Source: Blastococcus sp. PRF04-17 (GTDB lineage: Bacteria; Actinomycetota; Actinomycetes; Mycobacteriales; Geodermatophilaceae). From it: a stretch of 64,000 nt of DNA. The notes below the pieces were generated by a model, which worked only from the letters and a program-made list of their open reading frames with translations, was not told the DNA's origin and did not search any database. This document shows, in pieces, positions 1-64,000 of this stretch (position 1 is the stretch's first letter; the number at the start of each line of letters is the position of its first letter). The DNA lies in NCBI RefSeq assembly GCF_023016265.1, contig NZ_CP095412.1, forward strand, positions 3,782,001-3,846,000, written 5' to 3'. Position numbers and translations under genes: made by a program.

Positions 1-330
1 CGCCACCCGTACGGCATCGTCGACCACTACGGCGGTCACGGCATCGGCACGGAGATGCACCAGGACCCGCACGTCCTGAACTACGGCCGCCCCGGCCGCG
101 GGCCCAAACTCGTGCCTGGCCTGGCCCTGGCGATCGAGCCGATGGTGACCGTCGGCGATCCGGCCACCGTCGAGCTCGAGGACGGCTGGACCGTGGTCAC
201 CAAGGACGGCTCCCGCGCAGCCCACTTCGAGCACACCGTGGCCATCACGCCCGACGGTCCCTGGGTGCTCACCGCCGAGGACGGCGGCGTCGCCGGGCTC
301 GCGCCGTTCGGGATCACGCCGCGCACCTGA
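1..330 (+). CDS. map: Methionine aminopeptidase type I, C-terminal part (5' end outside window)
   Basis: This enzyme removes the initiator methionine from nascent proteins in the cytoplasm. The frame is open from base 1, so the gene starts before the window. The visible part holds the late metal-binding region: a [10 protein letters not shown] stretch (metal/substrate His), then an IEPMVT motif whose Glu is a metal ligand, and a final [11 protein letters not shown] segment whose Glu is the last metal ligand. These are the hallmarks of the pita-bread fold M24A family. Position directly upstream of infA is the standard actinobacterial order (secY-adk-map-infA). The stop codon at 328-330 is followed at once by a dispersed hairpin repeat. 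Confidence 0.95.
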
Positions 331-331
331 G

Positions 332-387
332 GGCCCCGTGCAGGGTCCCGTTGCGAGCGTGCGAGTGACGGGGAGCACGGGGTCCTT
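332..387 (-). repeat. Dispersed hairpin repeat, copy 1 (between map and infA)
   Basis: One of seven related copies of about 57 bp in this window. Read on the minus strand it begins GGACCCCGTGC and ends GCACGGGGCC, so the outer arms pair with one bulged A. Inner arms CCCGT/ACGGG also pair, and the loop core is CTCGCACGCTCG. It directly follows the map stop codon and may act as a terminator or mRNA end structure (inference). Confidence 0.85.
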
Positions 388-400
388 CTGGGAACCCCGT

Positions 401-430
401 TTGGAGTGGCGACGCGCCGCGCGGTACAGT
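401..430 (+). promoter_or_regulatory. Probable sigma-A-type promoter for infA
   Basis: TTGGAG (401-406) and TACAGT (425-430) are separated by 18 nt, a reasonable match to an actinobacterial housekeeping promoter. It lies about 170 nt upstream of infA and downstream of the repeat that ends map, implying that infA and the alpha operon have their own promoter and a long leader. Confidence 0.5.
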
Positions 431-600
431 GGTCGATGGCGTTCGCGCCGTCCTGTCGTCGTGCTGTGGCCGCATGACCCGGGGCGCCCTCGCGAGAGCG
501 TCGTGCACCACCTGTTCTGCAACCACCGAGCGCCTCCGTCCGGGTATCCCCGTGGGCGCGTGAGGTCCAGTACCACCGAGTCAGGGAGCGCGTTCAAGGC

Positions 601-822
601 ATGGCGAAGAAGGACGGGGCCATCGAGGTCGAGGGTCGCGTCGTCGAGCCGCTGCCCAATGCGATGTTCCGGGTCGAGCTGCAGAACGGGCACCGGGTGC
701 TCGCCCACATCAGCGGCAAGATGCGCCAGCACTACATCCGCATCCTGCCCGAGGACCGCGTGGTCGTGGAGCTCTCGCCCTACGACCTGACGCGCGGTCG
801 CATCGTCTACCGCTACAAGTAA
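601..822 (+). CDS. infA: Translation initiation factor IF-1
   Basis: IF-1 binds the 30S A site during initiation. The 73-residue product is the usual length and is a single OB-fold (S1-like) domain from end to end. It begins [20 protein letters not shown], and the RGRIVYRYK ending is diagnostic. The ATG at 601 is preferred because the protein then matches the family start exactly. The gene leads the cluster infA-rpmJ-rpsM-rpsK-rpsD-rpoA-rplQ, all on the plus strand, and has a possible promoter about 170 nt upstream. Nothing unusual is seen in it. Confidence 0.97.
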
Positions 823-895
823 CCGCTCGGTCTGCGCCCGCCACGACAGGCGGAGGGCGACCGGCACACGATCTGAGGAATGAGGGGCGGCACCG

Positions 896-1009
896 GTGAA
901 GGTCCAGCCGTCGGTGAAGAAGATCTGCGACAAGTGCAAGGTGATCCGCCGGCACGGCCGGGTCATGGTCATCTGCGACAACGCCCGGCACAAGCAGCGC
1001 CAGGGCTGA
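896..1009 (+). CDS. rpmJ: 50S ribosomal protein L36
   Basis: bL36 is a tiny zinc-ribbon protein of the large subunit. The 37-residue product starts at GTG 896 ([14 protein letters not shown]...) and ends RHKQRQG. Zinc ligands C11, C14, C27 and H32 are all present, so this is the zinc-binding (C+) form. It sits 73 nt after infA and 15 nt before rpsM, the conserved place for rpmJ. It is too short for most open-frame screens but is unmistakable. Confidence 0.95.
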
Positions 1010-1024
1010 GGGAGTACTCCGAAC

Positions 1025-1405
1025 ATGGCACGACTGGCCGGCGTCGACCTGCCCCGCGAGAAGCGGATGGAGATCGCGCTCACCTACATCTATGGCATCG
1101 GCAAGGCCCACGCCAAGGAGACCCTGGCGGCGACGGGCGTGAGCCCCGACCTGCGGGTCAAGGACCTCGGCGACGAGGACCTGCTGAAGCTGCGCGACTA
1201 CATCGACGAGCACTTCCGCGTCGAGGGTGATCTGCGCCGCGAGGTGGCCTCCGACATCCGCCGCAAGGTGGAGATCGGCTGCTACCAGGGGCTGCGGCAC
1301 CGCCGCGGGCTGCCCGTCCACGGTCAGCGCACCCGCACCAACGCGCGCTCGAGCAAGGGCCCGCGCAAGACCATCGCCGGCAAGAAGAAGGCCGGCAAGA
1401 AGTAA
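1025..1405 (+). CDS. rpsM: 30S ribosomal protein S13
   Basis: uS13 sits in the head of the small subunit and contacts tRNA and the 50S subunit. The 126-residue product has the typical start [19 protein letters not shown], the helix-two-turn-helix [14 protein letters not shown] segment, and the basic tail with [20 protein letters not shown]. The rest of the C-terminus is lysine-rich (KKKAGKK), as expected for rRNA contact. It lies between rpmJ and rpsK in the alpha operon. A strong hairpin (1409-1429) follows its stop codon immediately. Confidence 0.97.
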
Positions 1406-1408
1406 ACG

Positions 1409-1429
1409 GTCGGGGGCTCCGCCCCCGAC
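1409..1429 (+). terminator. Hairpin between rpsM and rpsK
   Basis: GTCGGGGG (1409-1416) and CCCCCGAC (1422-1429) form a perfect 8-bp stem with a 5-nt loop, only 4 nt after the rpsM stop. There is no T-tract, and transcription must continue to rpsK, so an attenuating or mRNA-stabilising role is as likely as termination. Confidence 0.5.
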
Positions 1430-1505
1430 TGCCCCCCGGTGTCGGTCGCCTCGTGTGCGTCGCCGCCGGTTCCAGGCCACGAACGAAGAGGGAACCGACA
1501 GACTC

Positions 1506-1913
1506 ATGCCTCCCAGGGCTCGCGCCGCGGCCGGCGCCAAGAAGGTCCGCCGCAAGGAGAAGAAGAACGTCGCTCACGGTGCTGCGCACATCAAGAGCAC
1601 GTTCAACAACACGATCGTCTCGATCACCGACCCGAACGGGAACGTGATCAGCTGGGCGTCGGCCGGCCACGTCGGCTTCAAGGGCTCCCGCAAGTCCACG
1701 CCGTTCGCCGCGCAGATGGCCGCCGAGAACGCGGCCCGCAAGGCGCAGGAGCACGGCATGCGCAAGGTCGACGTCTTCGTGAAGGGCCCGGGCTCGGGCC
1801 GCGAGACCGCGATCCGCTCCCTGCAGGCAACCGGCCTCGAGGTGGGCCAGATCCAGGACGTCACCCCGCAGCCGCACAACGGCTGCCGCCCCAAGAAGCG
1901 CCGCCGGGTCTGA
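1506..1913 (+). CDS. rpsK: 30S ribosomal protein S11
   Basis: uS11 forms part of the platform of the small subunit near the mRNA exit. The product is 135 residues from ATG 1506. It carries [18 protein letters not shown], a [14 protein letters not shown] segment, and the C-terminal [18 protein letters not shown] ending that is nearly invariant in bacteria. Longer in-frame starts exist upstream, but only 1506 gives the family N-terminus. It precedes rpsD by 34 nt in the alpha operon. Confidence 0.97.
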
Positions 1914-1947
1914 CCGGCCACAGACGAGACGAACGAGGTAGATAGAC

Positions 1948-2574
1948 GTGGCCCGTTACACCGGAGCCGACTGCCGCATGTGCCGGCGCGAGAAGATGAA
2001 GCTGTTCCTCAAGGGCAGCAAGTGCGAGTCCCCGAAGTGCCCGATCGAGATCCGGCCGTACCCGCCGGGCGAGCACGGTCGCGGCCGCACCAAGGACAGC
2101 GAGTACCTGCTCCAGCTGCGCGAGAAGCAGAAGGCACGCCGCATCTACGGCGTCCTGGAGAAGCAGTTCCGCGGGTACTACGAGGAGGCCAACCGCAAGA
2201 CCGGCAAGACCGGTGAGGTCCTCCTCCAGATCCTGGAGTCCCGCCTCGACAACGTGGTCTACCGGGCCGGCCTGGCCGAGTCCCGCGACATGGCCCGCCA
2301 GCTGGTGCGCCACGGTCACATCAAGGTCAACGGGCGCAAGGTCGACATCCCGTCCTACCGCGTGAGCGAGAACGACATCATCGAGGTCGCCGAGAAGTCG
2401 CGCACGATGCTGCCGTTCGAGATCGCCCAGGCGCGCGCCGGCGAGCGGCCGGTGCCGCCGTGGCTCGAGGTCATCAGCAGCCAGCTGCGCGTGCTGGTCC
2501 ACAGCATCCCGGCCCGCCAGGTGATCGACACCCCGGTCCAGGAGCAGCTGATCGTGGAGCTCTACTCGAAGTAG
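1948..2574 (+). CDS. rpsD: 30S ribosomal protein S4
   Basis: uS4 is a primary 16S rRNA binder and, in many bacteria, the translational autoregulator of the alpha operon. The 208-residue product starts at GTG 1948 ([19 protein letters not shown]). It retains the zinc-binding cysteines C9, C12, C26 and C31, so it is the C+ paralogue form. An S4 RNA-binding domain ([12 protein letters not shown], then [13 protein letters not shown]) occupies roughly residues 98-160. The C-terminus ends [11 protein letters not shown] as usual. A 34-bp perfect palindrome lies just after the stop, before rpoA. Confidence 0.97.
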
Positions 2575-2579
2575 CAGTG

Positions 2580-2613
2580 CTCAGGAGCCGAAACCGCGGT
2601 TTCGGCTCCTGAG
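2580..2613 (+). terminator. 34-bp perfect palindrome between rpsD and rpoA
   Basis: CTCAGGAGCCGAAACC (from 2580), GC, then GGTTTCGGCTCCTGAG (to 2613) is an uninterrupted inverted repeat. As RNA it would form a very stable stem. It starts 6 nt after the rpsD stop and about 100 nt before rpoA, so it may separate or attenuate the two halves of the operon. No T-tract follows. Confidence 0.6.
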
Positions 2614-2710
2614 ACCGGTTCCGGCGGGCGGACGGATGTCCGCCGGAGCCCGCACCACCCCCTCACGGCGTCATATGGCGGTCGCCGGAGGACTGTGAAG
2701 GAGAAACACC

Positions 2711-3789
2711 GTGCTCATCGCACAGCGCCCCACCCTGACCGAGGAGACGATCACCGAGTCGCGCTCGCGGTTCGTGATCGAGCCTCTCGAGCCGGGCTTC
2801 GGCTACACCCTCGGCAACTCCCTGCGCCGCACCCTGCTGTCCTCGATCCCCGGCGCTGCTGTCACCAGCATCCGCATCGAGGGCACCCTGCACGAGTTCA
2901 CCACCGTGCCGGGCGTCAAGGAGGACGTCACCGAGATCATCCTCAACCTCAAGGGCCTGGTCGTCAGCTCCGACTCCGACGAGCCGGTGACCATGTACCT
3001 GCGCAAGCAGGGCCCCGGTGAGGTCACCGCCGCCGACATCGCGCCGCCGCCGGTGTCGAGGTGCACAACCCCGACCTGCACATCGCCACCCTCAACGGCA
3101 AGGGCCGCCTGGAGGTCGAGCTGGTCGTCGAGCGGGGCCGCGGCTACGTGCCGGCGCCGCAGAACAAGCAGCCCGGCCAGGAGATCGGCCGGATCCCGGT
3201 CGACTCGATCTACTCGCCGGTCCTCAAGGTCACCTACGCGGTCGAGGCCACCCGTGTCGAGCAGCGCACCGACTTCGACCGCCTGGTGGTCGACGTGGAG
3301 ACCAAGCCGTCGATCGTCCCCAGGGACGCCATCGCCAGCGCCGGGTCGACCCTGGTCGAGCTCTTCGGCCTGCTGCGCGAGCTGAACGTCGACGCCGAGG
3401 GCATCGAGGTCGGGCCCAGCCCGGCCGAGGCCGCGGACATCGCCAACTTCTCGATGCCCATCGAGGACATGGACCTCACCGTCCGGTCCTACAACTGCCT
3501 CAAGCGCGAGGGCGTGCACACCGTCGGTGAGCTCGTCACCCGGTCGGAGGCCGACCTCCTGGACATCCGCAACTTCGGCGCGAAGTCCATCGACGAGGTC
3601 AAGATGAAGCTGGCCGCCATGGGACTCGCGCTCAAGGACAGCCCGCCCGGATTCATCCCCACGTCGATCGAGAGCTACGACGAGGGCTACGAGACCGACG
3701 CCTACCAGGGGTCGCCCGAGTACGGCAACGCGCAGTTCGGCGAGGCCGACTACAGCGACGGCTCCTACCAGGAGACCGAGCAGCTCTGA
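2711..3789 (+). CDS. rpoA: DNA-directed RNA polymerase subunit alpha; frame broken as read
   Basis: RpoA scaffolds RNA polymerase assembly and its C-terminal domain contacts UP elements and activators. Translation from GTG 2711 ([20 protein letters not shown], with AAGGAG 9 nt upstream) gives the alpha-NTD through the VTAADIAPP region. The frame is then lost near 3040-3055. The continuation lies in another frame from about 3055 ([20 protein letters not shown]) and runs to 3789, including the alpha-CTD with [15 protein letters not shown] and the [13 protein letters not shown] helix. One missing base in the cgccgccgccgg run restores a single protein of about 359 residues. Because rpoA is essential, a sequencing or assembly deletion is more likely than a real mutation. 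Confidence 0.93.
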
Positions 3790-3796
3790 GGCCGGT

Positions 3797-3828
3797 TGCC
3801 GGACGGCGGGTCGCCCCGCCGTCCGGCA
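3797..3828 (+). terminator. Strong hairpin between rpoA and rplQ
   Basis: A perfect 14-bp stem (3797-3810 with 3815-3828) has a 4-nt loop. It sits 8 nt after the rpoA stop and about 115 nt before rplQ. Like the other hairpins of this operon it lacks a T-tract. Confidence 0.6.
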
Positions 3829-3944
3829 CCCCCCTCGAGGCGGCCACACTGGACAGCCGCACCACCGCACCACCGCACATCCAGGACGACGCAAGACCAC
3901 GGACGCAGCCGGCACTCCCTCCGGCGGCCTGAGGAAGGACCGAC

Positions 3945-4739
3945 ATGCCCACCCCCACCAAGGGCCCCCGTCTCGGCGGGTCCCCCTCGCACGAGCGGCT
4001 GATGCTGGCCAACCTGGCCACCTCGCTGTTCGAGCACGGGCGGATCACGACGACCGAGACGAAGGCGAAGCGCCTGCGTCCCCTGGCCGAGAAGCTCGTG
4101 ACCTTCGCCAAGCGCGGTGACCTGCACGCCCGCCGCCAGGTGATGACGACCATCCGCGACAAGGACGTCGTCCACACGCTCTTCGCCGAGATCGGCCCGC
4201 GTTACGCGAACCGGCCCGGGGGCTACACGCGCATCACCAAGGTCGGACCGCGCAAGGGCGACAACGCCCCCATGGCGGTGATCGAGCTGGTCGAGGCGCT
4301 GACCGTCTCGCAGCAGGCCGTCGGCGAGGCCGAGCGTGCCCGCGGCACCCGCTTCGCCTCCGGTGCCGGCGCGGCCGCCGCCTCCGGCGAGGTGACCGCC
4401 GACGCACTCGAGGACGCCACCCCGGTCACCGACACCGAAGGCACGGGGGAGGACACCGGCCCCGGCGGCGACACCTCCCCGGCCGTCGTCGACGGCTCCG
4501 TCGACGAGGAGGCCCAGGAGATCGTCACCGACGTCTACAGCCCCGACGACGAGCGCCAGGACGACGCCGACGTGACTCCCGAGCCGACGGCCGTCAACGC
4601 CGCCGTCGTCGACGACCCGAACCTGTCGCCGGAGGTCGCCGCCGCGGCCGCCGCCGAGGTCGAGGCCGCCGAGCTGGGTGACGCGGCGACCGCCGGCCGG
4701 CAGGCGCCCGGCGGCGAGGCCGCGCCGGACCCCAAGTAG
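3945..4739 (+). CDS. rplQ: 50S ribosomal protein L17 with long acidic C-terminal extension
   Basis: bL17 lies at the peptide-exit side of the large subunit. Residues 1 to about 115 are the conserved domain ([60 protein letters not shown]). The usual bacterial protein is near 120 residues, but this one is 264. The extra ~145 residues are low-complexity, rich in Ala, Glu, Asp, Thr and Pro, and probably disordered. Extended L17 tails are known in Actinobacteria, but this one is long. ATG 3945 has a GGAAGGA-type ribosome site. truA follows and may overlap the 3' end. Confidence 0.95.
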
Positions 4740-5607
4740 TCCCCTGGACGAGCACCTCCCGGACGAGCCCGTCACCGACACCGGTGGCGGGCTCGTCCGT
4801 CTCCGCCTGTCGATCGCCTACGACGGCACCGACTTCTCCGGTTGGGCGCGGCAGCCCACCCGGCGCACCGTCCAGGAGACGCTGGAGGACGCCCTCGCGA
4901 CCGTGCTCCGCTGCCCGGTCGCGCTGACCGTCGCCGGCCGCACCGACGCCGGCGTGCACGCCAGCGGCCAGGTGGCGCACTGCGACGTCCCCTCCGCCGC
5001 CTGGGAGGAGCAGGAGACCCGCCTGGTCCGGCGGCTGCGCGGCGTCCTTCCGGCGGACGTGGCCGTGCGCCGCGTCGAGGTCGCCCATCCCGACTTCGAC
5101 GCCCGCTTCGCCGCGCTGGAGAGGTCCTACGTCTACCGGTTGTTCGACGAACCGTGGGGGCCACCGCCGCTGCGCCGCAGGGACGTCGTCGCCTGGCCGC
5201 GTCCGCTCGACGTCGACGCCATGTCCGCCGCGGCCACGCTCCTGCTGGGCGAACACGACTTCGCCGCGTTCTGCCGGCGACGGGAGGGTGCGACGACGAT
5301 CCGCACGCTGCTCGACCTGCACGTCCACCGCGAGCTCGACGACGCGTCGGACGCCGAACTGCTCCTGATCGGTGCCCGCGCCGACGCCTTCTGCCACTCG
5401 ATGGTCCGCAGCCTCGTCGGCTCGCTGCTCGCGGTCGGTGAGGGGCGGCGGCCGGCGGACTGGCCGGCGTCCATGCTCAGCCGCACCGAGCGCGCCAGCG
5501 AGGTGCCGGTCGCCCCCGCTGCCGGCCTCACCCTGGTCGACGTGGGCTATCCCCTCGACCGCGACCTCGCCGCGCGGACCGTGGTGACCCGCGCCCGCCG
5601 CGGCTGA
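4678..5607 (+). CDS. truA: tRNA pseudouridine(38-40) synthase TruA
   Basis: TruA converts U38-U40 of tRNA anticodon stems to pseudouridine. The core is clear: [20 protein letters not shown], the catalytic-Asp motif [17 protein letters not shown], a [13 protein letters not shown] strand, and the C-terminal [20 protein letters not shown]. The start is uncertain. The first ATG/GTG in frame is GTG 4678, which overlaps rplQ by 62 nt. A CTG at 4744 would give [12 protein letters not shown]. The conserved family start lies near 4795, where no ATG/GTG/TTG exists. A strong hairpin at 4761-4798 overlaps this region. Its place after rplQ is conserved. Confidence 0.9.
4761..4798 (+). terminator. Hairpin at the rplQ-truA junction
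   Basis: GGACGAGCCCG (4761-4771) pairs perfectly with CGGGCTCGTCC (4788-4798), with CACC/GGTG able to extend the stem inward. It begins 22 nt after the rplQ stop, so it looks like the rplQ terminator, yet it lies inside the annotated truA frame. Confidence 0.5.
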
Positions 5608-6207
5608 TCAGCCCGGGCCGCCCACCTCGATGACGATGCGGCCCGGATCGGTCAGCGCGTAGGCGCGGAACGGCTGCTCGCCGTCGCGCACCCCGATGAG
5701 CACCTCCTCGTAGCCGTCGGCGACCCCGGTCGTCCGCGCCTCGGCGACCGGCCCCGGGCTCACCCGGATCTTCGACGAGCCCTGTCCGTCCGACCCGGAC
5801 TGCGTCTTCAGCCGCAGCTTGAGGAAGGCGTCGCCGGCGATGTCGACCGGCCGCCCACTCGGGGTCGAGGCGTCGGAGTAGCCGACGGTCCACTCCGGGA
5901 CGCCGCTCGAGCTCAGGTTCACCACGAGCGTCGTGGAGCCGTCGTCGCTGGTGAACCGCAGACCCTGCACCCGCATGGCGCTCCCGTCGTCCTCCGAACC
6001 CGGCTGCGCCGGCCCACCGCCGCCCTCGGTGGTCGGCGGTTCCGTCGGACCGTCCGGCTCCTGCGTCGGGGACGGCGAGGTCGGGGACGGCGAGGTCGCG
6101 GACGGCGAGGTCGCGGACGGCGACGGTGCCGCCACCCCCTGGCGCACCTGCGTGCACCCGCCGGCGAGGAGCGCGACGGACAGCAGGACGGCGCAGCGGC
6201 GGAGCAT
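5608..6207 (-). CDS. Secreted lipoprotein with AMIN-like domain
   Basis: The 199-residue product has a lipoprotein signal (MLRRCAVLLSVALLAGGC, lipobox LAGGC with Cys18), then a Ser/Pro/Thr-rich linker to about residue 70, then a beta-rich C-terminal domain. That domain (VQGLRFTSDDGSTTLVVNL ... VSPGPVAEARTTG ... YALTDPGRIVIEVG) resembles the AMIN-like domain of actinobacterial exported proteins, which is thought to bind cell-wall material. The linker is encoded by four tandem 15-bp repeats. The gene converges with truA; their stop codons meet at 5607/5608. Role is inferred from the family only. Confidence 0.75.
   Translation of the reverse strand: MLRRCAVLLSVALLAGGCTQVRQGVAAPSPSATSPSATSPSPTSPSPTQEPDGPTEPPTTEGGGGPAQPGSEDDGSAMRVQGLRFTSDDGSTTLVVNLSSSGVPEWTVGYSDASTPSGRPVDIAGDAFLKLRLKTQSGSDGQGSSKIRVSPGPVAEARTTGVADGYEEVLIGVRDGEQPFRAYALTDPGRIVIEVGGPG
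6066..6125. repeat. Four tandem 15-bp repeats in the lipoprotein linker
   Basis: Two units TCGGGGACGGCGAGG (6066-6095) are followed by two units beginning TCGCGGACGGCGA (6096-6125). On the minus strand they encode the repeating Ser-Pro-Ser/Thr linker of the lipoprotein and could vary in number between strains. Confidence 0.8.
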
Positions 6208-6246
6208 CGCGGCCTCTCGACGGTGGGTCTCCTCGACGCTAACCGC

Positions 6247-6876
6247 TCAAGCCCGGTCGCGGGGTGCCCGGAAGCGCGGCGGACCGGGCGAGGGCCGAGC
6301 GGCCGCCACGGCCCGGGCGCGCTGGAGGTCGGCCGGGGTGTCGCAGTCCAGCCACGGCGGCGGGTTCCCCGGGGGTACCTGCGGACGCAGCCGCCGGACG
6401 GCGAGCGGCGCGAACACCTTGCGCAGCGACGTCGGCCCGCGGACGTCGGCAACGGCGGAACGCACCGCCGTCGTCCGCCAGACGCCGAGCAGCAACTGGT
6501 CGCGGCCGGTGTCGTCCACGACCAGGACGCCGTCGCCGGTCAGCCGGGTGCGGAGGTCGGCGATCAGCGACCGCGTGAGGAACGGCAGGTCACCGGCGAG
6601 CACCGCCACGACGTCGGTGCCGACCTCGGCGAGGCCGGCGCGGAGCGCGGCGACCGGCCCGCCGCCGGGCGGCTGCTCGCGCACCAGGACGACGTTCGGG
6701 GGAGCCGGCTGCGGCGGCCCGACGACCACCCGTCGCTCGGCGTCGGCGACCGCGTCGAGGACGGCGGCGAGCATCGTCCGCCCGCCCACCTCGAGCTGCG
6801 GCTTGGCCTGCCCGCCGAGGCGAGCCGCCCGCCCACCGGCCAGCACCACGGCCGTGTAGGGGGGCAGGTCGTCCAC
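6247..6876 (-). CDS. mobA: Molybdenum cofactor guanylyltransferase-like NTP transferase
   Basis: MobA adds GMP to molybdopterin to make the bis-MGD cofactor of formate dehydrogenases and related enzymes. The 209-residue product opens with the nucleotidyltransferase signature [20 protein letters not shown] (residues 10-29). It carries [12 protein letters not shown] and the metal-binding LAGDLPFL motif near residue 95, then a [10 protein letters not shown] ending typical of this family. GTG 6876 is 6 nt downstream of a TACGGT -10 element, so the message may be leaderless. It is divergent from fdhD with only 41 nt between, which ties the two to one pathway. Confidence 0.85.
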
Positions 6877-6882
6877 GGCGAC

Positions 6883-6910
6883 ACCGTAGGCCGCCGGCGG
6901 TCGGTACCGT
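6883..6910. promoter_or_regulatory. Divergent -10 elements of mobA and fdhD
   Basis: Within the 41-nt gap, TACGGT on the minus strand (6883-6888) lies 6 nt before the mobA GTG, and TACCGT on the plus strand (6905-6910) lies 7 nt before the fdhD GTG. Both spacings predict transcription starting at or next to the start codon. Confidence 0.5.
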
Positions 6911-6917
6911 TCCGGAC

Positions 6918-7745
6918 GTGGGACGAGTGACCAGCCGCACGCCGGTACTGCGGATCCGCGGGCCGGTGCGCACCACGCGACCGGACACCGTCGCGGCGGA
7001 GGAACCGCTGGAGATCCGGCTGGCCGGGGCGCCGCTGGCGGTCACCATGCGCACGCCGGGGCACGACTTCGACCTGGTGCACGGGTTCCTGGCCACCGAG
7101 GGCGTCATCACCGGCTCCGACGACGTCGCGGGGCTGCGCTACTGCGACTCGGTCGACGCCGACGGTCGCAACACCTACAACGTCGTCGACGTCGACCTCA
7201 CTCCGGGCGTGCCCGTGCCCGACACCGGCCTGGAGCGGAACTTCTACACCTCGAGCTCGTGCGGTGTCTGCGGCAAGGCGAGCATCGACGCGATCCGGAC
7301 GAAGACGCGGTTCGACGTCGCGGCCGACCCGGTGCGGCTGCCGCTGGAGGTGCTGTTCGCGCTGCCCGACCGGCTGCGGGCCGCCCAGGAGGTGTTCGAG
7401 AAGACCGGCGGGCTGCACGCCGCAGGCCTGTTCACCGCGGGCGGGGAGCTGGTGGCGCTGCGCGAGGACGTCGGCCGGCACAACGCCGTGGACAAGGTCG
7501 TCGGTGACGGAGTGCGCGAGGGCCGGCTGCCACTGGCCGGCCACGTGCTCATGGTCAGCGGTCGCGCGAGCTTCGAGCTGACGCAGAAGGCGGCGATGGC
7601 GGGCATCCCGGTGCTGGCAGCGGTCTCGGCGCCGTCGTCCCTGGCCGTGGAGCTGGCCCGCGAGGTGGGCATCACCCTGGTCGGGTTCCTGCGCGGCGAC
7701 GGCTGCAACGTGTACACCGCCCAGGAGCGGGTCGAGCTTCAGTAG
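6918..7745 (+). CDS. fdhD: Formate dehydrogenase accessory sulfurtransferase FdhD
   Basis: FdhD passes sulfur from a cysteine desulfurase to the Mo-bisMGD cofactor of formate dehydrogenase. The 275-residue product has the expected [10 protein letters not shown] and [16 protein letters not shown] segments. It has the sulfur-carrying CGVC motif (C115, C118) within [12 protein letters not shown], and the C-terminal [15 protein letters not shown] and [17 protein letters not shown] motifs. GTG 6918 is 7 nt after a TACCGT -10, so it is probably leaderless. No formate dehydrogenase gene lies in the window, but the neighbouring Moco genes fit. Confidence 0.95.
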
Positions 7746-8110
7746 ACCAGGCAGAAGGGGTGACCGGCCGGGTCGGCGAACACCCGGAACCCGGTGCCCT
7801 TCTCGCCGGCCAGCAGCGTGGCGCCGAGGGCCAGGACCGCCCGCTCGGCCTCGTCGGGGTGGAGGACGCGGATGTCGAGGTGCTCCTGCTGCGGGTGCGC
7901 GGGGTCCGGCCAGCGCGGGGGCACGTACGGGTCGGCGCGCTGGAAGGCCAGCTCCCGCATGCCGGCCTCGCGGCCGATGACCACCCAGTCGCCGTCGGTG
8001 TCCTCGTTGACGCCCATGCCGAGGATCTCGCCGTAGAAGGCGGCCAGCGCCCTCGGGTCGGGGCAGTCCAGCACCGTCTTCTCGAGCCGTCCGAGCGGCA
8101 CGTCAGCCAT
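7739..8110 (-). CDS. VOC-family (glyoxalase-like) protein
   Basis: The roughly 123-residue product ([20 protein letters not shown]) is a small vicinal-oxygen-chelate fold protein with the two beta-alpha-beta-beta-beta modules typical of this superfamily. Its ending [16 protein letters not shown] is common in actinobacterial glyoxalase/bleomycin-resistance-like proteins. Substrate cannot be told from sequence. The start at ATG 8110 overlaps the end of mog by 8 nt, so it is probably translated from the mog message. A GTG at 8119 is possible. Its 3' end overlaps fdhD by 7 nt in convergent orientation. Confidence 0.85.
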
Positions 8111-8618
8111 GATCACCACCGCGCAACTGGCTCACGACGTGGGGGAGCAGCGGTCCGAGCACCTCGAGCGCGTCGCGGACCCCACCCGTCGAGCCCGGCA
8201 GGTTCACGATCAGGGTGCGGCCGGCGACACCGGCCAGTCCCCGGGACAGCACCGACGTGTGCACGCCCTTCCCGGCTCCGTGACGCCGCACGGCCTCGGC
8301 GATGCCGGGCGCCTCCCGCTCGAGCACCGGCCGCGTCGCCTCCGGGGTCACGTCGGTGGGGGAGAGCCCCGTGCCGCCCGTGGTCAGGACGACGTCGAAG
8401 CCGGCGTCCACCGCGTTCCGCAGCACCGCCTCGAGTTCGTCGCGGTCATCGGGTCGCACGCGCGGACCCTCCACGTCGAAGCCGAGGGCCTCCAGCCCTT
8501 CGACGAGCGCCTTGCCGCTGCGGTCCTCGTAGACGCCGGCGGCGGCCCGGTTGGAGGCGGTGACGACGACGGCTCGGGCGTCGCCGGGCAGCGCTCCGCG
8601 ATCGACAGGGGGGCTCAT
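8103..8618 (-). CDS. mog: Molybdopterin adenylyltransferase MogA/MoaB family
   Basis: This protein adenylates molybdopterin before metal insertion by MoeA. The 171-residue product shows the MPT-binding signature VLTTGGTGLSPTDVTPEATR at about residues 75-94. A KGVHTSVLSRGLAGVAGRTL segment and the LPGSTGGVRDALEVLGPLLPH ending are typical of MogA/MoaB. ATG 8618 overlaps the moaC stop as ATGA, which fixes the start and implies translational coupling in a moeA-moaC-mog operon. An alternative ATG 9 nt upstream is less likely. Confidence 0.92.
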   Translation of the reverse strand: MSPPVDRGALPGDARAVVVTASNRAAAGVYEDRSGKALVEGLEALGFDVEGPRVRPDDRDELEAVLRNAVDAGFDVVLTTGGTGLSPTDVTPEATRPVLEREAPGIAEAVRRHGAGKGVHTSVLSRGLAGVAGRTLIVNLPGSTGGVRDALEVLGPLLPHVVSQLRGGDHG

Positions 8619-9088
8619 CGCACCCATTCCCCGCTCTTGCCGCCGCTCTTGGCCAGCAGCCGCACGTCGGTGATGGTCGCGCGCGGGTCGACGGCCTTGA
8701 CCATGTCGATCACGGTGAGACCGGCGACCGTCACCGATGTGAGCGCCTCCATCTCGACGCCGGTGCGGTCCGCCGTCCGCGCGGTGGCCGTGATCTCGAC
8801 GGCCTCGTCGGCCACCTCGATGTCGACGGTGACGCCGTGCAGGGCGATCGGGTGGCACAGCGGCACGAGGTCCGGCGTCCGCTTGGCCCCCGCGATCCCC
8901 GCGATCCGGGCCACCGCCACCGCGTCGCCCTTCGGTACGCCCGAGCCCCGGAGCAGGCCGACGACCTCCGGGCTGACCAGCACCCGGCCGGCCGCGGTGG
9001 CCACCCGGGCGGTGACCGGCTTGTCGGTGACGTCGACCATCCGCGCCGCCCCCCTCTCGTCGACGTGGGTCAGCCGTCTCTCGGTCAT
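8615..9088 (-). CDS. moaC: Cyclic pyranopterin monophosphate synthase MoaC
   Basis: MoaC makes cyclic pyranopterin monophosphate from the MoaA product in the first stage of molybdenum cofactor synthesis. The 157-residue product is standard length. It has LTHVDERGAARMVDVTDKPV at the N-terminus, the IAGIAGAKRTPDLVPLCHPI core (active-site Lys and His), GVEMEALTSVTVAGLTVIDM, and the final SGGKSGEW motif. Its ATG overlaps the moeA stop (ATGA), and its own stop overlaps mog, so the three genes form a tight operon. moaA is not in the window. Confidence 0.96.
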   Translation of the reverse strand: MTERRLTHVDERGAARMVDVTDKPVTARVATAAGRVLVSPEVVGLLRGSGVPKGDAVAVARIAGIAGAKRTPDLVPLCHPIALHGVTVDIEVADEAVEITATARTADRTGVEMEALTSVTVAGLTVIDMVKAVDPRATITDVRLLAKSGGKSGEWVR

Positions 9089-10296
9089 CGGAGCGCTCCT
9101 TCGATCAGCACGACGTCGACCTCGGCGCCGGCGGGCAGTTCGGTGACGTCCTCGGGGACGACCACCAGGCAGTTGGCGCGCGCCAGGTGCGCCACCAGGT
9201 GCGAGCCCGGCCCGCCGACCTGCGACACCCGGCCGGCCTCGTAGTGGCCGCGGAGGAACTGGCGCCGGCCCGCGGGGGACCGCAGGGCGCCGGACAACCG
9301 GGCGGGCACCTGCAGCCGGTCGGGCAGGGAGTGGCCGAGTGCGCGGCGGAGGGCCGGGCGGACGAACACCTCGAACGACACGAAGGCGCTCACCGGATTG
9401 CCGGGCAGCGTCACCACCGGGACGTCGTCCACGGTGCCGGCGCCCTGCGGGCCGCCCGGTTGCATGGCGACCTTGGTGAACTCCACCGTGCCCAGTCCGC
9501 GGAACGCGTCCTTGACCACCTCGTAGGCGCCGGCGCTCACCCCGCCGCTGGTGATCAGCAGGTCGGCCGTCGCCGCCTCGGCGCGCACGGCGGCCAGGAA
9601 CTGCCCGACGTCGTCCGGCACGAAGTGCAGCCGGCGGGCCCGGCCCCCGGCCTCCTCGACCGCGGCGACCAGCAGCTGCGAGTTGGACTCGTAGATCTGG
9701 CCGTGCCGCAGGGGCGTGCCCGGCGCCACCAGCTCGCTGCCGGTCGAGAGCACGAGCACCCGGGGCCGGCGGCGGACCGGCAGGTGGGTGACGCCCACCG
9801 CGGCGGCCAGGCCCAGCTGCGCCGTCCCGAGCGGGCTGCCGGCCTGCAGGGCGACTGCGCCGGCCGCGATGTCCTCGCCGGCTGCGCGCAGGTGGGTGCC
9901 CCGCGCCGGGCAGTCACGGATCTCGACGACGTCGGTCGCGCCGTCGGTCATCTCGACCGGGACGACGACGTCGGCGCCGGGCGGGAGCGGGGCGCCGGTC
10001 ATGATCCGTTGCACCGTGCCGGGAACCAGCGGGACGACGTCGGTGCGGCCGGCCGGGATGTCGTCGGCGACCGGGAGGCGGACCGGTGCCCGTGCGGCGG
10101 CCGTGATCTCCGCCCACCGGCCGGCGTAGCCGTCCATGGCGGAGTTGTCGAAGCCCGGCAGCGCGACGGCCGCGGGGACGTCGCGCGCGAGCACCCGCCC
10201 GTGCGCCTCCGCGAGCTCCACGGTCTCCTCGCCCAGGTCGGCCAGCAGCCCGGCGACCACTGCCCGGTGTTCCTCGACGGTCCGCACGGCGCTCAT
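9085..10296 (-). CDS. moeA: Molybdopterin molybdenumtransferase MoeA
   Basis: MoeA inserts molybdate into adenylated molybdopterin. The 403-residue product from ATG 10296 has the family order: PAAVALPGFDNSAMDGYAGR near residue 50, a RIMTGAPLPPGADVVVPVE motif, and the MoCF-binding domain with VLSTGSELVAPG and LITSGGVSAGAYEVVKDAF. A PQGAGTVDDVPVVTLPGNP strand is followed by a C-terminal domain IV. It heads the moeA-moaC-mog operon. A longer open frame upstream has no family similarity, so 10296 is chosen. The gap to the divergent carbonic anhydrase gene is 84 nt. Confidence 0.95.
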   Translation of the reverse strand: MSAVRTVEEHRAVVAGLLADLGEETVELAEAHGRVLARDVPAAVALPGFDNSAMDGYAGRWAEITAAARAPVRLPVADDIPAGRTDVVPLVPGTVQRIMTGAPLPPGADVVVPVEMTDGATDVVEIRDCPARGTHLRAAGEDIAAGAVALQAGSPLGTAQLGLAAAVGVTHLPVRRRPRVLVLSTGSELVAPGTPLRHGQIYESNSQLLVAAVEEAGGRARRLHFVPDDVGQFLAAVRAEAATADLLITSGGVSAGAYEVVKDAFRGLGTVEFTKVAMQPGGPQGAGTVDDVPVVTLPGNPVSAFVSFEVFVRPALRRALGHSLPDRLQVPARLSGALRSPAGRRQFLRGHYEAGRVSQVGGPGSHLVAHLARANCLVVVPEDVTELPAGAEVDVVLIEGALR

Positions 10297-10380
10297 CTTG
10301 TCCGATCGCTCGGACTGCGGCCCGGAACGGGCTCCGGTTAGGGTCCGGACAGGGACAGGGACGGGGGTGCCGAGACGGAG

Positions 10381-10896
10381 GTGCGTGTGGCCGAGATCGA
10401 CCGGATGCTCGAGGCGAACGAGAAGTGGGCGCAGCGGTTCCCCGGCAGCAAGCCGGTGCGGCCGGGGCGGGCCGTGGCGGTCGTCGCATGCATGGACGCC
10501 CGCATGCCGCTGTTCCAGCTGCTCGGGCTCGAGGTCGGCGACGCCCACGTCATCCGCAACGCCGGCGGGGTGATCACCGAGGACACGATCCGGTCGCTGA
10601 CGATCTCGCAGCACCTGCTGGGCACCCGGGAGGTGGTGCTGGTGCACCACACCGACTGCGGTCTGGAGAAGAGCGACGACGTGAGCTTCGGTGACCTGGT
10701 CGAGCAGGCGACCGGACGCCGTCCGCCGTGGGCGCCGCGGTTCTTCACCGACGTCGACGACGACGTCCGGGAGTCGATGCGGCTGATCAGGGACAGCCCG
10801 TACCTGCTCTCGCACGAGGTGCGTGGGACCGTGTACGACGTGGAGACGGGGCGGATCCGCGAGATCAAGGACCCCGCTGCCCCCCACCACTCGTAA
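10381..10896 (+). CDS. Beta-carbonic anhydrase
   Basis: This enzyme interconverts CO2 and bicarbonate. The 171-residue product has the zinc ligands C37 (in ACMDARM), H90 and C93 (in HHTDC), with the D39-R41 catalytic dyad and the [14 protein letters not shown] segment. It belongs to the short actinobacterial beta class. GTG 10381 follows a GGAGGT-like site. A TAGGGT -10 lies near 10338. Oddly, the last residues (KDPAAPHHS) and the stop codon are encoded by a copy of the dispersed hairpin repeat, so the repeat has replaced or trimmed the native C-terminus. Confidence 0.93.
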
Positions 10897-10924
10897 ACCC
10901 GCGGTGGGCCCCTGCAGCGGGGCC
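10867..10924 (+). repeat. Dispersed hairpin repeat, copy 2 (3' end of carbonic anhydrase)
   Basis: The outer arms are GGACCCCGCTGC and GCAGCGGGGCC (one bulged A) and the inner arms are CCCACC/GGTGGG. It overlaps the last codons of the carbonic anhydrase gene and supplies its TAA stop, then extends 28 nt beyond. Confidence 0.9.
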
Positions 10925-10951
10925 GAGGGCCGGGTCGGTCACGCGCGCTGG

Positions 10952-10957
10952 TACTGT
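10952..10957 (+). promoter_or_regulatory. Probable -10 element for rplM-rpsI
   Basis: TACTGT lies 110 nt before rplM, directly downstream of the repeat that ends the preceding gene. A -35 cannot be assigned with confidence. Confidence 0.35.
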
Positions 10958-11066
10958 CTTCGGTTGGCGCGCGCAAGCCGGCTGGTGCCCGCGTGTCGCA
11001 CCGTCTCCCGTGCTCGGTGAGGCGATCCCACCAGCCTTCCCGACGACGACGGAGGACACGAGCGCC

Positions 11067-11510
11067 GTGCGCACGTACTCACCCAAGCCCGGCGAGGTCG
11101 CCCGGGCCTGGCACGTCATCGACGCCACCGACGTGGTGCTCGGTCGACTCGCCAGCCAGACCGCGCAGCTCCTGCGCGGCAAGCACAAGCCCCAGTACGC
11201 CCCGCACGTGGACGTCGGCGACTTCGTCGTCATCGTGAACGCGGGCAAGGTCGCTCTGACCGGCAGCAAGCGCGAGGACAAGCGCGCCTACCGCCACTCC
11301 GGTCACCCGGGTGGCCTCAAGACCATCAACGTCGGCGACCAGCTGCGCACCCACCCCGACCGCGTCGTCGAGCGCGCGATCAAGGGCATGCTGCCGCACA
11401 ACAGCCTGGGCCGTCAGATGCTGTCCAAGCTCAAGGTCTACGCCGGCCCGGAGCACCCCCACGCTGCGCAGCAGCCCCAGCCCTTCGAGATCAAGCAGGT
11501 GGCCCAGTGA
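11067..11510 (+). CDS. rplM: 50S ribosomal protein L13
   Basis: uL13 is an early-assembling large-subunit protein. The product from GTG 11067 is 147 residues, the normal length. It starts [20 protein letters not shown], followed by [20 protein letters not shown], the [11 protein letters not shown] core, and the [18 protein letters not shown] segment. Longer in-frame starts upstream have no family match. It forms the universal rplM-rpsI pair, here 73 nt apart, with a probable -10 at 10952. Confidence 0.97.
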
Positions 11511-11583
11511 GGGAGCTTGCGACCGAACCCAACAGCACAGCACCGTCGGTCACGACGCCGACGAGCGCCAGCGAGGAGAGCAA

Positions 11584-11997
<414 letters not shown>

Positions 11998-12008
11998 CCG
12001 GTCGTCCG

Positions 12009-13352
12009 TTGGGTCGCCTGTTCGGGACCGACGGCGTCCGTGGTCGGGCCAACGCCGACCTCACGCCGGAGCTGGCCCTGGCGGTGGCACGTGCTGCCGC
12101 ATCCGTCCTCGCCGACCGCGACGGGACACATCGTCCCGTCGCGGTCGTCGGGCGCGACCCCCGTGCCAGCGGGGAGATGCTCGAGGCCGCGGTGGTGGCC
12201 GGCCTGACGAGCGCGGGCGCCGAGGTGCTGCTCGCCGGCGTCGTCCCGACGCCCGCACTGGCCCACCTGACCGCGGTGAGCGGCGCCGACCTCGGCGTCA
12301 TGATCTCGGCCAGCCACAACCCCATGCCCGACAACGGCATCAAGCTGTTCAGCCGGGGCGGGCACAAGCTGCCCGACGCCGTCGAGGCCGACATTGAGCG
12401 CACCGTCGCCGGCGGCAGCTCCGAGGAGCACCGGCCCACCGGCGGCGGGATCGGCCGGGTGCGCGTGCTCGAGGACGCCGCCGAGGACTACGTCGCGCAC
12501 CTGCTGTCCACCGTCGAGGGATCGCTGGCCGGCCTGACGCTCGTCGTCGACTGCGCGCACGGCGCCGCGGCCGCGACCGCGCCGGAGGTCTACCGGCGTG
12601 CCGGGGCGACGGTGCACGCCATCGGGTGCGAGCCCGACGGCTGGAACATCAACGACGGCGTCGGGTCCACCCACCTCGGTCCGCTGGTCGAGGCCGTACG
12701 CGCCCATGGCGCGGACCTCGGCATCGCGCACGACGGCGACGCCGACCGGTGCCTGGCCGTGACGGCCGACGGCGACGTGGTCGACGGCGACGCCATCCTG
12801 GCCATCTGCGCCATCGCGCTGCACGACCGGGGCGCGCTCAAGGACGACACGGTCGTCGCGACGGTGATGAGCAACCTCGGCTTCCACCACACGATGCGCG
12901 GCGCCGGCATCGCCGTGCACACCACCGCGGTCGGTGACCGCTACGTGCTCGAGGCGCTGAAGGACCGTGGACTGAGCCTGGGTGGCGAGCAGAGCGGACA
13001 CCTGGTGTTCCTGGAGCACGCCACGACCGGCGACGGGCTGCTCACCGGCCTCGCGCTGATGTCGCGCATGAGCGCCACCGGCTCGTCGCTCGCCGAGCTG
13101 GCCTCGGTGATCCAGCGGCTGCCGCAGACCCTGGTGAACGTGCCGGTCACCGACCGGCTGGCGGTGGCAGAGAGTGACCAGGTGGCCGAGGCGGTCAACG
13201 CCGTCGAGGAGGAGCTCGGCGACACCGGGCGGGTGCTCCTGCGCCCCTCGGGAACCGAGCAGCTGGTCCGGGTGATGGTCGAGGCCCCGACACAGGAGCA
13301 GGCAGACCAGGTGGCCCACCGGCTGGCCGAGGTCGTCGCCCAGGTCGGGTAG
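12009..13352 (+). CDS. glmM: Phosphoglucosamine mutase
   Basis: GlmM converts glucosamine-6-phosphate to glucosamine-1-phosphate for peptidoglycan and other amino-sugar polymers. The 447-residue product starts at TTG 12009, giving [20 protein letters not shown], the exact family start. The phosphorylated Ser is S102 in [13 protein letters not shown], the Mg loop is AHDGDADRC, and the sugar-binding [19 protein letters not shown] and phosphate-binding [15 protein letters not shown] motifs are present. It follows rpsI and precedes glmS, so consecutive pathway steps sit together. Confidence 0.96.
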
Positions 13353-13482
13353 CTGGCGCCGCTCCGCGAGGCGTTCCGACGAGGGGGCCCGGAGGGTCCC
13401 CGTGAATGAGCGGGACGCGCTCAGCGCAGCGGGCGAGGGCTCCTGGCCGCGGTCGGAGCCCGGAGGGCGACAGTGTGCACAG

Positions 13483-13488
13483 TACCCT
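13483..13488 (+). promoter_or_regulatory. Probable -10 element for leaderless glmS
   Basis: TACCCT ends 7 nt before the glmS ATG, the spacing expected when transcription begins at or next to the start codon. No Shine-Dalgarno sequence is evident between them. Confidence 0.4.
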
Positions 13489-13495
13489 CGGTGAA

Positions 13496-15358
13496 ATGTG
13501 CGGGATCGTGGGTTACGTCGGGCCGCAGGATGCTCGCGAGGTCGTCCTGGAAGGTCTGCGCCGGCTCGAGTACCGCGGCTACGACTCGGCGGGCATCGCC
13601 GTCCTGGCCGACGGCGAGCTGAGCTCGGCCAAGAAGGCCGGCAAGCTGGCCAACCTGGAGAAGGTCCTGGCGGAGCAGGCACTGCCCGCCGCCACGCTCG
13701 GCATCGGGCACACCCGGTGGGCCACGCACGGCGGACCGACCGACCGCAACGCCCACCCCCACCTGTCCGCGGACGGCTCCGTGGCCGTGATCCACAACGG
13801 GATCATCGAGAACTTCGCCCGGCTCCGCGTCGATCTCGAGGACGCCGGGGTGGAGTTCCGCTCCGAGACCGACACCGAGGTGGCGGCCCACCTGCTGGCC
13901 GCCGCCTACGCCGAGGCGCCGGAGGGACAGGGCCGGCTCGCCGAGGCGATGCGCGCCGTCTGCCGTCGTCTCGAGGGCGCCTTCACCCTCGTGGCGACCG
14001 CGGCCTCCGAGCCCGACACCCTGGTCGCCGCCCGGCGCAGCAGCCCGCTGGTCGTCGGCGTCGGCGACGGCGAGTACTTCCTCGGCTCCGACGTGGCCGC
14101 TTTCATCGGGCACACCCGCGAGGCCCGCGAGCTCGGGCAGGACCAGGTCGTGGAGATCCACCGCGAGAACGGCGTGACCGTCACCGACTTCGCCGGCAAC
14201 GCCGTGGAGCCCACGGCCTACACCGTCGACTGGGACGCCGCGGCCGCCGAGAAGGGCGGCTACGACTGGTTCATGCTCAAGGAGATCGCCGAGCAGCCGC
14301 AGGCCGTCGCCGACACCCTGCTGGGGCGTCTGGGCTCGACCGGCCAGCTGGTGCTGGACGAGGTCCGCCTCTCCGACCAGGAGCTCCGCGACATCGACAA
14401 GATCTTCGTGGTGGCCTGCGGCACGGCCTACCACGCCGGCCTGATCGCGAAGTACGCGATCGAGCACTGGACGCGCATCCCGGTGGAGGTCGAGGTGGCC
14501 AGCGAGTTCCGCTACCGCGACCCCGTGCTGGACCGCTCGACGCTCGTCGTGGTGATCAGCCAGTCCGGCGAGACCATGGACACGCTCATGGCGCTGCGGC
14601 ACGCCAGGGAGCAGAAGGCCCGGGTCCTGGCGATCTGCAACGCCAACGGGTCGACGATCCCGCGGGAGTCCGACGCGGTGCTCTACACGCACGCGGGGCC
14701 CGAGATCGCCGTCGCGTCGACGAAGGGCTTCCTCACCCAGCTGGTGGCCTGCTACCTGGTGGGGCTCTTCCTCGCGCAGGTGCGCGGCATCAAGTACGAG
14801 GACGAGATCGCCGCGATCGTCGCGGACCTGCGCCGGCTGCCCGAGGCGGTCGCCGAGGTGCTCGCGGCCATGGACCCCGTGCGTGAGCTGGCCCGGTCGC
14901 TGGCCGACGCGAACACCATCCTGTTCCTCGGCCGTCACGTCGGGTTCCCGGTCGCGCTCGAGGGCGCGCTGAAGCTCAAGGAGCTGGCCTACATCCACGC
15001 GGAGGGCTTCGCCGCCGGCGAGCTCAAGCACGGGCCGATCGCCGTCATCGACCAGGGCACGCCCGTGGTCGTCGTCGTCCCGTCGCCGCGCAGCCGCGAG
15101 TCCGTGCACGGCAAGGTGGTCTCCAACATCCAGGAGGTCCGGGCCCGCGGCGCCCGCACGATCGTCATCGCCGAGGAGGGGGACGACGAGGTGCTGCCCT
15201 ACGCCGACCACGTCATCCGCGTGCCGCGCACGCCCACGCTGCTCGCGCCCGTGGTGACGACGGTGCCGCTGCAGGTCATGGCCTGCGAGATCGCCGACAC
15301 CCGGGGTCTGGACGTCGATCAGCCGCGCAACCTGGCCAAGTCCGTCACCGTCGAATAA
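13496..15358 (+). CDS. glmS: Glutamine-fructose-6-phosphate aminotransferase (isomerizing)
   Basis: GlmS makes glucosamine-6-phosphate from fructose-6-phosphate and glutamine, the entry step to UDP-GlcNAc. The 620-residue product starts [20 protein letters not shown], so Cys2 becomes the N-terminal nucleophile of the glutaminase domain ([18 protein letters not shown] follows). Two SIS domains bind the sugar phosphate: [11 protein letters not shown] and [16 protein letters not shown], then [20 protein letters not shown], ending in [16 protein letters not shown] 13496 is required for the catalytic Cys. A -10 lies 7 nt upstream. The stop is followed within 5 nt by a dispersed repeat. Confidence 0.97.
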
Positions 15359-15362
15359 CAGC

Positions 15363-15419
15363 AGGACCCCGCTGCCCCCCACCGCTCGCACGCTCGCGGC
15401 GGGACCCTGCAGAGGGGCC
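15363..15419 (+). repeat. Dispersed hairpin repeat, copy 3 (between glmS and acpS)
   Basis: Outer arms GGACCCCGCTGC and GCAGAGGGGCC pair with one mismatch. The loop core CTCGCACGCTCG is intact. The copy begins 5 nt after the glmS stop and ends 31 nt before acpS. Confidence 0.88.
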
Positions 15420-15450
15420 GTTCCAGCACGTTCGGTGCACACTGACCTGC

Positions 15451-15839
15451 GTGATCATCGGGGTCGGGATCGACGTCGTGCCTGTCGAGCGGTTCGCCGA
15501 GTCGCTGACCCGGACACCGGGGCTGCGCGACCGGTTGTTCACCGACGCCGAGCAGCGGACACCGAGCGGCAACCCGCGCACCGGCGAGTCCCTGGCCGCC
15601 CGGTTCGCGGCGAAGGAGGCGCTCGCCAAGGCCCTGGGCGCCCCCGGTGACCTGCACTGGCACGACGCCGAGGTGATGGTCGGCGAGCACGGCCGCCCGC
15701 ATCTGGAGGTCCGCGGCTCGGTCGCCGGTCGGGCGGCCCAGCTCGGCGTGAGCAGCTGGCACATCTCCCTCAGCCACGACGGGGGCATCGCGTCGGCGGT
15801 GGTGGTCGCCGAGGGCTTCCGCGCGCGGGCGACCTGTGA
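15451..15839 (+). CDS. acpS: Holo-[acyl-carrier-protein] synthase; 3' end probably frameshifted
   Basis: AcpS transfers 4'-phosphopantetheine from CoA to acyl carrier protein. GTG 15451 gives [20 protein letters not shown] with the Mg-binding Asp8, then [12 protein letters not shown] with the second acidic ligand, and [23 protein letters not shown] family protein should stop soon after VVVAEG, but as read the frame stays open into the next gene. A frame change near 15815-15830 (gcgcgcggg run) would bring in TGA at 15837-15839. That stop overlaps the nnrD GTG as GTGA, the coupling seen at most junctions here. A one-base deletion in the sequence is therefore likely. Confidence 0.87.
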
Positions 15840-17302
15840 GAGGCCTCCACACCGCGGAGGAGATCCGCTCCGCCGAGGCGCCGGTGCTCGCCGCCACCGC
15901 GGAAGGCGCGGTCATGCAGCGGGCGGCAACCGGCCTGGCCACGGTGTGCCTGCGGCTCCTCGGCGGCGCCTACGGCCGGCGCGTCACGCTGCTGGTCGGC
16001 ACCGGCAACAACGGCGGCGACGCGCTGTTCGCCGGGGCGCACCTGGCCGCCCGTGGCGCGAAGGTGACCGCCGTCCTGCTCGACGCGTCCCGTGCGCACG
16101 CCGCCGGGCTGGCCGCCCTCCGCCGGTCCGGCGGGCGGCCGGTCGACGGGACGTCGCCGGACACCGGGCTGGCGACCGCCGACGTGGTCATCGACGGCCT
16201 GCTCGGCATCGGCGGCCGGGGTGGCCTGCGTCCGGTCGCCGCGGCTCTCGTCCGGGCGGCAGCCGAGGGGCCGGGCCTGACCGTGGCCGTCGACGTCCCG
16301 AGCGGCGTCGACGCCGACACCGGCGCGGTCGAGGGCGAGGCGTTCCCCGCGATGCACACCGTCACCTTCGGCGCGGTGAAGCCGGGGCTGGTCGTCGGGG
16401 CGGGCCGCGCGTACGCCGGGCAGGTCCACCTGGTCGACATCGGGCTGGCCGGGCATCTGCCACCGGCGCGCGCCCACCAGCTCTCCGACGCCGACGTCGC
16501 GGCGCGGCTGCCGGTGCCGTCCCCGACCGACGACAAGTACTCCCAGGGCGTCGTCGGCGTCGCCGCGGGCTCCTCGACCTATCCGGGAGCCGCGGTCCTC
16601 TGCACCGGAGCCGCCCTGCGCACGCGGCCCGGCCTGGTCCGGTACGCCGGGACGGCGGCGGACGGCGTCCGCGCGGCCTGGCCGGAGGCGATCGTCACCG
16701 ACGGGGGCCCGGGGCAGGCCGGCCGGGTGCAGGCGTGGGTGATCGGCCCGGGGATCGGCACGGACGACGCCGCGCGGTCGGCGCTCACCGAGGTGCTGTC
16801 GACCGACCTGCCCGTGCTCGTCGACGCCGACGCGCTGACCCTCCTCGCCCGGGAACCCGCCCTCGTCCACGACCGCACCGCGCCCACCCTGCTGACCCCG
16901 CACGACCGCGAGTTCGAGCGCTTCGGCGAGGCGGTGGGCCCCGACCGGATCGGCGCGGCTCGCCGCCTCGCCGCCCGCCTCGGCTGTGCCGTCCTGCTCA
17001 AGGGCGAGGCGACGGTGGTCGCCGACGCCCACGGCACCGCGTTCGTGAACGGGACCGGGACGCCGTGGCTGGCCACGGCCGGCACCGGCGACGTCCTGTC
17101 CGGGATCGGCGGAGCGCTGCTGGCCGCCGGCCTGCCCGCGGTCGAGGCGGGCGCCGTGTCGGCCCATCTGCACGGTCGCACCGCCCAGCTCGCCGCCGAG
17201 GGCGGGCCGCTGCTGGCGGGGGATCTCGTCCGACGGCTGCCCGAGGCGATCGGCCGGGTGCGCGGGGTTCCGGCCCGCCGCCTGGGAGACTGGGGACCGT
17301 GA
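15836..17302 (+). CDS. nnrD: Bifunctional NAD(P)HX epimerase / ADP-dependent dehydratase
   Basis: This enzyme repairs hydrated NADH and NADPH. The 488-residue product fuses both activities. The N-terminal YjeF_N epimerase domain (residues 1 to about 210) has the [20 protein letters not shown] loop and the [16 protein letters not shown] motif. The C-terminal ribokinase-like dehydratase has [23 protein letters not shown], and the ATP-site [22 protein letters not shown] 15836 overlaps the inferred acpS stop, and its own TGA overlaps the alr GTG (GTGA). The acpS-nnrD-alr order is conserved in Actinobacteria. Confidence 0.95.
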
Positions 17303-18440
17303 CCGACGCAGCCCCCCGGGCCGAGGTGATCGTCGACCTGGACGCCATCGCCGCCAACACGGCGACGCTGCGCGAGCACGTGGGCCGACCTCTCATGGCC
17401 GTGGTCAAGGCCGACGGCTACGGGCACGGCCTCGTGCCGGCCGCGCGCGCGGTGCTGGCGGCGGCGCCGACGCCCTCGGAGTGGCCGTGCTGGACGAGGC
17501 CCTCGCCCTGCGCGCCGCCGGCGTGACCGCGCCGGTGCTCGCGTGGCTGCACGGCCCGGGGACCGACTACGCCGCCGGGATCGCCGCGGACGTCGAGCTG
17601 TCGGTGAACGCCGAGTGGGCGCTGGCCGAGGTCGTGGCCGCAGCGCGCTCGACCGGTCGTCCGGCGCAGGTCCACCTCTGCGTGGACACCGGCCTCTCGC
17701 GGGAGGGCGGCACGACGGCGGACTGGCCGGGTGTGGTGTTCGCGGCCGCCAAGGCGCAGGCCGACGGCGACATCGCCGTCGTCGGCCTGTGGAGCCACAT
17801 GGCCTACGCCGACGCCCCGACGCACCCCACGATCGGCGCGCAGGTCGCCGTCTTCGAGGAGGCGGTGGATCTCGCTCGCGGCGCCGGGCTGACCGACGCC
17901 CGCCGCCACCTGGCGAACTCCGCGGCCACCGTCGCCCTGCCCTCCACCTGGTACGACATGGTCCGCCCCGGGATCGCCCTGTACGGGCTCGACCCGCTGG
18001 GCGGGTCGGACCCGACCGCGCACGGACTGCGGCCGGCCATGACCGTCCGGGCGTCGGTCGCGCTGACCAAGCGGGTGCCGGCCGGCGTCGGGGTGTCCTA
18101 CGGCCACACCTACTTCCCGCAGGACGAGACCACGCTGGCCCTGGTGCCCGTCGGGTACGCCGACGGCGTTCCGCGGGCCGGCGGCAACCGCGTCCCGGTG
18201 CTGGCCGCCGGGCGGCAGCGGACGATCGCCGGGCGGGTCTGCATGGACCAGTTCGTGCTCGACGTCGGGGACGACGTGGTGGCGCCCGGCGACGAGGTCG
18301 TCCTGTGGGGGCCGGGCGACCGGGGCGAGCCGACGGCGCAGCAGTGGGCCGACGCCGTCGACACGATCCACTACGAGCTCGTCACCCGGATCGGCGGCCG
18401 GTTCGCCCGGCGCTACGTCGGCTCCGCGGGGGCGGTCTGA
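17299..18440 (+). CDS. alr: Alanine racemase; frame broken as read
   Basis: Alr is the PLP enzyme that supplies D-alanine for peptidoglycan. GTG 17299 starts [20 protein letters not shown] and the PLP-lysine motif [12 protein letters not shown] (K37). The frame fails near 17465, and the rest ([20 protein letters not shown] onward to 18440) lies in another frame. The second part contains the [12 protein letters not shown] and [13 protein letters not shown] segments, the GVSYGHTY catalytic-Tyr region, and [13 protein letters not shown]. Adding one G in the ggcggcggcg run joins the halves into about 380 residues. D-Ala supply is normally essential, so a sequence deletion is the likely cause. Confidence 0.92.
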
Positions 18441-19609
18441 TGCCGGCGCCGAGGCATCCGCGCGCCCGCACCGCGGGGATCGTCGGAGGAATCGTCGGCC
18501 TGGTCGCGGCCGGGACGGCGGTCGGCGTCGGCGTCAGCCGTGCCGCCCGGCGACGCGTCCAGGCGGCGCGGCTCGGGCCGGCGGCCGCCCTGGCGCTGGA
18601 CGCCACCCCCGCGCAGCTCCGGGAGGACGACCCGCTCGGTCCCGACGCCCGGCCGGCGGACCACACGGCACTGGTCCAGGCGGACGACGGCGTGCTGCTC
18701 CACGTCGAGGAGATCGGCCCCCGGGACGCCCCGCTGACCGTCGTCTTCGTGCACGGCTACACCCTGTCGATGGCCTCGTGGACCTTCCAGCGGCGCGCCC
18801 TGGCCGCCGCGCTGGCCACCGCCAACGGGCACCGGCCCGAGGCGCGCCTGGTGTTCTACGACCAGCGGGGCCACGGGGCCTCCGGTCGTGGCGTGCCCGA
18901 GAACTCCACGATCGAGCAGCTGGCGCGTGACCTCGCCGTCGTGCTCGACACCCGGGTGCCGCGGGGCCCCGTCGTCCTGATCGGGCACTCCATGGGCGGG
19001 ATGACGATCATGGGGCTGGCCTCGGTGCGGCCCGAGTGGTTCGGCACCCGCATCCAGGCCGTCGGCCTCCTGTCGACGTCCAGCGGTCAGCTCGCCGACC
19101 TGAACTTCGGACTCCCGGAGCTGCTCACCCGTGTGCGGGCGGCGGTCTTCCCGGTCGCGGCCTGGACGATGCGCCGCCGGCCCGCCTTCGCCGAGCGGAC
19201 CCGGCAGGTCATGGCCGAGCTGGTCTCCGCGGTCACCCGGTCGCTGTCGTTCGCCTCCGCCGACGTCGACCCGGCGCTCGGGCGCTACGTCGACTCGATG
19301 ATCGCCGGCACGCCCGTCGACGTGATCGCCGAGTTCTACCCGGCGCTGGCCGGCCTCGACGAGACCGGCTCCCTCGAGCCGCTGCGCCGGGTGCCCACGC
19401 TGATCCTCACCGGCGACAAGGACAAGCTGATCCCGATGGAGCACAGCGAGCTGCTGCTCGAGCACCTCGGGGCAGCGGAGGACGACACGGTGGACTACGT
19501 CGTCGTCCCGGGCGCGGGACACATGGTCCTGCTGGAGCGGCCGGACGAGGTCAGCGGCGCGATCACCGGCCTCATCCGCCGCGTGGCCGCGGAGGCGCGC
19601 ACCCGCTGA
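18440..19609 (+). CDS. Alpha/beta-hydrolase with N-terminal membrane anchor
   Basis: The 389-residue product has an N-terminal hydrophobic segment (about residues 10-35, rich in Gly/Val/Ala) that should anchor or export it. An alpha/beta-hydrolase domain follows, with oxyanion-region VVFVHGYTLSMASW, nucleophile elbow LIGHSMGGMTIMG, acid in LILTGDKDKLIP and catalytic His in VPGAGHMVLLERP. This is a complete Ser-Asp-His triad. Substrate is unknown; lipase, esterase or cell-envelope roles are possible. It overlaps the alr stop (TGATG). A hydrolase at this position between alr and tsaE is common in Actinobacteria. Confidence 0.9.
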   Translation: MPAPRHPRARTAGIVGGIVGLVAAGTAVGVGVSRAARRRVQAARLGPAAALALDATPAQLREDDPLGPDARPADHTALVQADDGVLLHVEEIGPRDAPLTVVFVHGYTLSMASWTFQRRALAAALATANGHRPEARLVFYDQRGHGASGRGVPENSTIEQLARDLAVVLDTRVPRGPVVLIGHSMGGMTIMGLASVRPEWFGTRIQAVGLLSTSSGQLADLNFGLPELLTRVRAAVFPVAAWTMRRRPAFAERTRQVMAELVSAVTRSLSFASADVDPALGRYVDSMIAGTPVDVIAEFYPALAGLDETGSLEPLRRVPTLILTGDKDKLIPMEHSELLLEHLGAAEDDTVDYVVVPGAGHMVLLERPDEVSGAITGLIRRVAAEARTR

Positions 19610-20248
19610 TCAGAGCCCGCCGCCGTCGCCGCCACCACCCTCGACGAACCCGATGCCCACTGCACCGCCCAGGGCGGTTCGGCTCTGCGCGACGTGCCAC
19701 GAGGGGTCGGCGGACTCGTGGAGCCGCCGCCGGTCCCGGAGGCGCCGGGAGATGTCGGCGCCGCTCGGCTGGGGCAGCGGCGGCCGCTCGAAGATCGCCG
19801 CCCGGAGACCGGCGTCGGCCATGGCCGCGCGCCCGCGCAGCGCCACCTCGATCGCGCTGCCCCCGTCCAGCGCGGGGTCCGTCGCCGGCCGCTGCCGGAG
19901 CAGGTCGCGACCGGCCCGGGTGGCGCACCACTTCCCGCGTCCGCGCAGCGGCTGGCGGCGCAGGAGACCGGCGGCGACGAGCCGGGCCGCCAGGCAGGTG
20001 ATCCGGTCGTCGCCCGAGAGCCGCCAGCGGATGGTGTCCACCGACCGGTGGCCGCGGGTGCCGACCGCGTCGAGCACCGCCGCCTCCACCGGATGGCGCC
20101 GAGTGGCGTCGACCGAGGCGAGCTCGCCGGGGGAGTGGACCCGCACCCGGCCGGACTCGACCAGCACGACGACGGCGGTGTCGACGACCCGGTCCGGTCC
20201 TCCGGCCAGGAAGGCGGTCTCGTACACGTCGAGGGGAGGAACCGTCAT
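19610..20248 (-). CDS. TIGR04222-type actinobacterial protein lacking membrane segments
   Basis: The 212-residue product opens MTVPPLDVYETAFLAGGPDR and continues with VVDTAVVVLVESGRVRV, a winged-helix-like arrangement seen at the N-terminus of proteins named for TIGR04222. Those usually end in membrane spans and a Gly-rich tail. Here only a short tail (GGGGDGGGL) remains and no membrane span is visible, so it may be a truncated or soluble variant. ATG 20248 has GAGAGG 8 nt upstream; a GTG at 20257 is possible. Function is unknown. It converges with the hydrolase gene. Confidence 0.65.
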   Translation of the reverse strand: MTVPPLDVYETAFLAGGPDRVVDTAVVVLVESGRVRVHSPGELASVDATRRHPVEAAVLDAVGTRGHRSVDTIRWRLSGDDRITCLAARLVAAGLLRRQPLRGRGKWCATRAGRDLLRQRPATDPALDGGSAIEVALRGRAAMADAGLRAAIFERPPLPQPSGADISRRLRDRRRLHESADPSWHVAQSRTALGGAVGIGFVEGGGGDGGGL

Positions 20249-20343
20249 GACCGACACCTCTCAGGCCGGGGATCCGTGTCGGCACCGTCGCACGCCGTCG
20301 GTGGCCGCGGAAGAGGCCGACGGCAGATCGTTAGGGTGCGGGG

Positions 20344-20982
20344 GTGGCCGCCGTCCGTCCGCCCCGGCTCGACGCCGTCACCCAGCTCGAGGCCGACGCG
20401 GTCGCGCGGGTCGCCGCAGCGGCGCCGGACTGGCCCTCGCTGGCGGCCGTGAACCGGCCCTGCGTGGCCTGCCCCGAGCTCGCCTCGTCCCGCCGGCACG
20501 TCGTCGTGGGCGACGTGCCGGCCGGATCGGCCCGGTTCGCCCTGGTCGGCGAGGCGCCGGGCGCGCAGGAGGACGAGACCGGCCGGCCCTTCGTCGGTAA
20601 GTCCGGGGCGCTGCTGGACCAGCTCCTCGCGGAGGCGGGTCTCGACCGCGGGGAGGCCGCCGTGCTGAACGTCGTCAAGTGCCGCCCACCGGGCAACCGG
20701 ACGCCGAAGGCCCCGGAGGTGGCCCGCTGCAGCGGGTGGCTGCGAAGGCAGCTGGAGCTGCTCGACCCGCCGGTCGTGGTCGCGCTCGGCCTGTCCGCGG
20801 CGAAGTGGTTCCTCGGCCCGCGCACGGTGCTGGCCCAGGTCCGGGGACGGCCGCACACCGTCGACGGCCGCTCGGTGTGGGCGACCTACCACCCCTCGGC
20901 GGCCATCCGGTTCGGCCCGGCGGGAGCTCCCCGGGCCGGGCTGCTCGCCGACCTCACCGCGGTGGCGGGGGACCTGGCGTGA
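20344..20982 (+). CDS. Uracil-DNA glycosylase, iron-sulfur family 4/5
   Basis: It removes uracil from DNA to start base-excision repair. The 212-residue product has the family-4 signature ALVGEAPGAQEDETGRPFVG (motif 1), NVVKCRPPGNRTP, and the C-terminal TYHPSAAIR motif. Cysteines C40, C43, C113 and C129 match the four-Cys cluster ligands. GTG 20344 is 6 nt after a TAGGGT -10, so it is probably leaderless. Its stop overlaps tsaE by GTGA, so DNA repair is coupled to the tRNA-modification cluster. Confidence 0.92.
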   Translation: MAAVRPPRLDAVTQLEADAVARVAAAAPDWPSLAAVNRPCVACPELASSRRHVVVGDVPAGSARFALVGEAPGAQEDETGRPFVGKSGALLDQLLAEAGLDRGEAAVLNVVKCRPPGNRTPKAPEVARCSGWLRRQLELLDPPVVVALGLSAAKWFLGPRTVLAQVRGRPHTVDGRSVWATYHPSAAIRFGPAGAPRAGLLADLTAVAGDLA

Positions 20983-21428
20983 ACCGCGAGCACCTCCTGC
21001 CGACGCCGGCGGACACCCATGCGCTGGGCCGGGAGCTGGCCGCGCTGCTGCGGCCCGGCGACCTCGTCGTCCTGGTCGGCCCGCTGGGCGCCGGCAAGAC
21101 GGCCCTGACCCAGGGCATCGGCGCCGGGCTCGGGGTGCCGGAGCCGGTCACCTCGCCGACGTTCGTCATCGCCCGGGTGCACCGCGACGGACGCGTGCCC
21201 CTGGTGCACGTCGACGCCTACCGGCTGGCGGGCATGGCCGATGTCGACGACCTCGACCTGGATGTCACGGTCGCGTCGTCCGTCACCGTCGTCGAGTGGG
21301 GGCAGGGGCTGGTGGAACAGCTCGCCGACGAGCACCTGGAGGTGCGGCTGGACCGGCGGGACGACGACGTCCGGACGGCGGAGCTGGTGCCGCACGGCCC
21401 GGGCTGGGCCGAGCGGATCGACGGGTGA
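20979..21428 (+). CDS. tsaE: tRNA t6A biosynthesis ATPase TsaE
   Basis: TsaE is the ATPase that drives the TsaBD complex in making N6-threonylcarbamoyladenosine at tRNA position 37. The 149-residue product from GTG 20979 has the P-loop GPLGAGKT (residues 34-41), the SPTFVIARVH switch, VHVDAYRLAGMADVDDLDLD, and SVTVVEWGQGL, all characteristic. It overlaps both neighbours by GTGA (uracil glycosylase before, acetyltransferase after). tsaB and tsaD follow, so three of the four t6A genes (all but tsaC) are here. Confidence 0.95.
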   Translation: MNREHLLPTPADTHALGRELAALLRPGDLVVLVGPLGAGKTALTQGIGAGLGVPEPVTSPTFVIARVHRDGRVPLVHVDAYRLAGMADVDDLDLDVTVASSVTVVEWGQGLVEQLADEHLEVRLDRRDDDVRTAELVPHGPGWAERIDG

Positions 21429-21934
21429 CGCCTCGCGTCGACCTGGTCGCGCTCGACGCCGCGACGCTCCGGGCGCTGGGCGACGGCGACGTCGGCCTGG
21501 CACAGAGCGGTGCGCCGGTTCCTCTCACGCCGTGGCTGACCGGGGAGGAGAGTCGGGGGCTGTGGCGCCTGCGGGCGGCGCAGGTCGCGGCGGACCCGCC
21601 GGCGGAGCGGTGGGTCACGCGGGTCGTCTGGGACCCCGACCGTCGTCTCGCGGTCGGCCGGGCCGGGTTCCACGGCCCACCCGACGAGTCCGGCATGGTC
21701 GAGGTCGGCTATGCGACCGACCCGGCCGAGCGGCGGCGAGGTTACGCCCGGGCAGCGCTGCGGTCGCTCCTGGCGGAGGGGGTCGCCGCGCCGCACGTCA
21801 CCACGGTGCGCGCCTCCGTCGGTCCCTGGAACAGGGTGTCGCGCGACCTCGTCCTGGCGCACGGGTTCGTCGAGGTGGGCGAGCAGACGGACGAGGAGGA
21901 CGGGCTGGAGCTCGTCTACGAGCGACCGGCCTGA
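21425..21934 (+). CDS. GNAT-family N-acetyltransferase
   Basis: The 169-residue product starts MTPRVDLVALDAATLRALGD and carries the acetyl-CoA-binding VEVGYATDPAERRRGYARAA motif (R/Q-x-x-G-x-A type) at about residues 98-117, then a GPWNRVSRDLVLAHGFVEVG strand-helix. Substrate is unknown. It is distinct from rimI, which lies 776 nt downstream. GTG 21425 overlaps the tsaE stop. A 140-nt gap follows before tsaB, which has its own -10. Confidence 0.85.
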   Translation: MTPRVDLVALDAATLRALGDGDVGLAQSGAPVPLTPWLTGEESRGLWRLRAAQVAADPPAERWVTRVVWDPDRRLAVGRAGFHGPPDESGMVEVGYATDPAERRRGYARAALRSLLAEGVAAPHVTTVRASVGPWNRVSRDLVLAHGFVEVGEQTDEEDGLELVYERPA

Positions 21935-22074
21935 CCCGGCTCAGCGCGGCGCGTCGTCGTACGCGCCGCGGTCGTCGCCGCGGACGTCCAGCCGAGCGAT
22001 CTCGACGGTCACGCCGCCCGACGCCAGCGGCCGGGCTCGGCCCGCCCGCGAGGGAGTCAGTAACGTGGTCCGAC

Positions 22075-22713
22075 GTGCTCGTCCTCGCTCTCGACACCGC
22101 GACGCCCACGCTCGTCGCGGGGCTGGCGCGATGGTCGGGAGGCGCGGACGTCGAGGTCCTGGCCGACCACGCCGTGCCTTCGGGCAACCGGCACGCCGAA
22201 CTGCTCACGCCGGCGATCGAGCAGGTGCTCGCCGAGGCCGGTCTCGGCGTCGGCGACCTGGACGCCGTCGTCACCGGTCTCGGCCCCGGTCCGTTCACCG
22301 GTCTGCGCGTCGGCGTCGTGACCGCGGCCGCCCTGGCCGACGCGCGGGGGTTGCCGGCCGTCGGGGTCTGCTCGCTGGACGCGATCGGGTCGGGGGCTCG
22401 CACGGTGGTCACCGACGCCCGGCGCAAGGAGCTCTACTGGGCCTCCTACGACGAGCGCGGGACACGGACCGAGGGGCCTGCCGTCGTCCGCCCGGAGGAG
22501 CTGCGCCGGCCGGGGCCGTTCGTGGGGGACCCTGCCTTCGCCGACCGGCTGGGTGCCCCCGTCGTGCCCGCGGACGTGACGACGGCCGGGCTGGTCCGCG
22601 TGGCGGCGCCGCAGCTGGCCGATCCGTCGTCGGCGGCGCCGCTGGTCCCGCTGTACCTGCGCCGCCCCGACGCCACCCCGCCGGCGGCGATCAAGGCGGT
22701 GTCGCAGGCATGA
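22075..22713 (+). CDS. tsaB: tRNA t6A biosynthesis protein TsaB
   Basis: TsaB is the catalytically inactive ASKHA partner that dimerises with TsaD. The 212-residue product has VLVLALDTATPTLVAGLARW and the family signature VTGLGPGPFTGLRVGVVTA at about residues 65-83. An internal ARRKELYWASYDERG motif is also typical. GTG 22075 is 8 nt downstream of TAACGT, so it is probably leaderless. Its stop overlaps rimI (ATGA). Confidence 0.94.
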   Translation: MLVLALDTATPTLVAGLARWSGGADVEVLADHAVPSGNRHAELLTPAIEQVLAEAGLGVGDLDAVVTGLGPGPFTGLRVGVVTAAALADARGLPAVGVCSLDAIGSGARTVVTDARRKELYWASYDERGTRTEGPAVVRPEELRRPGPFVGDPAFADRLGAPVVPADVTTAGLVRVAAPQLADPSSAAPLVPLYLRRPDATPPAAIKAVSQA

Positions 22714-23222
22714 CCGTGACGCTGCGGCCGATGACGCTCGACGACCTGCCTGAGGTGATGCGGCTGGAGGAGGAACTCTTCGCCCCCGACACCTGGACCG
22801 TCGCCATGTACCGCGACGAGCTCTCGCGCTCGGACACCCGCTACTACCTCGTGGCCGAGTTCGGGGTGACCGCCGACGAGGACGAGCCGGCCGGACCGCC
22901 GGTCATGGTGGGCTACGGCGGGCTCATCGCCTACGACGACGAGGCGCACGTGGCGACCCTCGGCGTCACCAGGGCGCTGCAGGGCGAGGGGATCGGCTCC
23001 CTGCTGCTCGATGCACTGCTCGCCGAGGCGGACAGGCGCAGCCCGGTGGTGCTGCTCGAGGTGCGCGCGGACAACGCGGCCGCCCAGCACCTCTACCGGC
23101 GGCGCGGGTTCGTCGAGATCGGCCGGCGCCGCGGCTACTACCAGCCCAGCGGCGCCGACGCCGTCGTGATGAGGCGCAAGCGGGTGCGGGCGCTGAGCCG
23201 GATCGGAGGCGGCCGTGGCTGA
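22710..23222 (+). CDS. rimI: Ribosomal-protein-S18-alanine N-acetyltransferase-like GNAT
   Basis: RimI acetylates the N-terminus of ribosomal protein S18. The 170-residue product is one GNAT domain: [20 protein letters not shown], the acetyl-CoA loop [40 protein letters not shown], and [17 protein letters not shown], which matches RimI endings. ATG 22710 overlaps tsaB, and its 3' end overlaps tsaD by 8 nt. The tsaB-rimI-tsaD order is the standard actinobacterial arrangement, supporting the name. Confidence 0.92.
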
Positions 23223-24267
23223 GCACGGGTCGGGCGGGGGAGCTCTGGTCCTGGGCTTCGAGACCTCGTGCGACGAGACGGGCGTGGGGCTGGTGCGCGG
23301 GCACACGCTGCTCGCCGACGCGCTCGCGACCTCGGTGGCAGAGCACGAGCGATTCGGCGGGGTGGTGCCGGAGATCGCCTCGCGCGCGCACCTGGAGGCG
23401 ATGGTGCCGACCGTGCACCGGGCCCTGGCCGACGCCGGCGCGACGATCGACGACGTCGACGCAGTCGCGGTCACCTCGGGCCCGGGCCTGACCGGCGCGC
23501 TGCTCGTCGGGGTCGCGGCCGCCAAGGCCTACGCCCTGGCACTGGGCAAACCGCTCTACGGCGTCAACCACCTGGCGGCGCACGTGGCGGTCGACGAGCT
23601 GCAGCACGGACCGCTCGCGGAGCCCTCCATCGCGCTTCTGGTCTCGGGCGGGCACAGCTCGCTGCTGCTGGTCCCCGACCTCGCTCGGGACGTCGAGTCG
23701 CTCGGCCGCACCGTCGACGACGCCGCGGGGGAGGCCTTCGACAAGGTCGCCCGCGTGCTCGGCCTGCCGTTCCCGGGCGGACCGCCGATCGACAAGGCGG
23801 CCCGGGAGGGCGACCCCGGCGCGATCGCCTTCCCGCGCGGCCTGACCGGGCCCCGGGACGCCCCCTACGACTTCTCGTTCTCCGGGCTGAAGACCGCGGT
23901 GGCGCGCTGGATCGAGGCGCGCGAGCGGGCCGGCGAACCGGTACCCGTGGCCGACGTGGCGGCGTCGTTCCAGGAGGCGGTCGCCGACGTCCTGACCGCC
24001 AAGGCGGTGCGCGCGTGCCGGGACCACGGCGTCGACCACCTGGTGCTGGGCGGCGGCGTCGCGGCCAACTCGCGGCTGCGGGCGCTGGCCGAGGAGCGCT
24101 GCGCGAAGGCCGGCATCGTGCTGCGCGTGCCCAGCCCCAAGCTCTGCACCGACAACGGCGCCATGGTCGCGGCGCTCGGCTCCCGGCTCGTCGCCGCGGG
24201 GGTCGCACCGTCGGACCCGCACCTGGGCGCCGACAGCTCGCTGCCGATCGAGATCGTCACCCGCTGA
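23215..24267 (+). CDS. tsaD: tRNA N6-adenosine threonylcarbamoyltransferase TsaD
   Basis: TsaD transfers the threonylcarbamoyl group to A37 of ANN-decoding tRNAs. The 350-residue product has the ASKHA phosphate loop [16 protein letters not shown], the metal-binding H119 and H123 (NHLAAH), [32 protein letters not shown], and the late [12 protein letters not shown] and [13 protein letters not shown] motifs. GTG 23215 overlaps rimI. It is the last plus-strand gene before a convergent methyltransferase, with a weak hairpin between. Confidence 0.96.
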
Positions 24268-24272
24268 ACCGG

Positions 24273-24290
24273 CCGGAACCGCTCTTCCGG
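24273..24290. terminator. Weak hairpin between convergent tsaD and methyltransferase genes
   Basis: CCGGAA and TTCCGG form a 6-bp stem with a 6-nt loop inside the 27-nt gap between two convergent stop codons. It may serve both directions, but it is short. Confidence 0.3.
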
Positions 24291-24294
24291 TCGC

Positions 24295-25493
24295 TCAGGC
24301 GACGTCGCAGACGAGGACGGTGGGTGCGCCCGCGACACGGGTGGCCACGACGACGGCGGTGCCGCCGCCCGGACCGCGCAGCCGGCGCGCCAGCGTCTCC
24401 GGCTCGATCGGCGAGCCGCGCTTCTTCACCACGACGCGGCCGACCCCGCGGGTCCGCAGCAGGGCCCTCAGCTTCTTGAGGTTGAACGGGAGGACCTCGT
24501 CCACCCGGTAGGAGGTGACCCACGGGGACGTCGCCGGTGCGTCGGACGTCAGGTAGGCGATCATCGGGTCGATCAGCGTCGCGGCGAGATCCTCGGCGAC
24601 GACGGAGACGAGCCCGGAGCGGATGACGGCGGGGTCCGGTTCGTGCAGCCACGCCCCCACCGGTCCGACCGGGGCGGGGCCGGGGTCCTCGTCCGCGGTC
24701 AGCTCCAGGACGGCGGCGGCGTGGACGAGCGTCGCGCGGCGCCACGTCCGCGCGCGGGCAGCGCCCCACAGCAGCGCCTCGACGATCGATCCGCCGAACG
24801 AGACCCACTCGGCCTCGACGCCGTGGGGCACCCGGTCGTGGTCCAGCCCCGGCGCCACCTTGACGACGGACGCCGGGACGCGGTCCAGCAGTTCCAGGAC
24901 CGTCGACCACGGGGGGGACCAGCGGTCGGGGTCCAGTTGCCGGCGTCCCCCGCCCGGCGGGCCGGGTCCAGGGTCGCAGCGGTGCAGCCGGGGAGCCCCT
25001 CGGCGACGAGGTCGACGACGTCGGCGTCGACCACCCGCACCCGTCCGGCCAGGCCGAGGGCCTCCACGTTCGCCTCCGTGAGCAGCCGTGCGACGGGGTC
25101 GCGGTCGACCGCCACGACCGAGGCGCCCGCCCTGGCCAGCGCGACGGTGTCCGTGCCGGCCGCGCAGCCGAGGTCGCCGACCGGGCCGTCCTCGCCGGCG
25201 AGGAGGCGGTCGGCGCGGCGGGCGGCGAGCTCCGGGCGGCCCGCCTGCTCGAGGGTGTCGGCGGTCAGCAGGAGGACGTCGGCATCGGCGCCGAACACCG
25301 GGCGGGCCCGGACCCGGAGGCGCGCGAGCTCCCACGCCGGCCCGGCGAGGTCTGTGCCGACTGCCGCCCGCAGCCGGTCCAGGCCGGGGAGCAGGTCCAC
25401 GCCGTCCTGCACGAGCCGGACGGCCAGCGCGACCGCCGCCGTGCCTTCGGGACCGCGCAGCCACTGGAGCTGCTGGACGGCGTCGTCGGGCAC
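24295..25493 (-). CDS. Class I SAM-dependent methyltransferase with THUMP-like C-terminus; frame broken as read
   Basis: GTG 25493 starts VPDDAVQQLQWLRGPEGTAA. The SAM-binding motif VGDLGCAAGTDTVALARAGA lies near residue 100 and AVDRDPVARLLTEANVEALG follows. After the catalytic-type TLDPARR motif (near 24955) the frame is lost. The remainder (QLDPDRWSPPWSTVLELLDR to RVAGAPTVLVCDVA) continues in another frame to 24295. One extra G in the ggggg run after the DPARR codons repairs it. The C-terminal part resembles the THUMP-like domain of this actinobacterial family. The substrate is probably an RNA but is unproven. It lies between tsaD and groES, its usual neighbours. Confidence 0.83.
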
Positions 25494-25547
25494 CGACCCA
25501 GCCTGACGTACGAGCCGGTCACCGGCGTGGGGGACCCGGTTGAGCGG

Positions 25548-25574
25548 CTGGCACTCTCATGGGTAGAGTGCCAA
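25548..25574 (+). promoter_or_regulatory. CIRCE operator upstream of groES-groEL (HrcA binding site)
   Basis: CTGGCACTC (25548-25556), nine bases, then GAGTGCCAA (25566-25574) matches the CIRCE inverted repeat with its 9-nt spacer. It lies 106 nt before groES. In Actinobacteria HrcA represses groESL through this element; hrcA itself is not in the window. Confidence 0.9.
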
Positions 25575-25680
25575 TCGACACGGGCTGGCGCCCGACCCCC
25601 GCGACGGCGGGTGCCCGGATCCCGTGCCACAGCATCAGAACATCCACCAGCCGTCCGACACCGAAGGGGGCGTCACCGAC

Positions 25681-25989
25681 GTGACGACCGCTACCAAGGT
25701 CAGCATCAAGCCGCTGGAGGACCGGGTCGTGGTCCAGGCCAACGAGGCCGAGACCACCACCGCCTCCGGCCTGGTCATCCCGGACACCGCCAAGGAGAAG
25801 CCCCAGGAGGGCACGGTCATCGCCGTGGGTCCCGGGCGCATCGACGACAACGGCAACCGCGTTCCGCTCGACGTGAACGTGGGCGACGTCGTCATCTACT
25901 CGAAGTACGGCGGCACCGAGGTCAAGTACGGCGGCGAGGAGTACCTCGTGCTCTCCGCCCGCGACCTGCTCGCCGTCGTGGAGAAGTGA
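25681..25989 (+). CDS. groES: Co-chaperonin GroES
   Basis: GroES caps the GroEL folding chamber. The product from GTG 25681 is 102 residues: [20 protein letters not shown], the mobile loop [40 protein letters not shown], and [27 protein letters not shown] lies about 12 nt before the GTG. An upstream GTG at 25624 would add 19 residues without family support. A CIRCE element controls the operon. A strong hairpin lies between groES and groEL. Confidence 0.96.
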
Positions 25990-27741
<1,752 letters not shown>

Positions 27742-27762
27742 CCGTGCGGCCATGATCAGTAG

Positions 27763-27820
27763 AAGGACCCCGCTGCCCCCCACCACTCGCTAGTTCGCGG
27801 CGGGGCCCTGCAGCAGGGCC
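27763..27820 (+). repeat. Dispersed hairpin repeat, copy 4 (after groEL)
   Basis: Outer arms are GGACCCCGCTGC and GCAGCAGGGCC (one mismatch), inner arms CCCC/GGGG. It lies 21 nt after the groEL stop and just before a second, unrelated hairpin (27834-27870). Confidence 0.88.
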
Positions 27821-27833
27821 GGAGAACAGACGA

Positions 27834-27870
27834 AGAGGGCGGGTTCCGGATGATCCGGAACCCGCCCTCT
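27834..27870. terminator. Bidirectional terminator between groEL and whiB
   Basis: A perfect 17-bp stem (27834-27850 with 27854-27870) with a 3-nt TGA loop lies between the convergent groEL and whiB genes, so it can end transcripts from both sides. Confidence 0.8.
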
Positions 27871-27888
27871 CGGCGTGTGTGGGGGTGC

Positions 27889-28188
27889 TCAGACCCCGGC
27901 GGCGACGGCGGCGGGCTCCGCGGCGATGAGCCGGGCCCGCTCCTCCTCGCTCATGCCGCCCCAGACCCCGTAGGGCTCCCGGACCGACAGCGCGTGCTTG
28001 AGGCAGGCGTCGATCACCGGGCACCGGGCGCAGACGGCCTTCGCGGCGGTCTGCCGGCGGGCGCGGGCGGGGCCCCGCTCACCGTCCGGATGGAAGAAGA
28101 GGGACGTGTTCTCGCCACGGCACGCGCCGTGGAGCTGCCAGTCCCAGACCTCGGCGACGGGCGTCGGGAGCCTGCGGATGTCGGCCAT
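27889..28188 (-). CDS. whiB3: WhiB-family iron-sulfur transcriptional regulator (WhiB3/WhiD type)
   Basis: WhiB proteins carry a 4Fe-4S cluster and act with the primary sigma factor to regulate development, redox and stress genes. The 99-residue product from ATG 28188 (GGAGGAGAC just upstream) has cluster ligands C23, C53, C56 and C62, the GVWGG turn at 74-78, and an Arg/Ala-rich C-terminal half. The VWDWQLHGACRG and SLFFHPDGERG segments match the WhiB3/WhiD branch. Position between groEL and a BldM-like gene is that of whiD in Streptomyces. A longer N-terminus is open but lacks family support. Confidence 0.92.
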   Translation of the reverse strand: MADIRRLPTPVAEVWDWQLHGACRGENTSLFFHPDGERGPARARRQTAAKAVCARCPVIDACLKHALSVREPYGVWGGMSEEERARLIAAEPAAVAAGV

Positions 28189-28278
28189 GTCTCCTCCAGA
28201 GCTCAAGTGAGCCGGAGGGGGCTGTCCGGCTGCAAGGCCCCGGTGCCCTTGCCCCCCCATGGTCAAACACGTCGTGAT

Positions 28279-28302
28279 CGCAACTTTTTGCCCCGAGTTG
28301 CG
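28279..28302. promoter_or_regulatory. Inverted repeat in the whiB3-bldM divergent region
   Basis: CGCAACT (28279-28285) and AGTTGCG (28296-28302) flank a 10-nt AT-richer spacer about 90 nt upstream of whiB3. It looks like a dimeric regulator site. The identity of the binder cannot be read from the sequence. Confidence 0.4.
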
Positions 28303-28430
28303 GTTTTCCGCTCCTCACCCCTCGGGATGAGGGCGGCTGTCGTAGCTCGATCGTGTCGATCAAGGTGGGACGAGGTCGTGCCGAATCCGGGAGGGGGAGA
28401 AGCCCGGGATCGGGCCTCGACCAGCGCAGA

Positions 28431-28461
28431 GGTGGGGGCTCCCGGTCCGGGAGCCCCCACC
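28431..28461. promoter_or_regulatory. 15-bp perfect hairpin upstream of the BldM-like gene
   Basis: GGTGGGGGCTCCCGG (28431-28445), T, and CCGGGAGCCCCCACC (28447-28461) form a near-perfect palindrome 79 nt before the start codon. No gene ends here, so a leader structure or operator is more likely than an ordinary terminator. Confidence 0.5.
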
Positions 28462-28540
28462 CCGAGCGACAGCCGGCCCGGGTGTTCCCCGGCCGGTTCC
28501 GGACTCGGCGGAACTCGCCGGGGGAGCGAGGAGCAGGCCG

Positions 28541-29263
28541 TTGATCGACGACAGGATGCGCGGGCCCGGCAACGGGGCCACCACCGTCTGGGTGTACGAC
28601 GAGCGCCGCCGGGTCCGGGACGACGTCGCCTCCCGGCTGGTCGCCCTTCCCTTCGTCGCCCGGGTCGAGGTGGTGGGTGACGCCGCCTCGCTGATGTCCC
28701 GGCTCGCCACCCGCATGCCCGACGTCCTCATCGTCGGCACGCAGCGCGCCGTCGACACCGGCCTGAGCGCGGCGACCCAGGCCCTGCGCGCCTATCCGGG
28801 GCTGCCCGTCCTGGTGCTCGGCGCCCCCGACGACGCGGAGAGCGTCCGCGCCGCCGTGGCGTTCGGCGCCCGCGGCTACCTGCGCTGGGACGCCAGCCCG
28901 ATCGAGATGGGCCTGGGCCTGTCGAGGGTCGGGCTGCGCGCCGACGGCGGCCGCATCCCCCAGCAGGTCGGCCCGGGGAACGGCGTGCCCGCATGGAGCG
29001 GCGCCGCCCCGCTGAGCAGCTCCGCACCGACCACCGTGCGCTCGACGGTCCGCGAGGCCACGCCGCCGGTGAGCCTCTCGATGCGCGAGATGCAGGTGCT
29101 GACCGGCATGAGCCAGGGCAAGAGCAACGCGCAGATCGGCCGCGAGCTCTACCTGTCCGAGGACACCATCAAGACCCATGCCCGTCGCCTGTTCCGCAAG
29201 CTCGGGGCGAAGGACCGCGCCGAGGCCGTGGCGACCGGCTTCCGCCGCGGCATCATGAACTGA
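28541..29263 (+). CDS. bldM: BldM-like orphan response regulator with atypical receiver
   Basis: BldM controls development in Streptomyces and sits beside whiD there, as here. The C-terminal LuxR helix-turn-helix (SMREMQVLTGMSQGKSNAQI, then YLSEDTIKTHARRLFRKLGA) is very close to BldM as I remember it. The N-terminal 120 residues have a receiver fold, but the site of the phosphorylated Asp is Gly66 (PDVLIVGTQ), so phosphorylation is unlikely. Start is TTG 28541 with GAGGAGC upstream; ATG 28556 is possible. No partner kinase is adjacent. The name rests on synteny and the DNA-binding domain. Confidence 0.8.
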   Translation: MIDDRMRGPGNGATTVWVYDERRRVRDDVASRLVALPFVARVEVVGDAASLMSRLATRMPDVLIVGTQRAVDTGLSAATQALRAYPGLPVLVLGAPDDAESVRAAVAFGARGYLRWDASPIEMGLGLSRVGLRADGGRIPQQVGPGNGVPAWSGAAPLSSSAPTTVRSTVREATPPVSLSMREMQVLTGMSQGKSNAQIGRELYLSEDTIKTHARRLFRKLGAKDRAEAVATGFRRGIMN

Positions 29264-29283
29264 CGTCCCACCCGCACCCGCAG

Positions 29284-29317
29284 GAGGGCGGTCATCCGAG
29301 TCCGGATGGCCGCCCTC
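29284..29317. terminator. Bidirectional terminator after the BldM-like gene
   Basis: GAGGGCGG and CCGCCCTC, extended inward by CATCCG/CGGATG, form a long stem between the convergent BldM-like and kinase genes. Confidence 0.7.
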
Positions 29318-29333
29318 GCGCGCATCCTGGCGC

Positions 29334-29863
29334 TCACGGCCGATACCGCAGCGCGCCGGCCTCCCACCGCTGCCTGATCGCCCGCGCCAGGGCCGCCGGC
29401 TCGGTCGGCTCGGAGAAGACGTGCCGGGGCTCGAGGTCGGCGTCCGCGAACTGCCGGTGCATCCGGCGGGTCGCGTCCGGGTCGGTGAACCCGTGGCCCG
29501 AGCGTCCGGCCACGCGCTGCAGGCACTCCCGCTCGGACGGGAGCAGCACGGCGTAGGACAGGTGGTCCAGGCCGGTCGCCGTGGCGAACGCCGTCAGGTA
29601 CCAGGGACCGACGACGCCGTCGTACACGACGACGTAGCCCCCGGCGGCGAAGCGCCCCGTTGCGGACGCGGCCGCCGCGATGACGACATCGTTCTGCTCC
29701 TGCGCCTCCGGCAGCCACGGCTCGATCCGGCCCGCGGCGACGAAGGAGAAGAAGTCGTCGCCGCGGACGAGCGCCGATCGTGGAAAGCCGTCGGCCAGCA
29801 GCCGCGCGACGGTCGACTTGCCCGCGCCCGGCGGCCCGGAGACGACGATGAGTTCGGCCGTGC

Positions 29864-29867
<4 letters not shown>
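29334..29867 (-). CDS. P-loop kinase-like ATPase (AAA/zeta-toxin-like fold)
   Basis: The product of about 177 residues begins with LIVVSGPPGAGKSTVARLLA, a Walker A motif. It then has LVRGDDFFSFVAAGRIEPWL, a DVVIAAAASATGRFAAGGYV helix and VVYDGVVGPW, and a lid-like RVAGRSGHGFTD segment. This resembles small-molecule kinases of the gluconate/shikimate-like type; the substrate is unknown. No ATG, GTG or TTG lies near the expected start. CTG 29867 overlaps the upstream stop as CTGA, so start by coupling from a CTG is the best reading. It converges with the BldM-like gene. Confidence 0.7.
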
Positions 29868-33064
<3,197 letters not shown>

Positions 33065-33065
<1 letters not shown>

Positions 33066-34627
33066 TGGACTTCCCGACCGTCCTCGTCGTCGACTTCGGG
33101 GCCCAGTACGCGCAGCTGATCGCCCGGCGCATCCGGGAGGCGGGCGTGTACTCGGAGATCGTGCCCAGCGACGTGCCGGCCGAGGAGATCGTCGCGCGCA
33201 AGCCGGCCGCCATCGTCCTGTCGGGCGGGCCGTCGAGCGTGTACGCGCCCGGTGCCCCACAGGTCGACCCGACGCTGTTCGAGTCCGGCGTCCCCGCGTT
33301 CGGCATCTGCTACGGCTTCCAGGCCATGGCGCAGAGCCTGGGCGGCTCGGTCGCGCACACCGGCGACCGCGAGTACGGCGGAACGCCGCTGACGGTCACC
33401 ACCCGGGGGCGGCTGTTCGGCTCCCTGCCGGTCGAGCAGTCGGTCTGGATGAGCCATGGGGACGCCGTGTCGCAGGCCCCGCCCGGGTTCACCGTCACCG
33501 CCACCTCTTCCGGCGCGCCGGTCGCGGCCTTCGAGGACGTCGACCGCAAGCTCGCCGGCGTGCAGTTCCACCCCGAGGTCCGGCACACCGCCCACGGGCA
33601 GACCGTGCTCGAGCACTTCCTCTTCGACATCGCCGGGCTCGAGCCGACGTGGACGATGGCCAACGTCGTCGAGGAACAGGTGGAGCGCATCCGCGGGCAG
33701 GTCGGCGACGGGCGGGCGCTGTGCGCGCTGTCCGGAGGCGTCGACTCGGCGGTCGCCGCGGCGTTGGTGCAGCGCGCCATCGGTGACCGGCTCACCTGCG
33801 TGTACGTCGACCACGGGCTGATGCGCCAGGGGGAGACCGAGCAGATCGAGCGGGACTTCGTCGCCGTCACCGGCGTCGACCTGCGGGTCGTGGACGCCCG
33901 CGAACAGTTCCTGACCGCGCTGAAGGGTGTGTCCGACCCCGAGGAGAAGCGCAAGATCATCGGCCGGGAGTTCATCCGGGTCTTCGAGCAGGCGGCTCTC
34001 GACGTCGTCGGGGACGCCAAGGAGCACGGCGACACCGTCGACTTCCTCGTCCAGGGCACGCTCTACCCCGACGTCGTCGAGTCCGGCGGCGGCACCGGGA
34101 CGGCGAACATCAAGAGCCACCACAACGTCGGCGGGCTGCCGGAGGACCTCCAGTTCACCCTGGTCGAGCCGCTGCGCACCTTGTTCAAGGACGAGGTGCG
34201 CGAGGTCGGCCTGCAGCTGGGCCTGCCCGAGGCGATGGTGTGGCGCCAGCCGTTCCCCGGCCCGGGCCTCGGCATCCGCATCGTCGGCGAGGTGACCCAG
34301 GAGCGGCTGGACATCCTGCGCACGGCCGACGCGATCGTGCGCGCGGAGCTGACCGCGGCGAACCTCGACCGGGAGATCTGGCAGTGCCCCGTGGTGCTGC
34401 TGGCCGACGTCCGCTCGGTCGGCGTCCAGGGCGACGGGCGCACCTACGGGCACCCCGTCGTGCTGCGGCCGGTGTCGAGCGAGGACGCGATGACCGCCGA
34501 CTGGACCCGCCTGCCCTACGACGTGCTGGCGAGGATCTCCACGCGGATCACCAACGAGGTGCCCGAGGTCAACCGGGTCACCCTCGACGTGACCAGCAAG
34601 CCGCCGGGCACCATCGAATGGGAATGA
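33065..34627 (+). CDS. guaA: GMP synthase (glutamine-hydrolysing)
   Basis: GuaA aminates XMP to GMP. The 520-residue product starts [20 protein letters not shown]. The class I glutaminase domain has Cys82 in [12 protein letters not shown] and the late His-Glu pair in [10 protein letters not shown]. The ATP-pyrophosphatase P-loop is SGGVDS at residues 223-228. The C-terminal dimerisation domain ends [12 protein letters not shown], the invariant XMP-binding tail. ATG 33065 overlaps the guaB3 stop (TGATG). Confidence 0.97.
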
Positions 34628-34631
34628 CGGC

Positions 34632-35390
34632 TCAGCCGGCGTCCCGATAGGAGAGCCCTCGGCCGTCGGGCGCGGTGAGGGTGAGCCGGTCCTCCCGGAT
34701 CTCCATCGCCGGGCCGGACTCCAGGACGGCGACCACGTGCTGGTCCTGCGCGGTGACGTCGGGCGGGCAGTCCTCGCCGCCGACGAGCAGGTCGTCGACG
34801 ACCAGCGCGCCGTCCTCGACCAGCCACCTGCCGGTGATCGACCGGCAGCCGGTGGACGCCTCCGCGGTGCCGTCCGGGTCGAGCAGCAGGACGGCGGGTT
34901 CGCCCACAGTCGACGATGCCGTGGCGGAGCCGTCCTGACCCTCGGTGAGGGTGTCCAGCGCCCAGCGCGTGCCCTCAAGCGCGCTGGCGGGCACCGCAGC
35001 CACGGGGGTGAACCGCAGCCGTACGCCCTCCCCGGTCAGCAGCAGCGCCTCGCCGTCCCGGGCCACGGTGTCGACACCGCCGAGGCCGCCCAGGAAGGCG
35101 CTCTCGGCCGCCATCACGTCCGGGTCGCAGCCCATCTCGGTGCCGCCCAGACCCTCGAACGTGATCGCGTCGCCGTCCAGCGAGTAGCTGCCGCTGAAGC
35201 GGTTGCAGAAGGAGACGCCACCCGCCTGCCCGTCGGCCAGCCGGAGGGTGGCGCCGGCCGAGGGCAGTGCCACGCCGTCCGCAGTCCCCTCGGTCAGCTC
35301 CCACTCGCCGGCCACATCCGGAGAACCCGCGGCCGGGCCGCCACAAGCGGCGAGCGCCAGCACGGCGGCGAGGAGGAGAGCGGAGCGCAC
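34632..35390 (-). CDS. Lipoprotein with two META (HslJ-like) domains
   Basis: The 252-residue product from GTG 35390 starts VRSALLLAAVLALAACGG, with the lipobox LAAC. Two META domains follow, about residues 25-135 and 140-252: GEWELTEGTADGVALPSAGA ... GGVSFCNRFSGSYSLDGDAI, then GTRWALDTLTEGQDGS ... STGCRSITGRWLVEDGAL. Each carries the paired-Cys pattern of the family. Such proteins are secreted and of unclear role (heat- or drug-stress related in Escherichia coli). It converges with guaA, with only 4 nt between stops. Longer N-termini would hide the lipobox. Confidence 0.83.
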   Translation of the reverse strand: MRSALLLAAVLALAACGGPAAGSPDVAGEWELTEGTADGVALPSAGATLRLADGQAGGVSFCNRFSGSYSLDGDAITFEGLGGTEMGCDPDVMAAESAFLGGLGGVDTVARDGEALLLTGEGVRLRFTPVAAVPASALEGTRWALDTLTEGQDGSATASSTVGEPAVLLLDPDGTAEASTGCRSITGRWLVEDGALVVDDLLVGGEDCPPDVTAQDQHVVAVLESGPAMEIREDRLTLTAPDGRGLSYRDAG

Positions 35391-35438
35391 GTCCTCAGGA
35401 CGCCCTGACCGCACCGTCGGTTCCGCGAGGACGTGGAA

Positions 35439-35468
35439 GGGCCCGGGGAGCGGATGCTCCCCGGGCCC
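35439..35468 (-). terminator. Terminator of the pspC operon
   Basis: GGGCCCGGGGAGC (35439-35451) and GCTCCCCGGGCCC (35456-35468) form a perfect 13-bp stem with a 4-nt loop between the small membrane protein gene and the META lipoprotein gene. Confidence 0.75.
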
Positions 35469-35490
35469 CTCCGGGCACACCCCCGGGTGG

Positions 35491-35790
35491 TCAGCTCCGC
35501 CGGCGGCGGGCCTTGCGCAGCTCGCTGACCAGCAGCGCGACGCCGGCGCCGATCAGGACCAGCCACAGGAAACCGCCGTTCTCGAAGATCCGGGCGGGGA
35601 GGTTCACCCCGGCCATCGTGGTGATCGCCAGCACGATGAACGCGATCCCCGGGACGAGGGCGGCGCGGTCGGCCCGTCGGCGCTGCGGAGCGGGGTCCTC
35701 GGTGGAGAGGGGGACGACCGTCTCCCAGTCCCGCGCCTGAGCCTCCTGCCAGGCGGTCGGGGTGGTCGGGAACTCGTTGTAGTCAGGCAC
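35491..35790 (-). CDS. Small two-span membrane protein of the PspC operon
   Basis: The 99-residue product has a soluble N-terminal 45 residues, then two predicted membrane spans (LVPGIAFIVLAITTMAGV and FLWLVLIGAGVALLVSELR) and a basic tail. The fold resembles small LiaI/LiaF-type transmembrane accessory proteins, but no specific family is recognised. It overlaps the upstream PspC-domain gene by 8 nt, so the two are translated together. A terminator follows. Its role is probably linked to the envelope-stress module (inference). Confidence 0.75.
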   Translation of the reverse strand: MPDYNEFPTTPTAWQEAQARDWETVVPLSTEDPAPQRRRADRAALVPGIAFIVLAITTMAGVNLPARIFENGGFLWLVLIGAGVALLVSELRKARRRRS

Positions 35791-36760
35791 GGGACACCTC
35801 CACGTCGCCGATGCCGGCGTTGATGGTCAGGTCGAACTCGGCCTCGCCGTCGTCGGCCCAGGAGCTGCCGCCGACGCCGGGGTAGAAGCCCCCGTCGCGG
35901 TCGTCGTCGCCGAAGATGCGCACGTCGCCCATCCCGGAGTCGACGGTCACCCGGACGTCGGCCGATCGCGGCAGGATCACCCGGACGTCTCCGACGCCGG
36001 CGTCGAGCCGGGTCGTGATCGCCTCATCGAGGTCGCCGAGGTCGTCGATGCCGGAGAGGTCGAGCGTGCAGTCGCCGATGCCGCAGCTGTACGAGGGCTG
36101 CACCATGTCCGCGTCGTACTCCCAGTAGGTCTGGTCGCCGATGCCGTTCTCGCCGCCGATGCCGCGCCACGGCTCGGACGCCGCGGTCACCGTGGCCAGC
36201 GAGAGAACGATGCCCAGCGCGATCAGTCCGCCGCGCGCCGTGCGCCCGCCGACGAACGCCGCGGCGACCAGACCGATGCCGATCACCAGCAGCGCGGAGC
36301 CGAAGTAGGCCACTGGCGCGACGTCCCAGCCCAGGACCCGGTCGACCAGGGCGATGAGCCCCACGGCGATCAGCAGAGCGGCGATCGTGATGCCGGGCAC
36401 CGGGGACCGCGGTCCGGCCGGCGGCCGCACGCGCCGTTCCGCAGGCGTGGCGGGGTGGGCGGGGTAGCCGGACGAGTACGTGACGGGGCCGACCGGCATG
36501 AGCAGCCACAGCAGCAGGTAGACGGCGACGCCCGTGCCACCGGCGAGGGCGAGGGCGACGAAGCCCACCCGCCAGAGCAGTGCGTCCACGCCGCTGTACT
36601 CGGCGAGTCCACCGCTGACGCCGCCGAGGACCTTGTCGGTGCGGCTGCGGCGCAGCTGCGGACGCGCGGGGGGCCCGGGCGGCGGAGGCGGCGGCCAGGA
36701 CGGCGGTTCGGCCGACGGGGGCAGCGGAGGCGGCGGTGCGGGGGGCGGAACGGTGGTCAT
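35783..36760 (-). CDS. PspC domain protein with LiaF-like C-terminal region
   Basis: The 325-residue product has a Pro-rich cytosolic N-terminus (about 35 residues), and a PspC domain (SRTDKVLGGVSGGLAEYSGV, DALLWRVGFVALALAGGTGV, YLLLWLLMPV). Several further membrane spans follow at about residues 125-205. The beta-repeat C-terminus with GVGDVRVILP, GMGDVRIFG and GIGDVEVS is the cell-wall-active antibiotic response (LiaF-like) pattern. Such proteins sense or signal envelope stress. It is divergent from a histidine kinase that also has a PspC domain, which strongly links them. Confidence 0.88.
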   Translation of the reverse strand: MTTVPPPAPPPPLPPSAEPPSWPPPPPPGPPARPQLRRSRTDKVLGGVSGGLAEYSGVDALLWRVGFVALALAGGTGVAVYLLLWLLMPVGPVTYSSGYPAHPATPAERRVRPPAGPRSPVPGITIAALLIAVGLIALVDRVLGWDVAPVAYFGSALLVIGIGLVAAAFVGGRTARGGLIALGIVLSLATVTAASEPWRGIGGENGIGDQTYWEYDADMVQPSYSCGIGDCTLDLSGIDDLGDLDEAITTRLDAGVGDVRVILPRSADVRVTVDSGMGDVRIFGDDDRDGGFYPGVGGSSWADDGEAEFDLTINAGIGDVEVSRA

Positions 36761-36895
36761 GGCCGGAAGCCTGCCGATGGGGGACGGCGGGAACCATCGG
36801 GGAACGCCCCCATTCGACCCTGGTTCGCCCGATCCTGGCCTTCCAGGGTGATCACCGGTGTCGGAGCGGGGCGCCGCGGTGCGACGATCGAGTAC

Positions 36896-38098
36896 GTGAC
36901 CACCCCCGTGACCGCGGCGCCGCACCGGCCGCCCGACCCGCGACCGGCGCTGGCGCGCCCCCGCGAGGGTCGCGTCATCGCCGGGGTGGCCGCCGGGGTG
37001 GCGATCCACCTGCGGCAGGACCCGCTGATCGTGCGGGTGGCCTTCGTCGTCCTGGCCACCACCGGTCTCGGTGTGATCGCCTACGCCCTGCTCTGGATGA
37101 CGATGGCCGTGTCTGCTGCGGGGGACGTACCGGCGCTGCCGGAGCGGGCCTGGCGGCCGACCGGCGTGCGCCAGTGGATCGGCCTCCTGATCGTCGGCGT
37201 CGTCGCCATGGTCGTGCTCGGCCAGCTGGCGTCGTGGGGGATCCAGGAGCTGGCGCTTCCCCTGCTGCTCGTGTCGGTGGGGCTCGCCGTCGTGTGGCGC
37301 CAGCTGGACACCGACCGCACCCTCGCCGTCCCGGGTGTCCGCTGGGCGCTCGCGGGCGGCGTGGCGCTGGCGGCGGGCGGCGTGGTCCTGCTGCTGGCCA
37401 CGACGGGCCAGCTGGCCGCCGCACGCAACGGCTTCGCCGCGACCCTGGTCATCCTCACCGGCGTCATGCTGCTCACCGCGCCACTGTGGCGTCGGCTGCT
37501 GGACTCCCGTGCCGCGGAACGCACCGCGCGCATCCGGTCCGAGGAACGGGCCGCCGTGGCCGCGCACCTGCACGACTCGGTGCTGCAGACGCTGGCGCTG
37601 ATCCAGCGGCACGCCGACGACCAGCAGGCGGTCAGCCGCCTGGCCCGCAGCCAGGAGCGGGAGCTGCGCGCCTGGCTGTACGACCCGGAGGCCGTCCGCG
37701 AGGGCGGCACGTGGGCGGGCCTCGTCGCCGGCATGGTCGCCGACGTGGAGGCCGACCACGCGCTCACGGTCGATCCGGTCGTCGTGGGCGACGCCCCGGT
37801 CGACGACGCCCTGGCGGACCTGGGCCGTGCAACGCGCGAGGCGCTGGTGAACGCGGCCAAGCACTCGGGGGCCACGGCGGCCGACCTGTACACGGAGGTG
37901 ACGCCCGAACGGGTGTCGGTCTTCGTCCGCGACCGCGGGAAGGGGTTCGATCCGGCCACGGTCTCCGACGACCGGCGGGGCCTGCGCGACTCGGTCCACG
38001 GCCGGCTGACGCGGCTGGGCGGGACGGCCGAGATCCGGTCGGCGCCGGGAGAAGGGACCGAGGTGGAGCTGGTGCTGCCCCGGGGAGCGGCCGCATGA
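36896..38098 (+). CDS. Sensor histidine kinase with N-terminal PspC domain
   Basis: The 400-residue product begins with a PspC domain (residues about 15-75: PREGRVIAGVAAGVAIHL, YALLWMTM). Further membrane spans run to about residue 200, followed by a HisKA_3 dimerisation helix AAVAAHLHDSVLQTLALIQR (phosphorylated His probably H226). The HATPase has EALVNAAKHSGAT, VFVRDRGKGFDP and SAPGEGTEVELVLPRG. It belongs to the NarL/LiaS-type kinases that respond to envelope stress. GTG 36896 starts it, and its stop overlaps the regulator gene (ATGA). Confidence 0.92.
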   Translation: MTTPVTAAPHRPPDPRPALARPREGRVIAGVAAGVAIHLRQDPLIVRVAFVVLATTGLGVIAYALLWMTMAVSAAGDVPALPERAWRPTGVRQWIGLLIVGVVAMVVLGQLASWGIQELALPLLLVSVGLAVVWRQLDTDRTLAVPGVRWALAGGVALAAGGVVLLLATTGQLAAARNGFAATLVILTGVMLLTAPLWRRLLDSRAAERTARIRSEERAAVAAHLHDSVLQTLALIQRHADDQQAVSRLARSQERELRAWLYDPEAVREGGTWAGLVAGMVADVEADHALTVDPVVVGDAPVDDALADLGRATREALVNAAKHSGATAADLYTEVTPERVSVFVRDRGKGFDPATVSDDRRGLRDSVHGRLTRLGGTAEIRSAPGEGTEVELVLPRGAAA

Positions 38099-38757
38099 GC
38101 GCGGTGCCGCGGGTCTTCATCGTCGACGACCACGCCATGGTGCGGGCGGGCGTGCGGGCCGAGCTCGGCGACTCGGTGACCGTGGTGGGCGAGGGCGCCG
38201 ACGTCGCCTCGGCCGTCGAGGGCATTCGCGCGACCGGGCCGGACGTCGTCCTGCTCGACGTGCACCTGCCCGGCGGGGGCGGGCGGACGGTCCTCGAGAC
38301 CCTCCGCACCGAGCTGCCGGGCACCCGCTGGCTGGCGCTGTCGGTGTCCGACGCCGCCGAGGACGTCATCGCCGTCATCCGCGCCGGCGCCAAGGGCTAC
38401 GTCACCAAGACGATCTCCGGCCCCGACCTGCTCGACGCCGTGCGCCGGGTGGCCGACGGCGACGTCGTCTTCAGCCCCCGCCTCGCCGGCTTCGTGCTCG
38501 ACGCCTTCGCCGCCGGCGCGGCCGCCGCACCGGAGCCGGAGGAGGAGGCCACGGATCCGGGCCTGGACCTGCTCAGTGCCCGCGAGCGGGAGGTCATGCA
38601 GCTGCTGGCGCGGGGCTACACCTACCGGGAGATCGGCTCGCGGCTGTTCATCTCCGTGAAGACGGTCGAGTCCCATGCGTCGAACGTGCTGCGCAAGCTG
38701 CAGCTCTCCAACCGCAACGAGCTCACCCGCTGGGCGGCGACGAACCGACTGCTCTAG
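38095..38757 (+). CDS. LuxR/NarL-family response regulator
   Basis: The 220-residue product has a canonical receiver (FIVDDHAMVRAGV, phosphorylated Asp55 in VVLLDVHLPGGG, and GAKGYVTKT). An acidic linker and a LuxR helix-turn-helix (LSAREREVMQLLARGYTYRE, FISVKTVESHASNVLRKLQL) follow. It is the partner of the upstream PspC-domain kinase, with ATGA overlap. An insertion sequence lies immediately after it: the TAG stop ends at 38757, the first base of the 6-bp target duplication, so the gene is intact but its natural downstream sequence was displaced. Confidence 0.95.
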   Translation: MSAVPRVFIVDDHAMVRAGVRAELGDSVTVVGEGADVASAVEGIRATGPDVVLLDVHLPGGGGRTVLETLRTELPGTRWLALSVSDAAEDVIAVIRAGAKGYVTKTISGPDLLDAVRRVADGDVVFSPRLAGFVLDAFAAGAAAAPEPEEEATDPGLDLLSAREREVMQLLARGYTYREIGSRLFISVKTVESHASNVLRKLQLSNRNELTRWAATNRLL

Positions 38758-38762
38758 CTAGC
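38757..38762. repeat. Left target-site duplication GCTAGC
   Basis: Identical to 39881-39886 and directly flanking the insertion sequence. It matches the NCTAGN target preference recalled for IS481. Confidence 0.9.
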
Positions 38763-39750
38763 TGTACTGCCCGGACACGTTGGTCAAGCGGGTGATGGGC
38801 GGACGGTTGCCGATCGCGGTGTGGGGCCGGTGATGGTTGTACTCGTGCAGCCAGGCCGGCAGGGCCTTTCGGCGCGCTGATTCGCTGAGGAACATCCGGG
38901 CGAAGGCCCAGCCGTCTGCCATGGTGCGGTGGAAGCGCTCGATCTTGCCGTTGGTCTGTGGCCGGTAGGGCCGGGTCCGCTTGGGTTTGATCCCGAGTTC
39001 GGCGCAGGCGTCGCGCCAGGCGTGGGAGCGGTAGGCCGAGCCGTTGTCAGACAGCACTCGCTCGACGGTGACGCCGCGGGCGGCGAACCAGGCGGTCGCC
39101 CGGCGCAGCACGCCGATGGCGGTGGCGGCGGTCTCGTCGTCGTGGATCTCGGCGTAGGCCACGCGGCTGTGGTCATCGACCACGGTGTGCACGAACGCGG
39201 TGCCGAGCTTGGGGTTGTAGTGCGCGTTGCGCGGCTTGCCTGGGGTGGCGGCTCGGTTCTTGTCGCCCTGGGCGCGGCCGACGTAGCGCCAGCCGCCCCC
39301 GTCGGGGATGTTGCCCAGCTTCTTCACGTCGACGTGCAGCAGCGAACCGGGATGGGCGTGTTCGTAGCGGCGGATCGGCTCCCCGGTGGCCCGGTCGACG
39401 TGGGAGAGCCGGTTGATCCGGCAGCGGACCAGCACCGCATGCACCGTGGAGGGGGCCAGGCCGAGGCGGTCGGCGATCTGCACCGGCCCGAGGCGCTTTT
39501 TCCACCGCAGGTGCACGATCTTGCGCACCACCGGCCGGGGAGTCCGCCGAGGGCAGCTGTGCGGACGGGAGCTGCGGTCCTCCATCGCCGCCGGCCCGCC
39601 GGTGCGGTACCGGTCGGCCCACCGTTTCGCGGTGGGCCAGGCGACGTTGAACACCGCCGCGGCGTAGGCGATCGTCCAGCCGTCCTCCACTACGGCGCGC
39701 GCGAGCTTGAGACGGTGGCGGGGAGTCAGGGCAGCGTTAGCGTGGGCCAC
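38758..39750 (-). CDS. IS481-family transposase
   Basis: The 330-residue product from GTG 39750 starts VAHANAALTPRHRLKLARAV, typical of the family. It has an N-terminal helix-turn-helix (GWTIAYAAAVFNVAWPTAKR), a second recognition helix near residue 95, and a DDE integrase core: D141 (LLHVDVKKLG), D235 (LSDNGSAYRS) and E271 (KIERFHRT), a D-35-E spacing. A longer upstream frame is open but leads outside the conserved start. Its last sense codon is completed by, and its TAG stop lies entirely within, the duplicated target site, outside the element proper. Confidence 0.95.
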   Translation of the reverse strand: MAHANAALTPRHRLKLARAVVEDGWTIAYAAAVFNVAWPTAKRWADRYRTGGPAAMEDRSSRPHSCPRRTPRPVVRKIVHLRWKKRLGPVQIADRLGLAPSTVHAVLVRCRINRLSHVDRATGEPIRRYEHAHPGSLLHVDVKKLGNIPDGGGWRYVGRAQGDKNRAATPGKPRNAHYNPKLGTAFVHTVVDDHSRVAYAEIHDDETAATAIGVLRRATAWFAARGVTVERVLSDNGSAYRSHAWRDACAELGIKPKRTRPYRPQTNGKIERFHRTMADGWAFARMFLSESARRKALPAWLHEYNHHRPHTAIGNRPPITRLTNVSGQYS

Positions 39751-39880
39751 GAGGACCTCCGGTTCGTGTGAGCGGGTGCCTTCAGCAGCTCCACTCCACG
39801 TCCGGAGGTCCTCCCTCCACAAGATCGATCAGTCAGATCGAGTGGTCACACGCCCTCAACCAACGTCGCTGGTCAGTACA
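38763..39880 (-). mobile_element. Complete IS481-family insertion sequence, 1,118 bp
   Basis: Terminal inverted repeats start TGTACTGCCCGGACACGTTG on the left (38763 onward) and, read inward from the right end, TGTACTGACCAGCGACGTTG. They match at 24 of the first 32 positions. One transposase gene on the minus strand fills most of the element. It is bounded by the 6-bp direct repeat GCTAGC. The intact gene, ends and target duplication indicate a recent, possibly still mobile, insertion. Confidence 0.95.
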
Positions 39881-39886
39881 GCTAGC
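39881..39886. repeat. Right target-site duplication GCTAGC
   Basis: Second copy of the 6-bp target duplication. Its CTA (39882-39884) is the stop codon of the minus-strand TfoX-like gene. Confidence 0.9.
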
Positions 39887-40190
39887 CCACCTGCGCGGCG
39901 ACGTGGTCGCGCGCTTCGGCGACGACCGGATCCCACGCGACCGACTCCCGCAGCAGCGCCCAGCCGTTCATCGGGCGGCCCTCCATCGGCTCGAAGACCT
40001 CAGCCTGGCCGGCCGTGACCAGCTCCTGGAGCCGGGCGGGCGGCAGTTTCACCACGAGGTGGTCCCGCCACCAGAGGGCGAAGAACTTCCGGCCCGTCCG
40101 CAGGCCCTCGGAGCCGAACATCTTCCCTGGCGTCACGTCGCCGCCGCGCATGCGCTCGACCAGGTCCGGCCAGGAGTCGTCGTCAGCCAT
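39882..40190 (-). CDS. TfoX N-terminal domain protein
   Basis: The 102-residue product starts MADDDSWPDLVERMRGGDVT and has the TfoX_N pattern KMFGSEGLRTGRKFFALWWR and LVVKLPPARLQELVTAGQAE. Single-domain proteins like this are common in Actinobacteria and have no established link to competence; the role is unknown. ATG 40190 is preferred. The stop codon lies in the right target duplication of the insertion sequence, so before insertion this gene converged with the response regulator gene with their stops only a base apart. Confidence 0.87.
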   Translation of the reverse strand: MADDDSWPDLVERMRGGDVTPGKMFGSEGLRTGRKFFALWWRDHLVVKLPPARLQELVTAGQAEVFEPMEGRPMNGWALLRESVAWDPVVAEARDHVAAQVG

Positions 40191-40202
40191 GCCGCGAGCG
40201 AA

Positions 40203-40934
40203 TCACGCCGTGTGGACCACGTGGAAGGCCTCGGCGAGCCGCCCGTTCGGGAGACCGAAGCGCTTCGCGGTCTGCCGCATCCAGCCGGTGACGAACGCGT
40301 CGATGTCCGGGTTGTGGCCGACCTGCGTCACGTGGCAGTGCAGGGCGGCGAGCTTGCGGTCGACCATCTCGGTGACGTCGACCGGGTGGTCCGCGCGCGG
40401 GCTGGCACCCAGCCACACCTCCGACACGGTCCACGCCTCGAGTCCCTCGTCCGCCAGCAGCTCCGGGAAGGCGAACGGGTTGCGGGCGTCGGGATAGACC
40501 GCCCGGAGGGTGGACTCGCCCACGGTCATGTGGTCGGGGTGGCTGGCCCCGATCCGGTCCCAGAACCGCTCGGGGGACGACGTCAGCACCCGCTGCGGGC
40601 GCACCTGCCGGATGACGCGGCTGATGTCGCGGCGCAGATCGAGGGTCAGCTCCAGGCGGCCGTCGGGGTAGCCGAGGAAGCGCACGTCGGTGACCCCGAC
40701 CGCCGCGGCCGCCGCCCGCTGCTCGGCTTGCCGGAGCGGGCCCATCTGGCTCCGCGGCGTCTCGTCGAACCCACCGGCGTCCCCGTCGGTGACGATGCAG
40801 TAGGTGACCTCGGTGTCGGCCGCCGTCCAGGTCGCCACCGTGCCGGCGCTGCCGAAGTCGACGTCGTCGGGGTGGGCGAGGACGCAGAGCACCCGCTCGA
40901 CGTGCTCGGCCGGTGCGCGAGGGGGCTGGGTCAC
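40203..40934 (-). CDS. PIG-L family deacetylase
   Basis: The 243-residue product from GTG 40934 has the zinc motif VLCVLAHPDDVDFGSAGTVA (His and Asp-Asp ligands), VTYCIVTDGDAGGF, and the third ligand in ASHPDHMTVGE. These are marks of GlcNAc-type deacetylases such as MshB and Mca. The substrate may be a mycothiol precursor, a mycothiol conjugate or another N-acetylated sugar, and cannot be decided here. It lies 20 nt downstream of the sigma factor gene on the same strand, so it may belong to the same ECF41 operon. Confidence 0.88.
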   Translation of the reverse strand: MTQPPRAPAEHVERVLCVLAHPDDVDFGSAGTVATWTAADTEVTYCIVTDGDAGGFDETPRSQMGPLRQAEQRAAAAAVGVTDVRFLGYPDGRLELTLDLRRDISRVIRQVRPQRVLTSSPERFWDRIGASHPDHMTVGESTLRAVYPDARNPFAFPELLADEGLEAWTVSEVWLGASPRADHPVDVTEMVDRKLAALHCHVTQVGHNPDIDAFVTGWMRQTAKRFGLPNGRLAEAFHVVHTA

Positions 40935-40954
40935 CGGCGGAGAGTACGTCCCGC

Positions 40955-41860
40955 TCAGCGCGAGGGCGGGCCGAGGCCGGCCAGCTTGTCGGGGTTGACG
41001 ACGATCAGCACCTGGTCGACCAGGCCGTCGGCGACCACGGGGCAGACCGCCATGAAGGGCGCCCCGTCCACCCAGGCGGCGACCCCGGGCCGGCCGTTGA
41101 CGTCGGTCAGGCGCACCTCGAGGCCCGGCATGGCGAAGCCCTTGACGGCGATCCCCAGCAGGAACCGGGCGACCTTGTCCGGCCCCTCGATCGGCCGGCG
41201 CGCGGCCTGCCGGATCCCGCCCCCGTCGCTCACGAGGACCACGCCGGGGGAGAGGACGGCGATCAGCTGCTCGAGATCCCCTGACGCGACCGCCGCGTAG
41301 AAGCGCTCGGTCACCTCCACCTGTGCCCGGCGGTCGGCGTCGAACCGGGGACGGCGGGCCTCGACGTGCTCCCGCGCCCGGTGGCCCATCTGGCGGACGG
41401 CCGCCTCGGACCGCCCGAGGACGGCGGCGACCTCGGCGAACGACATGCCGAACACCTCGCGGAGCACGAAGACGGCCCGTTCGGCGGGGGACAGGGTCTC
41501 GAGCACCACGAGCAGCGCGAACGAGATCTGCTCGGCCACCTCCGCGGCCTCGCCGGGATCGGGTGCCGGCTCGGCCGCGCCGACCGGTCCGCGACCGGTC
41601 AGCAACGGCTCGGGCAGCCACGGCCCGACGTAGGTCTCACGGCGGCTGCGCGCCGAGTCGAGGCGGTCCAGGGCGAGCCGGGTGGCGATCCGCACCAGGT
41701 AGGCCCGCTCGTCCTCGACGTCCGCCCGGTCGGCCGACGACCAGCGCAGCCAGGCGTCCTGGACGACGTCCTCGGCGTCGGCCACGCTGCCCAGCATCTG
41801 GTAGGCGACGGTGAACAGCAGCCGTCGGTGCCGGTCGAAGGCGGGCAGCGCCTCGGTCAC
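40955..41860 (-). CDS. sigJ: ECF41-type sigma factor with C-terminal SnoaL-like domain (SigJ-like)
   Basis: The 301-residue product from GTG 41860 has sigma region 2 (LFTVAYQMLGSVADAEDVVQ, DAWLRWSSA) and region 4 (LSPAERAVFVLREVFGMSFA, EVAAVLGRSEAAVRQMGHRA). A fused NTF2/SnoaL-like domain (from about residue 185: VTERFYAAVASGDLEQLIAV) ends near AVCPVVADGLVDQVLIVVNP. In the ECF41 group this extension replaces a separate anti-sigma factor. The gene overlaps a carboxymuconolactone decarboxylase-like gene by GTGA, the classic ECF41 partner. A matching promoter lies upstream of that partner. Confidence 0.92.
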   Translation of the reverse strand: MTEALPAFDRHRRLLFTVAYQMLGSVADAEDVVQDAWLRWSSADRADVEDERAYLVRIATRLALDRLDSARSRRETYVGPWLPEPLLTGRGPVGAAEPAPDPGEAAEVAEQISFALLVVLETLSPAERAVFVLREVFGMSFAEVAAVLGRSEAAVRQMGHRAREHVEARRPRFDADRRAQVEVTERFYAAVASGDLEQLIAVLSPGVVLVSDGGGIRQAARRPIEGPDKVARFLLGIAVKGFAMPGLEVRLTDVNGRPGVAAWVDGAPFMAVCPVVADGLVDQVLIVVNPDKLAGLGPPSR

Positions 41861-42410
41861 GACGCCGCCGGGATCTCGCAGCGGTCCCTGAATCCCTGGC
41901 TGGTCAGCCCGAGGGCGCTGTTGAAGCGGGAGCGCTGGTTCTCCACGGCGATCATCATGGTCAGCTCCACGAGGGCTGCGTCGCCCAGCTGCCGCCGCAG
42001 GTCGGCGACCATCTCGTCGGTGACCGCGGGCGGCGTGGCCGTCGCCGCCTCCGCGTAGGTCATGACCTGGCGCTCGAGGTCGGTGTAGACGTCGCTGTCG
42101 CGCCAGCGGGGCACGTTCTCCAGCTTGACCGGGTCCGTGCCGCGGCTCGTACTGATCCAGTAGCCGAAGTCGACGCACCACGAGCAGCCGATGGAGACGG
42201 CCGCGGCCATCTCGGCGAGCGCCTTGAGCGTCGGATCGAGCGCGTCCCACTTCTCGAGGGACATCTCGTGGCGGGCGTCGGTGATCAGCACGCGCATGTT
42301 GTGGCCCATCGCGGCGGCGGCTCGGCGACCGCCCCGAAGCGGCGGCGCGAGTACCACTCGACGAGTCGGTACAGGGGCGTGCGGGGCGGGTCGAGCGGGA
42401 TGCGGGCCAT
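41857..42410 (-). CDS. Carboxymuconolactone decarboxylase/AhpD-like protein, ECF41 partner; frame broken as read
   Basis: ATG 42410 (with GGAGGA just upstream) starts MARIPLDPPRTPLYRLVEWY, but the frame fails near 42310. The rest (MGHNMRVLITDARHEMSLEK onward) continues in another frame to 41857. It includes the AhpD-like redox segment SIGCSWCVDFGYW with its CxxC-type pair, and ENQRSRFNSALGL. One missing base in the gccgccgcc run explains the break. Intact length is about 184 residues. Such proteins are the usual targets of ECF41 sigma factors; the physiological substrate is unknown. Confidence 0.87.
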
Positions 42411-42444
42411 GACTCCTCCGTCTCCATCGGGATGCACCCATGGA

Positions 42445-42471
42445 GACGGAGCAGCTGCCCGCGATGTGACA
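42445..42471 (-). promoter_or_regulatory. ECF41-type promoter of the CMD-sigJ operon
   Basis: On the minus strand TGTCACA (42471-42465), 16 bases, then CGTC (42448-42445) matches the ECF41 promoter consensus as I remember it. It is 34 nt upstream of the CMD start codon, so the sigma factor should drive its own operon. A partial second GTCACATC copy lies just upstream. Confidence 0.85.
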
Positions 42472-42651
42472 TGCCGGATGTGACGTGCCGGCTCGCGGGG
42501 CGGTGCCGGCCGAGTCCTCCCCCTTCCGACCCGACCGGCACCACGACCGGTTCGCGCCCGCCCGCCGCGCGGGCGAGCGGGAACGTCCCGGCCCCCGACT
42601 GCCCCCGTCGGCCGCGGGTTCAGGGCGGCCGGGTGCGGCATGCCGGGCAGC

Positions 42652-42846
42652 TCAGTGCGGCGGGCGGTCCGCCCACGGCCGGTCGTCGAAGTGGGCGCCC
42701 GCGCCGAAGATGCAGATGAGCGGCACGGAGGGCGTCGGGCGTCCCGGGGGACGGCGTGCCGTGACCCGGATCCGCTTCGCCAGGGCGCGCGGCAGTCGGG
42801 AGGAGAACGGAGGGACCGGGGGCAGCTCGGACGGCGGGTCGGTCAT
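42652..42846 (-). CDS. Small protein of unknown function, 64 residues
   Basis: The reading frame starts MTDPPSELPPVPPFSSRLPR and ends with a distinctive SVPLICIFGAGAHFDDRPWA segment. Third codon positions are almost all G or C (about 60 of 65), as in genuine genes of this genome. The product has a Pro-rich start, a basic middle and a hydrophobic-aromatic end. No family is recognised and no Shine-Dalgarno is obvious, so it is tentative. It lies alone in the roughly 600-nt gap between the ECF41 operon and the lectin-enzyme genes. Confidence 0.4.
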   Translation of the reverse strand: MTDPPSELPPVPPFSSRLPRALAKRIRVTARRPPGRPTPSVPLICIFGAGAHFDDRPWADRPPH

Positions 42847-42972
42847 GACCGGAGGAGGGACGCCGCCGACGACGGGATACAGCCCAGCGCGTCACATCGG
42901 CCCCCTCGGTCACACGGCCCTCAGCAGTGCGCCGCGTGACGGAACCGTCCCTCGCGAGACGCGACAGGGCAG

Positions 42973-42978
42973 TTACAG
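42973..42978 (+). promoter_or_regulatory. Probable -10 element of the lectin-transpeptidase gene
   Basis: TACAGT, within TTACAGT, lies about 42 nt before the GTG at 43020. The rest of the 42472-43019 gap holds the small tentative gene and no other feature that I can support. Confidence 0.35.
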
Positions 42979-43019
42979 TCCGACGGCTCGACGTGTCCGA
43001 GAAACCGGGGGATCCTGCT

Positions 43020-44393
43020 GTGCGCTCCGCCCTGCTCCGCGCCTTCCTCGTGCTGCTCTGCGCCGCGGGGGTGGTGGCCCTCAGCGTGACCGCGCCCGTG
43101 GCGGCGGCGGAGCCGGCCGTGCTCGCGCCCGGTCAGCAGCTCGGGGTGGGGCAGAACCTGCGCTCGTCCGACGGCGCCTACCGGCTGACCGTGCAGCCGG
43201 ACGGCAACGTCGTGCTCTACGCCGCCGACGGACGAGCGGTCTGGAACACCGGCACCGCGCGGTCGGGCGCAACCCGGCTGGTCATGCAGTCCGACGGCAA
43301 CCTGGTGCTCTACGGCACCGGCGCTGTCTGGAACAGCCGGACGTCCGGCAACCCGGGGGCGCGGGTCGCGCTGCAGGTCGACGGCAACCTCGTCGTGTAC
43401 AGCGCCACGAACCGGGCGTTGTGGAGCTCCGGACCTGATCGCGGCAGGCCGGTGGCAGCGGTGACCGGCGACACGTTGCTCTCCGGTCGGCAGTTGCTGG
43501 GGGGCCAGACCCTCTTCGACCGCGACGGTTCCTACCGTCTGGCCATGCAGACCGACGGGAACGCGGTCGTGCGCTCCGCGGACGGTCGCGTCGTCTGGAA
43601 CAGCGGGACCGCGGGCAGGAGCGGCTCCCGCCTGCTCATGCAGCCCGACGGCAACCTGGTGCTCTACACCCCGGCCGGCTCGGCGGTCTGGCAGTCACGC
43701 ACGGCGGGACACCCCGGCGCCCGGGCGGTGCTGCAGCGGGACGGCAACTTCGTCGTCTACGCGTCGGACGGCCGGCCGCTCTGGAACAGCGGGCCCGACC
43801 GCCGTGGCCTGCCGCTGCTCGTCGCGACGGGCAGTTCGAGCCAGGTGGTGACCGTGACGGTGACCTCCGCGACGTCGACCACCGGACGGCTCACGGCCTG
43901 GGAGAAGCGCGGCGGCAGCTGGGTGGCCGTGCTCGGCCCGTTCACCGCGCGCGTCGGCAGCCAAGGGATCGGGCAGGCGCGCGAGGGCCTGAACCGCACC
44001 CCGGCCGGCACCTACACGCTGACGGAGTCCTTCGGCCGCCAGGCCAACCCCGGCACCGGGCTCCCGTACCGGGTGATCGACGGCAACGACTGGTGGGTGT
44101 CGGACGTCAACAGCACCCTGTACAACCGGTACACCCGGTGCGCTCGCGGGACGTGCCCGTTCGACGAGGCGGCAGGGGAGAACCTCTGGGCCCAGGGGAC
44201 GGTCTACGACTACGCCACCGTCATCGACTACAACCGCGCGGGCACCCGGGGCGCCGGCTCGGCCTTCTTCCTGCACGTCACCAACGGGTCGCCGACGGCC
44301 GGTTGCGTGGCCATCGACCGGGCGTCCCTGGTCTCGCTGATGCGGTGGCTCCGGCCGGCGTCCGCGCCGCTGGTCTCCATCGGCGTCGGGTGA
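43020..44393 (+). CDS. Secreted protein with two bulb-lectin domains and an L,D-transpeptidase-like catalytic domain
   Basis: The 457-residue product from GTG 43020 starts with a signal peptide (VRSALLRAFLVLLCAAGV..., cleavage near AAAEPA). Two beta-prism II (bulb-type mannose lectin) domains follow. The first has three QxDxNxVxY-type sites (VQPDGNVVLY, MQSDGNLVLY, LQVDGNLVVY). The second has MQPDGNLVLY, LQRDGNFVVY and a degenerate MQTDGNAVVR. The C-terminal 170 residues resemble YkuD-like L,D-transpeptidases, with catalytic HVTNGSPTAGCVAI (His and Cys). It could bind cell-wall or extracellular glycans and cross-link or trim peptidoglycan (inference). Confidence 0.83.
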   Translation: MRSALLRAFLVLLCAAGVVALSVTAPVAAAEPAVLAPGQQLGVGQNLRSSDGAYRLTVQPDGNVVLYAADGRAVWNTGTARSGATRLVMQSDGNLVLYGTGAVWNSRTSGNPGARVALQVDGNLVVYSATNRALWSSGPDRGRPVAAVTGDTLLSGRQLLGGQTLFDRDGSYRLAMQTDGNAVVRSADGRVVWNSGTAGRSGSRLLMQPDGNLVLYTPAGSAVWQSRTAGHPGARAVLQRDGNFVVYASDGRPLWNSGPDRRGLPLLVATGSSSQVVTVTVTSATSTTGRLTAWEKRGGSWVAVLGPFTARVGSQGIGQAREGLNRTPAGTYTLTESFGRQANPGTGLPYRVIDGNDWWVSDVNSTLYNRYTRCARGTCPFDEAAGENLWAQGTVYDYATVIDYNRAGTRGAGSAFFLHVTNGSPTAGCVAIDRASLVSLMRWLRPASAPLVSIGVG

Positions 44394-44698
44394 GCGTGGA
44401 CACGTTCACCCTCTACGTCGCGGTACGCGCCGACCGCCCCCTCGACGAGGCCACGCTGTCCCCGCTGGTCACGGCGCTCGGGCCGGGCGGCGACGAGCAC
44501 CGGGTCTGGCTCGACGGTGCGGACCGCGCGCTGGTCCGGGTGTCGGTCGACTCCGAGGCGGAGAACCTGGACGCCGCGCTGCAGAAGGCCCACCTGCTGG
44601 CCGGGCGGGCGCGCGCTCTGGTCTCGTCCGGGGCCCGCGTCATCGAGGTCAGCGCGATGACCGACCACGACGTGATGGTCTGGCGCGCTGAGCCCTGA
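44390..44698 (+). CDS. Hypothetical protein between two lectin-domain enzymes
   Basis: The 102-residue product from GTG 44390 starts MSVDTFTLYVAVRADRPLDE and has one predicted alpha/beta domain with DAALQKAHLLAGRARALV and a final EVSAMTDHDVMVWRAEP. No family is recognised. It overlaps the transpeptidase stop by GTGA, so it is translationally coupled to it. It lacks a signal peptide and is probably cytoplasmic. A GTG at 44396 is an alternative start. Confidence 0.7.
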   Translation: MSVDTFTLYVAVRADRPLDEATLSPLVTALGPGGDEHRVWLDGADRALVRVSVDSEAENLDAALQKAHLLAGRARALVSSGARVIEVSAMTDHDVMVWRAEP

Positions 44699-44762
44699 CG
44701 CAAGGGCCGGCGGGCGTCACGGGCCTTCCCGACGGCGCCACGCTCTGCGATGGTCGGGTCCC

Positions 44763-45686
44763 ATGAGACTCGCGAAGCTGGTGGTCGCGGTGCTGACCGT
44801 GCTCGGTACGGGCGTCGTAGTGGCACCCGCGGCGACGGCGGCCGACCGCACCTACACCTACACGATCGAGACGCGCGGTCCGGTCTCGAGCGACGTCGGG
44901 TACTTCGCCACCATGGCGCGGGCCACCTTCGCGCACAGCGCCGGGTGGGGACTGGGCGGCCGGCTCGGCTTCACCCAGGTGCCGTCGGGGGGCAACTTCC
45001 GGCTGATCCTTGCCACGCCGGCCCAGGTGGCAGCCGCCTCGCCGAGCTGCAGCGCGCAGTGGAGCTGCCGGGTGGGGGAGCTGGTGCTCATCAACGAGCA
45101 GCGCTGGAACGGCGGGAGCGCCTCGTGGCCGTACAGCGTGCACAACTACCGGCACTACGTGATCAACCACGAGGTGGGGCACTGGCTCGGTCTCGGTCAC
45201 CAGAACTGTCCGGGCGCAGGCGCTCCTGCGCCGGTGATGCAGCAGCAATCGATCAGCCTGGGCGGCTGCCGGGCACAGATCTGGCCGCTGGCGTTCGAGA
45301 AGGCCACGGTCGCGCAGCGGCACGGCATCCAGTCCTGGTTCACCGACCGGGGACCGGTCCTCGGCGGAGGAGCCCAGATGCAGGCCGGGGAATGGCTGAC
45401 CTCGCCGTCCGACCGGTACCGGTTCGCGATGCAGGCCGACGGCAACGCCGTGCTCTACGCCGGCTCCCGCGTCCTGTGGCATTCGCGGACCAACGGCAAC
45501 CCGGGCTCGCGGATCGTCATGCAGGGCGACGGCAACCTGGTCGTCTACTCACCCGCCGGACGGCCGCTGTGGCACTCGGTCACGCAGGGGTCCCCGGGAG
45601 CGAGACTCGTCCTGCAGGACGACGGCAATCTCGTCGTCTACGCCCGCGACAACCGGCCGCTGTGGAACACCGGGCCCGATCGCTGA
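44763..45686 (+). CDS. Secreted DUF3152-type metallopeptidase with C-terminal bulb-lectin domain
   Basis: The 307-residue product has a signal peptide (MRLAKLVVAVLTVLGTGVVV, cleavage near ATAAD). A DUF3152 domain follows with the zinc signature INHEVGHWLGLGHQNC (HExxH...H), and pairs of cysteines for disulfides. From about residue 205 there is one beta-prism II lectin domain with sites MQADGNAVLY, MQGDGNLVVY and LQDDGNLVVY. It is the second lectin-bearing exoenzyme in 2 kb; its lectin is close to those of the transpeptidase, suggesting module sharing or a common target surface. Confidence 0.87.
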   Translation: MRLAKLVVAVLTVLGTGVVVAPAATAADRTYTYTIETRGPVSSDVGYFATMARATFAHSAGWGLGGRLGFTQVPSGGNFRLILATPAQVAAASPSCSAQWSCRVGELVLINEQRWNGGSASWPYSVHNYRHYVINHEVGHWLGLGHQNCPGAGAPAPVMQQQSISLGGCRAQIWPLAFEKATVAQRHGIQSWFTDRGPVLGGGAQMQAGEWLTSPSDRYRFAMQADGNAVLYAGSRVLWHSRTNGNPGSRIVMQGDGNLVVYSPAGRPLWHSVTQGSPGARLVLQDDGNLVVYARDNRPLWNTGPDR

Positions 45687-45717
45687 CCGCGCCACGTCGT
45701 GCGCCGGGCCCGGTCGG

Positions 45718-46011
45718 TCAGAGCCGGCCGCGGCCCTGGCGCAGCAGCATCAGCCCGAGCGCGGCGCCCTCGGGGCCCAGGGCGTCCTGGAAGCGGGCGA
45801 GCACCTGCTTCTCGCGGGACAGCGAGAGGCGGGTGCCCCCGCTCGCGGTGCGCAGGGCGCCGATCTCCTTCGAGAGGGCCAGTCGGCGCTGCACGAGCGC
45901 GATGATCTCCGCGTCGCAGGCGTCGATCGCGGTGCGCAGGTCGCCGATCCGCTCCGCCTCCGTGCCGGTGACGGCGGTCGGAGCGGGGGATGAAGCGGTG
46001 AGAGCGGTCAT
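45718..46011 (-). CDS. Chorismate mutase (AroQ class)
   Basis: Chorismate mutase converts chorismate to prephenate for Phe and Tyr. The 97-residue product from ATG 46011 has the AroQ helix pattern: RIGDLRTAIDACDAEIIALV (N-terminal catalytic Arg region), QRRLALSKEIGALRTASGG with the active-site Arg/Lys, and SREKQVLARFQDAL. An intracellular enzyme beside uvrD1/pcrA is the order in Mycobacterium tuberculosis (Rv0948c-Rv0949). It has an unusually long leader that holds a Phe/Tyr reading frame and a terminator-like hairpin, implying attenuation. Confidence 0.92.
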   Translation of the reverse strand: MTALTASSPAPTAVTGTEAERIGDLRTAIDACDAEIIALVQRRLALSKEIGALRTASGGTRLSLSREKQVLARFQDALGPEGAALGLMLLRQGRGRL

Positions 46012-46064
46012 CGGGGTGTCGTCCTTCGGAGGCTGGTGACCGTCCGGACCCCGGAGACGAAGAA

Positions 46065-46093
46065 CGCCCCGGGGCTCTTCGGGCCCGGGGCGT
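46065..46093 (-). terminator. Attenuator-type hairpin in the chorismate mutase leader
   Basis: On the minus strand ACGCCCCGGG (46093-46084) pairs with CCCGGGGCGT (46074-46065), followed by TTCTTCGTCT. The stem lies between the leader reading frame and the chorismate mutase start codon, 53 nt before the gene. Confidence 0.75.
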
Positions 46094-46112
46094 CGGTTGC
46101 GGCGGTTCGTGC

Positions 46113-46175
46113 TCAGCCAGCGGTGACGGACACCGGATCCCGGTGGCCGTAGAAAAAGCTGACCGTGGCGAGCAC
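46113..46175 (-). CDS. Leader peptide with Phe-Phe-Tyr for chorismate mutase attenuation
   Basis: GTG 46175 opens a 20-residue frame VLATVSFFYGHRDPVSVTAG ending at TGA 46113-46115. The consecutive Phe-Phe-Tyr codons are the amino acids made from the product of the downstream enzyme. Eight of the next bases lead into a terminator-like hairpin. No Shine-Dalgarno is seen, but CAGACT lies 7 nt upstream, the spacing of leaderless starts in this window. Classical ribosome-mediated attenuation is inferred. Confidence 0.72.
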   Translation of the reverse strand: MLATVSFFYGHRDPVSVTAG

Positions 46176-46267
46176 GGAGGGAAGTCTGCCACAGGCACGT
46201 CCCGGGCACCACGACCGGACCGTGTGACGGGTGTGGCTCGGCCGCCGGGACAGTCACCCGTCCGGCT

Positions 46268-46273
46268 TACAGT
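46268..46273 (+). promoter_or_regulatory. Probable -10 element of pcrA
   Basis: TACAGT lies 50 nt upstream of the pcrA ATG, in the 148-nt divergent gap with the chorismate mutase leader. A -35 is not clear. Confidence 0.4.
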
Positions 46274-46323
46274 GATGCAGTGAGTGTGCCGCAGGCTGCG
46301 AGTTCCCCAGCGGAGCTGCGTTC

Positions 46324-48620
46324 ATGAGCAGCGTCCAGGAAGCCCTGCCGGGCACAGCCGCCCTCCAGCGCACCGCCAAGGGCTCCGTGGGGCGGGAGCT
46401 CGAGCGCATGCTGGCCGGGCTCAACGGCCCCCAGCGCCAGGCCGTCGTCCACGAGGGTGGGCCGCTGCTCATCGTCGCCGGCGCCGGGTCGGGCAAGACC
46501 CGGGTGCTGGCGCACCGCATCGCCTACCTGCTCGGGGCCCGGCACACGCAGCCCGGTGAGATCCTCGCGATCACCTTCACCAACAAGGCCGCCGGCGAGA
46601 TGAAGGAGCGCGTCGCCTCGCTCGTCGGTCCGCGCGCCCGGGCGATGTGGGTCTCGACGTTCCACTCGATGTGCGTGCGCATCCTGCGCGCCGAGGCCGC
46701 CAAGCTGGGCCTGAAGTCGTCGTTCACGATCTACGACCAGGGCGACTCCGTCCGGTTGATGACGATGGTCGCCCGCGACCTCGACCTCGACGCGAAGCGG
46801 TACCCGGGCCGGAGCCTGGCCGCACAGGTGTCGAACCTGAAGAACGAACTGATCGACGAGGAGAGCTACGTCCCGGCCACGGCGCCGGAGAAGGTGCTCG
46901 CCGAGGCGTACAAGCTGTACCAGCAGCGGCTGCGGCAGGCCCATGCGCTGGACTTCGACGACCTGATCATGACGACGGTCCACCTGCTCCAGGCCTTCCC
47001 GGACGTCGCCGAGCACTACCGCCGCCGTTTCCGGCACGTGCTGGTCGACGAGTACCAGGACACCAACCACGCGCAGTACGTGCTGGTCCGCGAACTGGTC
47101 GGCGACGGCACCGGGCCGGTGCCCATGGCCGAGCTCTGCGTCGTCGGGGACGCCGACCAGTCGATCTACGCCTTCCGTGGCGCGACGATCCGCAACATCG
47201 ACGAGTTCGAGCGCGACTACCCGAACGCCACGACGATCCTGCTGGAGCAGAACTACCGCTCGACGCAGCGGATCCTCAAGGCGGCCAACACGGTCATCGC
47301 CAAGAACACCGGCCGCCGGCCGAAGAACCTCTGGACCGACTCCGGCGACGGAGAGCTCATCGAGGGCTACGTCGCCGACAACGAGCACGACGAGGCCGCC
47401 TGGGTCGCCGAGCAGATCGACGCGCTGGTCGACGAGGGCACGGCGAGACCGGCCGACATCGCGGTCTTCTACCGCACCAACAACGCCTCCCGTGTCTTCG
47501 AGGAGGTGTTCATCCGCGTCGGCATGCCCTACAAGGTCGTCGGCGGCGTGCGCTTCTACGAGCGCAAGGAGGTCCGCGACGCCCTGGCCTACCTCAAGGT
47601 CGTGGCCAACCCGACCGACATCGTCAGCCTGCGCCGGGTCATCAACACCCCCAAGCGCGGGATCGGTGACCGGGCCGAGGCGTGCATCGAGAACTTCGCC
47701 GATCGCGAGCGGATCCCGTTCGCCTCGGCACTGCGCCGCTGCTCGGAGGTCGGCGACCTGGCCACGCGCTCGCTGAAGGCCATCCAGGAGTTCGTCGCGC
47801 TGCTCGAGGAGTTCGAGCAGCTGGTCGAGACGGGGTCGGGGCGGCGGCGCTGCTGGAGAGCATCCTCGACCGCACCGGATACCTCACCGAGCTGCAGGCC
47901 AGCACGGACCCGCAGGACGAGGGCCGCGTCGACAACCTCAACGAGTTGATCTCGGTGGCCGCCGAGTTCGAGGCGGCCAGTCCGGGCGGGACGGTCACCG
48001 AGTTCCTCGAGCAGGTGTCGCTCGTGGCCGACGCCGACCAGATCCCGGTGACCGGCGACGATGCCGGAGTGGTCACGATGATGACCCTGCACACGGCCAA
48101 GGGGCTGGAGTTCCCGGTCGTCTTCCTCACCGGGCTCGAGGACGGCGTCTTCCCGCACCTGCGGGCCCTCGGTGACCCCCGCGAGCTGGAGGAGGAGCGC
48201 CGGCTGGCCTACGTCGGCATCACCCGGGCCCAGCAGCGGCTGTTCCTCTCGCGGGCCCAGGTGCGCACCAGCTGGGGTCAGCCGTCGTACAACCCGCCGT
48301 CCCGCTTCCTCGACGAGCTGCCGTCGGACACCGTCCACTGGGCGCGCCTGGAGCCGGCTCCGGCGTCGACCAGCAGCTGGTCCTCTGCGCAGTCCCGCGT
48401 GGCGGCGACCGGGCTGTCGACCGGGGGCCTGCGCGGCGGCGCGGGCAACCGGGCGATCATCTCGGTCGACGTCGGCGACCGGGTCAGCCACGACGCCTTC
48501 GGCCTCGGCACGGTGGTTGCGGTGACCGGCGCCGGCGACAAGGCGCAGGCCACCGTCGACTTCGGCTCCGGAGGCACCAAGCGCCTGGTGCTGCGCTACG
48601 CCCCGCTGGTCAAGCTCTGA
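46324..48620 (+). CDS. pcrA: ATP-dependent DNA helicase PcrA/UvrD; frame broken as read
   Basis: This superfamily 1A helicase acts in repair and replication restart. ATG 46324 gives Walker A VAGAGSGKTR (residues 51-60), GEILAITFTNKAAGEMKERV (motif Ia), LVDEYQDTNHAQYVLV (motif II), VGDADQSIYAFRGA (motif III) and LEQNYRSTQRILKAAN (motif IV). The frame is lost at about 47838. ALLESILDRTGYLTELQAST continues in another frame, with VTMMTLHTAKGLEFPVVFLT (motif V) and LAYVGITRAQQRLFL (motif VI), ending at 48620. One missing G in ggggtcgggg repairs it to about 765 residues. It corresponds in position to mycobacterial uvrD1. Confidence 0.93.
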
Positions 48621-48651
48621 GGGGCTGCCGCTCCCGGGGGTGCGGGCGGTC

Positions 48652-49434
48652 TCAGGTGTTCACGCCGCGCTCGGCGAGCCAGGCCTGGGGGTCGGTGGGA
48701 CGGCCGTCGATGCCCCCGATGTGGATCTGCCAGTGCAGGTGCGGCCCGGTCGAGTAGCCCTCGTTGCCGATCTGCGCGATCTCGTCGCCGGCGTGCACGA
48801 TGTCCCCGGCCTCGACGTCGTAGTAGCGCATGTGGCCGTAGATGTGGACGAAGCCCTCGGCGTCCTGGATGTAGATGGCGTTGCCGAAGCCGGACTCGCG
48901 ACCGGCCTTGAGCACGACGCCGTCCGTCGCCGCGTAGATGGGAGTGCCGAGCGGGGCGGCCATGTCCCAGCCGGGATGGAACTGCCCCCAGCGCATGCAG
49001 AAGCAGGTGGTGAGCCGGTAGCCCGACACCGGGACGACCGTCTTGGGCTCGCGGGCGGCGCGGGAGGCGGCGAGTTCGCCGAGGCGGGCCTGTGCCTCGG
49101 CCTCGGTGATGCTCCGGCGGACGCCGGCGTCGTCGATCCCACCGCTGAGGGCCACGTCGGAGGCGGCTCCCAGGCCGTAGTCCGAGGCGTCGATGGTCGG
49201 GTGCTCGGGGCTGCTGAGGACGCTGGGGGCAGCCGCGAGGACGGCGCCGGCGATCAGCGCGGCGAACCAGAGCGGCGCGCGACGGCCGGGCGGACGCGGC
49301 AGGCGACGCCGGGCGGGCCGAGGTGGGGCGGGCCGGGCCGGGGCGACGTCAGCCGTCTCGGGAGCGGCGGCGGGGCGGACGGTCCCGTGCTCGGCCGTGG
49401 TCCGCTCGAGGACCTGCGCACTGCTGCGAGCCAC
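48652..49434 (-). CDS. M23 family metallopeptidase, membrane-anchored
   Basis: This is a LytM-type peptidase that cuts peptidoglycan cross-bridges. The 260-residue product from GTG 49434 has a Pro/Arg-rich cytosolic start, one membrane span (about residues 53-75), a short helical linker, and a full catalytic domain. Zinc ligands are H153 and D157 (FHPGWDMAAPLG) and H234 in HLHW, with H201 (YGHMRYY) also conserved. Position between pcrA and sucC matches mycobacterial Rv0950c. The upstream frame is open longer, but the GTG gives a sensible length. Confidence 0.92.
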   Translation of the reverse strand: MARSSAQVLERTTAEHGTVRPAAAPETADVAPARPAPPRPARRRLPRPPGRRAPLWFAALIAGAVLAAAPSVLSSPEHPTIDASDYGLGAASDVALSGGIDDAGVRRSITEAEAQARLGELAASRAAREPKTVVPVSGYRLTTCFCMRWGQFHPGWDMAAPLGTPIYAATDGVVLKAGRESGFGNAIYIQDAEGFVHIYGHMRYYDVEAGDIVHAGDEIAQIGNEGYSTGPHLHWQIHIGGIDGRPTDPQAWLAERGVNT

Positions 49435-49624
49435 GGCGCACCTTCCCGGACGAGCGCTTCCTCGGGCCGCCGAACGGCGATCCGCCGGGGGAGCGACGGC
49501 GGCCACCGGTGAGCACCGGCGCCGTGATCGAACCGTAACGATGCGTCAGGACGCGTCCAAGCACCGAACGGCACGTGTCGCGATGTGCGCGTTGCGTGAC
49601 GAGAGCAGGGAGCCGGCGGGCGCG

Positions 49625-50518
49625 TCAGGCCACCGCGGTGACGCGCGCGCTGACGTCGGACCGCCGGAGGCCGGCCAGTGTCGCGGCGACCTCGTCGACG
49701 ACGCCGCGGTGCCGGGGCAGGGACATGTGCCCGACGCCCCGCACGAGGACGTTGCGGGCACCCAGGTCGGGGTGGGCGCACCGGCCCGAGGCCGTCGGCA
49801 GCACCATCTGGTCCAGGTCGCTGTAGATCGCGGTGACGCTCGTCCGGCAGGACGGTGCCGGCCCGGCCAGCTCCTGGATGACCGGCGACCCCGGCCGCAG
49901 CTGACGGATGAGCGGCGTCGGAACGGCGTGCGCCCAGAGCGAGCCCTCGTGCGGCGTCCCGACGGTCACCAGCGACTCCACCCGGCGGTCACCGCCCAGC
50001 CGCTGGACGTAGTAGCGGGAGATCAGGCCCCCGAGGCTGTGGCCGACGACGTGGACGCGGTCGTAGCCGGTCTGCTCGCAGATGCGCTCGACGTGCGCGC
50101 CGAGATCGGCCGCCCCCCGGCCGATGTCGTCGAGCAGCGGGCTGTAGTTCCAGGTGCAGACGTGCGCGAAGCCGCGCTTGCGCAGGCTGCGGTTCATCAC
50201 CGAGAAGACCGACCGGTTGTCGATCAGGCCGTGCACGAGCAGCACGGGGATGCGGGCGGCCAGCGGATCGGCGGCGAACAGAGCGCGTGCGGTCGGGGGC
50301 TGGAGACCGGGCCGGTGCCGGAGGTCCGGTTGCAGGACGGCGGTGCGCGCGCCGAACGGGTACATCAGGACGTGGGCGCCCACCCAGGCGAGCTCGGTGA
50401 GCCCGCCGGTCAGGGTGGCCGGGCGGCAGAGACCGCGCAGGCCACCTCGTGGCGCTCCCTCCGCCCGGGCCCCGGTGTGCGACTCTGGACCAGAGCCGGG
50501 GTCGCTCGTTGGGCGCAT
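49625..50518 (-). CDS. Alpha/beta-fold lipase (triacylglycerol lipase-like)
   Basis: The 297-residue product has the lipase oxyanion region IPVLLVHGLIDNRSVFSVMN, nucleophile elbow VHVVGHSLGGLISRYYVQRL, and the late ARNVLVRGVGHMSLPRHRGV with the catalytic His. It is similar to actinobacterial lipases named EstA or LipA, but there is no clear signal peptide. A hydrophobic stretch near residues 35-55 might anchor it. Natural substrates are unknown. It is divergent from a membrane protein gene at 50706; the 187-nt gap after it (49435-49624) shows nothing supported. Confidence 0.85.
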   Translation of the reverse strand: MRPTSDPGSGPESHTGARAEGAPRGGLRGLCRPATLTGGLTELAWVGAHVLMYPFGARTAVLQPDLRHRPGLQPPTARALFAADPLAARIPVLLVHGLIDNRSVFSVMNRSLRKRGFAHVCTWNYSPLLDDIGRGAADLGAHVERICEQTGYDRVHVVGHSLGGLISRYYVQRLGGDRRVESLVTVGTPHEGSLWAHAVPTPLIRQLRPGSPVIQELAGPAPSCRTSVTAIYSDLDQMVLPTASGRCAHPDLGARNVLVRGVGHMSLPRHRGVVDEVAATLAGLRRSDVSARVTAVA

Positions 50519-50705
50519 GGCCGTTCGTCCCCCCGCCTGTCCGTACCTGCGGGGGCGCCTGGATTCGGCCCCGCCGGTCGTGCTGCACGGCTAGGTGCGC
50601 CGTTCACGGGAAGGTAATACGCCTGTGTGTCGCGCGTCACACGCAGGGCGCCCCGTGGGAGCAGAACCGAGACCCACTCGTGATCGAACAGCAGGAGGGA
50701 GAACC

Positions 50706-51776
50706 GTGTCCGCCCGCGACGCCCGCTCCGGGCCCGCCCGCGACCGCTCGGCGGCGAGGACTGCGCGACGCAGTGCCGCGGCCTCCCGCGCCGGGGCTGC
50801 CGGGTCCCGCGCCGCACGTAGCCGTGCCGGGGCCGCCGCGACGGCGAAGGCACCGTCCGGTGACGGGCTCGTCGTCGGCCCGGTCCCGGGCGCGGCGCGG
50901 CTGACCGGTGTCCTGCTCGTCCTGGCCGGCGTGCTGGGTGCGGCGGCGCTGTTCCCCACCTATCTGGTGGTCGGCGGCGAGGCGCTCAGCGCGGCCAACG
51001 GTTCCGCCGGCGTGGTCGCGGGGCTCCTCGTGCCCGTGGCCGCCGTCGCCGTCGGGGCGGTGCTGCTGCGCGGCGCCGTCCCCAAGTTCGGTCTCGCCTA
51101 CGCCGGCATCGCCGGCGCGCTGGCGCTGGGCCAGATGCTGATCGAGTTGTACCGGGGGCGCAGTTCCACCTCCCGACCGGCGGTGGAGGTGCTCGCGGGC
51201 GAACGCGTGCTGACCAGCAGTGTCGAGGTCGCCGCCGGCTGGGTGCTGGCCGTGCTGGCGCTGGGCCTGACCGTGGTCGCCGGAATCGTCGCCACGGTGG
51301 CCTGGGGGCGCACGGTGATGGAGGACGGCGGAGCGCTTGACCCCGCGCGCTCGGCGCTGGCCGGAGCGGCGGTCGTGCTCGGCGTCGGCACGGTGCTGTG
51401 CCTTGCGCTGCCGTCGGCCGACGTCCCCGACCGCCTCGTCCTCGACCCGGCCACCGGGCTGGAGGTCGTGGTCGCCCAGGAGGGGCCCCAGGCGTTGCTC
51501 GAGCGGCCGGGTCTGGCCCTCCTCGGCGGACTGCTGCTCGCGGGTGCGGTGGTGCTCTGCTCCGTGGTCGCGCCGTCGCTGCGGCCCCGGCTGGCCGCCG
51601 TGGGGGCCCTGCTCGCCGTCGCCGTCACCGTCCTCGCCGCAGGACTGACCGGCCTGCGCGACGCGACGACCTCGGACGCCCTCGACTGGACCCTGCCGGG
51701 CGTCGGGCTGCTGATCGCGGGGGTCGGCTACGCCCTGCTGACACTGGCCGCCTGGCGGGTCCGCCGCGCCTCGTGA
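50706..51776 (+). CDS. Multi-span membrane protein with Ala/Arg-rich N-terminus
   Basis: The 356-residue product from GTG 50706 has about 55 cytosolic residues rich in Ala, Arg and Ser. Roughly eight predicted membrane spans follow, in groups (such as LTGVLLVLAGVLGAAALFP, GVVAGLLVPVAAVAVGAVLL, LALLGGLLLAGAVVLCSVV). A soluble loop is seen near DRLVLDPATGLEVVVAQEGP. No family is recognised and no catalytic motif is visible. It is the last gene before a dispersed repeat and a cobalamin-binding protein. Longer N-termini are possible but GTG 50706 has GGAGGGAGAACC upstream. Confidence 0.75.
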   Translation: MSARDARSGPARDRSAARTARRSAAASRAGAAGSRAARSRAGAAATAKAPSGDGLVVGPVPGAARLTGVLLVLAGVLGAAALFPTYLVVGGEALSAANGSAGVVAGLLVPVAAVAVGAVLLRGAVPKFGLAYAGIAGALALGQMLIELYRGRSSTSRPAVEVLAGERVLTSSVEVAAGWVLAVLALGLTVVAGIVATVAWGRTVMEDGGALDPARSALAGAAVVLGVGTVLCLALPSADVPDRLVLDPATGLEVVVAQEGPQALLERPGLALLGGLLLAGAVVLCSVVAPSLRPRLAAVGALLAVAVTVLAAGLTGLRDATTSDALDWTLPGVGLLIAGVGYALLTLAAWRVRRAS

Positions 51777-51786
51777 CGCGCTGAAC

Positions 51787-51842
51787 GGCCCCGCTGCAGG
51801 GGCCCGCCGCGAGCTTGCGAGTGGTGGGAGCAGTGGGGTCCT
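51787..51842 (-). repeat. Dispersed hairpin repeat, copy 5 (before the B12-binding gene)
   Basis: Read on the minus strand it has outer arms GGACCCCACTGC and GCAGCGGGGCC (one mismatch) and loop core CTCGCAAGCTCG. It lies between two plus-strand genes, 10 nt after the first stop. A -10 for the next gene (TAGGGT) starts only 6 nt beyond its end. Confidence 0.87.
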
Positions 51843-51860
51843 CTTACTAGGGTGGCCGGC

Positions 51861-52271
51861 GTGACGGACGAACGCATCCGGGTGGTCATCGCCAAACCCG
51901 GCCTGGACGGGCACGACCGCGGCGCGAAGATCGTCGCCCGCGCGCTGCGCGACGCCGGCATGGAGGTCGTCTACACCGGCCTGCACCAGACGCCCGAGCA
52001 GATCGTGGAGACCGTCGTCCAGGAGGACGCCGACGCCGTCGGGCTCTCGGTGCTCTCGGGCGCGCACATGACGCTGTTCGCGCGGCTGAACGAGCTCCTG
52101 GCCGAGCGCGGCATCGACGACGTCGTGGTGTTCGGCGGCGGGATCATCCCCGACGAGGACATCCCCGAACTCGAGCGCTCCGGCGTCGCGAAGATCTTCA
52201 CGCCCGGTGCGACGACCACGGAGATCGTCGACTGGGTGCGCGAGAATGTGGGCACGCCGCTCAGTTCGTGA
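51861..52271 (+). CDS. Stand-alone cobalamin (B12)-binding domain protein
   Basis: The 136-residue product from GTG 51861 has the base-off B12 motif [20 protein letters not shown] (DxHxxG). It then has [34 protein letters not shown] with the SxL element, and [17 protein letters not shown] with the GG loop. It matches the C-terminal half of methylmalonyl-CoA-type mutases (small subunit or stand-alone carrier). No mutase catalytic subunit is in the window. TAGGGT lies 7 nt before the GTG, favouring this leaderless start over GTG 51852. It overlaps the next, convergent gene by 11 nt. Confidence 0.9.
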
Positions 52272-54132
52272 CCGGCACCGTCAGCTGCTGCGTCTTGCCG
52301 GGACCTGTCGTGAGGAACACCGGCTGCGTGCTGGTGGACCCGCGGTAGGCGAAGTCCCCGCCGGCCAGGACGACGACCAGCCGGTGGCCCTTGTCGAAGC
52401 GGTGCACGATGCCCGGCAGCTCGATCGTCACGGGCTTGGTGACGTCGTCGACGCGGGCGGGCGAGATGAGCCGGTGCGGCAGTTCGATCGCGCCGTCCGG
52501 CCCGACGTCGTAGAGCTTGGCGTAGACCACCAGCTGTCCGCCCGGTCCTGCCTCCTGGCTGAGCGCGACCGAGGGAGCGTCGAGCTGCACGGTCAGCCGC
52601 GGCGAGCCGACGACGTCCATCGGGCGGGTCAGCGGCGGCGTGGCGAACCGGATCGCCGAGCCCGGCGGGTCGACGACCGGCCGGCTCTGGTCGAGCGCCG
52701 AGGTCTCGGTGTAGTTCGGTCCGACCGGTGCCAGGTTCTGGTACTCGCTCGTGCCCGGCACCACCGCGGCGCGGCTGGTCACCAGCGCTCCGTCGGTGCC
52801 ACCGACGCTGCTGCCGGACAGGTGGAAGGTCTTCTGGCTGCCGACCGGGTAGGACGGCGCCGCGGCATAGGCCTTGCGGATGTCACCCGTCGCCTCGTAC
52901 ACCCAGTCGCGGTAGTACGCGAACCCCTGCGGCGACTTCGGACCGCGATCTCGGACGTAGTGGTCGAACCAGGCCAGCGCCGCCCGGCCCTGCAGCGACT
53001 GCGCCGGGCGCCGCAGGTCGAGCTCGCCGGGCTTCGGCGTGGAGCTGCTGTGACCCCACGACTGCCAGAACAGTGACACCGGCGTCCCCTGGCGTCGCAG
53101 CGCGGTGTAGGTGGCCACCGACTCCTGCAGGTTGAACAGCGTGTCGGCCTGGCCCTGCCCGATCAGGGTCGGGACCTTGACGTCGCGGATGTAGCTGGCG
53201 ACCGAGTTCGACTGCAGGTAGGCGATCGAGGCCTGGCTCGGGTACCCGAGAGTGCCGACCTCGACCAGCGCCCGGCAGACCTCGGGCTCGAAGTTCAGGC
53301 AGTTCTTCCCGGCCTGCTGGAAGAACGCCTCGAAGGCGGCCGGGTCGGCGAGCGCCTGGAGGTCCTCGACGCCGTTGACCACGCCGACCGTCGTGAACAG
53401 TGCCGCCCACTGGTACTTGAAGACGCCCGGGTTCGGCGAGCTCACCGATCCGCTGCGGGCGGTGCCGTGCGGCAGGCCGCTGTTGTCCGGCGCCAGCGAG
53501 TAGGACAGGTCGTTCCAGGTGATCAGCGGGACGATCGCGTCCAGCCGGTTGGTCCGCTTCCACTTCTCGTAGCCGGCCGCGGCGAACTGGATCTGACCGC
53601 CGTAGGAGCCGCCGGTCATGCCGACCTGCGGGTCGTGGCGGGTGCCGGTCTTCGCGTCCTCGCGCACGACCTGGTCGACGACGACCCGCTCCTTCGTGTC
53701 GTCGTCGACGGCCACGATCGACCGGTCCCCGCCCAGGAAGCGGATCAGCTGGCTGGCGGCCGCTCCGTCGTGCTCGCGGTCGTCGAGGGTGATCGGGCAG
53801 TTGTCGCCGTCGACGAAACCGAGGCCGGTGTAGGAGAGGGTCACGTAGCCGTGCTCGCCGAAGCCCTGGGCCAGGTCGGCCTGGTCGTCCTTGGTGCCGC
53901 CGAACCCGTTGGTCACCAGCAGGGCCGGCCCCGGCCGCTGCCTCGTGACCCCGGGCGGGACGTAGAGGTCGGCGTCGATGTGGCAGGTCCGCTTCTCGGG
54001 GCCGAGGTCGGTGACCGTGATCGTCAGGTCGCGGGGGACGATCTCGGTCGCGGCCGAGGCCGACGGCGCCAGGGCGGCGAGCCCGCCGGCAGTCAACGCG
54101 GCGGTGAGCAGGGCGGTCGCAGCGCGGCGCAC
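52261..54132 (-). CDS. Secreted S15-type peptidase (X-Pro dipeptidyl-peptidase/CocE family)
   Basis: The 623-residue product starts with a signal peptide ([20 protein letters not shown]..., cleavage near ASAAT). The hydrolase core has [20 protein letters not shown], nucleophile S176 in [14 protein letters not shown], an acid region [14 protein letters not shown] and catalytic His in [16 protein letters not shown]-terminal jelly-roll (from about residue 440) ends with [20 protein letters not shown]. It is an extracellular serine peptidase or acyl esterase of unknown substrate. It is divergent from sucC across a 157-nt region with a palindrome. Confidence 0.9.
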
Positions 54133-54195
54133 TGGGAGCTCCTCGTCGTCGAGGCAGGACTAGCGGGCACGTTCGGGCAGCGTGAGGGGCCCGAT

Positions 54196-54225
54196 GGTGT
54201 GACGCATCCTGTGATGCGTCCCACC
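54196..54225. promoter_or_regulatory. Palindromic operator-like site between the S15 peptidase gene and sucC
   Basis: GACGCATC (54201-54208) and GATGCGTC (54213-54220) are perfect arms with CTGT between, extended outward by GGTG/CACC. The same bases also read as two tandem 12-mers, TGTGACGCATCC and TGTGATGCGTCC. It lies 64 nt upstream of the S15 start codon and 65 nt upstream of the sucC start codon. Confidence 0.5.
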
Positions 54226-54275
54226 CGGCCCCCGGTCGTACAACGCCCGGGTCGGCATGGTGGTTACGGGCGGGC

Positions 54276-54281
54276 TACGGT
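54276..54281 (+). promoter_or_regulatory. Probable -10 element of sucC
   Basis: TACGGT lies 8 nt before the sucC GTG, suggesting a leaderless transcript. Confidence 0.45.
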
Positions 54282-54289
54282 GCCTGTTC

Positions 54290-55453
54290 GTGGATCTCTT
54301 CGAGTACCAGGCCCGTGACGTGTTGGCCAAGCACGGCGTCCCCGTGCTGCCCGGTGGCGTCGCCGAGACGCCCGACGAGGCGGAGGCGATCGCCCGCGAG
54401 ATCGCCGCGCCCGTGGTGGTGAAGGCCCAGGTGAAGACCGGCGGCCGTGGCAAGGCCGGTGGCGTCAAGCTCGCGGACGACGCCGAGGGCGCCAAGGCGC
54501 GCGCCCAGGACATCCTGGGCCTCGACATCAAGGGCCACGTCACGCGCAAGGTGATGGTGGCCCAGGCCAGCGACATCGCCGAGGAGTACTACTTCTCCTA
54601 CCTGCTCGACCGCTCCAACCGCACCTTCCTGGCCATGGCGTCGGTCGAAGGCGGCATGGAGATCGAGGAGGTCGCGGCCACCAAGCCCGAGGCGCTGGCC
54701 AAGATCCCGATCGACGCGACGACCGGCGTCGACGAGGCCAAGGCGACCGAGATCGTCGACGCGGCCAGGTTCCCCGCCGACGTCCGCGACCAGGTGATCG
54801 CCATCGCCGTCCAGCTGTGGGAGGTCTTCAGCAAGGAGGACGCCACCCTGGTCGAGGTGAACCCGCTGGCGAAGGCGCCCGACGGCACCGTCCTCGCGCT
54901 GGACGCCAAGGTGACCCTCGACGCGAACGCGGACTTCCGGCAGCCGGAGCACGCCGCCCTCGAGGACGCCGCCTCCGCCGACCCGCTCGAGGCTGCGGCG
55001 AAGGAGAAGGACCTCAACTACGTCAAGCTCGAGGGCGAGGTCGGGATTATCGGCAACGGTGCCGGTCTGGTCATGAGCACCCTGGACGTCGTCGCGTACG
55101 CGGGCGAGGAGTTCGGCGGGGTCAAGCCGGCCAACTTCCTCGACATCGGCGGCGGCGCCTCGGCCGAGGTCATGGCCAACGGGCTGCACATCATCCTGTC
55201 CGACCCGGCCGTGAAGAGCGTGTTCGTGAACGTCTTCGGCGGCATCACCGCCTGCGACGCCGTCGCCAACGGCATCGTGTCGGCCCTGCAGCTCCTGGGC
55301 GACGAGGCCACCAAGCCGCTCGTGGTCCGGCTCGACGGCAACAACGTCGAGGAGGGCCGGCGGATCCTCGCCGAGGCCAACCACCCGCTGGTCACCGTCG
55401 TCGACACGATGGACGGCGCCGCGCGCCGGGCCGCCGAGCTCGCCGCCGCCTGA
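54290..55453 (+). CDS. sucC: Succinyl-CoA synthetase beta subunit
   Basis: SucC binds nucleotide and succinate and, with SucD, makes succinate and ATP or GTP from succinyl-CoA in the TCA cycle. The 387-residue product from GTG 54290 starts [20 protein letters not shown]. It has an ATP-grasp fold ([40 protein letters not shown]) and the C-terminal domain with [12 protein letters not shown] and [20 protein letters not shown]. An upstream ATG in frame lacks family support. sucD follows after 92 nt that contain a dispersed repeat. Confidence 0.97.
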
Positions 55454-55455
55454 GC

Positions 55456-55511
55456 AAGGACCCCGTCCCCCTCATCCCTCGCAGGCTCGGGACGAGCCCC
55501 TGGACGGGGCC
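55456..55511 (+). repeat. Dispersed hairpin repeat, copy 6 (inside the sucC-sucD operon)
   Basis: Outer arms GGACCCCGTCC and GGACGGGGCC pair with one bulged A. Relative to the CTGC/GCAG copies, both arms have changed together. Inner arms CTCATCCC/GGGACGAG also pair apart from one mismatch. It starts 3 nt after the sucC stop and ends 34 nt before sucD. Confidence 0.9.
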
Positions 55512-55545
55512 ACCGGCGCCCACTTCCGAGACAGGATTCTGTGAA

Positions 55546-56421
55546 ATGTCGATCTTCCTCAACGAGAACAGCAAGGTCATCGTCCAGGGCATGACCGGCT
55601 CCGAGGGGCGCAAGCACACCCAGCGCATGCTCGCCTCGGGCACCGCGATCGTCGGTGGCGTCAACCCCCGCAAGGCCGGCGAGAGCGTCGACTTCGACGG
55701 CGCCACGGTGCCGGTCTTCGGCGGCGTCGCCGAGGCCATGAAGGAGACCGGCGCCGACGTCAGCGTCATCTTCGTGCCGCCGCCGTTCGCCAAGGCGGCC
55801 GTCATCGAGGCCGTCGACGCCCAGATCGGGCTCGCCGTCGTCATCACCGAGGGCATCCCGGTGCACGACTCGACGTACTTCTGGGCCCACGCACAGGGCA
55901 GCTCGACCCGGATCATCGGCCCGAACTGCCCCGGCCTGATCAGTCCGGGGCGCTCGAACGCCGGCATCATCCCGGCCAACATCACCCGGCAGGGCACGAT
56001 CGGCCTGGTCAGCAAGTCGGGCACGCTGACGTACCAGATGATGTACGAGCTCCGGGACATCGGCTTCTCGACCGCCGTCGGCATCGGTGGCGACCCCGTC
56101 ATCGGCACGACGCACATCGACTGCCTGCAGGCGTTCCAGGACGACCCGGAGACCGAGGCCATCGTGATGATCGGCGAGATCGGTGGGGACGCCGAGGAGC
56201 GCGCGGCCGACTTCGTCAAGGCCAACGTGACCAAGCCGGTCGTCGGCTACGTCGCCGGTTTCACCGCCCCCGAGGGCAAGACGATGGGCCACGCCGGCGC
56301 CATCGTCTCCGGCTCGTCGGGCACCGCCCAGGCGAAGAAGGAGGCCCTCGAGGCCGCCGGCGTGCGCGTGGGCAAGACCCCGTCGGAGACCGCCCGCCTC
56401 ATGCGGGAGATCGTCGGCTGA
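55546..56421 (+). CDS. sucD: Succinyl-CoA synthetase alpha subunit
   Basis: SucD binds CoA and carries the phosphohistidine. The 291-residue product from ATG 55546 starts [20 protein letters not shown], with the CoA-binding Rossmann domain, [40 protein letters not shown], and the active-site His249 in [20 protein letters not shown]. It pairs with sucC. The repeat between them could uncouple their expression. Confidence 0.97.
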
Positions 56422-56560
56422 CGCGCGGCCGCCCCTGGCGGCTGGCCACTTCCCTGATCACGGATGGGCGACGGTGGGCGTGCCACGGTTGCGGCAGCGC
56501 ACGCGGTGCGACCACCATGCGGCTCGCACGTCCCCGACGCTCTGCGAGGAGAGCCCTGCG

Positions 56561-57617
56561 ATGACCAGCCAGCCTCCGCCGCCCCCGTCCGGCGGTCAGC
56601 CTCCGGAGCACGGGCAGCAGCCTCCGCACCAGCCGCCGCCACCGCAGGGTCCGCCGCCCGGCTATGGTCCCCCGCCCGGTCAGCAGCCCCCGCCGGGCTA
56701 CGGCCCGCCGCCCGGGTACGGCCAGCAGCCCCCTCCCGGGTACGGCCCGCCGGCCGGCTACCAGCAGCCGCCGCCTGGGTACGGGCCGCCGCCCGGGTAC
56801 GGCCAGCCCGCCCCGTACGGGCAGCCGGCCCGGCAGCGGCACGAGCGTCTCGTTCGACCTCAAGCGCCTGAAGCTGGCGGACTACGTCATCGCCGGCGGC
56901 ACGCTCCTGTTCCTCATCCTGGCTTTCTTCCCGTGGTTCACCTTCGGTGACGATTTCTTCGGGTTCAGCCTGAGCGGGTTCGACTCCGGCAATGTGACGT
57001 CGGCCTTCGTGCTGTTCCTGCTGGCGACCGCCTGGGCGGTGCTGCCGGCGTTCGTCGAGCTGAAGCTGGGCTTCCCCCGCTCCTGGGTCACCGTGGGCAT
57101 CTGCGCGCTGGCGTGGCTGCTCACGCTCTTCGCCTGGATCGACAGCTTCGACGGCGACTTCTCCATCTGGGCGCTGCTCGGCTTCCTGACGGCGACCGCG
57201 ATCCTCGTGTTCGCCGTCCTCTCCCTGCTGCCGGAGCTGCGCAACCGACCGGCCCTGCCGGGCGGGCTGGCCAACGCCGCCCAGTGGGCCAACCAGCCGG
57301 CGCCGGACTTCGGGCAGCAGGGGCAGCAGTCCTACGGCCAGGGCGGCTACGGCCCGGCCGGCTACGGCCAGCCCGGTCCGCCGCAGGGTCCGCCGCAGGG
57401 TCCGCCGCAGCAGCACTACTCGCCGCCGGCGCCGCCGACCGCTCCGCTGCCCGCGCAGCCGCAGCACCCCGCCCAGCACGCGCAGCCGCAGCAGCCGCCG
57501 ACCCCGCCCCCGGCGACCCCACCGTCGTCGTCCTACGGGCCGCCGGCGACGGGCGGCTCGACCGCGTCGGGTGAGGGCACGGACACGCCGGGTTCCGGCG
57601 AGCGGCCCAACCCCTGA
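56561..57617 (+). CDS. Pro-rich four-span membrane protein (DUF5336-like); frame broken as read
   Basis: ATG 56561 starts MTSQPPPPPSGGQPPEHGQQ and a Pro/Gly/Tyr-rich repeat region (PPPGYGPPPGYGQQ type) of about 90 residues. The frame fails at about 56835. SVSFDLKRLKLADYVIAGGT continues one base later, with four membrane spans (such as LLFLILAFFPWFTF and FVLFLLATAWAVLPAFVEL) and a Pro/Gln-rich tail to 57617. One extra base in ggcccgg would explain it, the only apparent insertion among the broken genes. Position after sucD matches mycobacterial Rv0954. Function is unknown. Confidence 0.77.
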
Positions 57618-57624
57618 GCTGACC

Positions 57625-57658
57625 GCCGGAGGCGCCCGATAACCCGGGCGCCTCCGGC
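57625..57658 (+). terminator. Terminator after the DUF5336-like gene
   Basis: GCCGGAGGCGCCCG (57625-57638) and CGGGCGCCTCCGGC (57645-57658) form a perfect 14-bp stem with a 6-nt loop, 8 nt after the stop codon. Confidence 0.8.
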
Positions 57659-57702
57659 GCGTGCGCCGCGGTCGAGACACCGGGCCTTGCGAGAGTGGGG
57701 AC

Positions 57703-58899
57703 GTGGTCTCCCTGCTCGCACGCGTTCCCCGGCGCGGACGGGACCTCGCGGCGCTGCGGCGCCCGGTGCCGCTGCTCGGCGTCGCCGGAGTGGCCGCCCT
57801 CGCGGTCACTCTCGTCGGCCTGGCCGGGCTCGGTCTGGCTCTCGTCGTCGTCCAGACCCTCGACCCTGCCGGCGGTCTGACCGTCGCCGACTCCGTCGCC
57901 GTGGCCGGCCGGCTGTGGCTGCTGGCCCAGGGCGGGGAGCTGGACGTCGGCTCGGGGCCCATCGTCGTGGCGCCCCTGCTGCTGACGCTCGGCATCGCCT
58001 GGGGGCTGTCGCAGGCCGGCCGGGGGTTCGTGCGGCTCGGCGACGTCGGCTCGTGGCGGCAGGCGCTCCAGGGCGGCGCCGTCCTGGTCGGGGTGCACGT
58101 GGTGATCGGGGTCCTGCTGGGCGTCGTGGTGGACAGCCCCTCCGCACAGGTCGGCCTGCTCCGGACCGCCGCCGGGGCCGCCGTCCTCGGAGTCGTCGCC
58201 GTCGGCTGGGGCGTCGGCCGGGAGTCCGGCCTGCTGGACGACGTCCTCGACGAGCTGCCCGGCGGCGTCCGGCCGATGCTGCGCGGCGTGCTCGCCGGGT
58301 TGCTCACCGCGTTGGCTGCCTGCGCCGTCGTCGTGGCCATCGCCCTCGCCTCCGACGCGAGCGGCTACGCGGCGCTCTCGCGTTCGCTGGGCGGTGCCGC
58401 CGCCGGAGCGCTCGGCCTCCTGGGGCTCGGCGTGCTGCTGCTGCCGAACGCGGCCGCTGCGGTGCTGGGGCTGGCCGCCGGGCCCGGGTTCTTCGTCGGC
58501 ACCGGCACGCTCGTGTCGGTGCACGGGGTGACGCTCGGCGCCGTCCCCGCGCTGCCGATGCTCGCCGCGCTGCCCGACACCCAGGCGGTGCCGCTGATCG
58601 CCTTCGTCTCGCAGGTGATCCCGGGGATCGCGGGCCTGGTCGCCGGGGCCACCGTGGGCCGGCACCTCGGCGGCCGGGACGGCGGATCGGTGGTGGCCGG
58701 CCTGGTCGGGCTGCTCTCCGGCGTCCTCCTCGGGCTGGCGAGCGGACTGGTGGTCTGGATCGCCGGCGGCTCGCTGGGCGACGGCAACCTGTCGCTGGTC
58801 GGCGCTCCGGTGCTGGCCACCGCCGGCGCCGTCGCGGCGCAGAGCGGGATCACCGCGGCGGTCGCCGCCGCCGTCGCGCGCTGGCGGTCGCAGAGCTGA
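57703..58899 (+). CDS. perM: PerM-like integral membrane protein (DUF6350)
   Basis: The 398-residue product from GTG 57703 is almost entirely membrane spans (about ten), with Gly/Ala/Leu/Val-rich helices and short loops. It matches the actinobacterial DUF6350 family by position and composition. Mycobacterial PerM (Rv0955) stabilises the divisome under stress; equivalence is inferred from synteny between sucCD and purN. A GTG at 57661 would lengthen the N-terminus by 14 residues. Confidence 0.83.
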   Translation: MVSLLARVPRRGRDLAALRRPVPLLGVAGVAALAVTLVGLAGLGLALVVVQTLDPAGGLTVADSVAVAGRLWLLAQGGELDVGSGPIVVAPLLLTLGIAWGLSQAGRGFVRLGDVGSWRQALQGGAVLVGVHVVIGVLLGVVVDSPSAQVGLLRTAAGAAVLGVVAVGWGVGRESGLLDDVLDELPGGVRPMLRGVLAGLLTALAACAVVVAIALASDASGYAALSRSLGGAAAGALGLLGLGVLLLPNAAAAVLGLAAGPGFFVGTGTLVSVHGVTLGAVPALPMLAALPDTQAVPLIAFVSQVIPGIAGLVAGATVGRHLGGRDGGSVVAGLVGLLSGVLLGLASGLVVWIAGGSLGDGNLSLVGAPVLATAGAVAAQSGITAAVAAAVARWRSQS

Positions 58900-58910
58900 A
58901 GCGTGGCCCT

Positions 58911-58918
58911 TATAGGGT
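58911..58918 (+). promoter_or_regulatory. Probable -10 element of purN
   Basis: TATAGGGT (58911-58918) ends 6 nt before the purN GTG and starts 12 nt after the perM stop. It is the best -10 match in the window and predicts a leaderless purN-purH transcript. Confidence 0.55.
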
Positions 58919-58924
58919 CCCTGC

Positions 58925-59536
58925 GTGCCTGCCGCGCTACCCACTTCGCGGGCGCGGATCGTCGTCCTCCTGTCGGGGACCGGCTCGCTGTGCGCCGCGC
59001 TGCTGGAGGCCACGGACGACCCGGCCTACCCGGCCGAGGTCGTCGCCGTCGGCAGCGACCGGCGCGCCGAGGGCCTCCAGCACGCCACCCGCCGCGGGCT
59101 GCCGACCTTCGTGTGCGCCGTGGGGGACCACCCCGACCGCGCGGCCTGGGACCGGCGGCTGGCGGCCGACATCGCCGAGTACGACCCCGATCTGGTGGTC
59201 TCCGCGGGGTTCATGAAGATCGTCGGCCCCGCGGTGCTGGGCGCATTCGGTGGCCGGCTGATCAACACCCATCCGGCGCTGCTGCCGGCGTTCCCCGGGG
59301 CCCACGCCGTGCGGGACGCCCTCGCCGCGGGCGTGCCGGTCACCGGGGCGACGGTGCACGTGGTCGACGCCGGTGTCGACACCGGCCCCGTGCTGTCCCA
59401 GCGCGAGGTCGCCGTCGCGCCCGGGGACGACGAGGCGAGCCTGCACGAGCGGATCAAGGAAGTGGAGCGCGAGCTCCTGGTGGAGACGGTGGCGCGACTC
59501 GTCCCCGCCGTCACGAGTAGGGAGAGCCCTCGATGA
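58925..59536 (+). CDS. purN: Phosphoribosylglycinamide formyltransferase PurN
   Basis: PurN transfers a formyl group from 10-formyl-THF to GAR in purine synthesis. The 203-residue product has [20 protein letters not shown], the catalytic [20 protein letters not shown] (Asn and His), and [20 protein letters not shown] with the catalytic Asp. Start is GTG 58925, just after a -10, with no ribosome-site need. It overlaps purH by ATGA, giving a two-gene purine operon. Confidence 0.96.
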
Positions 59537-61086
59537 GCGACCGCACCGCGATCCGCCGCGCACTGCTCGGCGTGTACGACAAGACCGGCGTCGAGGAACT
59601 GGCCGCGGGGCTGGCCGCGGCCGGCGTCGAGCTGGTGAGCACCGGCGCGACGGCCCGGCGCATCGCCGAGGCGGGCATCCCGGTGACCCCCGTCGAGCAG
59701 GTGACCGGCTTCCCCGAGTGCCTCGACGGCCGGGTCAAGACGCTGCACCCGTCGGTGCACGCGGGGATCCTCGCCGACCGCCGCAAACCCGAGCACGTGG
59801 CGCAGCTCGACGAATTGGGCATCGCCCCGTTCGACCTCGTGGTCGTCAACCTCTACCCGTTCACCGAGACCGTCGCCTCGGGTGCCAGCCCGGACGAATG
59901 CGTCGAGCAGATCGACATCGGCGGGCCGGCGATGGTCCGCGCGGCGGCCAAGAACCACCCGTCGGTCGCCGTGGTCGTCGACCCCGGCCGGTACCGCGAC
60001 GTCCTCGCCGCCGTGGCCGAGGGCGGGTTCACCCTGGCCCAGCGCCAGGCGCTGGCCGCCGCGGCGTTCCGGCACACCGCGACCTACGACATCGCCGTGG
60101 CCTCGTGGCTGGGCAACGTGGTCGCGCCGGACGACGAGGGCAGCGGCTTCCCGGGCTGGGTCGGCGCGACCTGGGACCGTGCCGACGTGCTGCGCTACGG
60201 CGAGAACCCGCACCAGCGGGCGGCGCTCTACCGCAGCTGGGAGCCTGGGCTGGCGCACGCGGAGCAGCTGCACGGCAAGGAGATGTCGTACAACAACTAC
60301 GTCGACACCGACGCCGCCTGGCGGGCCGCCCACGACCACGACGACCCGTGCGTGGCGATCATCAAGCACGCCAATCCGTGCGGCATCGCCGTCGGCCCGG
60401 ACATCGCGTCGGCCCACCGCAAGGCGCACGCCTGCGACCCGATCTCGGCGTTCGGCGGCGTCATCGCGGCCAACCGGGAGATCGATCTGACCATGGCCGA
60501 GCAGGTCTCGGAGGTCTTCACCGAGGTCGTCGTGGCGCCGTCCTTCACCGATGACGCGCTACGGGTGCTGACCGCGAAGAAGAACATCCGCCTGCTGCGG
60601 TTGCCGCACGTGCCCGGCCCGGGTGCCGAGATGCGGCCGATCAGCGGCGGCCTGCTGCTGCAGGTCCGGGACAGCCTGGACGCCCCCGGTGACGACCCCA
60701 CCTCGTGGACGCTGGCGGCCGGGGAGCCGCTGGACGCCGCCGGGCTGGACGACCTGGTCTTCGCCTGGCGCGCGGTGCGCGCGGTGAAGAGCAACGCGAT
60801 CCTGCTGGCGCACGACCGCGCCACCGTCGGGGTGGGCATGGGCCAGGTCAACCGGGTGGACGCCGCCCGGCTCGCCGTCACGCGGGCGGGGGAGAGGGCC
60901 GCCGGGTCGGTCGCGGCGTCCGACGCGTTCTTCCCGTTCGCCGACGGGCTGCAGGTGCTGCTGGAGGCCGGCGTGCGGGCCGTCGTCCAGCCGGGTGGTT
61001 CGGTGCGCGACGAGGAGGTCGTGGCCGCCGCGGCGGCGGCCGGCGTCCCCCTGTACCTCACCGGCACCCGCCACTTCGCGCACTGA
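59533..61086 (+). CDS. purH: Bifunctional AICAR transformylase / IMP cyclohydrolase PurH
   Basis: PurH performs the last two steps to IMP. The 517-residue product has the cyclohydrolase domain first ([60 protein letters not shown]). The transformylase domain follows ([35 protein letters not shown], and [15 protein letters not shown] with catalytic Lys-His). The C-terminal [20 protein letters not shown] and TRHFAH end is invariant. Its stop overlaps the next start (TGATG) at a dispersed repeat. Confidence 0.97.
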
Positions 61087-61754
61087 TGAGGCCCCGTCCA
61101 GGGTCCCGCCCTGAGCGTGCGAAGGGTGGTGGGGACGGGGTCCTTTCTCCGCCGGAGCCGGGGACCGAGGTCGAAGGGGAGGACCTCGCGCGGGTCGACT
61201 GGTGGGGTGCGGAGCTGGACGGCGTGACGTTCACCCGCTGCCGCTTCGACGACGCCTCGCTCGAGGAGCTGGTCACCCGCCGCTGCGTCTTCGAGTCGTG
61301 CGTGCTGACCGGGGTGCGGCTGAGTGGTTCCAAGCACCACGGCTCGGCGTTCCTGTCCTGCCGGTTCGACCGGGCCAAGCTGCTCGACGCCGTCTGGGAC
61401 GGCTGCAAGCTGACCGGGTCGCAGTTCCCCGGCGCGCAGCTGCGTCCGATGACCTCGATCGACAGCGACTGGTCGTGGACCGCGCTCCGCGGCGCCGATC
61501 TGTCCGGCCTCGACCTGTCGGGCCAGCGCTTCCGGGAGGCCGACCTGACCGACGCCGACCTGCGCGAGTGCGACCTGACCGGCGCCGACCTCGACCGGGC
61601 GCGGCTGCAGTCGACGAAGCTGCGCGGAGCCGATCTGCGCGGGGCGTCGATGGACGAGGTCAACTGGCGGGCGTTCGAACTGACCGGGGTGCGCCTCGAC
61701 CTGGTGCAGTCGGTGCAGTTCGCCCGCGCCCACGGCGCCCTCGTCGCGGACTAG
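61086..61754 (+). CDS. Pentapeptide-repeat protein
   Basis: The 222-residue product is built from A(D/N)Lxx-type repeats: FDDASLEELVTRRCVFESCV, LRGADLSGLDLSGQRFREAD, LTDADLRECDLTGADLDRAR, LQSTKLRGADLRGASMDEVN. These form a right-handed quadrilateral beta-helix. Some such proteins mimic DNA and protect gyrase from quinolones, but this one is not assigned. The only in-frame ATG, 61086, overlaps the purH stop. Residues 2-20 are encoded by a dispersed repeat, so the N-terminus looks acquired. The stop shares a CTAG with the convergent gene. Confidence 0.85.
   Translation: MRPRPGSRPERAKGGGDGVLSPPEPGTEVEGEDLARVDWWGAELDGVTFTRCRFDDASLEELVTRRCVFESCVLTGVRLSGSKHHGSAFLSCRFDRAKLLDAVWDGCKLTGSQFPGAQLRPMTSIDSDWSWTALRGADLSGLDLSGQRFREADLTDADLRECDLTGADLDRARLQSTKLRGADLRGASMDEVNWRAFELTGVRLDLVQSVQFARAHGALVAD
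61090..61145 (-). repeat. Dispersed hairpin repeat, copy 7 (5' end of pentapeptide gene)
   Basis: Read on the minus strand, outer arms GGACCCCGTCC and GGACGGGGCC pair with one bulged A, and inner arms ACCCTT/AGGGCG pair partly. Loop core is TTCGCACGCTCA. It lies inside the N-terminal coding part of the pentapeptide gene. Confidence 0.9.
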
Positions 61755-62284
61755 CGCGGGTACCGCGGGCCGGTGAACATCGCCTTGAGCGAACCGAGCA
61801 GACCCAGGACCGGCACCGCCACGGCGAACCAGAAGCCGAGGTCGTAGGTGGCGAGGTCCCATCCGTCGTCGGCCAGCGGCACGAGGATGCCCACGCCCGC
61901 GGCGACGCTGACGACGAGCCCGAGGACGCCGAGGGTGCGGTGCGTTTTCGCGGGCAGCCACATGAGGATCCCCAGGACGAGCAGCAGCCCGCCCCCGAAG
62001 ATCACCGTCATCGGCTGCCACAGGCCCTCGTCGTAGATGTCCTGCGGGGTCTCGAAGCCGGCCCGCACGAGGTCCAGCCCGGAGATGTCGGCGGCGGCCA
62101 GCCAGCTGAGCGGCAGGCTGATCGCCGCGGCGATCCCGGCGAGGATCAGCAGCAGCCCGCCGAGGCTGTCGGGGCCGCGGAAGGCCACCGGCCGGTCCGA
62201 GTAGGGCGGGGTGGTGTGGTCGGGCTGACCCGTCGCGGTGCCGCTGTACGCGGTCGCCCCGGTGGGCTGGGTGTGCTCGCTCAT
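61751..62284 (-). CDS. Four-span membrane protein of unknown function
   Basis: The 177-residue product has a soluble N-terminus (MSEHTQPTGATAYSGTATGQ) and four predicted membrane spans: GGLLLILAGIAAAISLPLSW, MTVIFGGGLLLVLGILMWL, TLGVLGLVVSVAAGVGILV and FWFAVAVPVLGLLGSL, with acidic loops. No family is recognised with certainty. It converges with the pentapeptide gene; both stop codons are read from the same CTAG at 61751-61754. Confidence 0.75.
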   Translation of the reverse strand: MSEHTQPTGATAYSGTATGQPDHTTPPYSDRPVAFRGPDSLGGLLLILAGIAAAISLPLSWLAAADISGLDLVRAGFETPQDIYDEGLWQPMTVIFGGGLLLVLGILMWLPAKTHRTLGVLGLVVSVAAGVGILVPLADDGWDLATYDLGFWFAVAVPVLGLLGSLKAMFTGPRYPR

Positions 62285-62372
62285 CTGCGCGCCTCCGGCA
62301 TCGGTGTTCCGGTACCGGCGAGCCTAGGGCCGCGCGGACGGTGGCGGGACGGTCTCGGGCACACTGTCGGTC

Positions 62373-63242
62373 GTGCCAGCGACGATCCTCGACGGCAAGG
62401 CGACGGCGGCGGCGATCCGCGGCGAGCTCACCGAGCGGGTGACCGCCCTGGCCGGGGCCGGTCACCGGCCGGGTCTGGGCACGCTGCTCGTCGGCGACGA
62501 CCCGGGCAGCCGCTGGTACGTCAACGCCAAGCACTCCGACTGCGCCCAGGTCGGCATCGCCAGCATCCAGCGCGAGCTGCCGGCGACGGCCACGCTGCAG
62601 GACGTCCTGGCGGTGGTCGACGAGCTCAACGACGACCCGGCCTGCACCGGGTACATCGTCCAGCTCCCCCTGCCGAAGGGCATCGACGAGAGCGCGGTCC
62701 TCGAGGCGATGGACCCGGCCAAGGACGCCGACGGGCTGCACCCGGTCAACCTGGGCCGGCTGGTGCTGGGCGTGCCCGGGCCGCTGCCGTGCACCCCGGT
62801 CGGCATCGTGGAGCTGCTGCGCCGCTACGACGTGCCGATCGCCGGCGCGGAGGTCGTGGTCGTCGGCCGCGGCATCACCGTCGGCCGTCCGCTCGGCCTG
62901 CTGCTGACCCGCCGCACCGAGAACGCGACCGTGACGCTGTGCCACACGGGAACCCGGGACCTGGCCGGGCACCTCCGCGACGCCGACGTCGTCGTCGCCG
63001 CGGCCGGCGTCCCGGGTCTGGTCACCGCCGACCTCGTCAAGCCCGGGGCCGCGGTCCTGGACGTGGGCGTCAGCCGGGTCGACGGGAAGATCGCCGGGGA
63101 CGTCGCCCTCGACGTGGTGGACGTCGCCGGTTTCGTGGCGCCGAACCCGGGCGGGGTGGGTCCGATGACGCGGGCCATGCTGCTGCGCAACGTCGTCCTC
63201 GCCGCCGAGCAGGCCGCGGCGCTCGAGGCGCTCTCCGCCTGA
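62373..63242 (+). CDS. folD: Bifunctional methylenetetrahydrofolate dehydrogenase / cyclohydrolase FolD
   Basis: FolD interconverts methylene-, methenyl- and 10-formyl-THF and so supplies PurN and PurH. The 289-residue product has [20 protein letters not shown] (catalytic Tyr-x-x-x-Lys), [32 protein letters not shown], and the NADP site [20 protein letters not shown], ending [23 protein letters not shown] 62373 follows CACACT by 7 nt, a weak leaderless-type -10. A DUF3017 gene follows 2 nt later. Confidence 0.97.
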
Positions 63243-63244
63243 GC

Positions 63245-63544
63245 ATGACGCGGCCACCGCTCTACATCCGCCGTCCCTTCCTGGCCGGGCTCATCCGCCA
63301 GCTGCCGCTGCTCGCGGTGCTGGTGGCAGTCGCCGTCGGCCTGCTGCTGGTCACCGTGGAGCGCTGGCGGCTCGGCCTGGTGGTCATGGGCCTCGCGCTG
63401 GTCGGCGGGGCCGTGCTGCGCCTGCTGCTGCCGGTGCGGCGGGTCGGCTTCCTCGCCGTCCGCAGCCGGCCGACCGACGTCGTCCTGCTGGCCGGCACGG
63501 GAGTCGCGCTGACGGTCATCGCGCTGGCCATCCCGGGCGGCTGA
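63245..63544 (+). CDS. DUF3017 small membrane protein
   Basis: The 99-residue product starts MTRPPLYIRRPFLAGLIRQL and has three predicted spans: PLLAVLVAVAVGLLLVTV, LGLVVMGLALVGGAVLRLLL, VVLLAGTGVALTVIALAI, separated by basic loops. This length, span pattern and position directly after folD match the actinobacterial DUF3017 family. Function is unknown. It starts 2 nt after the folD stop, so it is co-translated. Confidence 0.85.
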   Translation: MTRPPLYIRRPFLAGLIRQLPLLAVLVAVAVGLLLVTVERWRLGLVVMGLALVGGAVLRLLLPVRRVGFLAVRSRPTDVVLLAGTGVALTVIALAIPGG

Positions 63545-63558
63545 GGTCATGTTCCCCA

Positions 63559-63592
63559 CCGGAGGTGTGATGGGGGACCCGGCCACCTCCGG
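63559..63592 (+). terminator. Hairpin after the DUF3017 gene
   Basis: CCGGAGGTG (63559-63567) and CACCTCCGG (63584-63592) form a 9-bp stem 15 nt after the stop codon, before mdh. Confidence 0.5.
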
Positions 63593-63645
63593 CGGGCTGT
63601 CCCCCGGCCGGGCGGGTCCGGGCGGCCAGCGATAGGTTGCTGGCC

Positions 63646-64000
63646 ATGGCAGAGAAGTCCAGGAACGGCAAGGTCACCGTCGTCGGTGCCGGTTTCTACG
63701 GCTCCACCACTGCGCTGCGGCTCGCGGAGTACGACATCTTCGAGACCGTCGTCCTCACCGACATCGTCGAGGGCAAGCCCGAGGGCCTGGCCCTGGACAT
63801 GAACCAGTCGCGGCCCATCGAGGGGTTCGAGACCAAGGTCGTCGGCGTCGGGGGCGGCTCCTACGAGGGCACCGAGAACTCCGACGTCGTCGTCATCACC
63901 GCCGGCCTCCCGCGCAAGCCGGGCATGAGCCGCATGGACCTCATCGAGACCAACGCGAAGATCGTGCGGTCGGTCGCCGAGAACATCGCGCAGACCTCGC
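63646..64000 (+). CDS. mdh: Malate dehydrogenase (LDH-like), N-terminal part, runs off window
   Basis: The enzyme interconverts malate and oxaloacetate in the TCA cycle. The 118 visible residues from ATG 63646 have the NAD Rossmann loop VTVVGAGFYGSTTALRLAEY, TDIVEGKPEGLALDMNQSRP, and VVVITAGLPRKPGMSRMDLI with the first substrate-binding Arg region. The rest lies beyond base 64000. TAGGTT lies 7 nt before the ATG, so the start may be leaderless. LDH-like Mdh (rather than the long type) is inferred from this N-terminus. Confidence 0.92.
   Translation, partial: MAEKSRNGKVTVVGAGFYGSTTALRLAEYDIFETVVLTDIVEGKPEGLALDMNQSRPIEGFETKVVGVGGGSYEGTENSDVVVITAGLPRKPGMSRMDLIETNAKIVRSVAENIAQTS

Follow-up and report, generated by a model that had tools for sequence, protein, structure and literature searches.

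The window, a 64,000-nt stretch of Blastococcus sp. PRF04-17 (contig NZ_CP095412.1), carries seven copies of a 54-56 nt hairpin with covarying arms and conserved loops. The first copy (c1, 332-385, plus strand, 54-nt type with arms GTGC/GCAC, cmsearch score 76.2 bits) faces a Peptidase_M24 (methionine-aminopeptidase-like) gene with its GGCCCC end and follows the stop codon of that gene at a distance of 1 nt. A predicted carbonic-anhydrase-like ORF overlaps with its 3' end copy c2 (10869-10924, minus strand, 56-nt type with arms CTGC/GCAG, 55.8 bits), and the ribosomal protein L13 gene begins 85 nt beyond the copy. Two further copies of the 56-nt type were matched by the covariance model on the minus strand: c3 (15364-15419), which turns its GGACC end towards a GlmS-like gene (GATase and SIS domains) and follows the TAA of this gene at 5 nt, and c4 (27765-27820), 23 nt behind a chaperonin-60 (GroEL-like) gene and adjoining a terminator-like inverted repeat. 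The model also matched c5 (51787-51841, plus), which follows a gene lacking any Pfam match at 10 nt and precedes a B12-binding-domain gene by the same distance; c6 (55458-55511, minus, 54-nt type, inner arm CTCATCCC/GGGACGAG) in the sucC-sucD spacer, 4 nt from the TGA that closes the sucC-like gene; and c7 (61090-61143, plus, 54-nt type), which follows a PurH-like gene, 3 nt from its stop.

Hairpin architecture and arm covariation

The seven copies had been reported in a preliminary description, and all were recovered within 1-2 nt of the positions given there. Their E values range from 5e-19 to 5e-12 under a covariance model built from 15 sequences, three of the seven window copies among these; the next best match in the window has an E value of 0.47. 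Both orientations are indeed represented, GGCCCC coming first on the plus strand in c1, c5 and c7 and on the minus strand in c2, c3, c4 and c6. The placement of every copy at a gene end or start was mostly right: six of the seven lie 1-23 nt behind an upstream stop, the exception being c2 with its overlap of a predicted ORF. Rfam covariance models gave no match in the window at gathering thresholds and none at E<=1 over positions 51600-61300.

The lower stem consists of GG-CCCC and a variable part, with an asymmetric internal loop above it; the upper stem contains one nearly fixed G-U(T) wobble and carries a conserved apical loop of 10 nt (GAGCNTGCGA), in which 8 of the 10 columns are conserved at 91-99%. 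Described at first from the seven window copies, the arm covariation is borne out by 115 own-genome matches, in which 95.8% of the cells are paired. Double-changed cells number 278 versus 94.5 in shuffles, and the covariation score is 0.390 versus 0.141, a value reached by none of 500 shuffles; slid structures score just 0.02-0.08. By a weaker measure, the number of pairs with change on both sides, the figure is 11 versus 8.8, and 40 of 500 shuffles reach 11. All these statistics lean toward structure because the alignment was fitted to the structure. The pairing of the hairpin is under selection, and the strongly conserved apical-loop columns, together with compensatory change in the arms, form the pattern to be expected of a specifically recognised hairpin.

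A family confined largely to Geodermatophilaceae

The search of this genome and of related ones with a covariance model, which the preliminary description had proposed, was carried out and bore it out: the observation is real and the family is larger than the seven window copies. The stretches searched in the Blastococcus sp. PRF04-17 genome contain at least 114 copies (E<=0.001); a home-made gene caller flagged five of 114 as lying inside a predicted gene. Matches occur in 32 of 37 Geodermatophilaceae genomes, and 17 of 23 contain 81-148 copies each; within a single genus the number of scored matches per genome runs from 1 (G015) to 148. G018 is another low-copy genome of the family. The hairpin model matched none of 24 genomes from other families, and a wider draw outside Geodermatophilaceae yielded three copies, in two genomes. 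Plasmids and phages gave no match to one hairpin copy used as query. The copies are mostly single; one overlapping inverted pair (genome positions 3718568-3718642, weaker half at E 0.078) was found, and tandem same-strand arrays lie behind sucD at two loci (L178 and L188).

Species differ in which orthologous sites are occupied, and the sucC, purH and groES stops bear copies that vary from species to species. Read by eye, the sucC-sucD spacer is filled in six of 29 readable genomes and empty in 23 (one of 30 loci was unreadable), and the copies of different species behind the sucC stop differ in their arms or orientation. Behind purH, copies are present in G000, G002 and G029 in two orientations, G002 and G029 carrying opposite-orientation copies behind the same stop as c7, while G008 and G015 have none and G009 a fragment-like half. 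The groES stop is followed by different hairpins in G009 and G029 and is empty in G000, G002 and G015. The site of c3 is filled in G002 as well; at that of c5, no hairpin is present in G002, G009 or G015.

Stop-codon register and strand asymmetry

What is new here is the adjacency of the hairpin to stop codons, at distances fixed relative to the G of the codon. Among the 114 own-genome copies, 74 begin 0-7 nt behind a stop codon (79 by an ORF test that dispenses with the gene caller), against 1.9% of random noncoding placements. In other genomes the same is true of 63 of 88 copies, and of just 12 of 23 when the best-scoring single copies are taken. The preferred spacings are TGA+4 or +1 and TAG+5 or +2 (Fisher p 4e-10), giving a register of G NNN AA or G AA directly before the foot GGACC; the sucC-like TGA with its GCAA leader (55451-55457, plus strand) exemplifies TGA+4. 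On the sense strand different leaders stand beside the stop (GAGAAA, AGNAGAA, GAA, AGAA), and the sense leader AGAAAGGA resembles a Shine-Dalgarno sequence. A C precedes the TGA in 29 of 34 TGA+4 sites versus 217 of 336 background TGA stops; the apparent excess is weak, and CTGA was not retained as a target. A stop lies at -1 to 7 nt on the other side of 26 of the 114 copies, and the nearest far-side neighbour is convergent for 23 of the 74 stop-adjacent copies, the other 51 standing in tandem context. Minus/plus counts per genome quarter, taken irrespective of the origin, are 13/9, 12/10, 12/15 and 28/15; a replication-strand bias was not retained.

A neutral mobile element would be expected throughout 3' UTRs; the confinement of these copies to the first 7 nt after stops calls for either targeting or functional selection. 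A scarcity of near-consensus copies at stops was unsupported by score rank within the genome (p 0.61): the ranks of stop-adjacent and other copies do not differ, so there is no sign that young random insertions have been filtered, although the figure of 12 in 23 for best-scoring single copies elsewhere points the other way.

The two strands of the hairpin are not equivalent. On the model strand, which in the commonest orientation is antisense to the upstream gene, G-U pairs outnumber A-C pairs 148 to 23, and 61 to 23 when the fixed pair is left out (p 4e-5), a count somewhat biased because the matches were chosen by a model of that same strand. This strand gives the more stable RNA fold in 110 of 114 copies, owing to the fixed G-U wobble. 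Two T follow the stem on it in 98% and 90% of 81 copies; in the commonest orientation this T-rich side belongs to the antisense strand and faces the stop. Behind the hairpin on the sense strand, 81 copies contain no T tract, T accounting for 20-26% of the bases at positions 1-3 and for 7-23% at the 27 that follow.

These features bear on a role in transcription. A terminator of the upstream gene, one of the functions initially suggested, is unlikely: a copy sits within the sucC-sucD spacer, the T-rich side is antisense in the commonest orientation, and, by eye, separate terminator-like hairpins can be made out beyond the copies at sucD and at several sites of the own genome. The copies could instead be intrinsic terminators that act on convergent or antisense transcription. 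With the hairpin and TTNNT at its end, the model strand would stop an RNA polymerase about to enter the gene backwards, as the two T behind the stem and the 23 convergent neighbours would suit. We regard this as very unlikely, given that in the 51 tandem cases the model strand is antisense to both neighbours, that the same additional hairpins and the sucC-sucD copy speak against it, and that a terminator has no need of a conserved loop sequence. Rather unlikely, in our estimation, is a host element in the 3' UTR of the upstream mRNA that would delay ribosomes at termination or protect the 3' end against exonucleases, the copies having spread and selection having kept those at stops. The extreme concentration 0-7 nt behind stops, other genomes included, would fit such a role, as would the housekeeping type of the genes preceding the window copies (GroEL-, SucC-, PurH- and GlmS-like) and the precedent of E. 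coli REPs within 15 nt of stops, for which such a role has been proposed (PMC12306157). Against it, the wobble asymmetry favours the antisense strand over the mRNA, the TGA and TAG spacings track sequence rather than distance from the codon, most readable sucC-sucD spacers have no hairpin and 26 copies have a stop on the opposite side. Extremely improbable is a retroposed small RNA, in which model-strand RNA, frequently without its 5' part and ending in a pyrimidine-rich 3' tail of varying length, was turned into DNA at stop codons; the variable leader accords with it, as does an extension (GTTCCAGCACGTCACC or similar, sense strand) that begins in 7 to 11 of the 114 own copies. No source RNA or longer master copy was found for it: all-against-all comparison of the own flanks gave no strong extension, aligning in register in only 4 and 7 pairs (E 1e-4 to 0.008).

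A probable mobile hairpin and its relation to known repeats

We consider the seven copies to be probably members of a non-autonomous, REP-like mobile hairpin family of Geodermatophilaceae (probability about 0.62). Such a reading had been offered from the beginning, and it fits best among those offered, the copies being dispersed, orthologous sites filled or empty and matches per genome highly variable within a genus; strict REP membership is not supported, as the GT[AG]G tag is rare and no Y1/RAYT transposase was found in 23 family genomes. The hairpin would move as DNA, one strand (the antisense one, relative to the upstream gene, in the commonest orientation) folding and being recognised by its loop, bulge and wobble like REP/IS200-type single-strand elements, with the mobilizing enzyme supplied in trans. 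Insertion or survival would be favoured directly downstream of stop codons, at a short sequence register that leaves the coding frame intact, and any host use of the 3' UTR hairpin would come second.

The Y1 transposase domain of RAYT/IS200 (PF01797) is found in 0 of 23 family genomes and matched in 2 of 14 genomes from other families and in 5 of 14 controls; it was rejected as mobilizer on these counts, and another enzyme may act instead. TnpB-type PF07282 is present in only 2 of 23 family genomes. IS91-type Y2 (PF04986) gave no match, a blank that is uninformative because no control matched either. No transposase gene was recognised by eye among the proteins listed for 14 of 15 close copy pairs, and neither a target-site duplication nor an exact element boundary could be demonstrated. 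A bolder version, in which the element recognises gene stop codons as its insertion site via a single-strand or ribosome/mRNA-linked route without Y1/RAYT enzyme, is decidedly unlikely; if true, it would be a new mobilization principle, essentially limited to one actinobacterial family.

The usual account of REP-type hairpins invokes a Y1 transposase resident in the genome together with a GTAG-like tag. The family resembles REP/GTAG- and CGTC-tagged repeats with RAYT (TnpA-REP) in being a high-copy, dispersed and mostly extragenic palindrome that prefers the 3' ends of upstream or convergent genes. It differs in its length of 54-56 nt, its conserved apical loop and partly conserved internal loop, in its lack of the transposase and in the rarity of a GT[AG]G tag 0-2 nt from the foot (10 of 114 copies when read on the sense strand and 2 when read on the model strand). 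Among actinobacterial intergenic repeats, mycobacterial MIRU have been proposed to have inserted into TGA sites at gene ends; they are longer direct-repeat units, not covarying hairpins. The Geodermatophilaceae family is a family-wide hairpin set without Y1 transposase or GTAG-like tag, yet with variable sites and a fixed stop register. Since filled and empty orthologous stops coexist in one genus, one species of which is nearly hairpin-free, it offers a natural system for asking why REPs gather behind stops, by targeting or by selection, and the covariance model can be used for annotating 3' ends in Geodermatophilaceae.

According to PMC3733652, the TAG stop is often provided by the tag itself in GTAG families; GTAG repeats are listed there for Proteobacteria, Cyanobacteria, Chloroflexi and PVC, the main text leaving Actinobacteria unmentioned. 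Long mispaired stems occur among REP-type repeats (PMC6006769). In PMC12306157, 446 of 4,072 predicted E. coli REPs lie within 15 nt of stops, and 260 of 496 in an earlier study cited there; translation-regulating REPs of E. coli likewise place a hairpin directly behind the stop codon. Unlike these, the Geodermatophilaceae hairpin has about two-thirds of its copies within 7 nt of a stop in a fixed sequence register and is predicted to fold better on the antisense strand.

Structure and covariation of the hairpin

The seven copies in the window (c1 to c7) fold as the preliminary description had claimed, and their stretches align end to end. They are the sole strong matches inside the window in a covariance-model search; the first such model was built from 15 copies of the 54-nt type in the genome of Blastococcus sp. 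PRF04-17, three of which lie in the window. Copies fall into two main length classes, 54 nt (GGCCCCGTCC...GGACGGGGTCC) and 56 nt (GGCCCCGCTGC...GCAGCGGGGTCC), and no Rfam family matched the hairpin.

The compensated arm changes originally claimed from the seven copies were confirmed on 115 aligned matches, in which 95.8% of cells are paired and 278 are double-changed, against 94.5 in shuffles; this comparison yields no strict probability because the copies are related to each other and the alignment, being fitted to the model, is tilted in favour of the structure. Covarying pairs occur in both helices (6 of 10 and 5 of 8), an alignment of 114 matches gives the same picture, and structures slid along the alignment reach far lower covariation scores. 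Counting the pairs that show any double change discriminates less well (11 against 8.8, reached by 40 of 500 shuffles). Eight of the ten apical loop positions are 91-99% conserved, while conservation of the internal loop is partial. One stem pair is a nearly fixed G-U (87 of 114; G-C 17, A-U 6, other 4). On the model strand, which is antisense to the upstream gene in the commonest orientation, G-U cells outnumber A-C cells by 148 to 23, or by 61 to 23 (p 4e-5) without that pair, a count with some bias, since a model of this very strand served to find the copies. Folded as RNA, the model strand is more stable than its complement in 110 of 114 copies.

Copy number and taxonomic range

A simple sequence pattern matched 38 times in the 4.59-Mb PRF04-17 genome, six matches being discarded by eye as unrelated. 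The covariance model, with 150 candidates scored, gave at least 114 matches at E ≤ 0.1, the list on which all placement counts are based; 113 of them have E ≤ 1e-3, and the remaining one (E 0.078) shares bases with a second copy of opposite orientation. Rescanning the fetched stretches returned 114 at E ≤ 0.001, namely the 113 and a new one (L130:413-474), and a second model found 115. At 3718568-3718642 of this genome (locus L150), two inverted matches lie head to head with one loop region in common, a REPIN-like arrangement.

Among 61 relatives searched, 32 match, every one in the Geodermatophilaceae (32 of 37 family genomes, 0 of 24 from other families). A covariance model designated R2 matched 22 of 23 family genomes and none of 14 outside the family, some of the assemblies being incomplete. 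Seventeen family genomes hold 81 to at least 148 matches each; lower counts were obtained in G017 (66), G003 (46), G013 (29), G018 (5), G015 (1) and G020 (0). G015 belongs to the same genus and is 89% identical in sucCD, yet its single match is weak; in most genomes of that genus the number runs from dozens to more than a hundred. Of 121 genomes drawn from the order, where 84 match-free genomes were counted without individual entries, 17 match, 15 of them in the family. The two from other families, G089 (two copies, best E 6.5e-12) and G098 (one copy, 7e-11), may owe these three matches to transfer, contamination or a relict.

Placement behind stop codons

The placement of every copy at a gene end or start, as first described, held for six of the seven, which lie 1-23 nt behind a stop or gene. 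The hairpin has a GGACC and a GGCCCC end. The GGACC end lies 5 nt behind the stop in c3 and 4 nt in c6, the latter between sucC-like and sucD-like genes; the other end follows the stop by 1 nt in c1, 10 nt in c5 and 3 nt in c7, and a groEL-like gene ends 23 nt before c4. Copy c2 instead overlaps the end of a carbonic-anhydrase-like ORF (window 10387-10896). This ORF covers no more than the first part of its Pfam profile and its stop falls within the c2 loop, which suggests a possible truncation or frameshift of the gene.

When genes are called by a home-made program and distances taken in the sense direction, a stop codon stands 0-7 nt before GGACC in 74 of 114 copies, and in 1.9% of random noncoding placements. 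A caller-free count, in which the stop must close an open frame of 100 codons or more, gave 79 of 114, with 38 stops at +4 (nt between stop and hairpin foot) compared with 0.2 per nt over the range 31-199 nt. On the opposite side a stop lies at -1 to 7 nt in 26 of 114 copies, and 91 of 114 have one on either side. In other genomes 63 of 88 copies are stop-adjacent (35/42 named-species loci, 16/23 synteny loci, 12/23 best-match singles), a sample set apart from the 11 weaker of 53 matches, 9 of 32 matches (seven window rows, two duplicates) and 6 of 29 single loci (L077, L085-L089).

TGA stops lie at +4 or +1 in 43 cases versus 3 at +2/+5, and TAG stops at +5 or +2 in 14 versus 1 at +1/+4; the constant quantity is the distance from the G of the stop codon. 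Stops may be targeted, or insertions elsewhere may be lost; the fixed register speaks for some target component, and the surplus at stops relative to the rest of the noncoding sequence speaks for targeting, function or retention. By eye, several copies away from stops have leaders of the same kind, for example CAGCAGAA or CTGAGAAA. Judged against the 16S 3' end, the left leader AGAAAGGA of many copies looks like an extended Shine-Dalgarno motif that overlaps the stop codon. A subset carries a further conserved extension like GTTCCAGCACGTCACC after the hairpin (window 15420-15435; right flanks in L107, L116 and L149); the right flank starts with GTTCCA in 7 of 114 copies and with GTTC or GCTC in 11.

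Filled and empty sites and the question of mobility

Orthologous gene ends occur with (filled) or without (empty) a copy. The sucC-sucD spacer was readable in 29 of 30 loci and, judged by eye, holds a hairpin in 6 and none in 23. The copies are sense in G000 (PRF04-17), G002, G001, G024 and G029, and opposite in G009. That common to G000 and G029 was probably inherited, since the two agree in sequence and flank; in the remaining filled spacers the arms differ. Four of 18 named family loci are filled, L175, L177 (same as G002) and L180 in sense and L178 reversed. At 8 or more of the 18 loci, copies lie 3' of sucD and precede a terminator-like hairpin; some of them form tandem arrays. Two such arrays (L178:12126-12285 and L188:12078-12239) comprise three units of about 53 nt, each with a GGCC-TGA end. 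The separate hairpin, GCTGCCCGG...CCGGGCAGC or similar, was seen by eye in many family genomes, copy-free ones included (near 12150-12290 in, for example, L173, L178, L179, L181, L183, L187 and L188), and looks like the real operon terminator after sucD.

Other genes were compared among the sites listed, some being unmatched in some genomes and the contigs of G008 and G009 spanning part of the window only. Behind the purH stop, copies are sense in G002 and G029, reversed in G000, apparently halved in G009 and absent from G008 and G015. At groES, G009 and G029 hold different copies, and G000, G002 and G015 none. The c3 site has a copy common to G000 and G002, with changed arms, and none in G015; the c5 site is empty in G002, G009 and G015.

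The scattered copies, the varying occupancy of sites and the recurrent use of the same stops point to a mobile element, and the conserved loop with compensated arms suggests that the fold is specifically recognised. The recognised fold would lie on one strand, as placed by wobble. No Y1 transposase (IS200-like/RAYT type, PF01797) was found in 23 family genomes, and no alternative mobilizing enzyme was recognised by eye among genes between close copy pairs; the TnpB-type profile PF07282 matched in just 2 of 23 family genomes, and the IS91-type Y2 profile (PF04986) gave no match, its controls being equally silent.

MIRUs and the general biology of REP elements form the wider background. Among the papers listed in searches of an open-access library, none described such a hairpin family in Geodermatophilaceae or Actinobacteria; one may already have been published elsewhere. 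Our comparison with REP elements draws on passages of PMC12306157, PMC6006769 and PMC3733652 (including section 15). Although it differs from the single-strand REP/IS200 processes in that no Y1 enzyme was found here, the hairpin resembles them in its one-strand fold.
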